Shown here one piece after another: positions 1 through 64,000 of a stretch of 64,000 nt of DNA. The stretch's first letter is position 1, and every line of letters starts with the position of its first letter. Under the pieces are notes generated by a model, which was given only the letters and a program-made list of their open reading frames with translations, searched no databases and was not told the DNA's origin. The position numbers were made by a program, and so were the translations under genes. The DNA is from Arenicola marina (lineage: Eukaryota; Annelida; Polychaeta; Arenicolidae): NCBI GenBank assembly GCA_964019135.1, contig OZ025249.1, forward strand, positions 3,162,001 to 3,226,000, read 5' to 3'.

Positions 1-692
1 GTACGGCATGGGCGGGGGGGGGGGGTTACCTGATGGGCAGAGAGCAGCAGGATGAGCACTGGGAAGACCATCTTGAGGTACGGCATGGGCGGGGGGGGGG
101 GGGGGGTTACCTGATGGGCAGGAGCAGCAGGATGAGCACTGGGAAGACCATCTTGAGGTACGGCATGGGCGGGGGGGTGGGGGGGGGGGTTACCTGATGG
201 CAGGAGCAGCAGGATGAGCACTGGGGGGAAGACCATCTTGAGGTACGGCATGGGCGTGGGGGGGGGGGGTTACCTGATGGGCAGGAGCAGCAGGATGAGC
301 ACTGGGAAGACCATCTTGAGGTACGGCATGGGCGGGGGGGTGGGGGGGGGGGGTTACCTGATGGGCAGGAGCAGCAGGATGAGCACTGGGAAGACCATCT
401 TGAGGTACGGCATGGGCGGGGGGGGTGGGGGGGGGGGGTTACCTGATGGGCAGGAGCAGCAGGATGAGCACTGGGAAGACCATCTTGAGGTACGGCATGG
501 GCGGGGGGGGAGGAGGGGGGTTACCTGATGGGCAGGAGCAGCAGGATGGGCACTGGGAAGACCATCTTGAGGTACGGCATGGGCGGGGGGGGGGGGGGGT
601 TACCTGATGGGCAGGAGCAGCAGGATGAGCACTGGAAGACCATCTTGAGGTACGGCATGGGCGGGGGGAGGGGGGGGGGTTACCTGATGGGC
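1..692 (-). repeat. 71-85 bp array of exon end + donor + C-run (nine copies)
   Basis: Nine copies, spaced 71-85 bases, each hold (minus strand) the coding segment for PYLKMVFPVLILLLLPIR, the donor ATCAG|GTAACC and a C-run of variable length. Copies differ mainly in the length of the C-run (G-run on plus) and rare indels. No copy carries an acceptor, so only the gene-proximal copy can be a true exon. The array continues beyond the left edge and ends at the gap. Confidence 0.9.
684..692 (-). CDS. SLC4A11: 3' end of SLC4A11 last-helix exon (rest lost in gap)
   Basis: The contig edge holds only GCCCATCAG|GTAACC, the end of an exon whose sequence is known from the repeat copies beside it. Those copies translate as PYLKMVFPVLILLLLPIR, matching the last transmembrane segment of human SLC4A11 (PYMKMIFPLIM...PIR). 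The acceptor and upstream part of the exon must lie in the gap. The final exon, encoding the C-terminal tail, would lie to the left of the window. Confidence 0.6.
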
Positions 693-892
693 NNNNNNNN
701 NNNNNNNNNNNNNNNNNNNNNNNNNNNNNNNNNNNNNNNNNNNNNNNNNNNNNNNNNNNNNNNNNNNNNNNNNNNNNNNNNNNNNNNNNNNNNNNNNNNN
801 NNNNNNNNNNNNNNNNNNNNNNNNNNNNNNNNNNNNNNNNNNNNNNNNNNNNNNNNNNNNNNNNNNNNNNNNNNNNNNNNNNNNNNNNNNNN
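693..892. other. Assembly gap, exactly 200 N
   Basis: Exactly 200 N, the same size as the second gap, so a nominal scaffolding gap of unknown true length. It cuts the SLC4A11-like gene between the N-terminal domain and the last helix. Confidence 0.98.
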
Positions 893-962
893 ACCCAGGT
901 TGGCGGGAGACTTGAGACGCGCGATGCCCACGTGACGTCTGGACGCTGACGGCACTGTGCAT
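893..962 (-). CDS. SLC4A11: SLC4A11 N-terminal domain exon 11, cut by assembly gap
   Basis: The exon starts after TCTCTCTTGGCAG in phase 2 (completing a Leu codon) and encodes CTVPSASRRHVGIARLKSP then ANLG before the sequence runs into N. Human SLC4A11 has CTMKALQKRHVCISRL at this point, so the match is strong. The last bases AACCTGG|GT could be a donor right at the contig end, or the exon may continue. The following roughly 350 residues, including most transmembrane helices, should lie beyond this point but are absent from the assembly. Confidence 0.85.
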
Positions 963-1274
963 CTGCCAAGAGAGAAAACATGACGTCATTTCCGGGAATA
1001 TCGCACACGCAGACGAGAGACATTTCCGCGTTGTGCTCCGAGGTAAGAACGCTTCAGTAAGACCATAACTTACCCCCCGGCGATAGCAGGCCGGAAGTCG
1101 AAATAACCGGAAGTCCAGGCTAATTCAGTAGTTATTAGTGGCCTACGTACTTCACGAGACGAACGAGACATTAGGGGGTCGAAGAACGAGAGGATGGACG
1201 AGATGATAGGCGAGATGATAGGCGAGATGATAAAAATATGACAACGGACTAAACATAACAACTCTTTGCGGCAC
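963..1274. other. Unique intron sequence
   Basis: Unique DNA of the intron between exons 10 and 11, with a short GAGATGATAGGC direct repeat near 1200-1230. Nothing else is recognised. Confidence 0.6.
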
Positions 1275-4200
1275 CATGGTAACGGTTTACCATGGACAGT
1301 CTATGGGTGCTGACACCACGGTAAAGGTTTACCATGGACAGTCTATGGGTGCTGACACCATGGTAAAGGTTTACCATGGACAGTCTATGGGTGCTGACAC
1401 CATGGTAAAGGTTTACCATGGACAGTCTATGGGTGCTGACACCACGGTAAAGGTTTACCATGGACAGTCTATGGATGCTGACACCATGGTAAAGGTTTAC
1501 CATGGACAGTCTATGGGTGCTGACACCATGACAAAGGTTTACCATGGACAGTCTATGGGTGCTGACACCATGGTAAAGGTTTACCATGGACAGTCTATGG
1601 GTGCTGACACCACGGTAAAGGTTTACCATGGACAGTCTATGGGTGCTGACACCACGGTAAAGGTTTACCATGGACAGTCTATGGGTGCTGACACCATGGT
1701 AAAGGTTTACCATGGACAGTCTATGGGTGCTGACACCATGGCAAAGGTTTACCATGGACAGTCTATGGGTGCTGACACCATGGTAAAGGTTTACCATGGA
1801 CAGTCTATGGGTGCTGACACCATGGTAAAGGTTTAACATGGACAGTCTATGGGTGTAGACACCATGGTAAAGGTTTACCATGGACAGTCTATGGGTGCTG
1901 ACACCATGACAAAGGTTTACCATGGACAGTCTATGGGTGCTGACACCACGGTAAAGGTTTACCATGGACAGTCTATGGGTGCTGACACCATGGTAAAGGT
2001 TTACCATGGACAGTCTATGGGTGCTGACACCACGGTAAAGGTTTACCATGGACAGTCTATGGATGCTGACACCATGGTAAAGGTTTACCATGGACAGTCT
2101 ATGGGTGCTGACACCATGACAAAGGTTTACCATGGACAGTCTATGGGTGCTGGCACCATGGTAAAGGTTTACCATGGACAGTCTATGGGTGCTGACACCA
2201 CGGTAAAGGTTTACCATGGACAGTCTATGGGTGCTGACACCACGGTAAAGGTTTACCATGGACAGTCTATGGGTGCTGACACCATGGTAAAGGTTTACCA
2301 TGGACAGTCTATGGGTGCTGACACCATGGCAAAGGTTTACCATGGACAGTCTATGGGTGCTGACACCATGGTAAAGGTTTACCATGGACAGTCTATGGGT
2401 GCTGACACCATGGTAAAGGTTTAACAAGGACAGTCTATGGGTGCAGACACCATGGTAAAGGTTTACCATGGACAGTCTATGGGTGCTGACACCATGACAA
2501 AGGTTTACCATGGACAGTCTATGGGTGCTGACACCATGGTAAAGGTTTACCATGGACAGTCTATGGGTGCAGACACCATGGTAAAGGTTTACCATGGACA
2601 GTCTATGGGTGCTGACACCATGGTAAAGGTTTACCATGGACAGTCTATGGGTGCTGACACCATGGTAAAGGTTTACCATGGACAGTCTATGGGTGCTGAC
2701 ACCATGGTAAAGGTTTACCATGGACAGTCTATGGGTGCAGACACCATGGTAAAGGTTTACCATGGACAGTCTATGGGTGCTGACACCATGGTAAAGGTTT
2801 ACCATGGACAGTCTATGGGTGCTGACACCATGGTAAAGGTTTACCATGGACAGTCTATGGGTGCTGACACCATGGTAAAGGTTTACCATGGACAGTCTAT
2901 GGGTGCAGACACCATGGTAAAGGTTTACCATGGACAGTCTATGGGTGCTGACACCATGGTAAAGGTTTACCATGGACAGTCTATGAGTGCTGACACCATG
3001 GTAAAGGTTTACCATGGGCAGTCTATGGGTGCTGACACCATGGTAAAGGTTTACCATGGACAGTCTATGGGTGCTGACACCATGGTAAAGGTTTACCATG
3101 GACAGTCTATGGGTGCTGACACCATGGTAAAGGTTTACCATGGACAGTCTATGGGTGCTGACACCATGGTAAAGGTTTACCATGGACAGTCTATGGGTGC
3201 TGACACCATGGTAAAGGTTTACCATGGACAGTCTATGGGTGCTGACACCATGGTAAAGGTTTACCATGGACAGTCTATGGGTGCTGACACCATGGTAAAG
3301 GTTTACCATGGACAGTCTACGGGTGCTGACACCATGGTAAAGGTTTACCATGGACAGTCTATGGGTGCAGACACCATGGTAAAGCTTTACCATGGACAGC
3401 CTATGGGTGCTGACACCATGGTAAAGGTTTACCATGGACAGTCTATGGGTGCAGACACCATGGTAAAGGTTTACCATGGACAGTCTATGGGTGCTGACAC
3501 CAAGCTAAAGGTTTACCATTGACAGTCTATGGGTGCTGACACCATGACAAAGGTTTACCATGGACAGTCTATGGGTGCTGGCACCATGGTAAGGGTTTAC
3601 CATGGACAGTCTATGGGTGCTGACACCATGACAAAGGTTTACCATGGACAGTCTATGGGTGCTGGCACCATGGTAAGGGTTTACCATGGACAGTCTATGG
3701 GTGCTGACACCATGGTAAAGGTTTACCATGGACAGTCTATGGGTGCTGACACCATGGTAAAGGTTTACCATGGACAGTCTATGGGTGCTGACACCATGGT
3801 AAAGGTTTACCATGGACAGTCTATGGGTGCTGACACCATGGTAAAGGTTTACCATGGACAGTCTACGGGTGCTGACACCATGATAAAGGTTTACCATGGA
3901 CAGCCTACGGGTGCTGACACCATGGTAAAGGTTTACCATGGACAGTCTATGGGTGCTGACACCATGGTAAAGGTTTACCATGGACAGTCTATGGGTGCTG
4001 ACACCATGGTAAAGGTTTACCATGGACAGTCTATGGGTGCTGACACCATGGTAAAGGTTTACCATGGACAGTCTATGGGTGCTGACACCATGGTAAAGGT
4101 TTACCATGGACAGTCTATGGGTGCTGACACCATGGTAAAGGTTTACCATGGACAGTCTATGGGTGCTGACACCATGGTAAAGGTTTACCATGGACAGTCT

Positions 4201-5904
4201 ATGGGTGCTGACACCATGGTAAAGGTTTACCATGGACAGTCTATGGGTGCTGACACCATGGTAAAGGTTTACCATGGACAGTCTACGGGTGCTGACACCA
4301 TGGTAAAGGTTTACCATGGACAGTCTATGGGTGCAGACACCATGGTAAAGGTTTACCATGGACAGTCTATGGGTGCTGACACCATGGTAAAGGTTTACCA
4401 TGGACAGTCTATGGGTGCAGACACCATGGTAAAGGTTTACCATGGACAGTCTATGGGTGCTGACACCATGGCAAAGGTTTACCATGGACAGTCTATGGGT
4501 GCTGACACCATGGTAAAGGTTTACCATGGACAGTCTATGGGTGCTGACACCATGGTAAAGGTTTACCATGGACAGTCTATGGGTGCTGACACCATGGCAA
4601 AGGTTTACCATGGACAGTCTATGGGTGCTGACACCATGGTAAAGGTTTACCATGGACAGTCTATGGGGGCTGACACCATGGTAAAGGTTTACCATGGACA
4701 GTCTATGGGTGCTGACACCATGGTAAAGGTTTACCATGGACAGTCTATGGGTGCTGACACCATGGTAAAGGTTTACCATGGACAGTCTATGGGTGCAGAC
4801 ACCATGGTAAAGGTTTACCATGGACAGTCTATGGGTGCTGACACCATGGTAAAGGTTTACCATGGACAGTCTATGGGTGCAGACACCATGGTAAAGGTTT
4901 ACCATGGACAGTCTATGGGTGCTGACACCATGGTAAAGGTTTACCATGGACAGTCTATGGGTGCTGACACCATGGTAAAGGTTTACCATGGACAGTCTAT
5001 GGGTGCTGACACCATGGTAAAGGTTTACCATGGACAGTCTATGGGTGCTGACACCATGGTAAAGCTTTACCATGGACAGTCTATGGGTGCTGACACCATG
5101 GTAAAGGTTTACCATGGACAGTCTATGGGTGCTGACACCATGGTAAAGGTTTACCATGGACAGTCTATGGGTGCTGACACCATGGTAAAGGTTTACCATG
5201 GACAGTCTATGGGTGCTGACACCATGGTAAAGGTTTACCATGGACAGTCTACGGGTGCTGACACCATGGTAAAGGTTTACCATGGACAGTCTATGGGTGC
5301 AGACACCATGGTAAAGGTTTACCATGGACAGTCTATGGGTGCTGACACCATGGTAAAGGTTTACCATGGACAGTCTATGGGTGCTGACACCATGGTAAAG
5401 GTTTACCATGGACAGTCTATGGGTGCTGACACCATGGTAAAGGTTTACCATGGACAGTATATGGGTGCTGACACCATGGTAAAGGTTTACCATGGACAGT
5501 CTATGGGTGCTGACACCATGGTAAAGGTTTACCATGGACAGTCTATGGGTGCTGACACCATGGTAAAGGTTTACCATGGACAGTCTATGGGTGCTGACAC
5601 CATGGTAAAGGTTTACCATGGACAGTCTATGGGTGCTGACACCTTGGTAAAGGTTTACCATGGACAGTCTACGGGTGCTGACACCATGGTAAAGGTTTAC
5701 CATGGACAGTCTATGGGTGCTGACACCATGGTAAAGGTTTACCATGGACAGTCTATGGGTGCTGACACCATGGTAAAGGTTTACCATGGACAGTCTATGG
5801 GTGCTGACACCATGGTAAAGGTTTACCATGGACAGTCTATGGGTGCTGACACCATGGTAAAGGTTTACCATGGACAGTCTATGGGTGCTGACACCATGGT
5901 AAAG
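1275..5904. repeat. 42-bp palindromic minisatellite, about 110 copies
   Basis: Each unit contains the inverted repeat CCATGGTAAA-GG-TTTACCATGG, followed by ACAGTCTATGGGTGCTGACA. The period is 42, a multiple of three, so stop-free frames of up to about 840 codons appear on both strands; these are not genes. Two successive blocks of 588 bp (14 units) share the same order of variants and each ends in a unit with GGTTTAACA, showing a higher-order repeat at about 1261-2436. Both strands carry a donor-like ATG|GTAAA in every unit. The array lies in the intron between exons 10 and 11. Confidence 0.97.
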
Positions 5905-7140
5905 GCTCAGTGGAGATCGATCTATAACCTTCCAGGTGACCCATCACACAGACAGACAGCCGCTCAACCACGCGCACCGTGTCGAGCGGTGAACGTCCAT
6001 TATGATGTCGTGAGCGTCCATGTTAATCCGGAGCGCGAGGCTACCTGATCTCCCATGTCACCGGGACGCAGGTCTCTCTTTACATGCGCCAGAAGGCGGC
6101 TGGGAGAACTTTCTGCTGCAATTCATGGCATTTAGTGAGGAGCTTGTGAGAAAGCCCATCGAGTTAGTTTTAGGTGGTTAACTTTATGCAAAGTATAGTT
6201 TCCCACGATCCAGGCCTGTATACGTACTTCGAAACGTGAGAAGTTGATGTACCAAAAAAAAGAAGATCCCTTCGAATAAGATGGTTATGTTGATGATATA
6301 AAAATAATCACTCAAAGAAGTAGCCACTTAATGGTTTACCGCGGGTTACATCTTTTATTCAATACTTGAGAGATGGGGGGGGGGGGCGGGGGGGTGCATA
6401 TTCCCCGCTGATATTCATAGTCGCTCACCTAATACCGCCTTACTACGCTTACAGACAGTTTTGTCAGATAATGAAAAAGAAAGTCTTAACTACAGTAGGC
6501 TATCCTCTCACTCGCTCACTGATACAGCTGCCATGTCCCATGTCATGTCTAGTATAGCTACATATCTCCAAGCGGCTTGGACGTTTCCACCAATCAGGAG
6601 CCATAGACCCATACCGCCCGGTCCCTGTCTGGAGGCCACGTGGCACACCTTATCGGAGATGACATTGTGGTCTGTCTGGCGTCTTAATACCGAAAGCGGA
6701 TCTCGCCGCCCCTCTGAGGGAGGGAGTGGGACTCTGGGCGGTCAGCTCTACTGATTGTCAGCCCATCAGCCGATAACACCCCACTATAAAGCACATTAGT
6801 GGTTAGAATGACACCGGTCTATACAGTGTAGGCTTCGAAATGGCCTATTTATTTATCGGCTTCCGCTGAGACACCGTGAGAGGACAGATGATCTTGTTAC
6901 CATGGTGATGGACATAGCAACCACACCGCCACGTGTTAGGGGAATCAATCCAAATAGGGCGAGCGATATGAATGGAGTTTGGGCCAATATGGAGGAGGCA
7001 TAGGTTCCATTTAAGGGGCTGGCTGCTTGTAAGACACTCACAAGACAGCCGTCCATAATCCGATTTGTCCTGTTTCATGAATCACAAATGTGTAGCATAT
7101 AACAACAAAGTGAGAAAGGCACGTGTCCCTGGTCTAAAAT
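5905..7140. other. Unique intron sequence without recognised features
   Basis: About 1.2 kb of mixed-composition DNA with a G-run near 6375. Open frames are short and show no family resemblance, and no exon compatible with the surrounding splice phases was found. Confidence 0.6.
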
Positions 7141-7142
7141 CG

Positions 7143-7690
7143 CTACTGAGACACTGGCAGGAAGGCGATCCGGGACACGGACACTGACAAGAGGGCGATC
7201 CAGGACGGGACACTGACAAGAGGGCGATCCTGGACACGGACACTGACAAGAGGGCGATCCAGGACACGGACACTGACAAGAGGGCGATCCTGGACACGGA
7301 CACTGACAAGAGGGCGATCCTGGACACGGACACTGGCAGGAAGGCGATCCGGGACACGGACACTGACAAGAGGGCGATCCAGGACGGGACACTGACAAGA
7401 GGGCAATCCAGGACACGGACACTGACAAGAGGGCGATCCAGGACACGGACACTGACAAGAGGGCGATCCTGGACACGGACACTGACAAGAGGGCGATCCT
7501 GGACACGGACACTGGCAGGAAGGCGATCCGGGACACGGACACTGACAAGAGGGCGATCCAGGACACGGACACTGACAAGAGGGCGATCCAGGACACGGAC
7601 ACTGACAAGAGGGCGATCCAGGACACGGACACTGACAAGAGGGCGATCCTGGACACGGACACTTACAAGAGGGTGATCCAGGACTGATCG
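7143..7690 (-). repeat. 30-bp minisatellite derived from exon 10 end and donor
   Basis: About 17 copies. On the minus strand each reads GGATCGCCCTCTT followed by GTCAGTGTCCGTGTCC. The first copy in gene direction is the 3' end of exon 10 (GGATCACCCTCTT|GTAAGTGTCC). All later copies carry GTCAGT, a weaker donor. Some units carry a CTTCCTGCCAGTG variant at intervals of about 180 bases, hinting at a six-unit higher-order repeat. Confidence 0.9.
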
Positions 7691-7751
7691 TAGTCGAATC
7701 CGCCGCCATAAGATATCGATGTGCCTTGAATAGTCTTTGCCAGTTGGTGAA
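7667..7751 (-). CDS. SLC4A11: SLC4A11 N-terminal cytoplasmic domain exon 10
   Basis: An 85-base exon follows the acceptor TTTTTTGTTGCAG. It enters in phase 1 and leaves in phase 2 at CCCTCTT|GTAAGTG. It encodes (V)HQLAKTIQGTSISYGGG then FDYDQSWITL. This lines up with human HLLSDTIQG...YQQSW, so the match is clear. The donor and about 15 exon bases are repeated downstream as a 30-bp array, but only this first copy has the canonical GTAAGT; the others read GTCAGT. Confidence 0.9.
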
Positions 7752-7879
7752 CTGCAACAAAAAAGAACAAAACGTTGAAGAATGTTTTGAGAAAAACACG
7801 CAAGGACACAAACTCGACAATGACCTACAGCCAGATAAACTAGGAACGAATAAGTTCTGCTTGACTTCTTGGCCTCCTC

Positions 7880-8565
7880 CATGGTCTCGGTGGGGTCTTT
7901 ACCTGAGTCCTGAGTGAAGAGTGACTTCTTGGCATCCTCCGTGGTCTCGGTGGGGACCTTACCTGAGTCGTGAGTGAAGAGTGACTTCTTGGCCTCCTCC
8001 ATGGTCTCGGTGTGGACCTTACCTGAGTCCTGAGTGAATAGTGACTTTTTGGCCTCCTCCATGGTCTCGGTGGGATCCTTACCTGAGTCGTGAGTGAAGA
8101 GTGACTTCTTGGCCTTCTCCATGATCTCGGTGGGGTCCTTACCTGAGTCGTGAGTGAAGAGTAAACTCTTGGCCTCCTCCATGGTCTCGGTGGGGGTCCT
8201 TACCTGAGTCGTGAGCGAAGAGTGAATTATTGGCCTCCTCCATAGTCTCGGTGGGGTCCTTACCTGAGTGGTGAGTAAAGAGTGACTTCTTGGCCTCCTC
8301 CATGGTCTCGGTGGGATCCTTACCTGAGTCGTGAGCGAAGAGTGAATTATTGGCCTCCTCCATAGTCTCGGTGGGGTCCTTACCTGAGTCGTGAGTGAAG
8401 AGTGACTTCTTGGCCTCTTCCATGGTCTCGGTGGGGGTCCTTACCGGAGTCGTGAGTGAAGAGTGACTTCTTGGCCTCCTCCATGATCTCGGTGGGGTCC
8501 TTACCTGAGTCGTGAGTGAAGAGTGACTTCTTGGCCTCTTCCATGGTCTCGGTGGGGTCTTTCTC
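7880..8565 (-). repeat. 60-bp minisatellite derived from exon 9 end and donor
   Basis: Eleven or so units of 60 bases follow exon 9 in gene direction. Each contains coding-like sequence for TMEEAKKSLFTHDS and a donor GACTCAG|GTAAGGACC. The first unit is exonic, where the corresponding junction reads GAGAAAGACC without a GT. Two units have TCAATAATTC-type changes in the coding part, and one donor is altered to TCCG|GTAAGG. Reading through into the array changes frame, so it is not extra coding repeats. Confidence 0.92.
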
Positions 8566-8715
8566 CTCGTTCTTGAGCATGCTCTCCAGCATCTTGTCCA
8601 CGATGTCCTCCACGCTGCTCTCGGACAGGTCCATGATGAGGTGCGCCTGCGCCAGGAAGTTCTCCACGTCCATCGAGGCGCGCACCTCGGCCGAAAAGTC
8701 CTTCATCGGGATCTT
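8505..8715 (-). CDS. SLC4A11: SLC4A11 N-terminal cytoplasmic domain exon 9
   Basis: This exon gives the clearest family match. It enters in phase 0 after CCGGACCTTGCAG, encodes KIPMKDFSAEVRASMD, VENFLAQAHLIMDLSESS, VEDIVDKMLESMLKNEE and KDPTETMEEAKKSLFTHDS, and leaves in phase 1 at GACTCAG|GTAAGG. The pattern K-(N/D)-F-x-x-E-(I/V)-R-A, FLAQA and LFT(H)D matches the human SLC4A11 N-terminal domain. That domain folds in the cytosol and contributes to dimer stability in the SLC4 family. The last 60 bases of the exon are the first copy of a minisatellite, and the intron upstream also carries a tandem array, so the exon has arrays on both sides. Confidence 0.92.
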
Positions 8716-8717
8716 CT

Positions 8718-9125
8718 GCAAGGTCCGGGAGACGGGGGGTCAGTGGGTGGGGAGGGTGATGGGAAGGGGGGGGTGTCCCGGAGAATGGGGGTCAATGTGG
8801 GGGAGGGTGATGAGGAGGGGAGTGTCCCGGAGAATGGGGGTCAGTGGGGGGTGGGGCGCTGGAGAGGAGGGTGTCCCGGAGACAGGGGGTCAGTGTGGGG
8901 GAGGGTGATGGGGAGGGGGGTGTCCCGGAGATGGGGGGTCAGTGGGGGGTAGGGCGCTGGGGAGGGGAGGGGAGGGGGAGTCATCATACATAGGGGGTCA
9001 GCGTGGAGAGGGGAGGTCAATATACACAGGGAACGAGTGTAGGGTAGGGTGGTGGGGAGGGGGTTCACAGGGAGGAAAGCGGGGAGTGGGGTGGTGGTGG
9101 GGTCACTATATACGGTGGGGTCAAT
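8718..9125 (-). repeat. Imperfect 50-65 bp array at the acceptor side of exon 9
   Basis: On the minus strand, about five units each contain CTCCGGGACAC, C-rich CCATCACCCTCCCC and CACTGACCCCC. The last unit merges into the real acceptor of exon 9. The CTGAC core resembles a branch site and is followed by a pyrimidine tract, so the array multiplies the branch-site and tract region. The units beyond about 8960 are diverged. Confidence 0.65.
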
Positions 9126-9566
9126 GTCGGGTAGGGTACCGAGTTCATAGCAGGCTGAGGGAGTGTTTTTCTTATGAAAAACGACCAGCTGATCGAATGC
9201 TTTCTCCATCTAAACCCAGTCATACAGTTTCTGTACTGTTGTAGCAAGTCTAGTGATTTACAAAGCAAGCCCCCCCCCCCTACCCTCCCCTTCCCCCATT
9301 TCACTCCCGGGAACAGGGTTTGACACAAGGTTTGTCGTTGGTCGGACATGAGCTTTGTTGTGGCACGGTGGACCACACTGACGCTGTATACGGGTGTACA
9401 TATAGTACTATCACTTCATAGACGTTCATACCACCACCGTTGTACCATTCCGTCCCCCCTAGAGGGCATCCGAGTGCCGTCGCTGAGCAACCTGAGGCGT
9501 CCTGGTCGATGTGAGTGGACAGAGCGTTCGGATCTTGTGCAACATGATTGTCTTCACATATCTATC
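9126..9566. other. Unique intron sequence
   Basis: Mixed-composition intron with a C-run near 9270. I see no exon with usable splice sites and phase here. Confidence 0.55.
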
Positions 9567-12500
9567 TGTACGTCTCTACACATAGGTATGTGGCCAGTGT
9601 AGCAGTCTCTACACATAGGTATGTGGTCAGTGTAGATGACGCTACACACAGGTATGTGGCCAGTGTAGATGACGCTACACATAGGTATGTGGTCAGTGTA
9701 GATGACGCTACACATAGGTATGTGGTCAGTGTATATGACGCTAAACACAGGTATGTGGTCAGTGTAGATGACGCTAGACATAGGTATGTGGCCAGTGTAG
9801 CAGTCTCTACACATAGGTATGTGGTCAGTGTATATGACGCTACACATAGGTATGTGGTCAGTGTAGATGACGCTACACATAGGTATGTGGTCAGTGTAGA
9901 TGACGCTACACATAGGTATGTGGTCAGTGTATATGACGTTACACATAGGTATGTGGTCAGTGTAGATGACGCTACACATAGGTATGTGGCCAGTGTAGAT
10001 GTCTCTACCCATAGGTGTGTGGTCAGTGTAGATGACGCTACACATAGGTATGTGGCCGGTGTAGATGACGCTACACATAGGTATGTGGTCAGTGTATATG
10101 ACGCTATACATAGGTATGTGGTCAGTGTAGATGACGCTAGACATAGGTATGTGGTCAGTGTAGATGACGCTACACATAGGTATGTGGTCAGTGTAGATGA
10201 CGCTACACATAGGTATGTGGTCAGTGTAGATGACGCTACACATAGGTATGTGGTCAGTGTATATGACGCTACACATGGGTATGAGGTCAGTGTAGATGAC
10301 GCTACACATAGGTATGTGGTCAGTGTAGATGACGCTAAACATAGGTATGTGGTCAGTGTAGATGACGCTACACATAGGTGTGTGGTCAGTGTAGATGACG
10401 CTACACATAGGTATGTGGTCAGTGTAGATGACGCTACACATAGGTATGTGGTCAGTGTAGATGACGCTACACATAGGTATGTGGCCCGTGTAGATGACGC
10501 TACACATAGGTATGTGGTCAGTGTAGATGACGCTACACGTAGGCATGTGGTCAGTGTAAGGCGCTACACATAGGTATGTGGCCAGTGTAGATGACGCTAC
10601 ACATAGGTATGTGGCCCGTGTAGATGACGCTACACATAGGTATGTGGTCAGTGTAGATGACGCTACACATAGGTGTGTGGTCAGTGTAGATGACGCTACA
10701 CATAGGTATGTGGTCAGTGTAGATGACGCTACACATGGGTATGTGGTCAGTGTAGATGACGCTACACATAGGTGTGTGGTCAGTGTAGATGACGCTACAC
10801 ATAGGTATGTGGCCAGTGTAGATGACGCTACACATAGGTATGTGGTCAGTGTAGATGACGCTACACATAGGTATGTGGTCAGTGTAGATGTCTCTACCCA
10901 TAGATATGTGGTCAGTAGATGACGCTACACATAGGTATGTGGTCAGCGTAGATGTCTCTACCCATAGATATGTGGTCAGTAGATGACGCTACACATAGGT
11001 ATGTGGTCAGTGTAAGGCGCTACACATAGGTATGTGGCCAGTGTAAGGCGCTACACATAGGTATGTGGTCAGTAGATGACGCTACACATAGGTATGTGGC
11101 CAGTGTAGATGACGCTACACATAGGTATGTGGTCAGTGTAGATGACGCTACACATAGGTATGTGGTCAGTGTAGATGACGCTACACATAGATATGTGGTC
11201 AGTAGATGACGCTACACATAGGTATGTGGCCAGTGTATATGACGCTACACATAGGTATGTGGTCAGTGTAGATGACGCTACACATAGGTATGTGGCCAGT
11301 GTAGATGACGCTACACATAGGTATGTGGTCAGTGTCGATGACGCTACACATAGGTATGTGGCCAGTGTAGATGACGCTACACATAGGTATGTGGCCAGTG
11401 TATATGACGCTACACATAGGTATGTGGTCAGTGTAGATGACGCTACACATAGGTATGTGGCCAGTGTAGATGACGCTACAATAGGTATGTGGCCAGTGTA
11501 GATGACGCTACACATAGGTATGTGGTCAGTGTAGATGACGCTACACATAGGTATGTGGTCAGCGTAGATGTCTCTACCCATAGATATGTGGTCAGTAGAT
11601 GACGCTACACATAGGTATGTGGTCAGTGTAGATGACGCTACACATAGGTATGTGGTCAGCGTAGATGTCTCTACCCATAGATATGTGGTCAGTAGATGAC
11701 GTTACACATAGGTATGTGGCCAGTGTATATGACGCTACACATAGGTATGTGGTCAGTGTAGATGACGCTACACATAGGTATGTGGCCAGTGTAGATGACG
11801 CTACACATAGGTATGTGGTCAGTGTAGATGACGCTACACATAGGTATGTGGTCAGTGTAGATGTCTCTACCCATAGATATGTGGTCAGTAGATGACGCTA
11901 CACATAGGTATGTGGTCAGCGTAGATGTCTCTACCCATAGATATGTGGTCAGTAGATGACGCTACACATAGGTATGTGGTCAGTGTAAGGCGCTACACAT
12001 AGGTATGTGGTCAGTGTAAGGCGCTACACATAGGTATGTGGTCAGTAGATGACGCTACACATAGGTATGTGGCCAGTGTAGATGACGCTACACATAGGTA
12101 TATGGTCAGTGTAGATGACGCTACACATAGGTATGTGGTCAGTGTAGATGACGCTACACATAGGTATGTGGTCAGTGTAGATGTCTCTACACATAGGTAT
12201 GTGGTCAGTGTAGATGACGCTACACATATGTATGTGGTCAGCGTAGATGTCTCTACCCATAGATATGTGGTCAGTAGATGACGCTACACATAGGTATGTG
12301 GCCAGTGTATATGACGCTACACATAGGTATGTGGTCAGTGTAGATGACGCTACACATAGGTATGTGGCCAGTGTAGATGACGCTACACATAGGTATGTGG
12401 CCAGTGTAGATGACGCTACACATAGGTATGTGGCCAGTGTATATGACGCTACACATAGGTATGTGGTCAGTGTAGATGACGCTACACATAGGTATGTGGC

Positions 12501-15500
12501 CAGTGTAGATGACGCTACAATAGGTATGTGGCCAGTGTAGATGACGCTACACATAGGTATGTGGTCAGTGTAGATGACGCTACACATAGGTATGTGGTCA
12601 GCGTAGATGTCTCTACCCATAGATATGTAGTCAGTAGATGACGCTACACATAGGTATGTGGTCAGTGTAGATGACGCTACACATAGGTATGTGGTCAGCG
12701 TAGATGTCTCTACCCATAGATATGTGGTCAGTAGATGACGTTACACATAGGTATGTGGCCAGTGTATATGACGCTACACATAGGTATGTGGTCAGTGTAG
12801 ATGACGCTACACATAGGTATGTGGCCAGTGTAGATGACGCTACACATAGGTATGTGGTCAGTGTCGATGACGCTACACATAGGTATGTGGCCAGTGTAGA
12901 TGACGCTACACATAGGTATGTGGCCAGTGTATATGACGCTACACATAGGTATGTGGTCAGTGTAGATGACGCTACACATAGGTATGTGGCCAGTGTAGAT
13001 GACGCTACACATAGGTATGTGGCCAGTGTAGATGACGCTACACATAGGTATGTGGCCAGTGTAGATGACGCTACACATAGGTATGTGGGCAGTGTAGATG
13101 ACGCTACACATAGGTATGTGGCCAGTGTAGATGACGCTACACATAGGTATGTGGTCAGTGTAGATGACGCTACACCTAGGTATGTGGCCAGTGTAGATGA
13201 CGCTACACATAGGTATGTGGCCAGTGTAGATGACGCTACACATAGGTATGTGGCCAGTGTAGATGACGCTACACATAGGTATGTGGTCAGTGTAGATGAC
13301 GCTACATATAGGTATGTGGCCAGTGTAGATGACGCTACACATAGGTATGTGGGAGGGTAGATGACGCTACACATATGTGTGTGGTCAGTGTAGATGACGC
13401 TACACATAGGTATGTGGTCAGTGTAGATGACGCTACACATAGGTATGTGGTCAGTGTAGATGTCTCTACCCATAGGTATGTGGCCAGTGTAAGGCGCTAC
13501 ACATAGGTGTGTGGTCAGTGTAGATGACGCTACACATAGGTGTGTGGTCAGCGTAGATGACGCCACACATAGGTATGTGGTCAGTGTAGATGACGCTAAA
13601 CATAGGTGTGTGGTCAGTGTAGATGACGCTACACATAGGTATGTGGTCAGTGTAGATGACGCTACACATAGGTGTGTGGTCAGTGTAGATGACGCCACAC
13701 ATAGGTATGTGGTCAGTGTAGATGACGCTACACATAGGTGTGTGGTCAGTGTAGATGACGCTACACATAGGTATGTGGTCAGTGTAAGGCGCTACACATA
13801 GGTATGTGGTCAGTGTAGATGACGCCACACATAGGTATGTGGCCAGTGTAGATGACGCTACACATAGGTATGTGGTCAGTGTAGATGACGCTACACATAG
13901 GTATGTGGTCAGTGTAGATGTCTCTACCCATAGGTGTGTGGTCAGTGTATATGACGCTACACATAGGTGTGGTCAGTGTAGATGACGCTACACATAGGTA
14001 TGTGGTCAGTGTAGATGACGCCACACATAGGTATGTGGTCAGTGTAGATGACGCTACACATAGGTATGTGGCCAGTGTAGATGACGCCACACATAGGTAT
14101 GTGGTCAGTGTAGATGACGCTACACATAGGTATGTGGCCAGTGTAGATGTCTCTACCCATAGGTGTGTGGTCAGTGTATATGACGCTACACATAGGTGTG
14201 GTCAGTGTAGATGACGCTACACATAGGTATGTGGTCAGTGTAGATGACGCTACACATAGGTATGTGGTCAGTGTAGATGACGCTACACACAGGTATGTGG
14301 TCAGTGTAGATGTCTCTACCCATAGGTATGTGGTCAGCGTAGATGACGCTACACATAGGTATGTGGTCAGTGTAAGGCGCTACACATAGGTATGTGGTCA
14401 GTGTAGATGACGCTACACATAGGTATGTGGTCAGTGTAGATGACGCTACACATAGGTGTGTGGTCAGTGTAGATGACGCCACACATAGGTATGTGGTCAG
14501 TGTAGATGACGCTACACACAGGTGTGTGGTCAGTGTAGATGACGCTACACATAGGTATGTGGTCAGTGTAAGGCGCTACACATAGGTATGTGGTCAGTGT
14601 AGATGACGCCACACATAGGTATGTGGTCAGTGTAGATGACGCTACACATAGGTGTGTGGTCATTGTAGATGACGCTACCCATAGGTATGTGGTCAGTGTA
14701 GATGACGCTACACATAGGTATGTGGTCAGTGTAAGGCGCTACACATAGGTATGTGGTCAGTGTAGATGACGCTACACAAAGGTATGTGGTCAGTGTAAGG
14801 CGCTACACATAGGTGTGTGGTCAGTGTAGATGACGCTACACATAGGTATGTGGTCAGTGTAAGGCGCTACACATAGGTATGTGGTCAGTGTAGATGACGC
14901 TACACATAGGTATGTGGTCAGTGTATATGACGCTACACATAGGTATGTGGTCAGTGTAGATGTCTCTACCCATAGGCATGTGGTCAGCGTAGATGACGCC
15001 ACACATAGGTATGTGGTCAGTGTAGATGACGCTACACATAGGTATGTGGTCAGTGTAGATGTCTCTACCCATAGGCATGTGGTCAGCGTAGATGACGCTA
15101 CACATAGGTATGTGGCCAGTGTAGATGACGCTACACATAGGTATGTGGTCAGTGTAGATGACGCTACACATAGGTATGTGGTCAGTGTAAGGCGCTACAC
15201 ATAGGTATGTGACCCGTGTAGATGACGCTACACATAGGTATGTGGTCAGTGTAGATGTCTCTACCCATAGGCATGTGGTCAGCGTAGATGACGCTACACA
15301 TAGGTATGTGGCCAGTGTAGATGACGCTGCACATAGGTATGTGGTCAGCGTAGATGACGCTACACATAGGTATGTGGCCAGTGTAGATGACGCTACACAT
15401 AGGTATGTGGTCAGTGTAAGGCGCTACACATAGGTATGTGGTCAGTGTAGATGACGCTACACATAGGTATGTGGTCAGTGTAGATGACGCTACACATAGG

Positions 15501-18500
15501 TATGTGACCAGTGTAGATGACGCTACACATAGGTATGTGGTCAGTGTAGATGACGCTACACATAGGTATGTGGTCAGTGTAAGGCGCTACACATAGGTAT
15601 GTGGTCAGTGTAGATGACGCTACACATAGGTATGTGGTCAGTGTAGATGACGCTACACATAGGTATGTGGTCAGTGTAAGGCGCTACACATAGGTATGTG
15701 GCCCGTGTAGATGACGCTACACATAGGTATGTGGTCAGTGTAGATGTCTCTACCCATAGGCATGTGGTCAGCGTAGATGACGCTACACATAGGTATGTGG
15801 CCAGTGTAGATGACGCTACACATAGGTATGTGGTCAGCGTAGATGACGCTACACATAGGTATGTGGCCAGTGTAGATGACGCTACACATAGGTATGTGGT
15901 CAGTGTAAGGCGCTACACATAGGTATGTGGTCAGTGTAGATGACGCTACACATAGGTATGTGGTCAGTGTAGATGACGCTACACATAGGTATGTGACCAG
16001 TGTAGATGACGCTACACATAGGTATGTGGTCAGTGTAGATGACGCTACACATAGGTATGTGGTCAGTGTAAGGCGCTACACATAGGTATGTGGCCAGTGT
16101 AGATGACGCTACACATAGGTATGTGGTCAGTGTAGATGACGCTACACATAGGTATGTGGTCAGTGTAAGGCGCTACACATAGGTATGTGGTCAGTGTAGA
16201 TGACGCTACACATAGGTATGTGGTCAGTGTAGATGACGCTACACATAGGTATGTGACCAGTGTAGATGACGCTACACATAGGTATGTGGTCAGTGTAGAT
16301 GACGCTACACATAGGTATGTGGTCAGTGTAAGGCGCTACACATAGGTATGTGGTCAGTGTAGATGACGCTACACATAGGTATGTGGTCAGTGTAGATGAC
16401 GCTACACATAGGTATGTGGCCAGTGTAGATGACGCTACACATAGGTATGTGGTCAGTGTAGATGACGCTACACATAGGTATGTGGCCAGTGTAGATGACG
16501 CTACACATAGGTATGTGGTCAGTGTAGATGACGCTACACATAGGTATGTGGCCAATGTAAATGTCTCTACCCATAGGTATGTGGCCAGGGTAGATGACGC
16601 TACACATAGGTATGTGGTCAGTGTAAGGCGCTACACATAGGTATGTGGCCAGTGTAGATGACGCTACACATAGGTATGTGGTCAGTGTAGATGACGCTAC
16701 ACATAGGTATGTGGCCAGTGTAGATGACGCTACACATAGGTATGTGGTCAGTGTAGATGACGCTACACATAGGTATGTGGCCAATGTAAATGTCTCTACC
16801 CATAGGTATGTGGCCAGTGTAGATGACGCTACACATAGGTATGTGGTCAGTGTAAGGCGCTACACATAGATATGTGGTCAGTGTATATGACGCTACACAT
16901 AGGTGTGTGGTCAGTGTAGATGACGCTACACATAGGTATGTGGTCAGTGTATATGACGCTACACATAGGTATGTGGCCAGTGTAGATGACGCTACACATA
17001 GGTATGTGGTCAGTGTATATGACGCTACACATGGGTATGTGGTCAGTGTATATGACGCTACACATAGGTGTGTGGTCAGTGTAGATGACGCTACACATAG
17101 GTATGTGGTCAGTGTAGATGTCTCTACCCATAGGTATGTGGCCAGTGTAGATGACGCTACACATAGGTATGTGGTCAGTGTAGATGACGCTACACATGGG
17201 TATGTGGTCAGTGTATATGACGCTACACATAGGTGTGTGGTCAGTGTAGATGACGCTACACATAGGTATGTGGTCAGTGTAGATGACGCTACACATAGGT
17301 ATGTGGTCAGTGTAAGGCGCTACACATAGGTATGTGGTCAGTGTAGATGACGCTACACATAGGTATGTGGTCAGTGTAGATGACGCTACACATAGGTATG
17401 TGACCAGTGTAGATGACGCTACACATAGGTATGTGGTCAGTGTAGATGACGCTACACATAGGTATGTGGTCAGTGTAAGGCGCTACACATAGGTATGTGG
17501 TCAGTGTAGATGACGCTACACATAGGTATGTGGTCAGTGTAGATGACGCTACACATAGGTATGTGGTCAGTGTAAGGCGCTACACATAGGTATGTGGCCC
17601 GTGTAGATGACGCTACACATAGGTATGTGGTCAGTGTAGATGTCTCTACCCATAGGCATGTGGTCAGCGTAGATGACGCTACACATAGGTATGTGGCCAG
17701 TGTAGATGACGCTACACATAGGTATGTGGTCAGCGTAGATGACGCTACACATAGGTATGTGGCCAGTGTAGATGACGCTACACATAGGTATGTGGTCAGT
17801 GTAAGGCGCTACACATAGGTATGTGGTCAGTGTAGATGACGCTACACATAGGTATGTGGTCAGTGTAGATGACGCTACACATAGGTATGTGACCAGTGTA
17901 GATGACGCTACACATAGGTATGTGGTCAGTGTAGATGACGCTACACATAGGTATGTGGTCAGTGTAAGGCGCTACACATAGGTATGTGGCCAGTGTAGAT
18001 GACGCTACACATAGGTATGTGGTCAGTGTAGATGACGCTACACATAGGTATGTGGTCAGTGTAAGGCGCTACACATAGGTATGTGGTCAGTGTAGATGAC
18101 GCTACACATAGGTATGTGGTCAGTGTAGATGACGCTACACATAGGTATGTGACCAGTGTAGATGACGCTACACATAGGTATGTGGTCAGTGTAGATGACG
18201 CTACACATAGGTATGTGGTCAGTGTAAGGCGCTACACATAGGTATGTGGTCAGTGTAGATGACGCTACACATAGGTATGTGGTCAGTGTAGATGACGCTA
18301 CACATAGGTATGTGGCCAGTGTAGATGACGCTACACATAGGTATGTGGTCAGTGTAGATGACGCTACACATAGGTATGTGGCCAGTGTAGATGACGCTAC
18401 ACATAGGTATGTGGTCAGTGTAGATGACGCTACACATAGGTATGTGGCCAATGTAAATGTCTCTACCCATAGGTATGTGGCCAGGGTAGATGACGCTACA

Positions 18501-19975
18501 CATAGGTATGTGGTCAGTGTAAGGCGCTACACATAGGTATGTGGCCAGTGTAGATGACGCTACACATAGGTATGTGGTCAGTGTAGATGACGCTACACAT
18601 AGGTATGTGGCCAGTGTAGATGACGCTACACATAGGTATGTGGTCAGTGTAGATGACGCTACACATAGGTATGTGGCCAATGTAAATGTCTCTACCCATA
18701 GGTATGTGGCCAGTGTAGATGACGCTACACATAGGTATGTGGTCAGTGTAAGGCGCTACACATAGATATGTGGTCAGTGTATATGACGCTACACATAGGT
18801 GTGTGGTCAGTGTAGATGACGCTACACATAGGTATGTGGTCAGTGTATATGACGCTACACATAGGTATGTGGCCAGTGTAGATGACGCTACACATAGGTA
18901 TGTGGTCAGTGTATATGACGCTACACATGGGTATGTGGTCAGTGTATATGACGCTACACATAGGTGTGTGGTCAGTGTAGATGACGCTACACATAGGTAT
19001 GTGGTCAGTGTAGATGTCTCTACCCATAGGTATGTGGCCAGTGTAGATGACGCTACACATAGGTATGTGGTCAGTGTAGATGACGCTACACATGGGTATG
19101 TGGTCAGTGTATATGACGCTACACATAGGTGTGTGGTCAGTGTAGATGACGCTACACATAGGTATGTGGTCAGTGTAGATGACGCTACACATAGGTATGT
19201 GGTCAGTGTAGATGTCTCTACCCATAGGTATGTGGCCAGTGTAGATGACGCTACACATAGGTATGTGGTCAGTGTAGATGACGCTACACATGGGTATGTG
19301 GTCAGTGTATATGACGCTATACATAGGTATGTGGTCAGTGTAGATGACGCTACACATAGGTATGTGGTCAGTGTATATGACGCTACACATAGGTGTGTGG
19401 TCAGTGTAGATGACGATACACATAGGTATGTGGTCAGTGTAGATGTCTCTACCCATAGGTATGTGGTCAGTGTAGATGACGCCACACATAGGTATGTGGT
19501 CAGTGTAGATGACGCTACACATAGGTATGTGGTCAGTGTATATGACGCTACACATGGGTATGTGGTCAGTGTAGATGACGCTACACATAGGTATGTGGTC
19601 AGTGTAAGGCGCTACACATAGGTATGTGGCCAGTGTAGATGACGCTACACATAGGTATGTGGTCAGTGTAAGGCGTTACACATAGGTATGTGGTCAGTGT
19701 AGATGACGCTACACATAGGTATGTGGCCAATGTAAATGTCTCTACCCATAGGTATGTGGTCAGTGTAGATGACGCTACACATAGGTATGTGGCCAGTGTA
19801 GATGACGCTACAATAGGTATGTGGCCAGTGTAGATGACGCTACACATAGGTATGTGGCCAGTGTAGATGACGCTACACACAGGTATGTGGTCAGTGTAGA
19901 TGACGCTAAACACAGGTATGTGGTCAGTGTAGATGACGCTACACATAGGTATGTGACCAATAGTGTACACATAGG
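9567..19975. repeat. 33-bp minisatellite, about 315 copies, hairpin unit
   Basis: Each unit has CACATAGGTATGTGGTCA followed by GTGTAG-ATGACG-CTACAC, an inverted repeat able to form a 6-bp stem with a 6-base loop. Variants include GTGTAAGGCGCTACAC and GTGTAGATGTCTCTACCC. Blocks are duplicated on a larger scale: segments near 15.67-17.56 kb recur 1,896 bases downstream, and segments near 11.07-12.1 kb recur 1,039 bases downstream. On the plus strand each unit carries CATAG|GTATGT, a donor-like site antisense to the gene. It fills most of the 11.3-kb intron between exons 8 and 9. Confidence 0.95.
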
Positions 19976-20048
19976 AATGTGCCCCCCCCACCCCCTCCGA
20001 GCCCTCTCAGTGTCCCCGGTACAAGGGGAGACCACCCTGGACACTTAC

Positions 20049-20086
20049 CTCGTGTCTGGAGTACATCAGGGATACCTCGTCCCCAT
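20049..20086 (-). CDS. SLC4A11: SLC4A11-like coding exon 8, start of conserved cytoplasmic domain
   Basis: A 38-base exon with acceptor TTTGCTTCAG|ATGGGG and donor CACGAG|GTAAGTG. It enters in phase 1, leaves in phase 0, and encodes (D)GDEVSLMYSRHE. This lines up loosely with the human segment GCVLLHTSRK directly before the conserved KNF motif, and the next exon begins with KIPMKDF. The phase-0 exit matches the phase-0 entry of the 8.7-kb exon, although 11 kb of minisatellite lies between them. Confidence 0.75.
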
Positions 20087-20091
20087 CTGAA

Positions 20092-20415
20092 GCAAACAAC
20101 AGTTATTTCGTCTAAAGAAAGGTGCCAGGAAGTTAGTTCATCGGCAATTTATCGATATTTCTACATAACGTTCATAACATAGGTATATAAACATTTCATC
20201 GATTTTGTATCTCTTTTATTTACATGCATTATTAAATAATTAATTTCGTGATAGCATCGTCCACGTTCACATAAATAGTTTTCTGATATCTTAATTACAT
20301 CCACAAACTTTATTTGAGCTGCCATAAGGCATATCGTTATTTATCGTGGTAAGTATGAATATTTGTCGTTGAATGGTCAAAACCCGAGATGTTACAAAGC
20401 GTGGGAGGGAGGGTC
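20092..20415. other. AT-rich unique intron
   Basis: AT-rich DNA upstream of exon 8 in the intron between exons 7 and 8. No exon or repeat is seen. Confidence 0.6.
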
Positions 20416-20424
20416 AGGCCAAGG

Positions 20425-20712
20425 AGAGAGAACACAGCTGGAGAGAGGACACAGCTGGAGAGAGGACACAGCTGGAGAGAGGACACAGCTGGAGAGAGGA
20501 CACGGCTGGAGAGGACACAGCTGGAGAGGACACGGCTGGAGAGAGGACACAGCTGGAGAGAACACAGCTGGAGACAGAACACGGCTGGAGAGGACACAGG
20601 TGGAGAGGACACAGCTGGAGAGAGGACACGGCTGGAGAGGACACAGCTGGAGAGAGGACACAGCTGGAGAGAGGACACGGCTGGAGAGGACACAGCTGGA
20701 GAGGACACATCT
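20425..20712. repeat. 17-bp GGACACAGCTGGAGAGA minisatellite
   Basis: About 18 units of 12-17 bases built from GGACACAGCTGGAGA, some with ACGGCTGG. The CAGCTG core is an E-box-like palindrome. It lies within the short intron between exons 7 and 8. Confidence 0.9.
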
Positions 20713-21027
20713 TTCATCGTGGCCTGAAAGCACGACGATACTTTCGTTAGAGAGTTGGTAATGGACGACAAATAACGCGTCGTCTTGTTTACTTTCAGCA
20801 TTGATACAGCGTTAGACAAGGTTGTCTCAAGGTTGTCTCAAAAACCAATAAAAAGCGTTATAATGTAAATGCTAAGCTACACATTACCACACAGGACAAA
20901 GGAAGCTGCAAGCCGTGCATGTGTTGGGGGTCCGCCCCCACTCCGCCCCCGACATGGCAACACTCAGCCCGTGTCACGTCTGGTCACGTGACACGGAGAC
21001 ACGGGACCGCAGTCAGTGTACACTTAC

Positions 21028-21059
21028 CGTCTACGGGCGGTTTTAATCCGTTTTTATCA
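21028..21059 (-). CDS. SLC4A11: SLC4A11-like coding exon 7
   Basis: A 32-base exon with a strong acceptor (TTCTCTTTCAG|TGATAAAA) and donor (TAGACG|GTAAGTG). Only phase 2 entry is free of stops, giving (F)DKNGLKPPVD and leaving in phase 1. Both ends fit the neighbouring exons. It precedes the conserved domain by one small exon and occupies the place of the vertebrate segment just upstream of the first conserved strand. It lies about 19 kb from the previous exon, across the largest array in the window. Confidence 0.7.
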
Positions 21060-21924
21060 CTGAAAGAGAAGGTCACGGTCACTTCCGCTTTGTGGGCAGT
21101 ACATCCCGTCATAGCGACCCTGTATGTGCCCCCCTCAGCCCTGTCTGTAACCCAGCGAGGCGGCCGTAACCAGGGGAGACGCGGGGCTCAGACAAAGGTC
21201 TCTGGATTATGTCCAAGTCGTGTCGGCAGTGTTCCGTGGTTGATATCCTTAGAACCACGTGGACGGAGCGGTTATTGTGACATAAGGCCCGGCCGGTGCA
21301 CGCCCGATCAGCTGATCTCACTCCTCGCTGTAACACGTCCTGTGGGAGTGACTGACGGGTGAGTGACTGACTGGCCGCCCCACAGAGCGGGGGGTGCGCC
21401 CGCGTGCTACAACACGAGGTATTCCTAGAAGAGGTGGGAGAGAAGGCGATGGGGGGGGGGGGGGGGGGAATGCGCCAGCCATTGAGGGTCGATCATCATG
21501 AGGGGGTGAGCTCCAGCTCCAGCAGCCAGGCAGCCAGCCAGCCAGCCAGCCAGCCGCCCCCGCAGCAGCCGCAGCAGCTGGGCCGGTCACATCACACCTT
21601 CCGTCAGCCTCCCGTGTTATAACCATCGGCGGACACTTCTATCCAGATCACAGCGTCACTCGCGTTGCCAAGCAATAGCGCCCCCCCCCTCCCCCCAAGG
21701 GCCACAATTACCATCACCATGACAACGGTAAACGCTCTGAACAATGTTTGATTGCCTATAACATTAATATTATATCAGTAGCAGATGGAAGTTGATGTTT
21801 GACATTGCAATGGCATCAGGTTGGTTCGACGCGAGGTCTTAGGTTGGTACCGGGACCAGCCTGTTATAACAGAGGCACCAGCTGGTTGTGGACAGACTGA
21901 GCGGCCAAGGGTCGGCCTCTGTAC
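21060..21924. other. Unique intron with CAGC microsatellite
   Basis: GC-rich intron sequence. A (CAGC)n tract lies near 21520-21557 followed by CAGCAGCC, with a G-run at 21450 and a C-run at 21682. A minus-strand open stretch rich in Ala and Pro here has no splice sites that fit the phases and is not called. Confidence 0.55.
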
Positions 21925-22140
21925 AGTGGGTATCTAGTTTTTCGATGGTCATCGATTTCACCTTAACCCGGACATGCTCTCCTGTCCGTTAACATGTAAT
22001 AGGTCCTGGGTTCGAATCCGGGCTAGTGCACCTTATCTGGGGCATGTTTCATTCCTTCATCCTTCATCGTCTCGGGAGGTTCCTTGGCCCAATTTAGCCT
22101 GTATGTGCACAAAAGTGGCCTAAAACACCAACATTCCATT
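21925..22140 (+). mobile_element. tRNA-derived SINE (probable)
   Basis: A good polymerase III B box, GGGTTCGAATCC, lies at 22008-22019, with a possible A box (GTGGGTATCTAG) about 80 bases upstream. The sequence then runs on without tRNA character through CACCTTATCTGGGGCATG. This is the structure of a tRNA-headed SINE. The cloverleaf does not look intact enough for a functional tRNA gene. The 3' end is not certain. Confidence 0.55.
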
Positions 22141-23180
22141 CCGTTAACATGTGGGCGTCACGTCTTTGTCCGCGAGTGACCATGAGCGTATGGAAAGCCA
22201 GCAACATATTTAATCCCCAAGCCTAGAACCTGTTTCCTTAAATCATAAAAAATAGATATTGATCTGTGTCGAATGTCAGAAATATGTGTATTGCTATCAA
22301 TAATTGATTCCAACATAGTGTAGTTGTTTGCGTCATATTTAATAATATGATAATATCAATAATTCACCAATAAATGTTGTACTGGCCGTCCATAGACACG
22401 CGTGGCCGGCGTGCCCGCCAGTGACCAGCTGGCAGGAGGTTAATATCACACCATTGCGCATCCTGGCGGGGGGGGGGGGGGTGGAGACAGGTGTCGGGCC
22501 AGTACATGGGGGTGCAGTGGCGGACCAATGTCCTGACCGGGATACCCTAACCGAGGCGAGGGTGGGGGCGAGGGTGGTCACCGGACCCAGGTTTATATCT
22601 GTGGGTGCAGGGGGGTGGTGGGGGAGGGCGAGGGCGGGGGTGAGCATCCGACCCAAGCGTATATCTGTGTGTGTAGCGGCGGGGGAATGGGTTGGGGGAG
22701 GGGCAAATGAACGCGAGGTGGCTGTGGTTGAAGGACTAAAAGATTGTGCAAGCATAAAGTTCCGGTGTACCAAACGAACCCTTGAAGTATGTGGGTGAGG
22801 TGGGATAGAGCAAAGTCTATGTGTGTGTGGGTGTGTGTGTGTGGGGGGGGGGGTCTTTACGTTGTAATACGTTTAGGAGTTGGGGATCAGGGGGGGGGAT
22901 TGGCGGGTCGTCCTACCTTAAACCCTGCAAAAAATCAAATGACATAACGTTTAGCCCGGCAGGGGTTGGGGGCGGGCGGGGGGGGGTTTAACTGGAGCCC
23001 AGCTAATATATCTCTGTGTTGCTGTGCGATTTCTACCTAACATGAGAAAATGCTTAGTTTGGGCTGTTAGTGAGTGGGTGGTGGTGGGGATATCGGTGTG
23101 GGAAGGGGGGGGGGCAACCCTAGCCGTGGAGCAGGGCGATTTGGGCAATCAGTTCGCGAGGGGTTAACGGTGACTCCCTA
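22141..23180. other. Unique intron with G-runs
   Basis: Mixed intron DNA with G-runs near 22470, 22840 and 22980, a short GT-rich tract near 22820, and pairs of related GGGGTG-rich segments at 22560-22700. A possible 8-base microexon (acceptor TTTTTTGCAG, donor AAG|GTAGGA, near 22915-22925) does not fit the phase chain. Confidence 0.5.
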
Positions 23181-23199
23181 GTTGTACATCAGTGCACGT

Positions 23200-26100
23200 G
23201 TGTGTATGAGAGGAGGGGCAGAAGAGGGGGGTGGGGGGGGGGGAAGACATAGCGGCAGGGGAGAGGGGCAGAGAGAGGGGCAATACATAGTGGCAGGGGA
23301 GAGGGCAGGGGAGAGGGCAGAGAGAGGGGCAAGACATAGTGGCAGGGGAGAGGGAGAAGACATAGCGGCAGGGGAGAGGGGCAAGACATAGTGGCAGGGG
23401 AGAGGGGCAAGACATAATGGCAGGGGCGAGGGGCAGAGAGAGGGCCAAGACATATAGTGGCAGGAGAACGGGGCAGAGAGAGGGGAAAGACATAGTGGCA
23501 GGGGAGAGGGGCACAGAGAGGGGCAAGACATAGTGGCAGGGGAGAGGGGCACAGAGAGGGGCAAGACCTAGTGGCAGGGGAAATCGGCAGAGAGAGGGGC
23601 AAGACATAGTGGCAGGTGCGAGGGGCAGAGAGAGGGACAAGACATATAGTGGCAGGGGAACGGGGCAGAGAGAGGGGAAAGACATCGTGGCAGGGGAGAG
23701 GGGCAGGGAGAGTGGCAAGACATAGTGGCAGGGGCGAGGGGCAGAGAGAGGGACCAGACACAGTGGCAGGGGAGAGGGGCAGAAAGAGGGACAAGACATA
23801 ATGGCAGGGGAGATGGGCAGGGAGAGGGGCAAGACATAGTGGCAGGGGAGAGGGGCAGGGAGAGGGGCAAGACATAGTGGCAGGGGAGAGGGGCAGGGAG
23901 AGGGGCAAGACATAGTGGCAGGGGAGAGGGGCAGGGAGAGGGGCAAGACATAGTGGCAGGGGAGAGGGGCAGGGAGAGGGGCAAGACATAGTGGCAGGGG
24001 AGAGGGGCAGGGAGAGGGGCAAGACATAGTGGCAGGGGAGAGGGGCAGGGAGAGGGGCCAGACATAGTGGCAGGGGAGAGGGGCAGGGAGAGGGGCCAGA
24101 CATAGTGGCAGGGAAGAGGGGCCAGACACAGTGACAGGGGAGAGGGGCAGATAGATGGACAAGACACAGTGGCAGGGGAGAGGGGCAGAAAGAGGGACAA
24201 GACACAGTGGCAGGGGAGAGGGGCAGAAAGATGGACAAGACACAGTGGCAGGGGAGAGGGGCAGAAAGAGGGACAAGACATAGTGGCAGGGAGAGGGGCA
24301 GAAAGAGGGACAAGACATAGTGGCAGGGGAGAGGGGCCAGACATAGTGGCAGGGGAGAGGGGCAGAAAGAGGGATAAGACATAGTGGCAGGGGAGAGGGG
24401 CCAGACATAGTGGCAGGGGAGAGGGGCAGAAAGATGGACCAGACACAGTGGCAGATGAGAGGGGCAGAAAGAGTGAAACAAGACATAATGGCAGGGGAGA
24501 GGGGCAGAAAGATGGACAAGACACAGTGGCAGGGGAGAGGGGCAGAAAGAGGGACAAGACATAGTGGCAGGGGAGAGGGGCCAGGCATAGTGGCAGGGGA
24601 GAGGGGCAGAAAGATGGACAAGACACAGTGGCAGGGGAGAGGGGCAGAAAGAGGGACAAGACACAGTGGCAGGGGAGAGGGGCCAGGCACAGTGGCAGGG
24701 GAGAGGGCCAGAAAAAGGGACAGGACACAGTGGCAGGGGAGAGGGGCAGAAAGATGGACAAGACACAGTGGCAGGGGAGAGGGGCAGAAAGAGGGACAAG
24801 ACATAGTGGCAGGGGAGAGGGGACAGACACAGTGGCAGGGGAGAGGGGCAGAAAGATGGACCAGACACAGTGGCAGGGGAGAGGGGCAGAAAGAGGGACA
24901 AGACACAGTGGCAGGGAAGAGGGGCAGAAAGAGGGACAAGACATAGTGGCAGGGAAGAGGGGTAGAAAGATGGACAAGACACAGTGGCAGGGGAGAGGGG
25001 CAGAAAAAGGGACAGGACACAGTGGCAGGGGAGAGGGGCAGAAAGATGGACAAGACAGAGTGGCAGGGGAGAGGGGCAGAAAGAGGGACAAGATATAGTG
25101 GCAGGGGAGAGGGGCAGAAAGATGGACAAGACACAGTGGCAGGGGAGAGGGGCAGAAAAAGGGACAGGACACAGTGGCAGGGGAGAGGGGCAGAAAGATG
25201 GACAAGACACAGTGGCAGGGGAGAGGGGCAGAAAGAGGGACAAGACATAGTGGCAGGGGAGAGGGGCAGAAAGATGGACAAGACACAGTGGCAGGGGAGA
25301 GGGGCAGAAAGAGGGACAAGACATAGTGGCAGGGGAGAGGGGACAGACACAGTGGCAGGGAAGAGGGGTAGAAAGATGGAAAGACATAGCGGCAGGGGAG
25401 AGGGGCAGAAAGAGGGACAAGACATAATGGCAGGGGAGATGGGCAGAAAGAGGGACAAGACACAGTGGCAGGGGAGAGGGGCAGGGAGAGGGGCAAGACA
25501 TAGTGGCAGGGGCGAGGGGCAGAGAGAGGGACCAGACACAGTGGCAGGGGAGAGGGGCAGAAAGAGGGACAAGACACAGTGGCAGGGGAGAGGGGCAGGG
25601 AGAGGGGCAAGACATAGTGGCAGGGGAGAGGGGCAGGGAGAGGGGCAAGACATAGTAGCAGGGAGAGGGGCAAGACATAGTGGCAGGGGAGAGGGGCAGG
25701 GAGAGGGGCAAGACATAGTGGCAGGGGAGAGGGGCAGGGGAGAGGGGACAGACACAGTGGCAGGGGAGAGGGGCAGAAAGATGGACAAGACACAGTGGCA
25801 GGGGAGAGGGGCAGAAAGATGGACAATGCATAGCGGCAGGGGAGAGGGGCAGAAAGATGGACAAGACACAGTGGCAGGGGAGAAGGGCAGAAAGAGGGAC
25901 AAGACATAGTGGCAGGGGAGAGGGGCAGGGGAGAGGGGACAGACACAGTGGCAGGGGAGAGGGGCAGAAAGATGGACAAGACACAGTGGCAGGGGAGAGG
26001 GGCAGAAAGAGGGACAAGACATAGTGGCAGGGAGAGGGGCAGAAAGAGGGACAAGACACAGTGGCAGGGGAGAGGGGCAGAAAGAGGGACAAGACATAGT

Positions 26101-29100
26101 GGCAGGGGAGAGGGGCAGAAAGATGGACAAGACACAGTGGCAGAAAGAGGGACAAGACATAGTGGCAGGGGAGAGGGGCAGAAAGATGGACAATGCATAG
26201 CGGCAGGGGAGAGGGGCAGAAAGATGGACAAGACATAGCGGCAGGGGAGAGGGGCAGAAAGAGGGACAAGACATAGTGGCAGGGGAGAGGGGCAGGGGAG
26301 AGGGGACAGACACAGTGGCAGGGGAGAGGGGCAGAAAGATGGACAAGACACAATGGCAGGGGAGAGGGGCAGAAAGAGGGACAAGACATAGTGGCAGGGA
26401 GAGGGGCAGAAAGAGGGACAAGACACAGTGGCAGGGGAGAGGGGCAGAAAGAGGGACAAGACATAGTGGCAGGGGAGAGGGGCAGAACGATGGACAAGAC
26501 ACAGTGGCAGGGGAGAGGGGCAGAAAGAGGGACAAGACATAGTGGCAGGGAGAGGGGCAGAAAGAGGGACAAGACACAGTGGCAGGGGAGAGGGGCAGAA
26601 AGAGGGACAAGACATAGTGGCAGGGGAGAGGGGCAGAAAGATGGACAAGACACAGTGGCAGGGGAGAAGGGCAGAAAGAGGGACAAGACATAGTGGCAGG
26701 GGAGAGGGGCAGAAAGATGGACAAGACACAGTGGCAGGGGAGAGGGGCAGAAAGAGGGACAAGACATAGTGGCAGGGAGAGGGGCAGAAAGATGGACAAG
26801 ACACAGTGGCAGGGGAGAGGGGCAGAAAGAGGGACAAGACACAGTGGCAGGGGAGAGGGGCAGAAAGAGGGACAAGACACAGTGGCAGGGGAGAGGGGCA
26901 GAAAGATGGACAAGACACAGTGGCAGGGGAGAGGGGCAGAAAGATGGACAAGACACAGTGGCAGGGGAGAGGGGCAGAAAGATGGACAAGACACAGTGGC
27001 AGGGGAGAGGGGCCAGACATAGTGGCAGGGGAGAGGGGCCAGACACAGTGGCAGGGGAGAGGGGCCAGACACAGTGGCAGGGGAGAGGGGCAGAAAGAGG
27101 GACAAGACACAGTGGCAGGGGAGAGGGGCAGAAAGATGGACAAGACACAGTGGCAGGGGAGAGGGGCAGAAAGAGGGACAAGACACAGTGGCAGGGGAGA
27201 GGGGCAGAAAGATGGACAAGACACAGTGGCAGGGGAGAGGGGCAGAAAGAGGGACAAAACATAGTGGCAGGGGAGAGGGGCAGAAAGATGGACAAGACAC
27301 AGTGGCAGGGGAGAGGGGCAGAAAGATGGACAAGACACAGTGGCAGGGGAGAGGGGCAGAAAGAGGGACAAGACATAGTGGCAGGGGAGAGGGGCAGAAA
27401 GATGGACAAGACACAGTGGCAGGGGAGAGGGGCAGAAAGAGGGACAAAACATAGTGGCAGGGGAGAGGGGCAGAAAGATGGACAAGACACAGTGGCAGGG
27501 GAGAGGGGCAGAAAGAGGGACAAGACACAGTGGCAGGGGAGAGGGGCAGAAAGAGGGACAAAACATAGTGGCAGGGGAGAGGGGCAGAAAGATGGACAAG
27601 ACACAGTGGCAGGGGAGAGGGGCAGAAAGAGGGACAAGACACAGTGGCAGGGGAGAGGGGCAGAAAGAGGGACAAGACACAGTGGCAGGGGAGAGGGGCA
27701 GAAAGATGGACAAGACACAGTGGCAGGGGAGAGGGGCAGAAAGAGGGACAAGACACAGTGGCAGGGAAGAGGGGCAGAAAGATGGACAAGACACAGTGGC
27801 AGGGGAGAGGGGCAGAAAGATGGACAAGACATAGTGGCAGGGGAGAGGGGCCAGACATAGTGGCAGGGGAGAGGGGCAGAAAGATGGACAAGACACAGTG
27901 GCAGGGAAGAGGGGCAGAAAGATGGACAAGACATGGTGGCAGGGGAGAGGGGCAGAAAGAGGGACAAGACATAGTGGCAGGGGAGAGGGGCCAGACATAG
28001 TGGCAGGGGAGAGGGGCGGAAAGATGGACAAGACACAGTGGCAGGGGAGAGGGGCAGAAAGAGGGACAAGACACAGTGGCAGGGGAGAGGGGCAGAAAGA
28101 TGGACAAGACACAGTGGCAGGGGAGAGGGGCAGAAAGATGGACAAGACACAGTGGCAGGGGAGAGGGGCAGAAAGATGGACAAGACACAGTGGCAGGGGA
28201 GAGGGGCAGAAAGAGGGACAAGACACAGTGGCAGGGGAGAGGGGCAGAAAGATGGACAAGACACAGTGGCAGGGGAGAGGGGCAGAAAGAGGGACAAGAC
28301 ACAGTGGCAGGGGAGAGGGGACAGACACAGCGGCAGGGGAGAGGGGCAGAAAGATGGACAAGACACAGTGGCAGGGGAGAGGGGCAGAAAGAGGGACAAA
28401 ACATAGTGGCAGGGGAGAGGGGCAGAAAGAGGGACAAGACACAGTGGCAGGGGAGAGGGGCAGAAAGATGGACAAGACACAGTGGCAGGGGAGAGGGGCA
28501 GAAAGATGGACAAGACACAGTGGCAGGGGAGAGGGGCAGAAAGATGGACAAGACACAGTGGCAGGGGAGAGGGGCAGAAAGATGGACAAGACACAGTGGC
28601 AGGGGAGAGGGGCAGAAAGATGGACAAGACATAGTGGCAGGGGAGAGGGGCAGAAAGATGGACAAGACACAGTGGCAGGGGAGAGGGGCAGAAAGAGGGA
28701 CAAGACACAGTGGCAGGGGAGAGGGGCAGAAAGATGGACAAGACATAGTGGCAGGGGAGAGGGGCAGAAAGATGGACAAGACACAGTGGCAGGGGAGAGG
28801 GGCAGAAAGGGGGACAAGACACAGTGGCAGGGGAGAGGGGCCAGACATAGTGGCAGGGGAGAGGGGCATAAAGATGGACAAGACACAGTGGCAGGGGAGA
28901 GGGGCAGAAAGGGGGACAAGACATAGTGGCAGGGGAGAGGGGCCAGACATAGTGGCAGGGGAGAGGGGCAGAAAGATGGACAAGACACAGTGGCAGGGGA
29001 GAGGGGCAGAAAGGGGGACAAGACACAGTGGCAGGGGAGAGGGGCAGAAAGATGGACAAGACATAGTGGCAGGGGAGAGGGGCAGAAAGATGGACAAGAC

Positions 29101-32100
29101 ACAGTGGCAGGGGAGAGGGGCAGAAAGAGTGAAACAAGACATAGTGGCAGGGGAGAGGGGCAGAAAGATGGACAAGACACAGTGGCAGGGGAGAGGGGCA
29201 GAAAGAGTGAAACAAGACATAGTGGCAGGGGAGAGGGGCAGAAAGATGGACAAGACACAGTGGCAGGGGAGAGGGGCAGAAAGATGGACAAGACACAGTG
29301 GCAGGGGAGAGGGGCAGAAAGAGGGACAAAACATAGTGGCAGGGGAGAGGGGCAGAAAGATGGACAAGACACAGTGGCAGGGGAGAGGGGCAGAAAGAGG
29401 GACAAGACATAGTGGCAGGGAGAGGGGCAGAAAGATGGACAAGACACAGTGGCAGGGGAGAGGGGCCAGACATAATGGCAGGGGAGAGGGGCAGAAAGAT
29501 GGACAAGACACAGTGGCAGGGGAGAGGGGCCAGACATAATGGCAGGGGAGAGGGGCAGAAAGATGGACAAGACATAATGGCAGGGGAGAGGGGCAGAAAG
29601 ATGGACAAGACATAATGGCAGGGGAGAGGGGCAGAAAGATGGACAAGACACAGTGGCAGGGGAGAGGGGCAGAAAGAGGGACAAAACATAGTGGCAGGGG
29701 AGAGGGGCCAGACATAGTGGCAGGGGAGAGGGGCAGAAAGATGGACAAGACACAGTGGCAGGGGAGAGGGGCAGAAAGATGGACAAGACACAGTGGCAGG
29801 GGAGAGGGGCAGAAAGAGGGACAAGACACAGTGGCAGGGGAGAGGGGCAGAAAGAGGGACAAGACACAGTGGCAGGGGAGAGGGGCAGAAAGAGGGACAA
29901 GACACAGTGGCAGGGGAGAGGGGCAGAAAGAGGGACAAGACACAGTGGCAGGGGAGAGGGGCAGAAAGATGGACAAGACACAGTGGCAGGGGAGAGGGGC
30001 AGAAAGATGGACAAGACACAGTGGCAGGGGAGAGGGGCAGAAAGGGGGACAAGACACAGTGGCAGGGGGGAGGGGCAGAAAGATGGACAAGATACAGTGG
30101 CAGGGGAGAGGGGCCAGACACAGCGGCAGGGGAGAGGGGCAGAAAGATGGACAAGACACAGTGGCAGGGGAGAGGGGCAGAAAGAGGGACAAAACATAGT
30201 GGCAGGGGAGAGGGGCCAGACATAGTGGCAGGGGAGAGGGGCAGAAAGATGGACAAGACACAGCGGCAGGGGAGAGGGGCAGAAAGATGGACAAGACACA
30301 GTGGCAGGGGAGAGGGGCAGAAAGAGGGACAAAACATAGTGGCAGGGGAGAGGGGCCAGACATAGTGGCAGGGGAGAGGGGCAGAAAGATGGACAAGACA
30401 TAATGGCAGGGGAGAGGGGCAGAAAGATGGACAAGACACAGTGGCAGGGGAGAGGGGCAGAAAGAGGGACAAAACATAGTGGCAGGGGAGAGGGGCCAGA
30501 CATAGTGGCAGGGGAGAGGGGCAGAAAGATGGACAAGACACAGTGGCAGGGGAGAGGGGCAGAAAGAGTGAAACAAGACATAGTGGCTGGGGAGAGGGGC
30601 AGAAAGAGGGACAAGACACAGTGGCAGGGGAGAGAGGCAGAAAGATGGACAAGACACAGTGGCAGGGGAGAGGGGCAGAAAGAGGGACAAGACACAGTGG
30701 CAGGGGAGAGGGGCAGAAAGAGGGACAAGACACAGTGGCAGGGGAGAGGGGCAGAAAGATGGACAAGACACAGTGGCAGGGGAGAGGGGCAGAAAGATGG
30801 ACAAGACACAGTGGCAGGGGAGAGGGGCAGAAAGATGGACAAGACACAGTGGCAGGGGAGAGGGGCAGAAAGAGGGACAAGACATAGTGGCAGGGGAGAG
30901 GGGCAGAAAGATGGACAAGACATAGTGGCAGGGGAGAGGGGCCAGACACAGTGGCAGGGGAGAGGGGCAGAAAGATGGACAAGACACAGTGGCAGGGGAG
31001 AGGGGCAGAAAGAGGGACAAGACACAGTGGCAGGGGAGAGGGGCAGAAAGAGGGACAAGACACAGTGGCAGGGGAGAGGGGCAGAAAAAGGGACAAGACA
31101 CAGTGGCAGGGGAGAGGGGCAGAAAGAGGGACAAGACACAGTGGCAGGGGAGAGAGGCAGAAAGATGGACAAGACACAGTGGCAGGGGAGAGGGGCAGAA
31201 AGATGGACAAGACACAGTGGCAGGGGAGAGGGGCAGAAAGATGGACAAGACACAGTGGCAGGGGAGAGGGGCAGAAAGAGGGACAAGACACAGTGGCAGG
31301 GGAGAGGGGCAGAAAGAGGGACAAGACACAGTGGCAGGGGAGAGGGGCAGAAAGATGGACAAGACATAGTGGCAGGGGAGAGGGGCAGAAAGATGGACAA
31401 GACACAGTGGCAGGGGAGAGGGGCAGAAAGAGGGACAAGACACAGTGGCAGGGGAGAGGGGCAGAAAGATGGACAAGACACAGTGGCAGGGGAGAGGGGC
31501 AGAAAGAGGGACAAGACACAGTGGCAGGGGAGAGGGGCCAGACACAGTGGCAGGGGAGAGGGGCAGAAAGATGGACAAGACACAGTGGCAGGGGAGAGGG
31601 GCAGAAAGAGGGACAAGACACAGTGGCAGGGGAGAGGGGCAGAAAGAGGGACAAGACATAGTGGCAGGGAGAGGGGCAGAAAGAGGGACAAGACACAGTG
31701 GCAGGGGAGAGGGGCAGAAAGAGGGACAAGACATAGTGGCAGGGAGAGGGGCAGAAAGAGGGACAAGACACAGCGGCAGGGGAGAGGGGCAGAAAGATGG
31801 ACAAGACACAGTGGCAGGGGAGAGGGGCAGAAAGAGGGACAAGACACAGTGGCAGGGGAGAGGGGCAGAAAGAGGGACAAGACATAGTGGCAGGGGAGAG
31901 GGGCAGAAAGATGGACAAGACACAGTGGCAGGGGAGAGGGGCAGAAAGATGGACAAGACACAGTGGCAGGGGAGAGGGGCAGAAAGAGGGACAGACACAG
32001 TGGCAGGGGAGAGGGGCAGAAAGATGGACAAGACACAGCGGCAGGGGAGAGGGGCAGAAAGATGGACAAGACACAGTGGCAGGGGAGAGGGGCAGAAAGA

Positions 32101-35100
32101 GGGACAAGACACAGTGGCAGGGGAGAGGGGCCAGACATAGTGGCAGGGGAGAGGGGCAGAAAGATGGACAAGACACAGCGGCAGGGGAGAGGGGCAGAAA
32201 GATGGACAAGACACAGTGGCAGGGGAGAGGGGCAGAAAGAGGGACAAGACATAGTGGCAGGGGAGAGGGGCAGAAGATGGACAAGACACAGTGGCAGGGG
32301 AGAGGGGCAGAAAGAGGGACAAGACACAGTGGCAGGGGAGAGGGGCAGAAAGAGGGACAAGACACAGTGGCAGGGGAGAGGGGCAGAAAGAGGGACAGAC
32401 ACAGTGGCAGGGGAGAGGGGCAGAAAGATGGACAAGACACAGCGGCAGGGGAGAGGGGCAGAAAGATGGACAAGACACAGTGGCAGGGGAGAGGGGCAGA
32501 AAGAGGGACAAGACACAGTGGCAGGGGAGAGGGGCCAGACATAGTGGCAGGGGAGAGGGGCAGAAAGAGGGACAGACACAGTGGCAGGGGAGAGGGGCAG
32601 AAAGATGGACAAGACACAGCGGCAGGGGAGAGGGGCAGAAAGATGGACAAGACACAGTGGCAGGGGAGAGGGGCAGAAAGAGGGACAAGACACAGTGGCA
32701 GGGGAGAGGGGCCAGACATAGTGGCAGGGGAGAGGGGCAGAAAGATGGACAAGATACAGCGGCAGGGGAGAGGGGCAGAAAGATGGACAAGACACAGTGG
32801 CAGGGGAGAGGGGCAGAAAGAGGGACAAGACATAGTGGCAGGTGAGAGGGGCCAGACATAGTGGCAGGGGAGAGGGGCAGAAAGAGGGACAAGACATAGT
32901 GGCAGGGGAGAGGGGCAGAAAGAGGGACAAGACACAGTGGCAGGGGAGAGGGGCCAGACATAGTGGCATGGGAGACGGGCAGAAAGAGGGACAAGACACA
33001 GTGGCAGGGGAGAGGGGCAGAAAGAGGGATAAGACATAGTGGCAGGGGAGAGGGGCCAGACATAGTGGCAGGGGAGAGGGGCAGAAAGAGGGACAAGACA
33101 CAGTGGCAGGGAAGAGGGGTAGAAAGATGGACAAGACATAGCGGCAGGGGAGAGGGGCAAAAAGATGGACAAGACACAGTGGCAGGGGAGAGGGGCAGAA
33201 AGAGGGACAAGACACAGCGGCAGGGGAGAGGGGCAGAAAGATGGACAAGACACAGTGGCAGGGGAGAGGGGCAGAAAGAGGGACAAGACATAGTGGCAGG
33301 GGAGAGGGGCAGAAAGATGGACAAGACACAATGGCAGGGGAGAGGGGCAGAAAGAGGGACAAGACACAGTGGCAGGGGAGAGGGGCAGAAAGAGGGACAA
33401 GACACAGTGGCAGGGGAGAGGGGCAGAAAGAGGGACAGACACAGTGGCAGGGGAGAGGGGCAGAAAGAGGGACAGACACAGTGGCAGGGGAGAGGGGCAG
33501 AAAGATGGACAAGACACAGCGGCAGGGGAGAGGGGCAGAAAGATGGACAAGACACAGTGGCAGGGGAGAGGGGCAGAAAGAGGGACAAGACACAGTGGCA
33601 GGGGAGAGGGGCCAGACATAGTGGCAGGGGAGAGGGGCAGAAAGAGGGACAGACACAGTGGCAGGGGAGAGGGGCAGAAAGATGGACAAGACACAGCGGC
33701 AGGGGAGAGGGGCAGAAAGATGGACAAGACACAGTGGCAGGGGAGAGGGGCAGAAAGAGGGACAAGACACAGTGGCAGGGGAGAGGGGCCAGACATAGTG
33801 GCAGGGGAGAGGGGCAGAAAGATGGACAAGACACAGCGGCAGGGGAGAGGGGCAGAAAGATGGACAAGACACAGTGGCAGGGGAGAGGGGCCAGACATAG
33901 TGGCAGGGGAGAGGGGCAGAAAGAGGGACAAGACATAGTGGCAGGGGAGAGGGGCAGAAAGAGGGACAAGACACAGTGGCAGGGGAGAGGGGCCAGACAT
34001 AGTGGCATGGGAGACGGGCAGAAAGAGGGACAAGACACAGTGGCAGGGGAGAGGGGCAGAAAGAGGGATAAGACATAGTGGCAGGGGAGAGGGGCCAGCC
34101 ATAGTGGCAGGGGAGAGGGGCAGAAAGAGGGACAAGACACAGTGGCAGGGAAGAGGGGTAGAAAGATGGACAAGACACAGTGGCAGGGGAGAGGGGCAGA
34201 AAGATGGACAAGACACAGTGGCAGGGGAGAGGGGCAGAAAGAGGGACAAGACATAGTGGCAGGGGAGAGGGGCCAGACATAGTGGCAGGGGAGAGGGGCA
34301 GAAAGATGGACAAGACACAGTGGCAGGGGAGAGGGGCAGAAGATGGACAAGACACAGTGGCAGGGGAGAGGGGCAGAAAGAGGGACAAGACATAGTGGCA
34401 TGGGAGAGGGGCAGAAAGATGGACAAGACACAGTGGCAGGGGAGAGGGGCAGAAAGGGGGACAAGACACAGTGGCAGGGGAGAGGGGCAGAAAGAGGGAC
34501 AAAACATAGTGGCAGGGGAGAGGGGCAGAAAGAGGGACAAAACATAGTGGCAGGGGAGAGGGGCAGAAAGAGTGAAACAAGACATAGTGGCAGGGGAGAG
34601 GGGCAGAAAGATGGACAAGACACAGTGGCAGGGGAGAGGGGCAGAAAGATGGACAAGACACAGCGGCAGGGGAGAGGGGCAGAAAGAGGGACAAGACACA
34701 GTGGCAGGGGAGAGTGGCAGAAAGAGGGACAAAACATAGTGGCAGGGGAGAGGGGCAGAAAGATGGACAAGACACAGCGGCAGGGGAGAGGGGCAGAAAG
34801 AGGGACAAGACACAGTGGCAGGGGAGAGGGGCAGAAAGACGGACAAGACACAGTGGCATGGGAGAGGGGCAGAAAGAGGGACAAAACATAGTGGCAGGGG
34901 AGAGGGGCAGAAAGAGTGAAACAAGACATAGTGGCAGGGGAGAGGGGCAGAAAGATGGACAAGACACAGTGGCAGGGGAGAGGGGCAGAAAGAGGGACAA
35001 GACATAGTTGCAGGGGAGAGGGGCAGAAAGATGGACAAGACACAGTGGCAGGGGAGAGGGGCAGAAAGATGGACAAGACATAGCGGCAGGGGAGAGGGGC

Positions 35101-37190
35101 AGAAAGAGGGACAAGACACAGTGGCAGGGGAGAGGGGCAGAAAGAGGGACAAGACATAGTGGCAGGGGAGAGGGGCAGAAAGATGGACAAGACACAGTGG
35201 CAGGGGAGAGGGGCAGAAAGAGGGACAAGACATAGTGGCAGGTGAGAGGGGCCAGACATAGTGGCAGGGGAGAGGGGCAGAAAGATGGACAAGACACAGT
35301 GGCAGGGGAGAGGGGCAGAAAGATGGACAAGACATAGCGGCAGGGGAGAGGGGCAGAAAGATGGACAAGACATAGCGGCAGGGGAGAGGGGCAGAAAGAT
35401 GGACAAGACACAGTGGCAGGGGAGAGGGGCAGAAAGAGGGACAAGACATAGTGGCAGGGGAGAGGGGCAGAAAGATGGACAAGACACAGTGGCAGGGGAG
35501 AGGGGCAGAAAGATGGACAAGACACAGTGGCAGGGGAGAGGGGCAGAAAGATGGACAAGACATAGCGGCAGGGGAGAGGGGCAGAAAGATGGACAAGACA
35601 TAGCGGCAGGGGAGAGGGGCAGAAAGATGGACAAGACACAGTGGCAGGGGAGAGGGGCAGAAAGATGGACAAGACATAGCGGCAGGGGAGAGGGGCAGAA
35701 AGATGGACAAGACATAGCGGCAGGGGAGAGGGGCAGAAAGATGGACAAGACACAGTGGCAGGGGAGAGGGGCAGAAAGAGGGACAAGACATAGCGGCAGG
35801 GGAGAGGGGCAGAAAGATGGACAAGACATAGTGGCAGGGGAGAGGGGCAGAAAGATGGACAAGACACAGTGGCAGGGGAGAGGGGCAGAAAGAGGGACAA
35901 GACATAGTGGCAGGTGAGAGGGGCCAGACATAGTGGCAGGGGAGAGGGGCAGAAAGATGGACAAGACACAGTGGCAGGGGAGAGGGGCAGAAAGATGGAT
36001 AAGACATAGCGGCAGGGGAGAGGGGCAGAAAGAGGGACAAGACACAGTGGCAGGGGAGAGGGGCAGAAAGATGGACAAGACATAGCGGCAGGGGAGAGGG
36101 GCAGAAAGAGGGACAAGACACAGTGGCAGGGGAGAGGGGCAGAAAGAGGGACAAGACATAGTGGCAGGTGAGAGGGGCCAGACATAGTGGCAGGGGAGAG
36201 GGGCAGAAAGAGGGACAAGACATAGTGGCAGGGGAGAGGGGCAGAAAGAGGGACAAGACACAGTGGCAGGGGAGAGGGGCAGAAAGAGGGACAAGACATA
36301 GTGGCAGGTGAGAGGGGCCAGACATAGTGGCAGGGGAGAGGGGCAGAAAGAGGGACAAGACATAGTGGCAGGGGAGAGGGGCAGAAAGAGGGACAAGACA
36401 CAGTGGCAGGGGAGAGGGGCAGAAAGATGGACAAGACATAGTGGCAGGGGAGAGGGGCCAGACATAGTGGCAGGGGAGTGGGGCAGAAAGAGGGACAAGA
36501 CACAGTGGCAAGGGAGAGGGGCATGGGAGACGGGCAGAAAGAGGGACAAGACATAGTGGCAGGGGAGAGGGGCAGAAAGAGGGACAAGACACAGTGGCAG
36601 GGGAGAGGGGCAGAAAGAGGGACAAGACATAGTGGCAGGGGAGAGGGGCCAGACATAGTGGCAGGGGAGAAGGGCAGAAAGAGGGACAAGACACAGTGGC
36701 AGGGGAGAGGGGCAGAAAGAGGGACAAGACACAGTGGCAGGGGAGAGGGGCCAGACATAGTGGCAGGGAAGAGGGGCAGAAAGAGGGACAAGACACAGTG
36801 GCAGGGGAGAGGGGCAGAAAGATGGACAAGACACAGTGGCAGGGGAGAGGGGCAGAGAGAGGAACAAGACATAGTGGCAGTGGAGAGGGGCAGAAAGAGG
36901 GACAAGACACAGTGGCAGGGGAGAGGGGCAGAAAGAGGGACAAGACACAGTGGCAGTGGAGAGGGGCAGAGAGAGGGGCAAGACATAGTGGCAGGGAAGA
37001 GGTGCAGAGAGAGTGAGGCAAGACATGGTGGCAGGGGAGAGGGGCAGAGAGAGAAGCAAGACATAGTGGCAGGGGAGAGGGGCAGAGAGAGAAGCAAGAC
37101 ACAGTGGCAGTGGAGAGGGGCAGAGAGAGGGGCAAGACATAGTGGCAGGGGAGAGGGGCAGGGAGAGGGGCAAGACATAGTGGCAGAAAG
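23200..37190. repeat. 38-bp polypurine/polypyrimidine minisatellite, about 365 copies
   Basis: The plus strand of each unit reads GTGGCAGGGGAGAGGGGC then AGAAAGAGGGACAAGACA, almost all purine. In the sense of the host gene it is pyrimidine-rich (CCCTCTTTCTGCCCCTCTCC). Units alternate between AGAGGGAC and AGATGGAC types, and shorter units lack one G. The 38-bp period shifts frame each unit, and no minus-strand frame contains a stop, so three overlapping frames of more than 4,500 codons exist; none is likely coding. A block near 32.96 kb recurs 1,039 bases downstream. The array fills most of the 19-kb intron between exons 6 and 7. Confidence 0.97.
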
Positions 37191-38530
37191 AGGGGCCGGA
37201 GAAGGACTGTGGGATTGGGGGAGGGGGGCACCGAGGGAGAGGGTGAAGCGGAGACCCAGAGGCGACGGCAAGCTGGACAATTGGGTTGACAGGTGTCTCT
37301 ATAAGGTTGACAGAACACCTTGCCGACAGTGTGTCCAGTCTCTGCTCTCCGGACAGTCCGACACATGATGAACGACGCGACATCGCTCTCATCACATAAA
37401 GAACACAGTCGCCGTCTCGCCAGTTGCCTCCCCCCCCCCCAACCCCACCCACCCCCACCTCCCCCATCCTCCCCGTCGTAAACTGTCAACTTCCACCACT
37501 TGGGGTCGCCACAGGCGCCGGGCACGTCACAAGGTTAGAATGTGGGATCACGCTGGCGCGGGGCGTCAAGAAGGCCACTGGGTGGATTCGTGTTTTCAGC
37601 CACATTTTTGGCCCAAGGAGAAACGAGAAGTGTTTGACATACGATTAGCGTGAGAGGATGTCCCTGTGGGAAACAGGAATCCCCCCACCCGCCAGTCAAC
37701 CACTGATCTTATTGTGTAGTAATTGGTCTCGGGGATCCTGTCTACCGCATAGCGTCCTTACCCCATCACGTGATGATTCAACTTTAAATGGGCATTAAGT
37801 TACACAAACAAATACCTTTAAATGGCGTTACGCCATGCTAAATAATGAGTGGTGGCTGTCTGGCCTCGCCTTCCTGGTCCGTCACGCTTTGTGAGAGGCA
37901 GGAACTATATTAGGGCTGAGCCCCCCACAACAGTAACCAGACACATAACGCCCTAAGTTGTGTGATACCTCCAGCGTGACACTGCCTTAGGACACCTAAG
38001 GCTCGTCCGCCGGCTTCACCGTATGCAGCCCGAGCCACGCATCTCCAGCTTCGGGTGGGTGCGCGTCACGCACTCCAGGCCGATGGCTTCAGGCGCAATC
38101 CTTTAGATAATAGGACACAATAGTCATTACCGCCATCCAGCTTAGACCGACCCCCAACATTCCGTCGTTTTACAAGAGCGGAACAGATGCGTACCAGCTG
38201 TATTTGCAAATGGATTTGGTAAATATCGACGCCATTTGATGCACTATGCCTGCGTACTAGTGTCCCCTGGTATGTAGGCTGGGTGCCTATCTCTGCGCTA
38301 CCCATGATATATAGGGTCTATCGATAATCGCGGGGATGTGATCAATAAACCAATCGATCAGTTTTTTATAGTTTTTCAACATGATTTAGAACATCTCAAT
38401 GTGCAAAGACAACATGAGCGAAACATCCATTATATCAGGAAAACGTTCTATTCGTTACCATAGAGTCGCCAAGAGAAAGGTAAACAAAGTGAATGCGAAG
38501 TCACTTTAATATGCATGAGCATTACTTTAT
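37191..38530. other. Unique intron sequence
   Basis: Mixed DNA with a C-run near 37430. A minus-strand open stretch at 38066-38305 has no homology I recognise and only a weak donor, so it is not called. Nothing else is evident. Confidence 0.55.
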
Positions 38531-38536
38531 GAAGTA

Positions 38537-40341
38537 TGAAGTCCACGTATGACCCAGGGTCGAGGGCTGAGACCTTACAAGTCCACGTATGACCCAGGGT
38601 CGAGGGCTGAGACCTTACAAGTCCACGTATGACCCAGGGTCGAGGGCTGAGACCTTACAAGCCCACGTATGACCCAGGGTCGAGGGCTGAGACCTTACAA
38701 GTCCACGTATGACCCAGGGTCGAGGGCTGAGACCTTACAAGTCCACGTATGACCCAGGGTCGAGGGCTGAGACCTTACAAGTCCACGTATGACCCAGGGT
38801 CGAGGGCTGAGACCTTACAAGTCCACGTATGACCCAGGGTCGAGGGCTGAGACCTTACAAGTCCACGTATGACCCAGGGTCGAGGGCTGAGACCTTACAA
38901 GTCCACGTATGACCCAGGGTCGAGGGCTGAGACCTTACAAGTCCACGTATGACCCAGGGTCGAGGGCTGAGACCTTACAAGCCCACGTATGACCCAGGGT
39001 CGAGGGCTGAGACCTTACAAGTCCACGTATGACCCAGGGTCGAGGGCTGAGACCTTACAAGTCCACGTATGACCCAGGGTCCAGGGCTGAGACCTTACAA
39101 GTCCACGTATGACCCAGGGTCGAGGGCTGAGACCTTACAAGTCCACGTATGACCCAGGGTCGAGGGCTGAGACCTTACAAGACCACGTATGACCCAGGGT
39201 CGAGGGCTGAGACCTTACAAGTCCACGTATGACCCAAGGTCGAGGGCTGAGACCTTACAAGTCCACGTATGACACAGGGTCGAGGGCTGAGACCTTACAA
39301 GTCCACGTATGACCCAGGGTCGAGGGCTGAGACCTTACAAGTCCACGTATGACCCAGGGTCGAGGGCTGAGACCTTACAAGTCCACGTATGACCCAGGGT
39401 CGAGGGCTGAGACCTTACAAGTCCACGTATGACCCAGGGTCGAGGGCTGAGACCTTACAAGTCCACGTATGACCCAGGGTCGAGGGCTGAGACCTTACAA
39501 GTCCACGTATGACCCAGGGTCGAGGGCTGAGACCTTACAAGTCCACGTATGACCCAGGGTCGAGGGCTGAGACCTTACAAGTCCACGTATGACCCAGGGT
39601 CGAGGGCTGAGACCTTACAAGTCCACGTATGACCCAGGGTCGAGGGCTGAGACCTTACAAGTCCACGTATGACCCAGGGTCGCGGGCTGAGACCTTACAA
39701 GTCCACGTATGACCCAGGGTCGAGGGCTGAGACCTTACAAGTCCACGTATGACCCAGGGTCGAGGGCTGACCCCTTACAAGTCCACGTATGACTCAGGGT
39801 CGAGGGCTGAGACCTTACAAGTCCACGTATGACCCAGGGTCGCGGGCTGAGACCTTACAAGTCCACGTATGACCCAGGGTCGAGGGCTGAGACCTTACAA
39901 GTCCACGTATGACCCAGGGTCGAGGGCTGAGACCTTACAAGTCCACGTATGACCCAGGGTCGAGGGCTGAGACCTTACAAGTCCACGTATGACCCAGGGT
40001 CGAGGGTTGAGACCTTACAAGTCCACGTATGACCCAGGGTCGAGGGCTGAGACCTTACAAGTCCACGTATGACCCCGGGTCGAGGGCTGAGACCTTACAA
40101 GTCCACGTATGACCCAGGGTCGAGGGCTGAGACCTTACAAGTCCACGTATGACCCCGGGTCGAGGGCTGAGACCTTACAAGTCCACGTATGACCCAGGGT
40201 CGAGGGCTGAGACCTTACAAGTCCACGTATGACCCAGGGTCGAGGGCTGAGACCTTACAAGTCCACGTATGACCCAGGGTCGAGGGCTGAGACCTTACAA
40301 GTCCACGTATGACCCAGGGTCGAGGGCTGAGACCTTGCAAG
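38537..40341 (-). repeat. 40-bp minisatellite derived from exon 6 and its donor, about 45 copies
   Basis: The units are almost identical and contain (minus strand) GTAAGGTCTCAGCCC, TCGACCCTGGGTCATACG and TGGACTT. The gene-proximal unit is exon 6. Every intronic unit carries GGACTT|GTAAGG, so about 44 equivalent donors follow the real one. The unit also contains the palindrome GACCC-A-GGGTC. Substitutions are few and scattered, so the array is young or well homogenised. Confidence 0.96.
40299..40341 (-). CDS. SLC4A11: SLC4A11-like coding exon 6, founder copy of the 40-bp array
   Basis: The exon is 43 bases, starts after the acceptor GGTGATGCAG, enters in phase 1 and leaves in phase 2 at ACTT|GTAAGG. 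It encodes (A)CKVSALDPGSYVD and completes a Phe codon with the next exon. It equals one 40-bp repeat unit plus three bases: it begins with CTTGCAAGG, while the intron starts with the same unit carrying CTTGTAAGG. A single C-to-T difference therefore separates exonic sequence from a splice donor. The phase change from 1 to 2 is exactly what the next exon requires, which is strong support for this placement. Confidence 0.75.
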
Positions 40342-41924
40342 CTGCATCACCGTAGCCACTGGTGCAGGGAATGCATGACTCTGTGACACATCGGCCAAGC
40401 GAACACTAACGCAGACACGTGTTATACACAAGGTGTTATGTTGGGATTGTGGACAGACAATCTAATTTAATTCCTCTAATTTCTCCTTTCAGCAAATGGT
40501 TCTCTTCGTGCGGGAGTCAAGGTGTTTTTACCAACGGCCAGGGCTGTGGGATAGGTTATGCGAAGTTAAACATAACTGATGGTCACCGAAGCAAGTCCAG
40601 AGTTATGTATCGCTCAAGATGATCTATATGTCCTGCCAAAGCAATGAAACACTTTTCTCTAAATAATAATGCAAAACCCGTAAAATATATGGCTGGGCAT
40701 TAATCACTGACATGGAACCACAATTAGTGTAGGTGTGGCCTTGGCCTTGGAACCTACGGCATCCGTTCAAACGCGATTTGTTTGGCAGCCAGCAGGGTCA
40801 CCCATTATTCATCGGAGTGTGTGTTGTCTCTGTACAGCCCGCACTGGACGGCGAGGGGTGACCCCAAAGACAGCCACTCCTTCCATTTATAGTCAGTCAC
40901 CACTGGACGCCTTACTTTCTGGCAGCATAGATGAGCGTAACATACCATCATACACCGGCTTACAGCACGTGTTAAAGTATTGCTAGCCAAATAAGCCAAT
41001 CAGAAAGGAGGTAAGCCTTAACTGCCATTGATAAAGACGATATACTATAGAGAGTGAATCCATCTATAAAATATGTTACTGGTTGAGGCCGTAACGCTTG
41101 GGACATAAAGATGCCACGTTAATCTTACAATCTGATTGCTCTCCTTACATCATTAATGGATAATGTCAGACAATGAACCGAACCCCCGGACTATCTGGAT
41201 GAAAACAAAACAACTCATCAACCACTGTGTGACCACCGTGTGACCACAGACCACATTGTACCGGGTTAGAAAGGAACGGGAGATGAGGGGGCGGGGGGGG
41301 GGGGTCATGGTGTCGTTGTTCATCTCGTTAGATCTAACCGTTACTCTCCAGCGACAAATAAACTAGGAAGACCTGGCTGCGTTAGTTCAGTCCCACAACG
41401 ACAGATGGCGCCACCATACCGTGAGAGAACATAAGAGCTAGTATCTTTGTCATCTGTGTGTCATGGGTGCACTTTCAAATATAATCAATAGCGCTTTATA
41501 AAAAATCCGATTGAAATGTCAAAACAAAATACAACACGACGTGACCAATGTAATCGTAACCGCAAATACACCCTCTGCAGAAAGCTGATAGACTTACATA
41601 CATACTGGACTACAGGACAGACGCACTGGGCAGGTAGGACTTACATACTGAGGTGGTAGGTGTAGCCCTGGATACAACAGAACAGAGGGTCATGTTCCAA
41701 CTGTACACAAGACATACTTTCACTAAACAGTCTTATGTTAGTTCTATCCCTAACACCACCACCACCAACACCCCCTATCTCACAGTGGACAACACCGTGG
41801 TTAACCAGAGATCAGGACACATAAATACATTGGTAACCTTAGTATGTGTCGGAGGCCATCCATTCATCAGAGACCGTGGACTACCAGCTGACAAGGGTTA
41901 ATTACCACGTGGTCTTATGTTAGG
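40342..41924. other. Unique intron sequence
   Basis: AT-rich intron with a G-run near 41300. A strong-looking acceptor and donor pair at about 41640-41700 (minus; donor AGTAT|GTAAGTCC) gives no reading compatible with the flanking exons, so it is not called as coding. Confidence 0.5.
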
Positions 41925-42109
41925 CTTTAATTAAAAACATTACGGGTTTTAGCATAGCATAGTTATTACTTACTAAAAAACCTTACATTGCGGGTTTTAA
42001 GCATGGCATAATGATTAATTAATCATAACCACTTGCATTACGGGATTTAGCATAGTATGGTTATTAATTAAAAACCCATACATTGCGGGTTATAGCATGG
42101 TATAGTTAC
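41925..42109 (-). repeat. Diverged AT-rich tandem repeat starting at the exon 5 donor
   Basis: Four diverged copies of roughly 45-50 bases share (minus strand) TAACTATGCTATGCTAAA and ACCCGTAATG. The first copy begins exactly at the exon 5 donor (GTAACTATACCATGCTA). Confidence 0.7.
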
Positions 42110-42154
42110 CGTCGTCATCGTCTTGGCTGTTGGAATCCGCGAGATTGTCGCCAC
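42110..42154 (-). CDS. SLC4A11: SLC4A11-like coding exon 5 (acidic)
   Basis: A 45-base exon with acceptor CTCATTGTAG|GTGGCG and donor GACGACG|GTAACT, phase 1 at both ends. It encodes (G)GDNLADSNSQDDDD, an acidic linker. The phase matches the exons on both sides: the last G plus CT of the next exon gives Ala. The intron right after the donor consists of diverged AT-rich tandem copies. The call rests on splice sites and phase only. Confidence 0.55.
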
Positions 42155-42334
42155 CTACAATGAGTGTCTAGCAGGTCACATTTGTTTGTCATGACATGGC
42201 CGAACTAGGTCAGAGTTTTGGGCGTACCTCATGTACGTGTACTGTATATGGCAAGCCAAGATCCCAAGATCCCGAAGGCAATAGACTACATGTGTTTGAG
42301 ATTCTACTCTGAGTGCCATGTGGTGCTCTGGGCC

Positions 42335-42562
42335 CGCCCCAACCCATCACCATGTGACACTTACCCCGATCTGGATCCGCCCCAACCCATCACCACGTGA
42401 CACTTACCCCGCTCTGGATCCGCCCCAACCCATCACCACGTGACACTTACCCCAATCTGGATCCGCCCCAACCCATCACCACGCGACACTTACCCCGCTC
42501 TTGATCCGTCCCAACCCATCACCACGTGACACTTACCCCGCTCTGGATCCGTCCCGGGTGCC
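42335..42562 (-). repeat. 43-bp array derived from exon 4 end and donor, five copies
   Basis: On the minus strand each unit has GGATCCAGAGCGGG|GTAAGTG and TCACGTGGTGATGGGTTGG. The gene-proximal copy is the 3' end of exon 4. Five donors with GTAAGTG are present. Each unit contains an E-box palindrome CACGTG (one unit changed to CACGCG). Confidence 0.9.
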
Positions 42563-42587
42563 GCTGCGCCATTAGGAACAACTTTAA
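42537..42587 (-). CDS. SLC4A11: SLC4A11-like coding exon 4, first copy of a 43-bp array
   Basis: This 51-base exon has acceptor TTTATTTACAG|TTAAAG and donor GAGCGGG|GTAAGTGTC, phase 1 at both ends, and encodes (V)KVVPNGAAAPGTDPER. Its last 14 or so bases and its donor are repeated downstream as a short tandem array, so five nearly identical donors follow one another. Only the gene-proximal copy has an acceptor. No function can be assigned beyond being part of the hydrophilic N-terminal tail. Confidence 0.65.
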
Positions 42588-43216
42588 CTGTAAATAAAGC
42601 CTCACACCGATAAAGCCACGTACAGAAACAACCGAAAACAAACACTGCAGCCAAATTGTCCGCCAGGGACCGGGCGAGTGTATATACATGCATAATGGGC
42701 TAACACAAACTATTTTCCAAAAAGGCGGTCACTACAGACGTTCAGTGGGCTGTACACACAAACTATAAGTCTAACATTACACATAACAACATGCGAAGCT
42801 AAAACATGGAATCAACGCAAAAATTGTCCCTGAAAATAACGGATCCGTACTATATCCGGCTGCGTGCACGAAAGAATCCCCACCTCATCCGGGTGGGTGC
42901 ACGGATGGATCCCCCTCCCCAACCCATTTAGGCGAGCACGTGACGCCGAGATAAACCGTCACGTGATCAGCGTTCCATATCCAGTGCATGACAGCTATCC
43001 GGAAGAGCGCGAGCACGGCGGTTGTCTTGGCGACGGCGAGTGACGTCATCTCGGCAAACAGCGAATAGGTAACAACAACGACAGTGAGCTGACCACCTGT
43101 TGGGGAACCATGGACATGCCAGCAGTTTGGTCTTGGCCCAGCTGTCACCTGCTTTCCTGGGGACCCCTACCCATCTTACCCGCCCCCCCCCCACCCCCCC
43201 CCCCCCCTTGGCTTAC
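42588..43216. other. Intron between exons 3 and 4, gene-distal part
   Basis: Mixed unique sequence with a C-run near 43190. Nothing recognised apart from the flanking exon signals. Confidence 0.5.
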
Positions 43217-43337
43217 CCTCCGTCAGGGACCACTGGGAGCTGTGTTCTCGCCACAGACGCTGCCCCGTCGGCGCGTCCGGCGACACCAGGATCAGACTGG
43301 AGTTTTCCATCTTGGACTCGCGCTCCCTCTCCGCCAT
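43217..43337 (-). CDS. Possible alternative first exon with its own ATG
   Basis: An open segment starts at an ATG (MAERERESKMENSSLILVSP), reads DAPTGQRLWREHSSQWSLTE, and ends at a strong donor ACGGAGG|GTAAGCC in phase 1. No AG acceptor in a usable phase lies upstream, so it cannot be an internal exon of the phase-1 chain. With the ATG as start it joins the 42.5-kb exon in frame, making a Val codon across the junction. A block of GGGGCGG boxes lies about 400 bases upstream in gene direction. SLC4A11 in vertebrates is known to have alternative first exons, which makes a short-tailed isoform plausible. There is no transcript evidence. Confidence 0.5.
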
Positions 43338-43606
43338 TGTCGGGAGTCCCCGGCAGGGGGCGGCCAGGAAGCAGGCCGCCGGTGGCAGGCAGGGAGAGAG
43401 CAGCCAGATAGGGGGCAGCCAGGCAGGGGCAGGCACGTCCTCCGCCAGAGACACTCGCCCGGCCGTCTGACCACCGATCATCCAGCGGCAGACCGATGCA
43501 GACGGCTTAGGCCCGGCAGGATCGTGCCCGCCCCGCCCCGCCCTCCCCGCCTCGCTTCACCCCGCCCCACCCTGCCCCTCCGCCCCTCCATACGGCTGCC
43601 CTTTAC

Positions 43607-43678
43607 CGGCGGTAGGTTTCCTCACCCCTGATGTCGCGCCAACTGAGCTCAGCTTCCCATCTTTTCTGTCCTTGTCGC
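43607..43678 (-). CDS. SLC4A11: SLC4A11-like coding exon 3 (Lys/Ser-rich tail)
   Basis: The exon is 72 bases with acceptor CCACCTCCAG|GCGAC and donor GCCG|GTAAAGG, phase 1 at both ends. It adds DKDRKDGKLSSVGATSGV and RKPTA to the hydrophilic tail. The preceding exon supplies the first base of the opening Gly codon. Because its length is a multiple of three and both ends are phase 1, it can be skipped or included without changing the frame. The other two frames on this strand are the low-complexity shadows typical of GC-rich DNA. It is supported by splice signals and phase only; no homologue is recognised. Confidence 0.6.
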
Positions 43679-43689
43679 CTGGAGGTGGT

Positions 43690-43745
43690 AGGGTGGCGGG
43701 GGCGGGGCGGGGCGGGGCGGGGCGGGCCGGGACGGGACGGGGTGA
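43690..43745. promoter_or_regulatory. Cluster of GGGGCGG boxes (possible internal promoter)
   Basis: At least five consecutive GGGGC/GGGCGG units form a GC-box cluster of the kind bound by Sp1-like factors. It lies about 400 bases upstream, in gene direction, of the possible alternative first exon at 43.3 kb. Exon 3 lies between, so a promoter role is inference. The sequence could equally be another GC-rich repeat. Confidence 0.35.
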
Positions 43746-43924
43746 GATGTACCGGGCAGACAAGGACTGTTAAGGCCATGCTCCCATGCTTAACCCTTTT
43801 TCTGGCTGACCCAGTTTTCCCGACTGCCGGAGACATCGTTAAATGTCAGACACAGCGGGGAAAATATGGGGTGAGGACAGGGGAAAGGTATAGGTATACT
43901 CCCGGGTGGGAGGGGGTGGGGTGG

Positions 43925-44187
43925 GGTGGCAGGGAGCGGAGAAAGGGGGGCGAGAGGGAGCGGGGGGGGGGAGAGAGGGAGCGGAGGAGGGGGCGAAAGG
44001 GAGCGGGGGGGAGAGAGGGAGCGGAGGAGGGGGCGAGAAGAAGCGGAGGAGGGGGCGAGAGGGGGCGAGAGGGAGCGGAGGAGGGGACGAGAGGGAGCGG
44101 AGGAGGGGGCGAGAGGGAGCAGAGGAGGGGGCGAGAGGGAGCGGAGGAGGGGGCGAGAGGGAGCGGAGGAGGGGGCGAGAGGGAGCG
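43925..44187. repeat. 22-bp GAGAGGGAGCGGAGGAGG array, left of gap
   Basis: Tandem units of 15-22 bases rich in G and A (GGGCGAGAGGGAGCGGAGGA). The array reaches the gap and resumes beyond it, supporting the join. Confidence 0.9.
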
Positions 44188-44387
44188 NNNNNNNNNNNNN
44201 NNNNNNNNNNNNNNNNNNNNNNNNNNNNNNNNNNNNNNNNNNNNNNNNNNNNNNNNNNNNNNNNNNNNNNNNNNNNNNNNNNNNNNNNNNNNNNNNNNNN
44301 NNNNNNNNNNNNNNNNNNNNNNNNNNNNNNNNNNNNNNNNNNNNNNNNNNNNNNNNNNNNNNNNNNNNNNNNNNNNNNNNNNNNNNN
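44188..44387. other. Assembly gap, exactly 200 N
   Basis: Exactly 200 N inside a G/A-rich array, with the same repeat on both sides. It lies in the intron between exons 2 and 3. Confidence 0.98.
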
Positions 44388-44490
44388 GGGCGAGAGGGAG
44401 CGGGGGAGGCGGGAGGGAGCGGAGGAGGGGGCGAGAGGGAGCGGGGGAGGCGGGAGGGAGGGAGAGGTGGAGGCTTGGGAGGGAGGGAGG
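44388..44490. repeat. G/A-rich array, right of gap
   Basis: Continuation of the GAGAGGGAGCGG array seen left of the gap, grading into GGGAGGGAGG. Confidence 0.85.
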
Positions 44491-44624
44491 GAGGTGGACT
44501 GACTGGGGAATCTCGGCTGGAATCCCTCATGAACCCTTAAAGGCGCCCCACCGTCTCCATAGTACTGTCCCCAACCCCACCTACTACCCCCGAACACCCT
44601 GACGGCAGACCGACCATGCAGGGG

Positions 44625-45390
44625 CAGTGGGGCGTGGGCTGTGGGCGGTGGGTGTGGGCGGTGGGTTGTGGATGCAGGGTGGTGGTGTGTGAGAGGTGGG
44701 TATGGGCGGTGAGGTGTGGGCGCCGCGCGGTAAAGTGTGGGAGGTGGGAGGTAGGAGGTGTAGATGGTGGGAGGTGTGGGTAGTGGGAGGTGGGACGTAG
44801 GCTGTGGGGTGTGGGAGGTGTGGGTGGTTGGAGGTGTGGGTGGTGGGAGGTGGGACGTGGGCTGTGGGATGTGGCTGGTGGGAGGTGTGGGTGGTGGGAG
44901 GTGGGGTGAGGGCGCGGGGCGGTGTGGTGTGGGCGGTGAGCTGTGGGCGGTGGGGTGTAGGCAGTGGGCGGTGGGGTGTAAGCAGGTGTGGTGGTGTGTG
45001 AGAGGTGGGTTGTGGGCAGTGAGAGGTTGGCTGTGGGCGGTGGGGTGTGAGCGGCGGGTGCGGGCTTTGGAAAGCGAGCTGTGGGCGGTGGCGTGTGGGC
45101 GCTGCGCGGTATAGCGTGGGAGGTGGGTGTGGGCGGTGGGGTGTGGGATGAGAAAAGCGGGCTGTGGGCGGTGGGTTGTGGGCGTTGGGTGGTGGTGTGT
45201 GAGAGGTGGGTGGGGGCGGTGGGGTGTGGTCGGTGAGGTGTGGGCGGTGGGTGTGGGCTTTGGGGTGTGGGCTGTGGGGTGTGGGCAGTGGTGTGGTAGG
45301 TGGGTGCGGGCCGTGGGATGTGGGCGGTGGGGTGTGGGGTGTGGGTTGCGGGGTGTGGGCTGCGGGGTTTGGGTGGTGGGTGTGGAATGT
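44625..45390. repeat. Irregular GTGGGCGGTGGGGTGTG repeat
   Basis: About 760 bases of G/T-rich DNA made of GTGGGCGGTGG, GGGGTGTGGG and GGGAGGTG words in irregular order. Larger blocks recur, for example GGTGGTGTGTGAGAGGTGGG at about 44680, 44990 and 45190. The many G-triplets could fold as G-quadruplexes on the plus strand. Confidence 0.85.
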
Positions 45391-45775
45391 TACGTTGGAC
45401 TTTGCGACTCGAGATCCAAAAACGCGACTGAATCAAGCAGCAATCCACAAGGAGTTAGGACGAAGCCAGAACGAGGCTAGAACGAGGGTGGGGCGCCTCC
45501 CACGGAAGCTGGTTCCACCGGAGAAGACTGCGATACTCTGATGTAACCGTCGTTCTAATGGCTCTCAGCATAAAAACCCTCCCATTTCACGCCCAGCTTG
45601 GTCAGGATAATAAAAAGCGTAGCTCATTGAAGCACACTGCGAGCTTCAACCGCCGCTCTGTCTTTTATCCCGCCATGCAGAATTAACAATGAAGTGGCGT
45701 CTTCTTAAATTATGCATGAGAGGTAACCGAACAGGGCCGGCGAAAAACATTCTTTCGTCGGGCTTCCTTGGAATA
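45391..45775. other. Unique intron sequence
   Basis: Ordinary mixed-composition DNA between two arrays; no feature recognised. Confidence 0.5.
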
Positions 45776-45777
45776 TT

Positions 45778-46500
45778 CCTCCGCCGGGTGGCGCTAGCGG
45801 TCTGCCGCCAGGTGGCGCTAGCGGTCTGCCGCCGGGTGGCGCCAGCGGTCTGCCGCCGGGTGGCGTTAGCGGTCTGCCGCCGGGTGGCGCTAGCGGTCTG
45901 CCGCCGGGAGGCGCTAGCGGTCTGCCGCCGGGTGGCGCTAGCGGTCTGCCGCCGGGAGGCGCTAGCGGTCTGCCGCCGGGTGGCGCTAGCGGTCTGCCGC
46001 CGGGTGGCGCTAGCGGTCTGCCGCCGGGTGGCGCTAGCGGTTTGCCGCCGGGTGGCGCTAGCGGTCTGCCGCTGGGTGGCGCTAGCGGTCTGCCGCCGGG
46101 TGGCGCTAGCGCTCTGCCGCCGGTCTGCCGCCGGGAGGCGCTAGGGCGGTCTGCCGCCGGGTGGCGCTAGCGGTCTGCCGCCGGGTGGCGCTAGCGGTTT
46201 GCCGCCGGGTGGCGCTAGCGGTCTGCCGCCGGGTGGCGCTAGCGGTCTGCCGCCGAGAGGCGCTACCGGTCTGCCGCCGGGTGGCGCTAGCGGTCTGCCG
46301 CCGGGAGGCGCTAGCGGTCTGCCGCCGGGTGGCGCTACCGGTCTGCCGCCGGGTGGCGCTAGCGGTCTGCCGCCGGGTGGCGCTAGCGGTCTGCCGCCGG
46401 GAGGCGCTAGCGGTCTGCCGCCGGGTGGCGCTAGCGGTCTGCCGCTGGGTGGCGCTAGCGGTCTGCCGCCGGGTGGCGCTAGCGGTCTGCCGCCGGGTGC
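45778..46500. repeat. 24-bp GGTGGCGCTAGCGGTCTGCC minisatellite, about 30 copies
   Basis: Units centre on the palindrome CGCTAGCG flanked by GTCTGCCGCCGG. The period of 24 is a multiple of three and gives stop-free frames reading VALAVCRR. One partial unit near 46125-46150 interrupts the phase. Confidence 0.95.
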
Positions 46501-46831
46501 CAGGTCATGGAGGCACTGCTTTATCCATCGCGTTATGTCGTCAGATTAAGTTTGGGTGGCGCGTGACATCGACATATATAAATATATGTATATATAATAT
46601 CTCTTCGGCGCGCAATACTGTGCGTTAGATATGAATAAATATGGCCGATTCAACAGGTGGCTGGATTATTACATGCGGATAGGGGTGAGGGGTGAGGCGG
46701 GGTGGGGGGGGGGGGTACAATAAGGGGGGATACATCACTGAGGACATGCAGCACTGGCCTGTTACTGCTGACGATGCAAGAGGAGACGAGGGGGTGGGCA
46801 GGGGGGTGGGGGAGAGGGAGGGGGTGCTTAC
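46501..46831. other. Start of intron 2, C-rich in gene sense
   Basis: Downstream of the exon 2 donor the intron is C/T-rich in gene sense with a long C-run near 46710. No repeat unit matches the exon end here. Confidence 0.5.
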
Positions 46832-47563
46832 CATCACAGTCGGGGTAGTTGACGGTGAGGGTGGACTCCCTCAGCTCGAGGGGTGACTGGTTGACGGCCA
46901 GCAGGCTGCCGCTTGGGGTCATCATCACGGCTTTGTTGTGCAGCTGGTTGTTGGAGCCGTACATGCGGATGTCTCGCAGCATGATTCCGTCCTTGGTCGG
47001 CGAGTTGGGCGCCGTGGACACCTCGTCGTAGGTGATGGCGGGCGGGTTGAGGGAGTACCTCCCCCGCCCGTCATGCATACTGTTGCCGCGCAACCCGAAG
47101 CCGTCCCTGGTGGGGGTGGGGGAGCGGGAGCGGGAGGGGATCTCCGTGATGGTGCCCGAGGCGCCGTACCCCCGGGGGGAGCGGGAGCGCCCCCGCCGCT
47201 GGTCCGACCCCCCCGCCCCGGGGGAGGGCGACCGGCCGCGGGGGTTACTGCCCCCCGCCACGGGGATCTCCAGGTGCTGCTCTGCGCCGTCCTGGGGGCC
47301 CGTCACCAGTGTCTGGGGCGGCTCGGGGTGGGGGTCGCCCCCTGGGGGGTGGGTGGCGGCTACCGGGGCGGCGGGGGTGGCGGGGCCGGCGCCCTGGCCC
47401 CCCTGCCCGGTGTCGGGATTCAGGAGGGACTCCTTCTCGCGCTTGCCCGGTCGGTCCGTCATGGTTGGTGTGGGGCCTGGTGGGGCGCCTGGTGTGGGGT
47501 CTGGTGGGGCGGTAGGGGTGCTGGGGGCTTCACCCTCAAGCTCTTCCTCAAAGACCGGATTTT
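46832..47563 (-). CDS. SLC4A11: SLC4A11-like coding exon 2, disordered cytoplasmic tail
   Basis: This 732-base exon has a clear acceptor (GATATCTTTACAG) and donor (TGATG|GTAAGCACC) and is phase 1 at both ends. It encodes about residues 35-278: an acidic start (ENPVFEEELEGEAPS), a Pro-rich stretch, an Arg/Ser-Pro section (RGRSPSPGAGG, RGRSRSPRGYG, SRSRSPTPTRDG), then a less repetitive end (ITYDEVSTAPNSPTKDG, DIRMYGSNNQLHN, STLTVNYPDCD). No transmembrane helix or fold is evident. The many Ser-Pro and Arg-x-x-Ser sites suggest a phosphorylated cytoplasmic tail, which is inference. The exon is GC-rich and uses normal codons, unlike the repeats around it. The open frame continues upstream into AT-rich DNA, which I treat as intron. 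Human SLC4A11 has no comparable region that I know of. Confidence 0.75.
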
Positions 47564-48210
47564 CTGTAAAGATATCAAAGGTTCTCTTACATATTGCATA
47601 TATAAACAAACTAAAACTAAATGTCCATAGGAAAAAAAACAATCAATAAAAAACATATTCCGGAAATTAGGTCTCACGGTGCTGAGACACTAAGACTGAG
47701 GCAATAGCCCGGATGTAAGGCATAATAGGATGGGTTCTCGCAGAATAAGGTCACTTCCCGCCCCAAATAGTCACTTCCCGGACAAGGCGGTCACTTTCCG
47801 GACAAAAAATCAGTTCCCGGACCAGACGATCAGTTCTCGGACGCTAAGGTCCGGTTCCGGACAAAAACACGTTCGTTTTTTTCACGCAGATAATTTCAAT
47901 ACAAAAGAACCTCAGAGCGATGACTGGCCATAAAGGGACGGTGCGGGGGGGGGGGTGGGGGTGACTGGCATCTGTGACTGCCCTTCGGATACCGGTCATC
48001 ATGAACAGACTAGACGGGGTTGTGGCACTGGGTGGTAACAAGGCTCACCTACTCTTATTGAAGGGATACGTGATGAACGGGGAGTGGGGATTGGGAAGGG
48101 GGGGGGGGGGTCCAAGGTGCAAGTGACAAACGAGCCTCGGTCTCTTTTCTAAAAACTCCAGGCAACCTTCAAGAAGTCTCGAGGTATGACATACCCGCGG
48201 TACGTAGTTC
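47564..48210. other. AT-rich to mixed intron sequence with small CACTTCCCGG repeats
   Basis: Near 47750-47860 there are five short repeats built on TCACTTCCCGGAC / CAGTTCCCGGAC. A G-run lies near 47950. The minus-strand frame next to exon 2 stays open for about 26 codons but is AT-rich and intron-like. Confidence 0.5.
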
Positions 48211-48214
48211 GAAG

Positions 48215-48535
48215 GGCCTGTTTCATTTACATGAAACCGGCTGGCAACAGAAACTGTTTATGAAAGAGATTTTACGGGTTGCCCACCAAATGGCGCACGC
48301 ATCGTTTCCTTTGTTTACAGTTTCAGTGGCATGGGCCATGACCATGTGCGTATGCCGCTGTGACAGTTACAGGTTTTCAAGAAGTCTCTATTTATTACAT
48401 TTATCATATAATATGGTGCATGCGTTGATCAAACAAACAGTTCCACGGAACCGAACCCGTCAAACCAGCTCTCTTGATAGTTTCACGATTTCGAACAGTC
48501 AGTTCGGCCAACATCTCTCTATGCAATAATAAGTG
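48215..48535. mobile_element. Dispersed repeat, copy A (empty TIR site)
   Basis: About 320 bases similar to the stretch at 58.85-59.31 kb: both share ATGAAACCGG/CTGAAACCGA, GGTTGCCCACC/GGTTTGCCCACC, TTTACAGTTTCAG/TGTACAGTTTCAG, AGAAGTCTCTATT, GGAACCGAA and GTCAAACCAG. This copy has an uninterrupted CAAACCAGCTCTCTT where the other holds a small insertion. No protein is encoded. The family is not identified. Confidence 0.65.
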
Positions 48536-48539
48536 AAAC

Positions 48540-49610
48540 GGTTACGCTATAATCTGGTATGGATTACCCCAAGAAAAGTTGCGACACGTCGTCTCTATGT
48601 TTCAGCTGTATCCTTAGTAACGTTATTCTTACGCGAGAAGTGATCTTAATATTCTGTGTGACGTCAGACGGTGTGACGTCATTCTATTGTGACGTAACTT
48701 GAACAATGCACAAAACGTAAGGTCCTAACGATGCATCTTGAACAATAAAGTTCTTTCCCACATGCTCAATGGATGAGAAAACACCATATTGAGTATTCAC
48801 ACAGTGATGAATATTACAGGGAGCAAATTCACATGTATTACTTGCCCCAGCAAATGAGAATTAATCCCACCGGCCGGAACACATTAGACGTCTGTTCCAT
48901 GGAGGCCGCACAGAATGTATTGGCAAAATTTACCGTGATAACCCCGAAGCGACCTGACGAGGGAGGGTGGTGGGGCGGAGGGGGGCGGGGGTAGCCCGGG
49001 GCCAGTCAGTGCCGGCCCGAGACACAGCCCGCGACGGTGGGAGGGGAGGTTGAGGGGAGGGGGGGGGGGGAGTTTCCTCATTGATGCTGTCACTTGCAGG
49101 GCGCTGACGGCCGACTGAACACCGAATGTTTTCCCACCCATAGCTCTAAGAGGAGCCACGCCGCCGGCCGACACTTCGGGATCAATACTGACGTCACAGG
49201 GAGACACTCTGGACTTACCAAGATACCCCCAGAGGCACACCAGGGCTTGTCCTGTTCAATTATAAATATCTTTCCTCAGTATAACTTTACAAAAAAGACG
49301 TCCCCGACTCTTAAACGTGGCGAAAAAGTGTCTCCATGTCAAGCGATTGCGCCGTTTATTTTGTTCGTAGTCAGTCGCTAGATACTCTGTGACTCTGTTA
49401 CATTCACTGCGGGGCTGCTGTCCAGTCGTTACCGGGTGCTCAGCCATCTAGGTGTTCACTGTGATGAGGACGATAAACCTTCAGCCCAGACGGCTGTTCA
49501 GCGCCGTGAAAGAAGCGGCCACAATGGGAAGGAGGATGGGGGTAGAGGGGGTGGGCGGGGGGGGGGGGGGGGGTTATGACGGGCCATCTTCTTCTATGTC
49601 CATGGCGGGG
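48540..49610. other. Unique intron sequence with two weak exon-like stretches
   Basis: A minus-strand stretch at about 49203-49235 has an acceptor (TTGAACAG) and donor (CTTG|GTAAGTCC) in phase 1 at both ends (QALVCLWGYL). Another at about 49090-49185 reads IDPEVSAGGVAPLRAMGG. Neither is needed to join exons 1 and 2, and the two need different phases, so I leave them uncalled. G-runs occur near 49065 and 49565. Confidence 0.4.
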
Positions 49611-49619
49611 ACGGGGCTC

Positions 49620-52600
49620 TCAGACTGGGCCAGGACGACGGTCTATTACAGGTCCGGTGCTCTCAGACTGTGTCAGGACGACGGTCTATTACAGGTCTGG
49701 TGCTCTCAGACTGTGTCAGGGCGACGGTCTATTACAGGTCTGGTGCCCTCAGACTGTGTCAGGGCGACGGTCTATTACAGGTCAGATGCTCTCAGACTGA
49801 GTCAAGACGACGGTCTATTACAGGTCTGGTGCTCTCAGACTGTGTCAGGACGACGGTCTATTAGAGGTCTGGTGCTCTCAGACTGTGTCAGGACGACGGT
49901 CTATTACAGGTCTGGTGCTCTCAGACTGTGTCAGGGCGACGGTCTATTACAGGTCTGGTGCCCTCAGACTGTGTCAGGACGACGGTCTATTACAGGTCTG
50001 GTGCTCTCAGACTGTGTCAGGACGACGGTCTATTAGAGGTCTGGTGCTCTCAGACTGAGTCAAGACGACGGTCTATTACAGGTCTGGTGATCTCAGACTG
50101 AGTCAAGACGACGGTCTATTACAGGTCTGGTGCTCTCAGACTGGGTCAGGGCGACGGTCTATTACAGGTCTTGTGCTCTCAGACTGTCAGGACGACGGTC
50201 TATTACAGGTCTGGTGCTCTCAGACTGTGTCAGGACGACGGTCTATTAGAGGTCTGGTGCTCTCAGACTGAGTCAAGACGACGGTCTATTACAGGTCTGG
50301 TGATCTCAGACTGAGTCAAGACGACGGTCTATTACAGGTCTGGTGCTCTCAGACTGGGTCAGGGCGACGGTCTATTACAGGTCTGGTGCTCTCAGACTGG
50401 GTCAGGGCGACGGTCTATTACAGGTCTGGTGCTCTCAGACTGGGTCAGGACGACGGCCTATCACAGGTCTGGTGGTCTCAGACTGTGTCAGGACGACGGT
50501 CTATTACAGGTCTGGTGCTCTCAGACTGTGTCAAGACGACGGTCAATTACAGGTCTGGTGCTCTCAGACTGTGTCAGGACGACGGCCTATCACAGGTCTG
50601 GTGGTCTCAGACTGTGTCAGGGCGACGGTCTATTACAGGTCTGGTGCTCTCAGACTGTGTCAGGACGACGGTCTATTACAGGTCTGGTGCTCTCAGACTG
50701 TGTCAGGGCGACGGTCTATTACAGGTCTGGTGCTCTCAGACTGTGTCAGGACGACGGCCTATCACAGGTCTGGTGGTCTCAGACTGTGTCAGGGCGACGG
50801 TCTATTACAGGTCTGGTGCTCTCAGACTGTGTCAGGGCGACGGTCTATTACAGGTCTGGTGCTCTCAGACTGTGTCAGGGCGACGGTCTATTACAGGTCT
50901 GGTGCTCTCAGACTGTGTCAGGGCGACGGTCTATTAGAGGTCTGGTGCTCTCAGACTGTGTCAGGACGACGGCCTATCACAGGTCTGGTGGTCTCAGACT
51001 GTATCAGGGCGACGGTCTATTACAGGTCTGGTGCTCTCAGACTGTGTCAGGGCGACGGTCTATTACAGGTCTGGTGCTCTCAGACTGTGTCAGGGCGACG
51101 GTCTATTACAGGTCTGGTGCTCTCAGACTGTGTCAGGGCGACGGTCTATTACAGGTCTGGTGCTCTCAGACTGTGTCAGGGCGACGGTCTATTACAGGTC
51201 TGGTGCTCTCAGACTGTGTCAGGACGACGGCCTATCACAGGTCTGGTGGTCTCAGACTGTGTCAGGGCGACGGTCTATTACAGGTCTGGTGCTCTCAGAC
51301 TGTGTCAGGGCGACGGTCTATTACAGGTCTGGTGCTCTCAGACTGTGTCAGGGCGACGGTCTATTACAGGTCTTGTGCTCTCAGACTGTCAGGACGACGG
51401 TCTATTACAGGTCTGGTGCTCTCAGACTGTGTCAGGACGACGGTCTATTACAGGTCTGGTGCTCTCAGACTGAGTCAAGACGACGGTCTATTACAGGTCT
51501 GGTGATCTCAGACTGAGTCAAGACGACGGTCTATTACAGGTCTGGTGCTCTCAGACTGGGTCAGGGCGACGGTCTATTACAGGTCTGGTGCTCTCAGACT
51601 GGGTCAGGGCGACGGTCTATTACAGGTCTGGTGCTCTCAGACTGGGTCAGGACGACGGCCTATCACAGGTCTGGTGGTCTCAGACTGTGTCAGGACGACG
51701 GTCTATTACAGGTCTGGTGCTCTCAGACTGTGTCAGGGCGACGGTCTATTACAGGTCTGGTGCTCTCAGACTGTGTCAGGACGACGGCCTATCACAGGTC
51801 TGGTGGTCTCAGACTGTGTCAGGGCGACGGTCTATTACAGGTCTGGTGCTCTCAGACTGTGTCAGGACGACGGTCTATTACAGGTCTGGTGCTCTCAGAC
51901 TGTGTCAGGACGACGGTCTATTACAGGTATTGTGCTCTCAGACTGTCAGGACGACGGTCTATTACAGGTCTGGTGCTCTCAGACTGTGTCAGGACGACGG
52001 TCTATTAGAGGTCTGGTGCTCTCAGACTGAGTCAAGACGACGGTCTATTACAGGTCTGGTGATCTCAGACTGAGTCAAGACGACGGTCTGTTACAGGTCT
52101 GGTGCTCTCAGACTGGGTCAGGGCGACGGTCTATTACAGGTCTGGTGCTCTCAGACTGGGTCAGGGCGACGGTCTATTACAGGTCTGGTGCTCTCAGACT
52201 GGGTCAGGACGACGGCCTATCACAGGTCTGGTGGTCTCAGACTGTGTCAGGACGACGGTCTATTACAGGTCTGGTGGTCTCAGACTGTGTCAGGACGACG
52301 GTCTATTACAGGTCCGGTGCTCTCAGACTGTGTCAGGACGACGGTCTATTACAGGTCTGGTGCGCTCAGACTGTGTCAGGACGACGGTCTATTAGAGGTC
52401 CGGTGCTCTCAGACTGTGTCAGGGCGACGGTCTATTAGAGGTCTGGTGCTCTCAGACTGTGTCAGGACGACGGTCTATTACAGGTGTAATGCTCTCAGAC
52501 TGTGTCAGGACGACGGTCTATTACAGGTCTGGTGCTCTCAGACTGTGTCAGGACGACGGTCTATTACAGGTCTGGTGCTCTTAGACTGTGTCAGGGCGAC

Positions 52601-55600
52601 GGTCTATTACAGGTCTGGTGCTCTCAGACTGTGTCAGGGCGACGGTCTATTAGAGGTCCTATGGTCTCAGACTGGGTCAGGACGACGGTCTGTTACAGGT
52701 CTGGTGCTCTCAGACTGTGGCATGGCGACGGTCTATTACAGGTCTGGTGCTCTCAGACTGTGTCAGGGCGACGGTCTATTACAGGTCTGGTGCTCTCAGA
52801 CTGTGTCAGGACGACGGTCTATTACAGGTCTGGTGCTCTCAGACTGTGTCAGGGCGACGGTCTATTACAGGTCTGGTGCTCTCAGACTGTGTCAGGGCGA
52901 CGGTCTATTACAGGTCTGGTGCTCTCAGACTGAGTCAAGACGACGGTCTATTACAGGTCTGGTGCTCTCAGACTGTCAGGACGGCGGTCTATTACAGGTC
53001 TGGTGCTCTCAGACTGTGTCAGGACGACGGTCTATTAGAGGTCTGGTGGTCTCAGACTGTGTCAGGACGACGGTCTATTAGAGGTCTGGTGGTCTCAGAC
53101 TGTGTCAGGACGACGGTCTATTACAGGTCTGGTGCTCTCAGACTGTGTCAGGACGACGGTCTATTACAGGTCTGGTGCTCTCAGACTGTGTCAGGACGAC
53201 GGTCTATTAGAGGTCTGGTGGTCTCAGACTGTGTCAGGACGACGGTCTATTACAGGTCTGGTGCTCTCAGACTGTGTCAGGACGACGGTCTATTACAGGT
53301 CTGGTGGTCTCAGACTGTGTCAGGACGACGGTCTATTACAGGTCTGGTGCTCTCAGACTGGGTCAGGACGACGGTCTATTACAGGTCTGGTGCTCTCAGA
53401 CTGTGTCAGGGCGACGGTCTATTACAGGTCTGGTGCTCTCAGACTGTGTCAGGGCGACGGTCTGTTACAGGTCTGGTGCTCTCAGACTGTGTCAGGACGA
53501 CGGTCAATTACAGGTCTGGTGCTCTTAGACTGTGTCAGGGCGACGGTCAATTACAGGTCTGGTGCTCTCAGACTGTGTCAGGGCGACGGTCTATTACAGG
53601 TCTGGTGCTCTTAGACTGTGTCAGGGCGACGGTCTATTACAGGTCTGGTGCTCTCAGACTGTGTCAGGGCGACGGTCTATTACAGGTCTGGTGCTCTTAG
53701 ACTGTGTCAGGGCGACGGTCTATTACAGGTCTGGTGCTCTCAGACTGTGTCAGGGCGACGGTCTATTAGAGGTCTGGTGGTCTCAGACTGGGTCAGGACG
53801 ACGGTCTATTACAGGTCTGGTGCTCTCAGACTGTGTCAGGACGACGGTCAATTACAGGTCTGGTGCTCTCAGACTGTGTCAGGGCGACGGTCTATTACAG
53901 GTCTGGTGCTCTCAGACTGTGTCAGGGCGACGGTCTATTACAGGTCTGGTGCTCTCAGACTGTGTCAGGGCGACGGTCTATTACAGGTCTGGTGCTCTCA
54001 GACTGGGTCAGGACGACGGCCTATCACAGGTCTGGTGGTCTCAGACTGTGTCAGGACGACGGTCTATTACAGGTCTGGTGGTCTCAGACTGTGTCAGGAC
54101 GACGGTCTATTACAGGTCCGGTGCTCTCAGACTGTGTCAGGACGACGGTCTATTACAGGTCTGGTGCGCTCAGACTGTGTCAGGACGACGGTCTATTAGA
54201 GGTCCGGTGCTCTCAGACTGTGTCAGGGCGACGGTCTATTAGAGGTCTGGTGCTCTCAGACTGTGTCAGGACGACGGTCTATTACAGGTGTAATGCTCTC
54301 AGACTGTGTCAGGACGACGGTCTATTACAGGTCTGGTGCTCTCAGACTGTGTCAGGACGACGGTCTATTACAGGTCTGGTGCTCTTAGACTGTGTCAGGG
54401 CGACGGTCTATTACAGGTCTGGTGCTCTCAGACTGTGTCAGGGCGACGGTCTATTAGAGGTCCGGTGGTCTCAGACTGGGTCAGGACGACGGTCTGTTAC
54501 AGGTCTGGTGCTCTCAGACTGTGGCATGGCGACGGTCTATTACAGGTCTGGTGCTCTCAGACTGTGTCAGGGCGACGGTCTATTACAGGTCTGGTGCTCT
54601 CAGACTGTGTCAGGGCGACGGTCTATTACAGGTCTGGTGGTCTCAGACTGGGTCAGGACGACGGTCTGTTACAGGTCTGGTGCTCTCAGACTGTGTCAGG
54701 GCGACGGTCTATTACAGGTCTGGTGCTCTTAGACTGTGTCAGGGCGACGGTCTATTACAGGTCTGGTGCTCTCAGACTGTGTCAGGGCGACGGTCTATTA
54801 GAGGTCTGGTGGTCTCAGACTGGGTCAGGACGACGGTCTGTTACAGGTCTGGTGCTCTCAGACTGTGGCATGGCGACGGTCTATTACAGGTCTGGTGCTC
54901 TCAGACTGTGTCAGGGCGACGGTCTATTACAGGTCTGGTGCTCTCAGACTGTGTCAGGACGACGGTCTATTACAGGTCTGGTGCTCTCAGACTGTGTCAG
55001 GGCGACGGTCTATTACAGGTCTGGTGCTCTCAGACTGTGTCAGTATGACGGTCTATTACAGGTCTGGTGCTCTCAGACTGTCAGGACGGCGGTCTATTAC
55101 AGGGTCTGGTGCTCTCAGACTGTGTCAGGACGACGGTCTATTAGAGGTCTGGTGGTCTCAGACTGTGTCAGGACGACGGTCTATTAGAGGTCTGGTGCTC
55201 TCAGACTGTGTCAGGACGACGGTCTATTACAGGTCTGGTGCTCTCAGACTGTGTCAGGACGACGGTCTATTACAGGTCTGGTGGTCTCAGACTGTGTCAG
55301 GACGACGGTCTATTAGAGGTCTGGTGGTCTCAGACTGTGTCAGGACGACGGTCTATTACAGGTCTGGTGCTCTCAGACTGTGTCAGGACGACGGTCTATT
55401 ACAGGTCTGGTGGTCTCAGGCTGTGTCAGGACGACGGTCTATTACAGGTCTGGTGCTCTCAGACTGGGTCAGGACGACGGTCTATTACAGGTCTGGTGCT
55501 CTCAGACTGTGTCAGGGCGACGGTCTATTACAGGTCTGGTGCTCTCAGACTGTGTCAGGGCGACGGTCTATTACAGGGTTGGTGCTCTCAGACTGGGTCA

Positions 55601-55845
55601 GGACGACGGTCTGTTACAGGTCTGGTGCTCTCAGACTGTCAGGACGGCGGTCTATTACAGGTCTGGTGCTCTCAGACTGTGTCAGGACGACGGTCTATTA
55701 CAGGTCTGGTCCTCTCAGACTGGGTCAGGGCGACGGTCTATTACAGGTCTGATGCCCTCAGACTGGGCCAGGACGCCGCAGACTGGGTCAGGACGCAGCA
55801 GACTGGGTCAGGACGCCGCAGACTGGGTCAGGGCGACTGTGTATT
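49620..55845. repeat. 43-bp minisatellite, about 144 copies
   Basis: Each unit contains GGTCTGGTGCTCTCAGACTG, TGTCAGGACGACGGTC and TATTACAG on the plus strand. Variants (GGGCGACGG, GAGTCAAGACG, GTGGTCTCAG, CTATCACAG) recur in ordered blocks; one block near 52.1-52.4 kb recurs 1,804 bases downstream. The right end decays into shorter GACTGGGTCAGGACGCCGCA units. It lies in the intron between exons 1 and 2. Confidence 0.96.
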
Positions 55846-57715
55846 ACATGGCTCTGAGCGTGATTTGGGTTTACCGGCCACCTGACAGCAGCCCGATCGC
55901 AGGTCACATCTATATGTAGGAATACGGAACAGCTGGCTGCTTGAGCTCCCACCACGGCCACATGTAGGGCACCCTTGGTGACACAAGCTCTGGCCCCAGG
56001 GCTGTACCTAGATACAGGAGGTAGGAACGAGACCAGCACAGTCATGCTCCGTACCTGCAGGCGTGTACCTGACCCGCCCCCACCACCATCACCCCCACCC
56101 CGACCATCAACACCCGCATACCCACCCCCACCCCCCCAACCCCCACCAGAGGTCTTGCTCGCCGCACCATCTCAATATGGATGGCAACTGAGCGACAGAA
56201 GTAATAACATTTATTAGCCAGCAATGCCGACCGCTTTTTGACATTACATACGGCGCGCACGTCCAAAGGGACTAGGTAAGAAAAAGCTATTTCGTCGCTA
56301 AAAATCCCCCTCTTCCCCCACCCCTGTTAGCCCATCCGACATAATTTTTACCTACTTTTTACCTTCGTCGTTTTAGTTCAGTGAATTAATTAATTAATGC
56401 CAACAACACAGTTTGCTCAAGGACAACCGCAGGACCCATTATAGGAAGACGGGGGGCGAGGGGGTGGGGGGAGGGGGGGAGGGGGGGAGGGGTGATGAGG
56501 TAATAAGTCTTTACGCCATCGGCAATGCTACAACGACAACGCGGACAGGCAACAGTAACTTAGTGACAGCACGACGGTCACGTGACCGTCAGCATGTGTC
56601 GGGCAACCGTAAAACCGTGACGAATTGTTTCACAGCCAGGTCGCTCACACGTGTAGTGGGGGGTGAGGGGAGGAGGAAGGGGGCGGCTCACATACACCAA
56701 CCGCCACCACCCACTCTCCCCACCCATGGTCCCACCATCACTGCACATGGTCAAACCCTCCCTACCTATGGTCCGACCCTCACCACCCATCCCTGGCCCC
56801 ACCCAACCCTGGCCCCCCAGCCTCCCCACCCATCCCTGGCCCCCACCCTCCTTACGCATGGTCCGACCCTCCCCACCCATCCCTGGCCCCCCAGCCTCCC
56901 CACCCATCCCTGGCCCCCACCCTCCCTACGCATGGTCCGACCCTCACCACCCATCCTACCCCAAATGCGGACATAACGACTGCGCAGAAGTTGACGGTGA
57001 CGCTGGTTCACGTTGAGGGTTGGCTTCGTAGATACAAGGGACGCCATACAAAGTGACAAGGGGCGTTAATGGTCGTGGCCCATCCCTACACAACCAAAAC
57101 GTTCCTTCTGTCGTGGCACTACGTGTGCAGTGACACAGTTTACTTCCCGTTGTTTACCTGCACACAGCGACGGTCAGATGTAATTACCTTTCGATTCAAC
57201 GCGAAGTTTTTAATTGCCACACCGATGTGATGCAGGCGTGTAAGGTGCGTGGGTCTATGGCGGCTATGGCTCCATGAGGTACCATTGCAAACCTGTTGAC
57301 ATTCAGGTGACTATGTGTCCCCTCTCACGTCCGATATGGGAAACCAATCTAATGTCTCGTGGATATAAACACAAGATATAACCTACGCGAAAAAACTGAA
57401 GACACGATTGGTTTGTGACTCAAGACTGCTTGGGGTGGGAGGGGGGGGAGGGGGTTGGGGGGGGGGGGGGGGGTACGCTGGAGATTCCTTCATAGGGAAG
57501 GTGTCACGGGGTGCGTTCTTCAGCAATCTGAGTTACGGGGTGCCGCTCGGTTCATCCTAACATTTGAAGGTCAGGGACACTGTGGAATTGATGGAGGGAT
57601 GAATGTTATTTTCCGACGTCTGGCTAAACAGGGTCAATAAACTTTCTGTAGCAAAAAAATGAATTATGCGTTTTAACCCTCAAAACGTCGGGTTGAAGGT
57701 CACCTGGGAGCTCTG
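55846..57715. other. Mostly unique intron sequence with pyrimidine-rich tracts
   Basis: At 56070-56150 and 56690-56965 the plus strand is C-rich; the second tract repeats CACCCATCCCTGGCCCC and GCATGGTCCGACCCTCC a few times. G-runs lie near 56460 and 57440. No supported exon was found. Confidence 0.5.
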
Positions 57716-58050
57716 ACAAGGGCGCCTAGGTAACCAGGCACGAGGCACGAGGCGCCAAGGTAACCAGTCACGAGACGCCTAGGTAACCAGGCATGAGGGC
57801 AGACAGACGGAGAACAACACCAGGCCAAGATGGCGGAGAGGTAGGTCAAACGGAGAACAACACCAGACCAAGATGGCGGAGAGGTAGGTCATACGGAGAA
57901 CAACACCAGACCAAGATGGCAGAGAGCTAGGTCATACGGAGAACAACACCAGGCCAATATGGCAGAGAGGTAGGTCATACGGAGAACAACACCAGGCCAA
58001 GATTGGCGGCGAGGTAGGTCAAATGGAGAACAAGACTAGGCCAAGATGGG
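57716..58050. repeat. Short GGTAACCAG repeat and a 43-bp array with AAGATGGCGG
   Basis: Three copies of AGGTAACCAGGCACGAG at 57729-57795 are followed by five or six 43-bp units carrying GGAGAACAACACCAG, CCAAGATGGCGGAGAGG and TAGGTCATA. Each unit holds AAGATGGCGG, a YY1-like word, and GAGAG|GTAGGT, a plus-strand donor-like site. Confidence 0.85.
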
Positions 58051-58844
58051 TCACTCCCAATAGCGATGGTCGGGGCTCACTTCACAAGAGAGGGGATCAG
58101 GAAGAGTTAATTTCTTTATTCCCAGGTCACAACGAATGTAAAGGAGAACCCCCCGCGTACAAACAAAGGGCGGATACGTGATGCAAAATTGACGATTTCC
58201 CGATTGACGGTTATTTAATATTAAAATTTCTGTTAATGAACGGTTAATGAACATTTTTTATCACGGCGGTCGGCCAATGAATACCACAATGCCAGCTCAC
58301 GAAGAATCATTGGCCGCATTCCCAGTTCACGGTGATATGAAAAGCCCAATCCCAAGGAACGAAAATACCCCTTGCCCCCCCCCCCCCCCATCCCACCCCC
58401 CTCACAACCCAACCATTGGCGATCGAAGTAACGCACTGAATGACCGGTAGACACCCGGGTCACGTGGGTGGCGCTGCACTCACAGGTTGACATGGCGGAG
58501 TATGTTCAGGGATAGTGTAGTGTAATACACTATCCTTGGTATGTTTACGAGAATGCACACAAAAAATGCCACTTCAAGGCCTCATTCACCCAGTGGGCGA
58601 CAAAGGGGAGCAAACAGTCAGGGCTTCCCGGTTCAATATTACGTCTATTACCGAATTCGTCCGGAATTCATAACCCATACTTGGTAGGCTGGTTTTGGTT
58701 CGGCAGAACTGTCAGTTCAATCAACACTTACACCATAATTAATCACAAATGTACGCTACGCCAGTAGTGGAATATTTGTCGAGCGATTATCGGGTTCAAA
58801 ATACATAAGTAGGCCTAGTCACCCAAGAGGTGAATTTCTGAATT
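58051..58844. other. Unique intron sequence
   Basis: AT-rich to mixed DNA with a C-run near 58380. Nothing recognised. Confidence 0.5.
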
Positions 58845-59310
58845 TAGAACGTGTTCGATTTACCTGAAACCGACGGGAACCCGAAACCGTTTTTTAAACT
58901 GGTTTCAACGGTTTGCCCACCTTAAGGCGAACGCATAGTTTACATTTGTGTACAGTTTCAGCGTGTATTGGCAATGGCCACGTGCTTATGGAGTTAATGA
59001 TAATATGCCGTCTGTTTCATGTTCTACTCGCGATTGGAACGTCCGTTCATAAATTAATATCATACTTTTGTCCAGAAGTCTCTATTAGGCTACATTATAT
59101 TTATGATTAACTGGTGAATGTGTTGATTGAACGGATAGTTCTGCGGAACCGAAACAGTCAAACCAGGGCCCATAAGTTCGAAACGGCCGGGGCCAAATAT
59201 TTCGCCCCGCTCCATGCTAATGTCCTATTCTAGGGCGAATTAATTAGCTCGGCCGTTTCGAACTTACGGGCCCAGCTCTCTTCATAGTTTTTACGGTTTC
59301 GAGCAAACCG
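58845..59310. mobile_element. Dispersed repeat, copy B, carrying a TIR insertion
   Basis: The second copy of the repeat seen at 48.2 kb, with the same ordered words (ACCTGAAACCGA, GGTTTGCCCACC, ACAGTTTCAG, AGAAGTCTCTATT, GGAACCGAAACAGTC). It differs by substitutions, small indels and one 109-base insertion. Ends are approximate; no coding capacity is seen. Confidence 0.65.
59167..59272. mobile_element. 106-bp MITE-like element with TIRs and CAG target duplication
   Basis: The left end starts GGCCCATAAGTTCGAAACGG and the right end is its inverted complement with one mismatch (ends ...TTCGAACTTACGGGCC), giving TIRs of about 23 bases. CAG lies directly on both sides. The homologous sequence at 48461-48475 (CAAACCAGCTCTC) has a single CAG and no insert, so it is a natural empty site. 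There is no coding capacity; mobilisation would need a transposase in trans. Confidence 0.75.
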
Positions 59311-60005
59311 GTTTCGCCGGAAGCAAGTACTAAGACTATATCGAAGATGATTTCTTTATCATGAGCTCTACCACAATGAGCTAGCGAGGCTAAAACTAAA
59401 ATGCACTTTTCGTGCGTACGCTACGTGTGGTGTATAGGGCCAGCTGGACAATACTAGGCTGTTATTGTTCACTGTACGTTCTGGGCTTATAAATTGACGG
59501 GCAGAGCTTTTCTGGTGTTTTTATCGTGAAGCTATGAAGTGAAGGACAAAGTTTGCATGAGTTTGTAAGCAGGCTGAGCTTGGCACCTTGACACCCGCAT
59601 CGCTTGTTCCCTACCAGGTGTCAGGAAGGGGTAAATGGCGACACGTGACACAGGCATATTTCAAAATCGATATTCGACATTGAGCCCCAAGTTTCGACAC
59701 TAATCTGAAAAAGCGACATTCACACAGATTTGTGCCCAAAAAAAACCCACGGAATTTAGCCAAAATGCGTTTCGTGAAAAATCGACATTCGACACTGAGA
59801 ATTTTGAAAAATCGACACTGAACACAGGAACGTCGCTTTCACATCCCTTCTACTTGGACAACGAGTGGCAGAACAGACCACTTCGACCATTTCGCTGTGG
59901 TAAGTGTTTTCTCCATTAATGTTGATAGCAGGTGAGATCATCCTCGGGGGGACAGTGTCCGGGTGCGAGCTCCTGATCTTAGTTACCCTCTTGTTATGGT
60001 TAGCC
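59311..60005. other. Unique intron sequence
   Basis: Mixed DNA with several ATCGACATTCGACAC words at 59660-59830 forming a small irregular repeat. No exon was found. Confidence 0.5.
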
Positions 60006-60795
60006 AACCCTAGGTCTGGACCCCCAGGGCCGGGACCCCCAGGGCCGGGACCCCCAGGGCCGGGACCCCCAGGGCCGGGACCCCCAGGCCCGGTACCTCC
60101 AGGTCCGGGACCCCCAGGCCCGGTACCTCCAGGTCCGGGACCCCCAGGTCCGGGACCCCCAGGTCCGGGACCCCCAGGTCCGGGACCCCCAGGTCCGGTA
60201 CCTCCAGGTCGGGACCCCCAGGTCGGGACCCCCAGGGCCTGGACCCCCAGGTCCGGGACCCCCAGGTCTGGTACCACCAGATCCGGTACCCCAGGTCCGG
60301 TACCCCCAGGGCCGATCCCCTAGGGCCGAGCCCCCAGGCCGGTACCCCCAGGTCCGGTTCCCCCAGGGCCGGGACCCCCAGGGCCGGGACCCCCACGGCC
60401 GGGACCACCAGGTCCGGGACCCACAGGTCCGGGACCCACAGGTCCGGGACCCCCAGGTCCGGTACCTCCAGGTCGGGACCCCCAGGTCGGGACCCCCAGG
60501 GCCTGGACCCCCAGGTCCGGGACCCCCAGGTCTGGTACCACCAGATCCGGTACCCCAGGTCCGGTACCCCCAGGGCCGATCCCCTAGGGCCGAGCCCCCA
60601 GGCCGGTACCCCCAGGTCCGGTTCCCCCACGGCCGGGACCACCAGGTCCGGGACCCACAGGTCCGGGACCCCCAGGTCCGGCATCCCCACGGCCGGGACC
60701 CCCAGGTCCGGGACCCCCAGGGCCGGTACCCCCAGGGCCGGTACCCCCAGGGCCGAGACCTCCAGGGCCGGGACCCCCACATCAGCCTCACTGTC
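60006..60795. repeat. 15-bp GGTCCGGGACCCCCA array next to exon 1
   Basis: About 52 units of CCCAGGTCCGGGACC type, with GGTACC and GGGCCGG variants. A block of about 300 bases (60.18-60.33 kb) recurs at 60.46-60.62 kb. In gene direction the array starts a few bases after the exon 1 donor with TGAGGCTGATGTGGGGGTCC; exon 1 itself has GAGGCTGATGTGGAGG and GACCTGGGGGGTCCCGG, so the array appears to be derived from exon 1. Confidence 0.9.
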
Positions 60796-60802
60796 CACCT
60801 AC

Positions 60803-60905
60803 CTGTGCCGCCAGCTCCTGGCCCGGGACCCCCCAGGTCCCCGGCCTCCACATCAGCCTCATCGCCCACCAACACGGCCGTCGAGCTTCCTCGTCGTGGC
60901 ATCAT
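60803..60905 (-). CDS. SLC4A11: SLC4A11-like start exon (coding exon 1)
   Basis: The exon opens with two consecutive ATG codons and encodes 34 residues (MMPRRGSSTAVLVGDE..., then a Gly/Pro-rich end), followed by the donor GGCACAG|GTAGGTGG. It ends in phase 1 and joins the next exon by making a Glu codon from G|AA. The frame stays open upstream to an in-frame TAG near 60967, with only a GTG before the ATG, so the ATG pair is the likely start. An acceptor-like TACAG lies about 30 bases upstream, so part of the 5' UTR may be spliced. The intron that follows begins with a GC-rich array related to this exon. No database match was possible; membership rests on phase and strand. Confidence 0.6.
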
Positions 60906-61639
60906 GCTAACAGTAATAATCCGACAAGTGCAGGTTTCCTGTAGTCTGTCAGTCTGTCTCACGTCAGTCTAACGCGGCGAGCAATTCCACAACTGACTGA
61001 AGACGGCGCGTGAGTTGTGAATAAGAACCCTGGAACGGTACCCGGGTGCGATTCACGGGAGGAGGTGTGTGTGGGGGGTTGTGGGGGGGGGGGGGGGGGT
61101 GCAGTTAAATGGTGCCCCCTAAGCAGGCGATTCGCCTGGTCGCTTCCGCCGGTTCCTCCAACCAGTGGCCAACCAGAGTAAGTCACGGCCGGCGTGAGGC
61201 GGGCAGAACCTGAGGGACACACCGCAGGGTGTAGACACGGGGCGAGCTGGTGGGGTTGGGGGTGGGGGGAGGGGGGGGGGGGGCAGGGGAGGTGTTGCAC
61301 AATTTCCCAGTCAAGCGCAACGAGTGATGGTTGTGTGCCCCAGCTCAGCATTCAGGCGACATAAAGTAGGACACGCCAAAAATAGCGATGTCAGTGCCGA
61401 GAGGCTGCTGCCCTCATACGGCAGACAACAGTCGGGGCTCATCAAAGGCCGCTTTACTCTCCTCCTCCTGCTCCCCCTCTCGCAGAGCCAGATCACAATA
61501 GAGTTCGAACGTGAGGAGACATACAGACTGCAATACACAGTTCTATCTTTACGTGACCTGCGAATTGCAAGGGGTAAATCAAGTCCTCACAAAGGACAAT
61601 CAATTTAGATGAGCCGTTTGTGTTCTTTGCCATGTATGT
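60906..61639. other. Upstream region of the SLC4A11-like gene
   Basis: This 730-base stretch precedes the start codon. It holds G-runs near 61090 and 61275 (C-runs in gene sense). No TATA box or clear initiator was found, and the transcription start cannot be placed. Confidence 0.4.
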
Positions 61640-61842
61640 AGGAAGGGAGAGTGGAGCCATGTCCCCGGGGGTAACCCCCTACTCTTTACGAAGAAAGACC
61701 TGGGATCTTTATCCTGCGACCACACAGACATGGCCACAGCAGGGCTCGAACCACCGACCCACGTGCCGTTAGGCTCTCAGGTGACCAGAGCGCTCAACGC
61801 GAGCGCCCTAGCCCACTGAGCTGTCGCACCGGCCCCGGGAGC
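61640..61842 (-). mobile_element. tRNA-derived SINE
   Basis: On the minus strand a tRNA-like head has an A box (GACAGCTCAGTGGGCTAGG) and a perfect B box (GGTTCGAGCCC, 61742-61752). A non-tRNA body follows (GGATAAAGATCCCAGGTC, GTAGGGGGTTACCCCCGGGG). The A-to-B spacing is longer than in an ordinary tRNA. The 5' end of the SINE adjoins the 45-bp array. Confidence 0.75.
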
Positions 61843-64000
61843 TTTGGAGTAAATGATGGGCGTGAGTAGGAAGCGGACCCGGGGAGCTTTGGAGTAAATG
61901 ATGGGCTTGAGTAGGAAGCGGACCCGGGGAGCTTTGGAGTAAATGATGGGCTTGAGTAGGAAGCGGGCCCAGGGAGCTTTGGAGTAAATGATGGGCTTGA
62001 GTAGGAAGCGGGCCCCGGGAGCCTTGGAGTAAATGATGGGCGTGAGTGGGAAGCGGACCCAGGGAGCTTTGGAGTAAATGATGGGTGTGAGTGGGAAGCG
62101 GACCCGGGGAGCTTTGGAGTAAATGATGGGCGTGAGTGGGAAGCGGACCCGGGGAGCTTTGGAGTAAATGATGGGCGTGAGTAGGAAGCGGACCCCGGGA
62201 GCCTTGGAGTAAATGATGGGCGTGAGTGGGAAGCGGACCCGGGGAGCCTTGGAGTAAATGATGGGCGTGAGTGGGAAGCGGACCCAGGGAGCTTTGGAGT
62301 AAATGATGGACGTGAGTGGGAAGCGGACCCCGGGAGCCTTGGAGTAAATGATGGGCGTGAGTGGGAAGCGGACCCGGGGAGCTTTGGAGTAAATGATGGG
62401 CGTGAGTAGGAAGCGGACCCAGGAAGCTTTGGAGTAAATGATGGACGTGAGTTGGAAGCGGACCCGGGGAGCCTTGGAGTAAATGATGGACGTGAGTTGG
62501 AAGCGGACCCCGGGAGCCTTGGAGTAAATGATGGGCATGAGTGAGAAGCGGACCCAGGGAGCTTTGGAGTAAATGATGGGCATGAGTGGGAAGCGGACCC
62601 GGGGAGCTTTGGAGTAAATGATGGGCGTGAGTGGGAAGCGGACCCAGGGAGCCTTGGAGTAAATGATAGGCGTGAGTGGGAAGCGGACCCGGGGAGCTTT
62701 GGAGTAAATGATGGGCGTGAGTCGGAAGCGGACCCGGGAGCCTTGGAGTAAATGATGGGCGTGAGTGGGAAGCGGGCCCGAGGAGCTTTGGAGTAAATGA
62801 TGGGCGTGAGTGGGAAGCGGACCCCGGGAGCCTCGGAGTAAATGATGGGCATGAGTGGGAAGCGGACCCGGGGAGCTTTGGAGTAAATGATGGGCGTGAG
62901 TTGGAAGCGGACCCCGGGAGCCTTGGAGTAAATGATGGGCGTGAGTTGGAAGCGGACCCGGGGAGCTTTGGAGTAAATGATGGACGTGAGTTGGAAGCGG
63001 ACCCCGGGAGCCTTGGAGTAAATGATGGGCATGAGTGAGAAGCGGACCCAGGGAGCTTTGGAGTAAATGATGGGCATGAGTGGGAAGCGGACCCGGGGAG
63101 CTTTGGAGTAAATGATGGGCGTGAGTGGGAAGCGGACCCAGGGAGCCTTGGAGTAAATGATAGGCGTGAGTGGGAAGCGGACCCGGGGAGCTTTGGAGTA
63201 AATGATGGGCGTGAGTCGGAAGCGGACCCGGGAGCCTTGGAGTAAATGATGGGCGTGAGTGGGAAGCGGGCCCGAGGAGCTTTGGAGTAAATGATGGGCG
63301 TGAGTGGGAAGCGGACCCCGGGAGCCTCGGAGTAAATGATGGGCATGAGTGGGAAGCGGACCCGGGGAGCTTTGGAGTAAATGATGGGCGTGAGTTGGAA
63401 GCGGACCCCGGGAGCCTTGGAGTAAATGATGGGCATGAGTGGGAAGCGGACCCAGGGAGCTTTGGAGTAAATGATGGACGTGAGTGGGAAGCGGACCCCG
63501 GGAGCCTTGGAGTAAATGATGGGCGTGAGTGGGAAGCGGACCCAGGGAGCTTTGGAGTAAATGATGGACGTGAGTGGGAAGCGGACCCCGGGAGCCTTGG
63601 AGTAAATGATGGGCGTGAGTGGGAAGCGGACCCGGGGAGCTTTGGAGTAAATGATGGGCGTGAGTAGGAAGCGGACCCAGGAAGCTTTGGAGTAAATGAT
63701 GGACGTGAGTTGGAAGCGGACCCCGGGAGCCTTGGAGTAAATGATGGGCATGAGTGAGAAGCGGACCCAGGGAGCTTTGGAGTAAATGATGGGCATGAGT
63801 GGGAAGCGGACCCGGGGAGCTTTGGAGTAAATGATGGGCGTGAGTAGGAAGCGGACCCAGGAAGCTTTGGAGTAAATGATGGACGTGAGTGGGAAGCGGA
63901 CCCGGGGAGCTTTGGAGTAAATGATGGGCGTGAGTAGGAAGCGGACCCAGGAAGCTTTGGAGTAAATGATGGACGTGAGTGGGAAGCGGACCCCGGGAGC
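61843..64000. repeat. 45-bp minisatellite, about 48 copies, continues off the window
   Basis: Plus-strand units contain GAGCTTTGGAGTAAATGATG and GGCGTGAGTGGGAAGCGGAC then CCGGG. Two main types (AGCTTTGG and AGCCTTGG) alternate in ordered blocks that recur after about 494 and 719 bases. A period of 45 with few stops gives long open frames that are not genes. The array begins exactly at the 5' end of the SINE, sharing its GGCCCCGGGAGC junction. Confidence 0.95.

What the first reader, a model, noticed from the sequence alone, without database searches (positions are those of the whole stretch)
1..60800. Donor-anchored minisatellites: exon 3' ends and their splice donors expanded into intronic arrays, repeatedly in one gene
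Seen: at exons ending at 684, 7667, 8505, 40299 and 42537, and probably 60803, the tandem array that starts the intron has a unit made of the last bases of the exon plus the 5' splice site. The gene-proximal copy is coding; the 5 to 45 later copies each repeat the donor. Other exons in the same gene (2, 3, 7, 8) lack this. Known: tandem duplication across an AGGT can create or lengthen introns, and U1 snRNP binding in introns suppresses premature polyadenylation. Inferred: a replication or repair process that starts at exon-intron junctions, or selection for U1-site arrays in long introns.
Basis: partly seen in the sequence, partly recalled or inferred. Interest (0 to 1): 0.9.

Follow-up and report, generated by a model that had tools for sequence, protein, structure and literature searches.

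The report
Splice-junction minisatellites in a worm gene
In a marine annelid worm, short DNA segments that straddle the end of an exon and the start of the intron have been copied over and over into the intron; the same oddity is known from lancelet genes as "mirages", and here it looks like a by-product of a repeat-prone genome rather than a device.

Summary
The window holds part of an SLC4A11-type gene on the minus strand of an annelid (COX1 nearest Phyllodocida, best match 92%). At five of ten exon ends (684, 7667, 8505, 40299, 42537) the intron opens with a tandem array whose unit contains the exon's last bases and the donor. At 60803 the donor is not repeated; at 7667 the later copies lost GTAAGT. 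Splices at 8505 and 684 are supported by a Capitella orthologue. The same structure recurs elsewhere, at both splice ends: 11 of 69 donors and 8 of 90 acceptors in SLC4 and kinesin genes, against 7.1% of GC-matched non-exonic positions and 0 of 90 exon interiors. This matches "mirages", reported for four lancelet genes or gene families. Best explanation: ordinary minisatellite birth across the genome; copies inside exons are purged, junction-spanning ones are spliced away and their exonic copy is frozen by selection. Selection for U1-site arrays is not supported: the three longest arrays have no good gene-strand donor. A mild excess at real donors (10 of 63 against 6 of 184 donor-like motifs outside matched exons) stays open. 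No RNA evidence was available.

The parts
60803..60910 (-). E1, candidate first exon (donor CAG|GTAGGT); neighbouring 15-bp array 60018-60779 does not repeat the donor
   Evidence: no homologue seen that supports its coding status
46832..47563 (-). E2, 732-bp exon, no junction array
   Evidence: homologues P0008, P0009, P0010, P0012, P0013
43217..43337 (-). E3, candidate alternative first exon (ATG), no junction array
   Evidence: same phase as E2 into E4
42537..42587 (-). E4, 51-bp exon whose end and donor are in an array
   Evidence: not seen in homologues
42325..42555 (-). 43-bp array, 5.4 copies, unit = about 19 exon bases + GTAAGT + intron
40299..40341 (-). E5, 43-bp exon, itself one copy of the unit; start uncertain
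38539..40341 (-). 40-bp array, 45 copies, 98% matches; 44 CTT|GTAAGG sites
21028..21059 (-). E6, no junction array
20049..20086 (-). E7, no junction array
   Evidence: DGDEVSLM also in Ixodes P0002
8505..8715 (-). E8, exon whose last about 55 bases and donor are in an array
   Evidence: 61/98 identity to Capitella P0011 across E8-E9
7862..8559 (-). 60-bp array, 11.6 copies, donor GT kept in all 11 sites scanned
7667..7751 (-). E9, exon whose end and donor are in an array
7150..7684 (-). 30-bp array, 17.9 copies; none of 17 later copies keeps GTAAGT
1..692 (-). about 82-bp array (E10 end + donor + C-run), 8.4 copies in the window and continuing below base 1; the copy at 684 is cut by the N run
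693..892 (.). 200-N gap; transmembrane exons of the gene would be expected between E9 and E10 and were not found by two searches

Best explanation
These are splice-junction-spanning minisatellites of the kind called mirages in lancelets, in an SLC4A11-type gene of an annelid. A segment of roughly 30 to 120 bp that happened to straddle an existing exon end was tandemly duplicated and later expanded by slippage or unequal exchange (mechanism inferred). The exon-side donor is taken to be the one used, so further copies are removed with the intron and mRNA stays intact (inferred; no RNA data). The exonic copy is frozen by coding selection while the rest drift or are homogenised. The genome makes such arrays widely; inside exons they are purged. 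No function is needed.
For: Arrays of period 8 or more cover 27.5% of the sampled patches. Junction-spanning duplications occur in SLC4 and kinesin genes at donors and acceptors, 11 of 69 and 8 of 90; exon interiors 0 of 90. The exonic share is at most one unit in 8 of 9 array-spanned donors of the survey (exception C14:6743157), as expected if only the intron side may grow; E5 in the window exceeds its unit by 3 bases. Intron positions look older than the arrays: five predictions from other sequences, three of them near-identical, run through the E8 donor at the same residue, HDS|G (P0003-P0007), and SLC4 paralogues on C20 share one donor with the array (L033) and without (L032). Inverted gene copies on C18 differ at one donor, 3.7 units (TRF) against about 1.6 (by eye); one flank is 96.6% identical over 1458 bases, the other aligns at 89.8%. 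E8-E9 and E10-E11 splices match Capitella protein.
Against: Real donors still exceed a GC-matched control (11 of 69 against 7.1%, P = 0.009; 10 of 63, P = 0.013, after dropping one C18 copy) and donor-like motifs outside the matched exons. The SLC4A11 gene itself is unusual: 5 of 10 donors and 0 of 8 acceptors (Fisher P = 0.036; seven acceptors tested, the eighth, of the last exon, judged by eye). A purely passive account needs survival and detection bias to cover this.
Confidence: 0.7

Rival explanations
1. Real exon-intron junctions are hot spots of tandem duplication, through a process linked to transcription, splicing or the sequence step from exon to intron, so arrays are born there more often than elsewhere.
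For: Real donors 10 of 63 against 6 of 184 donor-like motifs outside the matched exons, P = 0.0013; donors 11 of 69 against 7.1% GC-matched, P = 0.009. G- or C-runs follow the donor in the units of E10 and of the kinesin loci L057 and L063; their general frequency was not tested.
Against: Acceptors are near background (8 of 90, P = 0.31). A junction duplication keeps one copy frozen, so it stays detectable longer than an intronic one. The donor-like control was not GC-matched. Sample is two gene families.
Confidence: 0.22
2. The arrays are kept by selection as U1 binding arrays that protect long introns from premature polyadenylation.
For: Four of five window arrays keep a donor-like GT in nearly all copies.
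Against: The longest arrays (9576-19955, 23244-37196, 49616-55832) have no good gene-strand donor; the E9 array lost GTAAGT in the later copies; arrays at acceptors exist.
Confidence: 0.03
3. The introns were created by tandem duplication of an AGGT-containing exon segment.
For: Units contain exon plus donor, as that model predicts; the model is in print (PMC4974935 abstract; PMC3087553 passages).
Against: The E8 intron position is shared with other sequences, SLC4 paralogues have the same donor without an array, and the acceptors used at E8-E9 and E10-E11 lie outside the arrays.
Confidence: 0.03
4. Assembly artefact: copy numbers or array positions are wrong.
For: Two 200-N gaps lie at arrays; transmembrane exons of the gene were not found.
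Against: Copies differ by substitutions; the pattern recurs on several chromosomes.
Confidence: 0.02

Closest known systems
Lancelet 'mirage' minisatellites (Adh3, troponin C, globin and PGBD5 genes)
   Same: [quoted passage not shown] PMC3902484 passage)
   Different: Annelid, not cephalochordate; up to 45 copies; several in one gene; a rate with controls is given here; splicing not tested by RNA here
[quoted passage not shown] AGGT model)
   Same: Duplicated segment crosses an exon-intron boundary (PMC4974935 abstract)
   Different: Here the introns look older than the arrays and the original donor still marks the exon end
Internal tandem repeats at exon-intron boundaries of human duplicated genes
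   Same: Minisatellites at exon-intron boundaries (PMC2812944 passages)
   Different: There they are said to form new introns in recent primate paralogues; here they seem to lengthen existing introns

Membership tests
Mirage minisatellites | Tandem repeats that span an exon-intron boundary, edge copy exonic | tested here: met
Mirage minisatellites | Many repeats carry splice signals | tested here: met
   later copies of the E9 array are an exception
Mirage minisatellites | Occur at both 5' and 3' boundaries | tested here: met
   (elsewhere in the genome; only donors in the window)
Mirage minisatellites | Regular splicing is not disturbed | not testable with these tools
   No RNA; protein homology across two splices only
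Mirage minisatellites | Length instability between haplotypes or cells | tested here: inconclusive
   One pair of duplicated genes differs in copy number; no haplotypes or reads
Intron gain by tandem duplication | Intron absent in relatives before the duplication | tested here: not met
   E8 donor position shared; one SLC4 donor shared by paralogues without array. Not tested for the other introns

The most novel reading that the evidence does not exclude
In this annelid, real exon-intron junctions, and donors above all, are preferred birthplaces of minisatellites. The trigger is something about true junctions (co-transcriptional R-loops, paused polymerase or bound spliceosome, or the exon-to-intron composition step) and not the donor motif as DNA, since look-alike motifs outside exons are not enriched.
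Probability: 0.22. Interest if true: 0.72.

Novelty: new member of a known kind. Interest (0 to 1): 0.5.

Why it matters
The mirage reports that I saw describe lancelets gene by gene. An annelid genome where about one donor in six in a two-family sample carries such a duplication makes it possible to measure how often they arise, whether they avoid exon interiors, and whether splicing tolerates dozens of near-identical donors in a row. That bears on how introns lengthen and how the right donor is chosen among equals.

Tried and rejected
Rejected: the organism is a lancelet (COX1 is nearest to annelids). Rejected: E5 with acceptor at 40358 (out of frame with E6). Led nowhere: Pfam scan of the assembled protein (0 families); the original Adh3 mirage paper under the DOI I recalled is not held; paper searches for annelid parallels gave one earthworm metallothionein paper with intronic minisatellites and exon duplications absent from the transcript (PMC12783039, passages). 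A 'mirages' + 'minisatellite' search listed 5 papers: two are the lancelet papers; the other three I judged by title and abstract start only.

Weak points of the survey: donor weights are human frequencies recalled from memory, acceptor scoring is ad hoc, and exon ends were inferred from profile matches, not transcripts. 51 of 51 SLC4 matches and 53 of 133 kinesin matches were examined; a 54th was given to but not placed. Of these 104, 69 donors (score 3 or more) and 90 acceptors (score 1 or more) were kept. and one search counted one acceptor too many (L080 scores 0.99); corrected figures are. The pooled figure 'with window' used 9 window acceptors where 8 is right, and is not used. Five kinesin loci on small contigs (L047, L048, L050, L051, L056) were left out as probable contaminants. 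The GC-matched control was run in the donor direction only and is applied to acceptors too. The myosin search (PF00063) did not complete.

Full report
What the window is. It is C2:3162001-3226000 of an 867-Mb assembly in 762 contigs. COX1 of that assembly, read with the invertebrate mitochondrial code, is nearest to annelids: Pilargis wolfi 92%, then clusters labelled Phyllodocida, Saccocirridae and Namalycastis at 89-91% (120 of 7999 hits listed; that Pilargis belongs to Phyllodocida is recalled). The gene is on the minus strand. Exons E1, E2 and E4-E9 join in frame, with E3 as a possible other start. The E8-E9 part matches SLC4A11 in the PDB (7x1g, E = 3.5e-7) and Capitella P0011 over 98 residues at 62% across the splice. 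E10 and the last exon, just below base 1 of the window, match the Capitella C-terminus 26/38 across their splice. The transmembrane exons that belong between E9 and E10 were not found: PF00955 gave 51 matches, none on C2, and a Capitella query gave 9 matches, only E8 and E9 on C2. Both searches also missed the short E10 and last exon, so this is weak evidence that the 200-N gap at 693-892 hides sequence or joins wrongly.

The observation. Twenty-two hand-merged arrays, with some short TRF rows left out, cover 45.5 of 64 kb. Donors of E4, E5, E8 and E9 lie in the exon-side edge unit of an array; E10's edge copy runs into the N gap. E2, E3, E6 and E7 show nothing of the kind, nor do seven of seven acceptors tested. 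E5's array ends exactly at the proposed first exon base, and its acceptor is weak. E1 at 60803 fails: the 15-bp array lacks the donor. Donor survival differs: kept in E4, E5, E8, E10; lost in E9, where the exonic copy reads GTAAGT, 14 later sites read GTCAGT and none of 17 later copies keeps GTAAGT.

Elsewhere in the genome. I searched with PF00955 (51 matches) and PF00225 (133 matches) and examined 51 and 53 exon matches. Examples: L057, a kinesin exon whose end and donor are repeated about 30 times in 69-bp units; L063, 93 bp, at least 17 copies, cut by the end of the locus; L030, 42 bp, 3.7 copies; L034, an acceptor array, 59 bp, 20 copies. Counts: donors 9 of 64 and acceptors 7 of 82, plus 2 of 5 and 1 of 8 (L080's acceptor falls below the cut-off); together 11 of 69 and 8 of 90. 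By TRF array alone: 7 of 64 and 6 of 82. L063's donor scored below 3 and is not counted. Controls: 168 of 3000 non-exonic positions, 5.6%; 7.1% when GC-matched to donors; exon interiors 0 of 90; donor-like motifs outside the matched exons 6 of 184. Donors exceed the GC-matched control (P = 0.009; 10 of 63, P = 0.013, without one of two duplicated C18 genes); acceptors do not (P = 0.31); donor against acceptor is not significant (P = 0.22 and 0.31).

How it most likely works. Shown: junction-spanning duplications exist at both ends, and exon interiors in the sample lack them. Supported for two introns: the position is older than the array. P0003-P0007, of which P0005-P0007 are near-identical, run on past the E8 donor at the same residue. 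SLC4 paralogues on C20 share the donor TGATG|GTGAGTC with a two-copy array (L033) and without (L032). Two inverted gene copies on C18 carry 3.7 units (TRF) and about 1.6 (by eye) at the same donor; one flank is 96.6% identical over 1458 bases, the other aligns at 89.8%. Inferred: slippage or unequal exchange expands a chance duplication, and splicing at the exon-side donor hides it. A junction duplication also decays more slowly, since its exonic copy is under selection; this alone could raise detection at junctions.

What is not supported. U1-array selection: the three longest arrays lack a good gene-strand donor, though one of the arrays away from the confirmed junctions, at 41937, has one. 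Donor motif as trigger: look-alikes outside exons are not enriched, and acceptors are hit too. Intron creation: see above.

Relation to what is known. Lancelet 'mirages' are minisatellite-like tandem duplications of exon-intron boundaries at both ends, with splice signals in many repeats; the authors say they do not seem to interfere with regular splicing (PMC3087553, passages). Adh, troponin C and PGBD5 cases are named in PMC3902484 (passage). The present arrays meet the structural definition; splicing and instability could not be tested properly. In the held library my searches listed no annelid case that I recognised; that is not proof that none is in print.

Noticed in passing
G000 contigs C390, C504, C536 (L047, L048, L050, L051, L056): Kinesin matches with several in-frame TAA and TAG codons on small contigs; they look like a contaminant that reads these as amino acids, perhaps a ciliate (label recalled).
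   Followed up: no
window 57807-58049, + strand: 43-bp array of 5.6 copies whose unit reads AAGATGGCGGAGAG|GTAGGT on the strand opposite to the gene: ATG plus donor-like site, perhaps a first exon of an antisense gene with its own junction array.
   Followed up: partly
window 61700-61835: Piece that looks tRNA-derived and SINE-like by eye (label recalled), directly abutting the 45-bp array 61833-64000.
   Followed up: no
P0008 (ENA contig of 9004 bases): A homologue of E2 seems to read through its donor into four copies of a 25-residue repeat; the donor itself is not in the unit.
   Followed up: partly
window 693-892 and 44188-44387: Two gaps of exactly 200 N, both at arrays.
   Followed up: partly
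G000 C18:26250000-26260000 and 26380000-26394000: Inverted duplication of an SLC4 gene with differing repeat copy numbers.
   Followed up: partly
L087 and C10:22888960-22889091: Kinesin exons with junction arrays at both ends.
   Followed up: no
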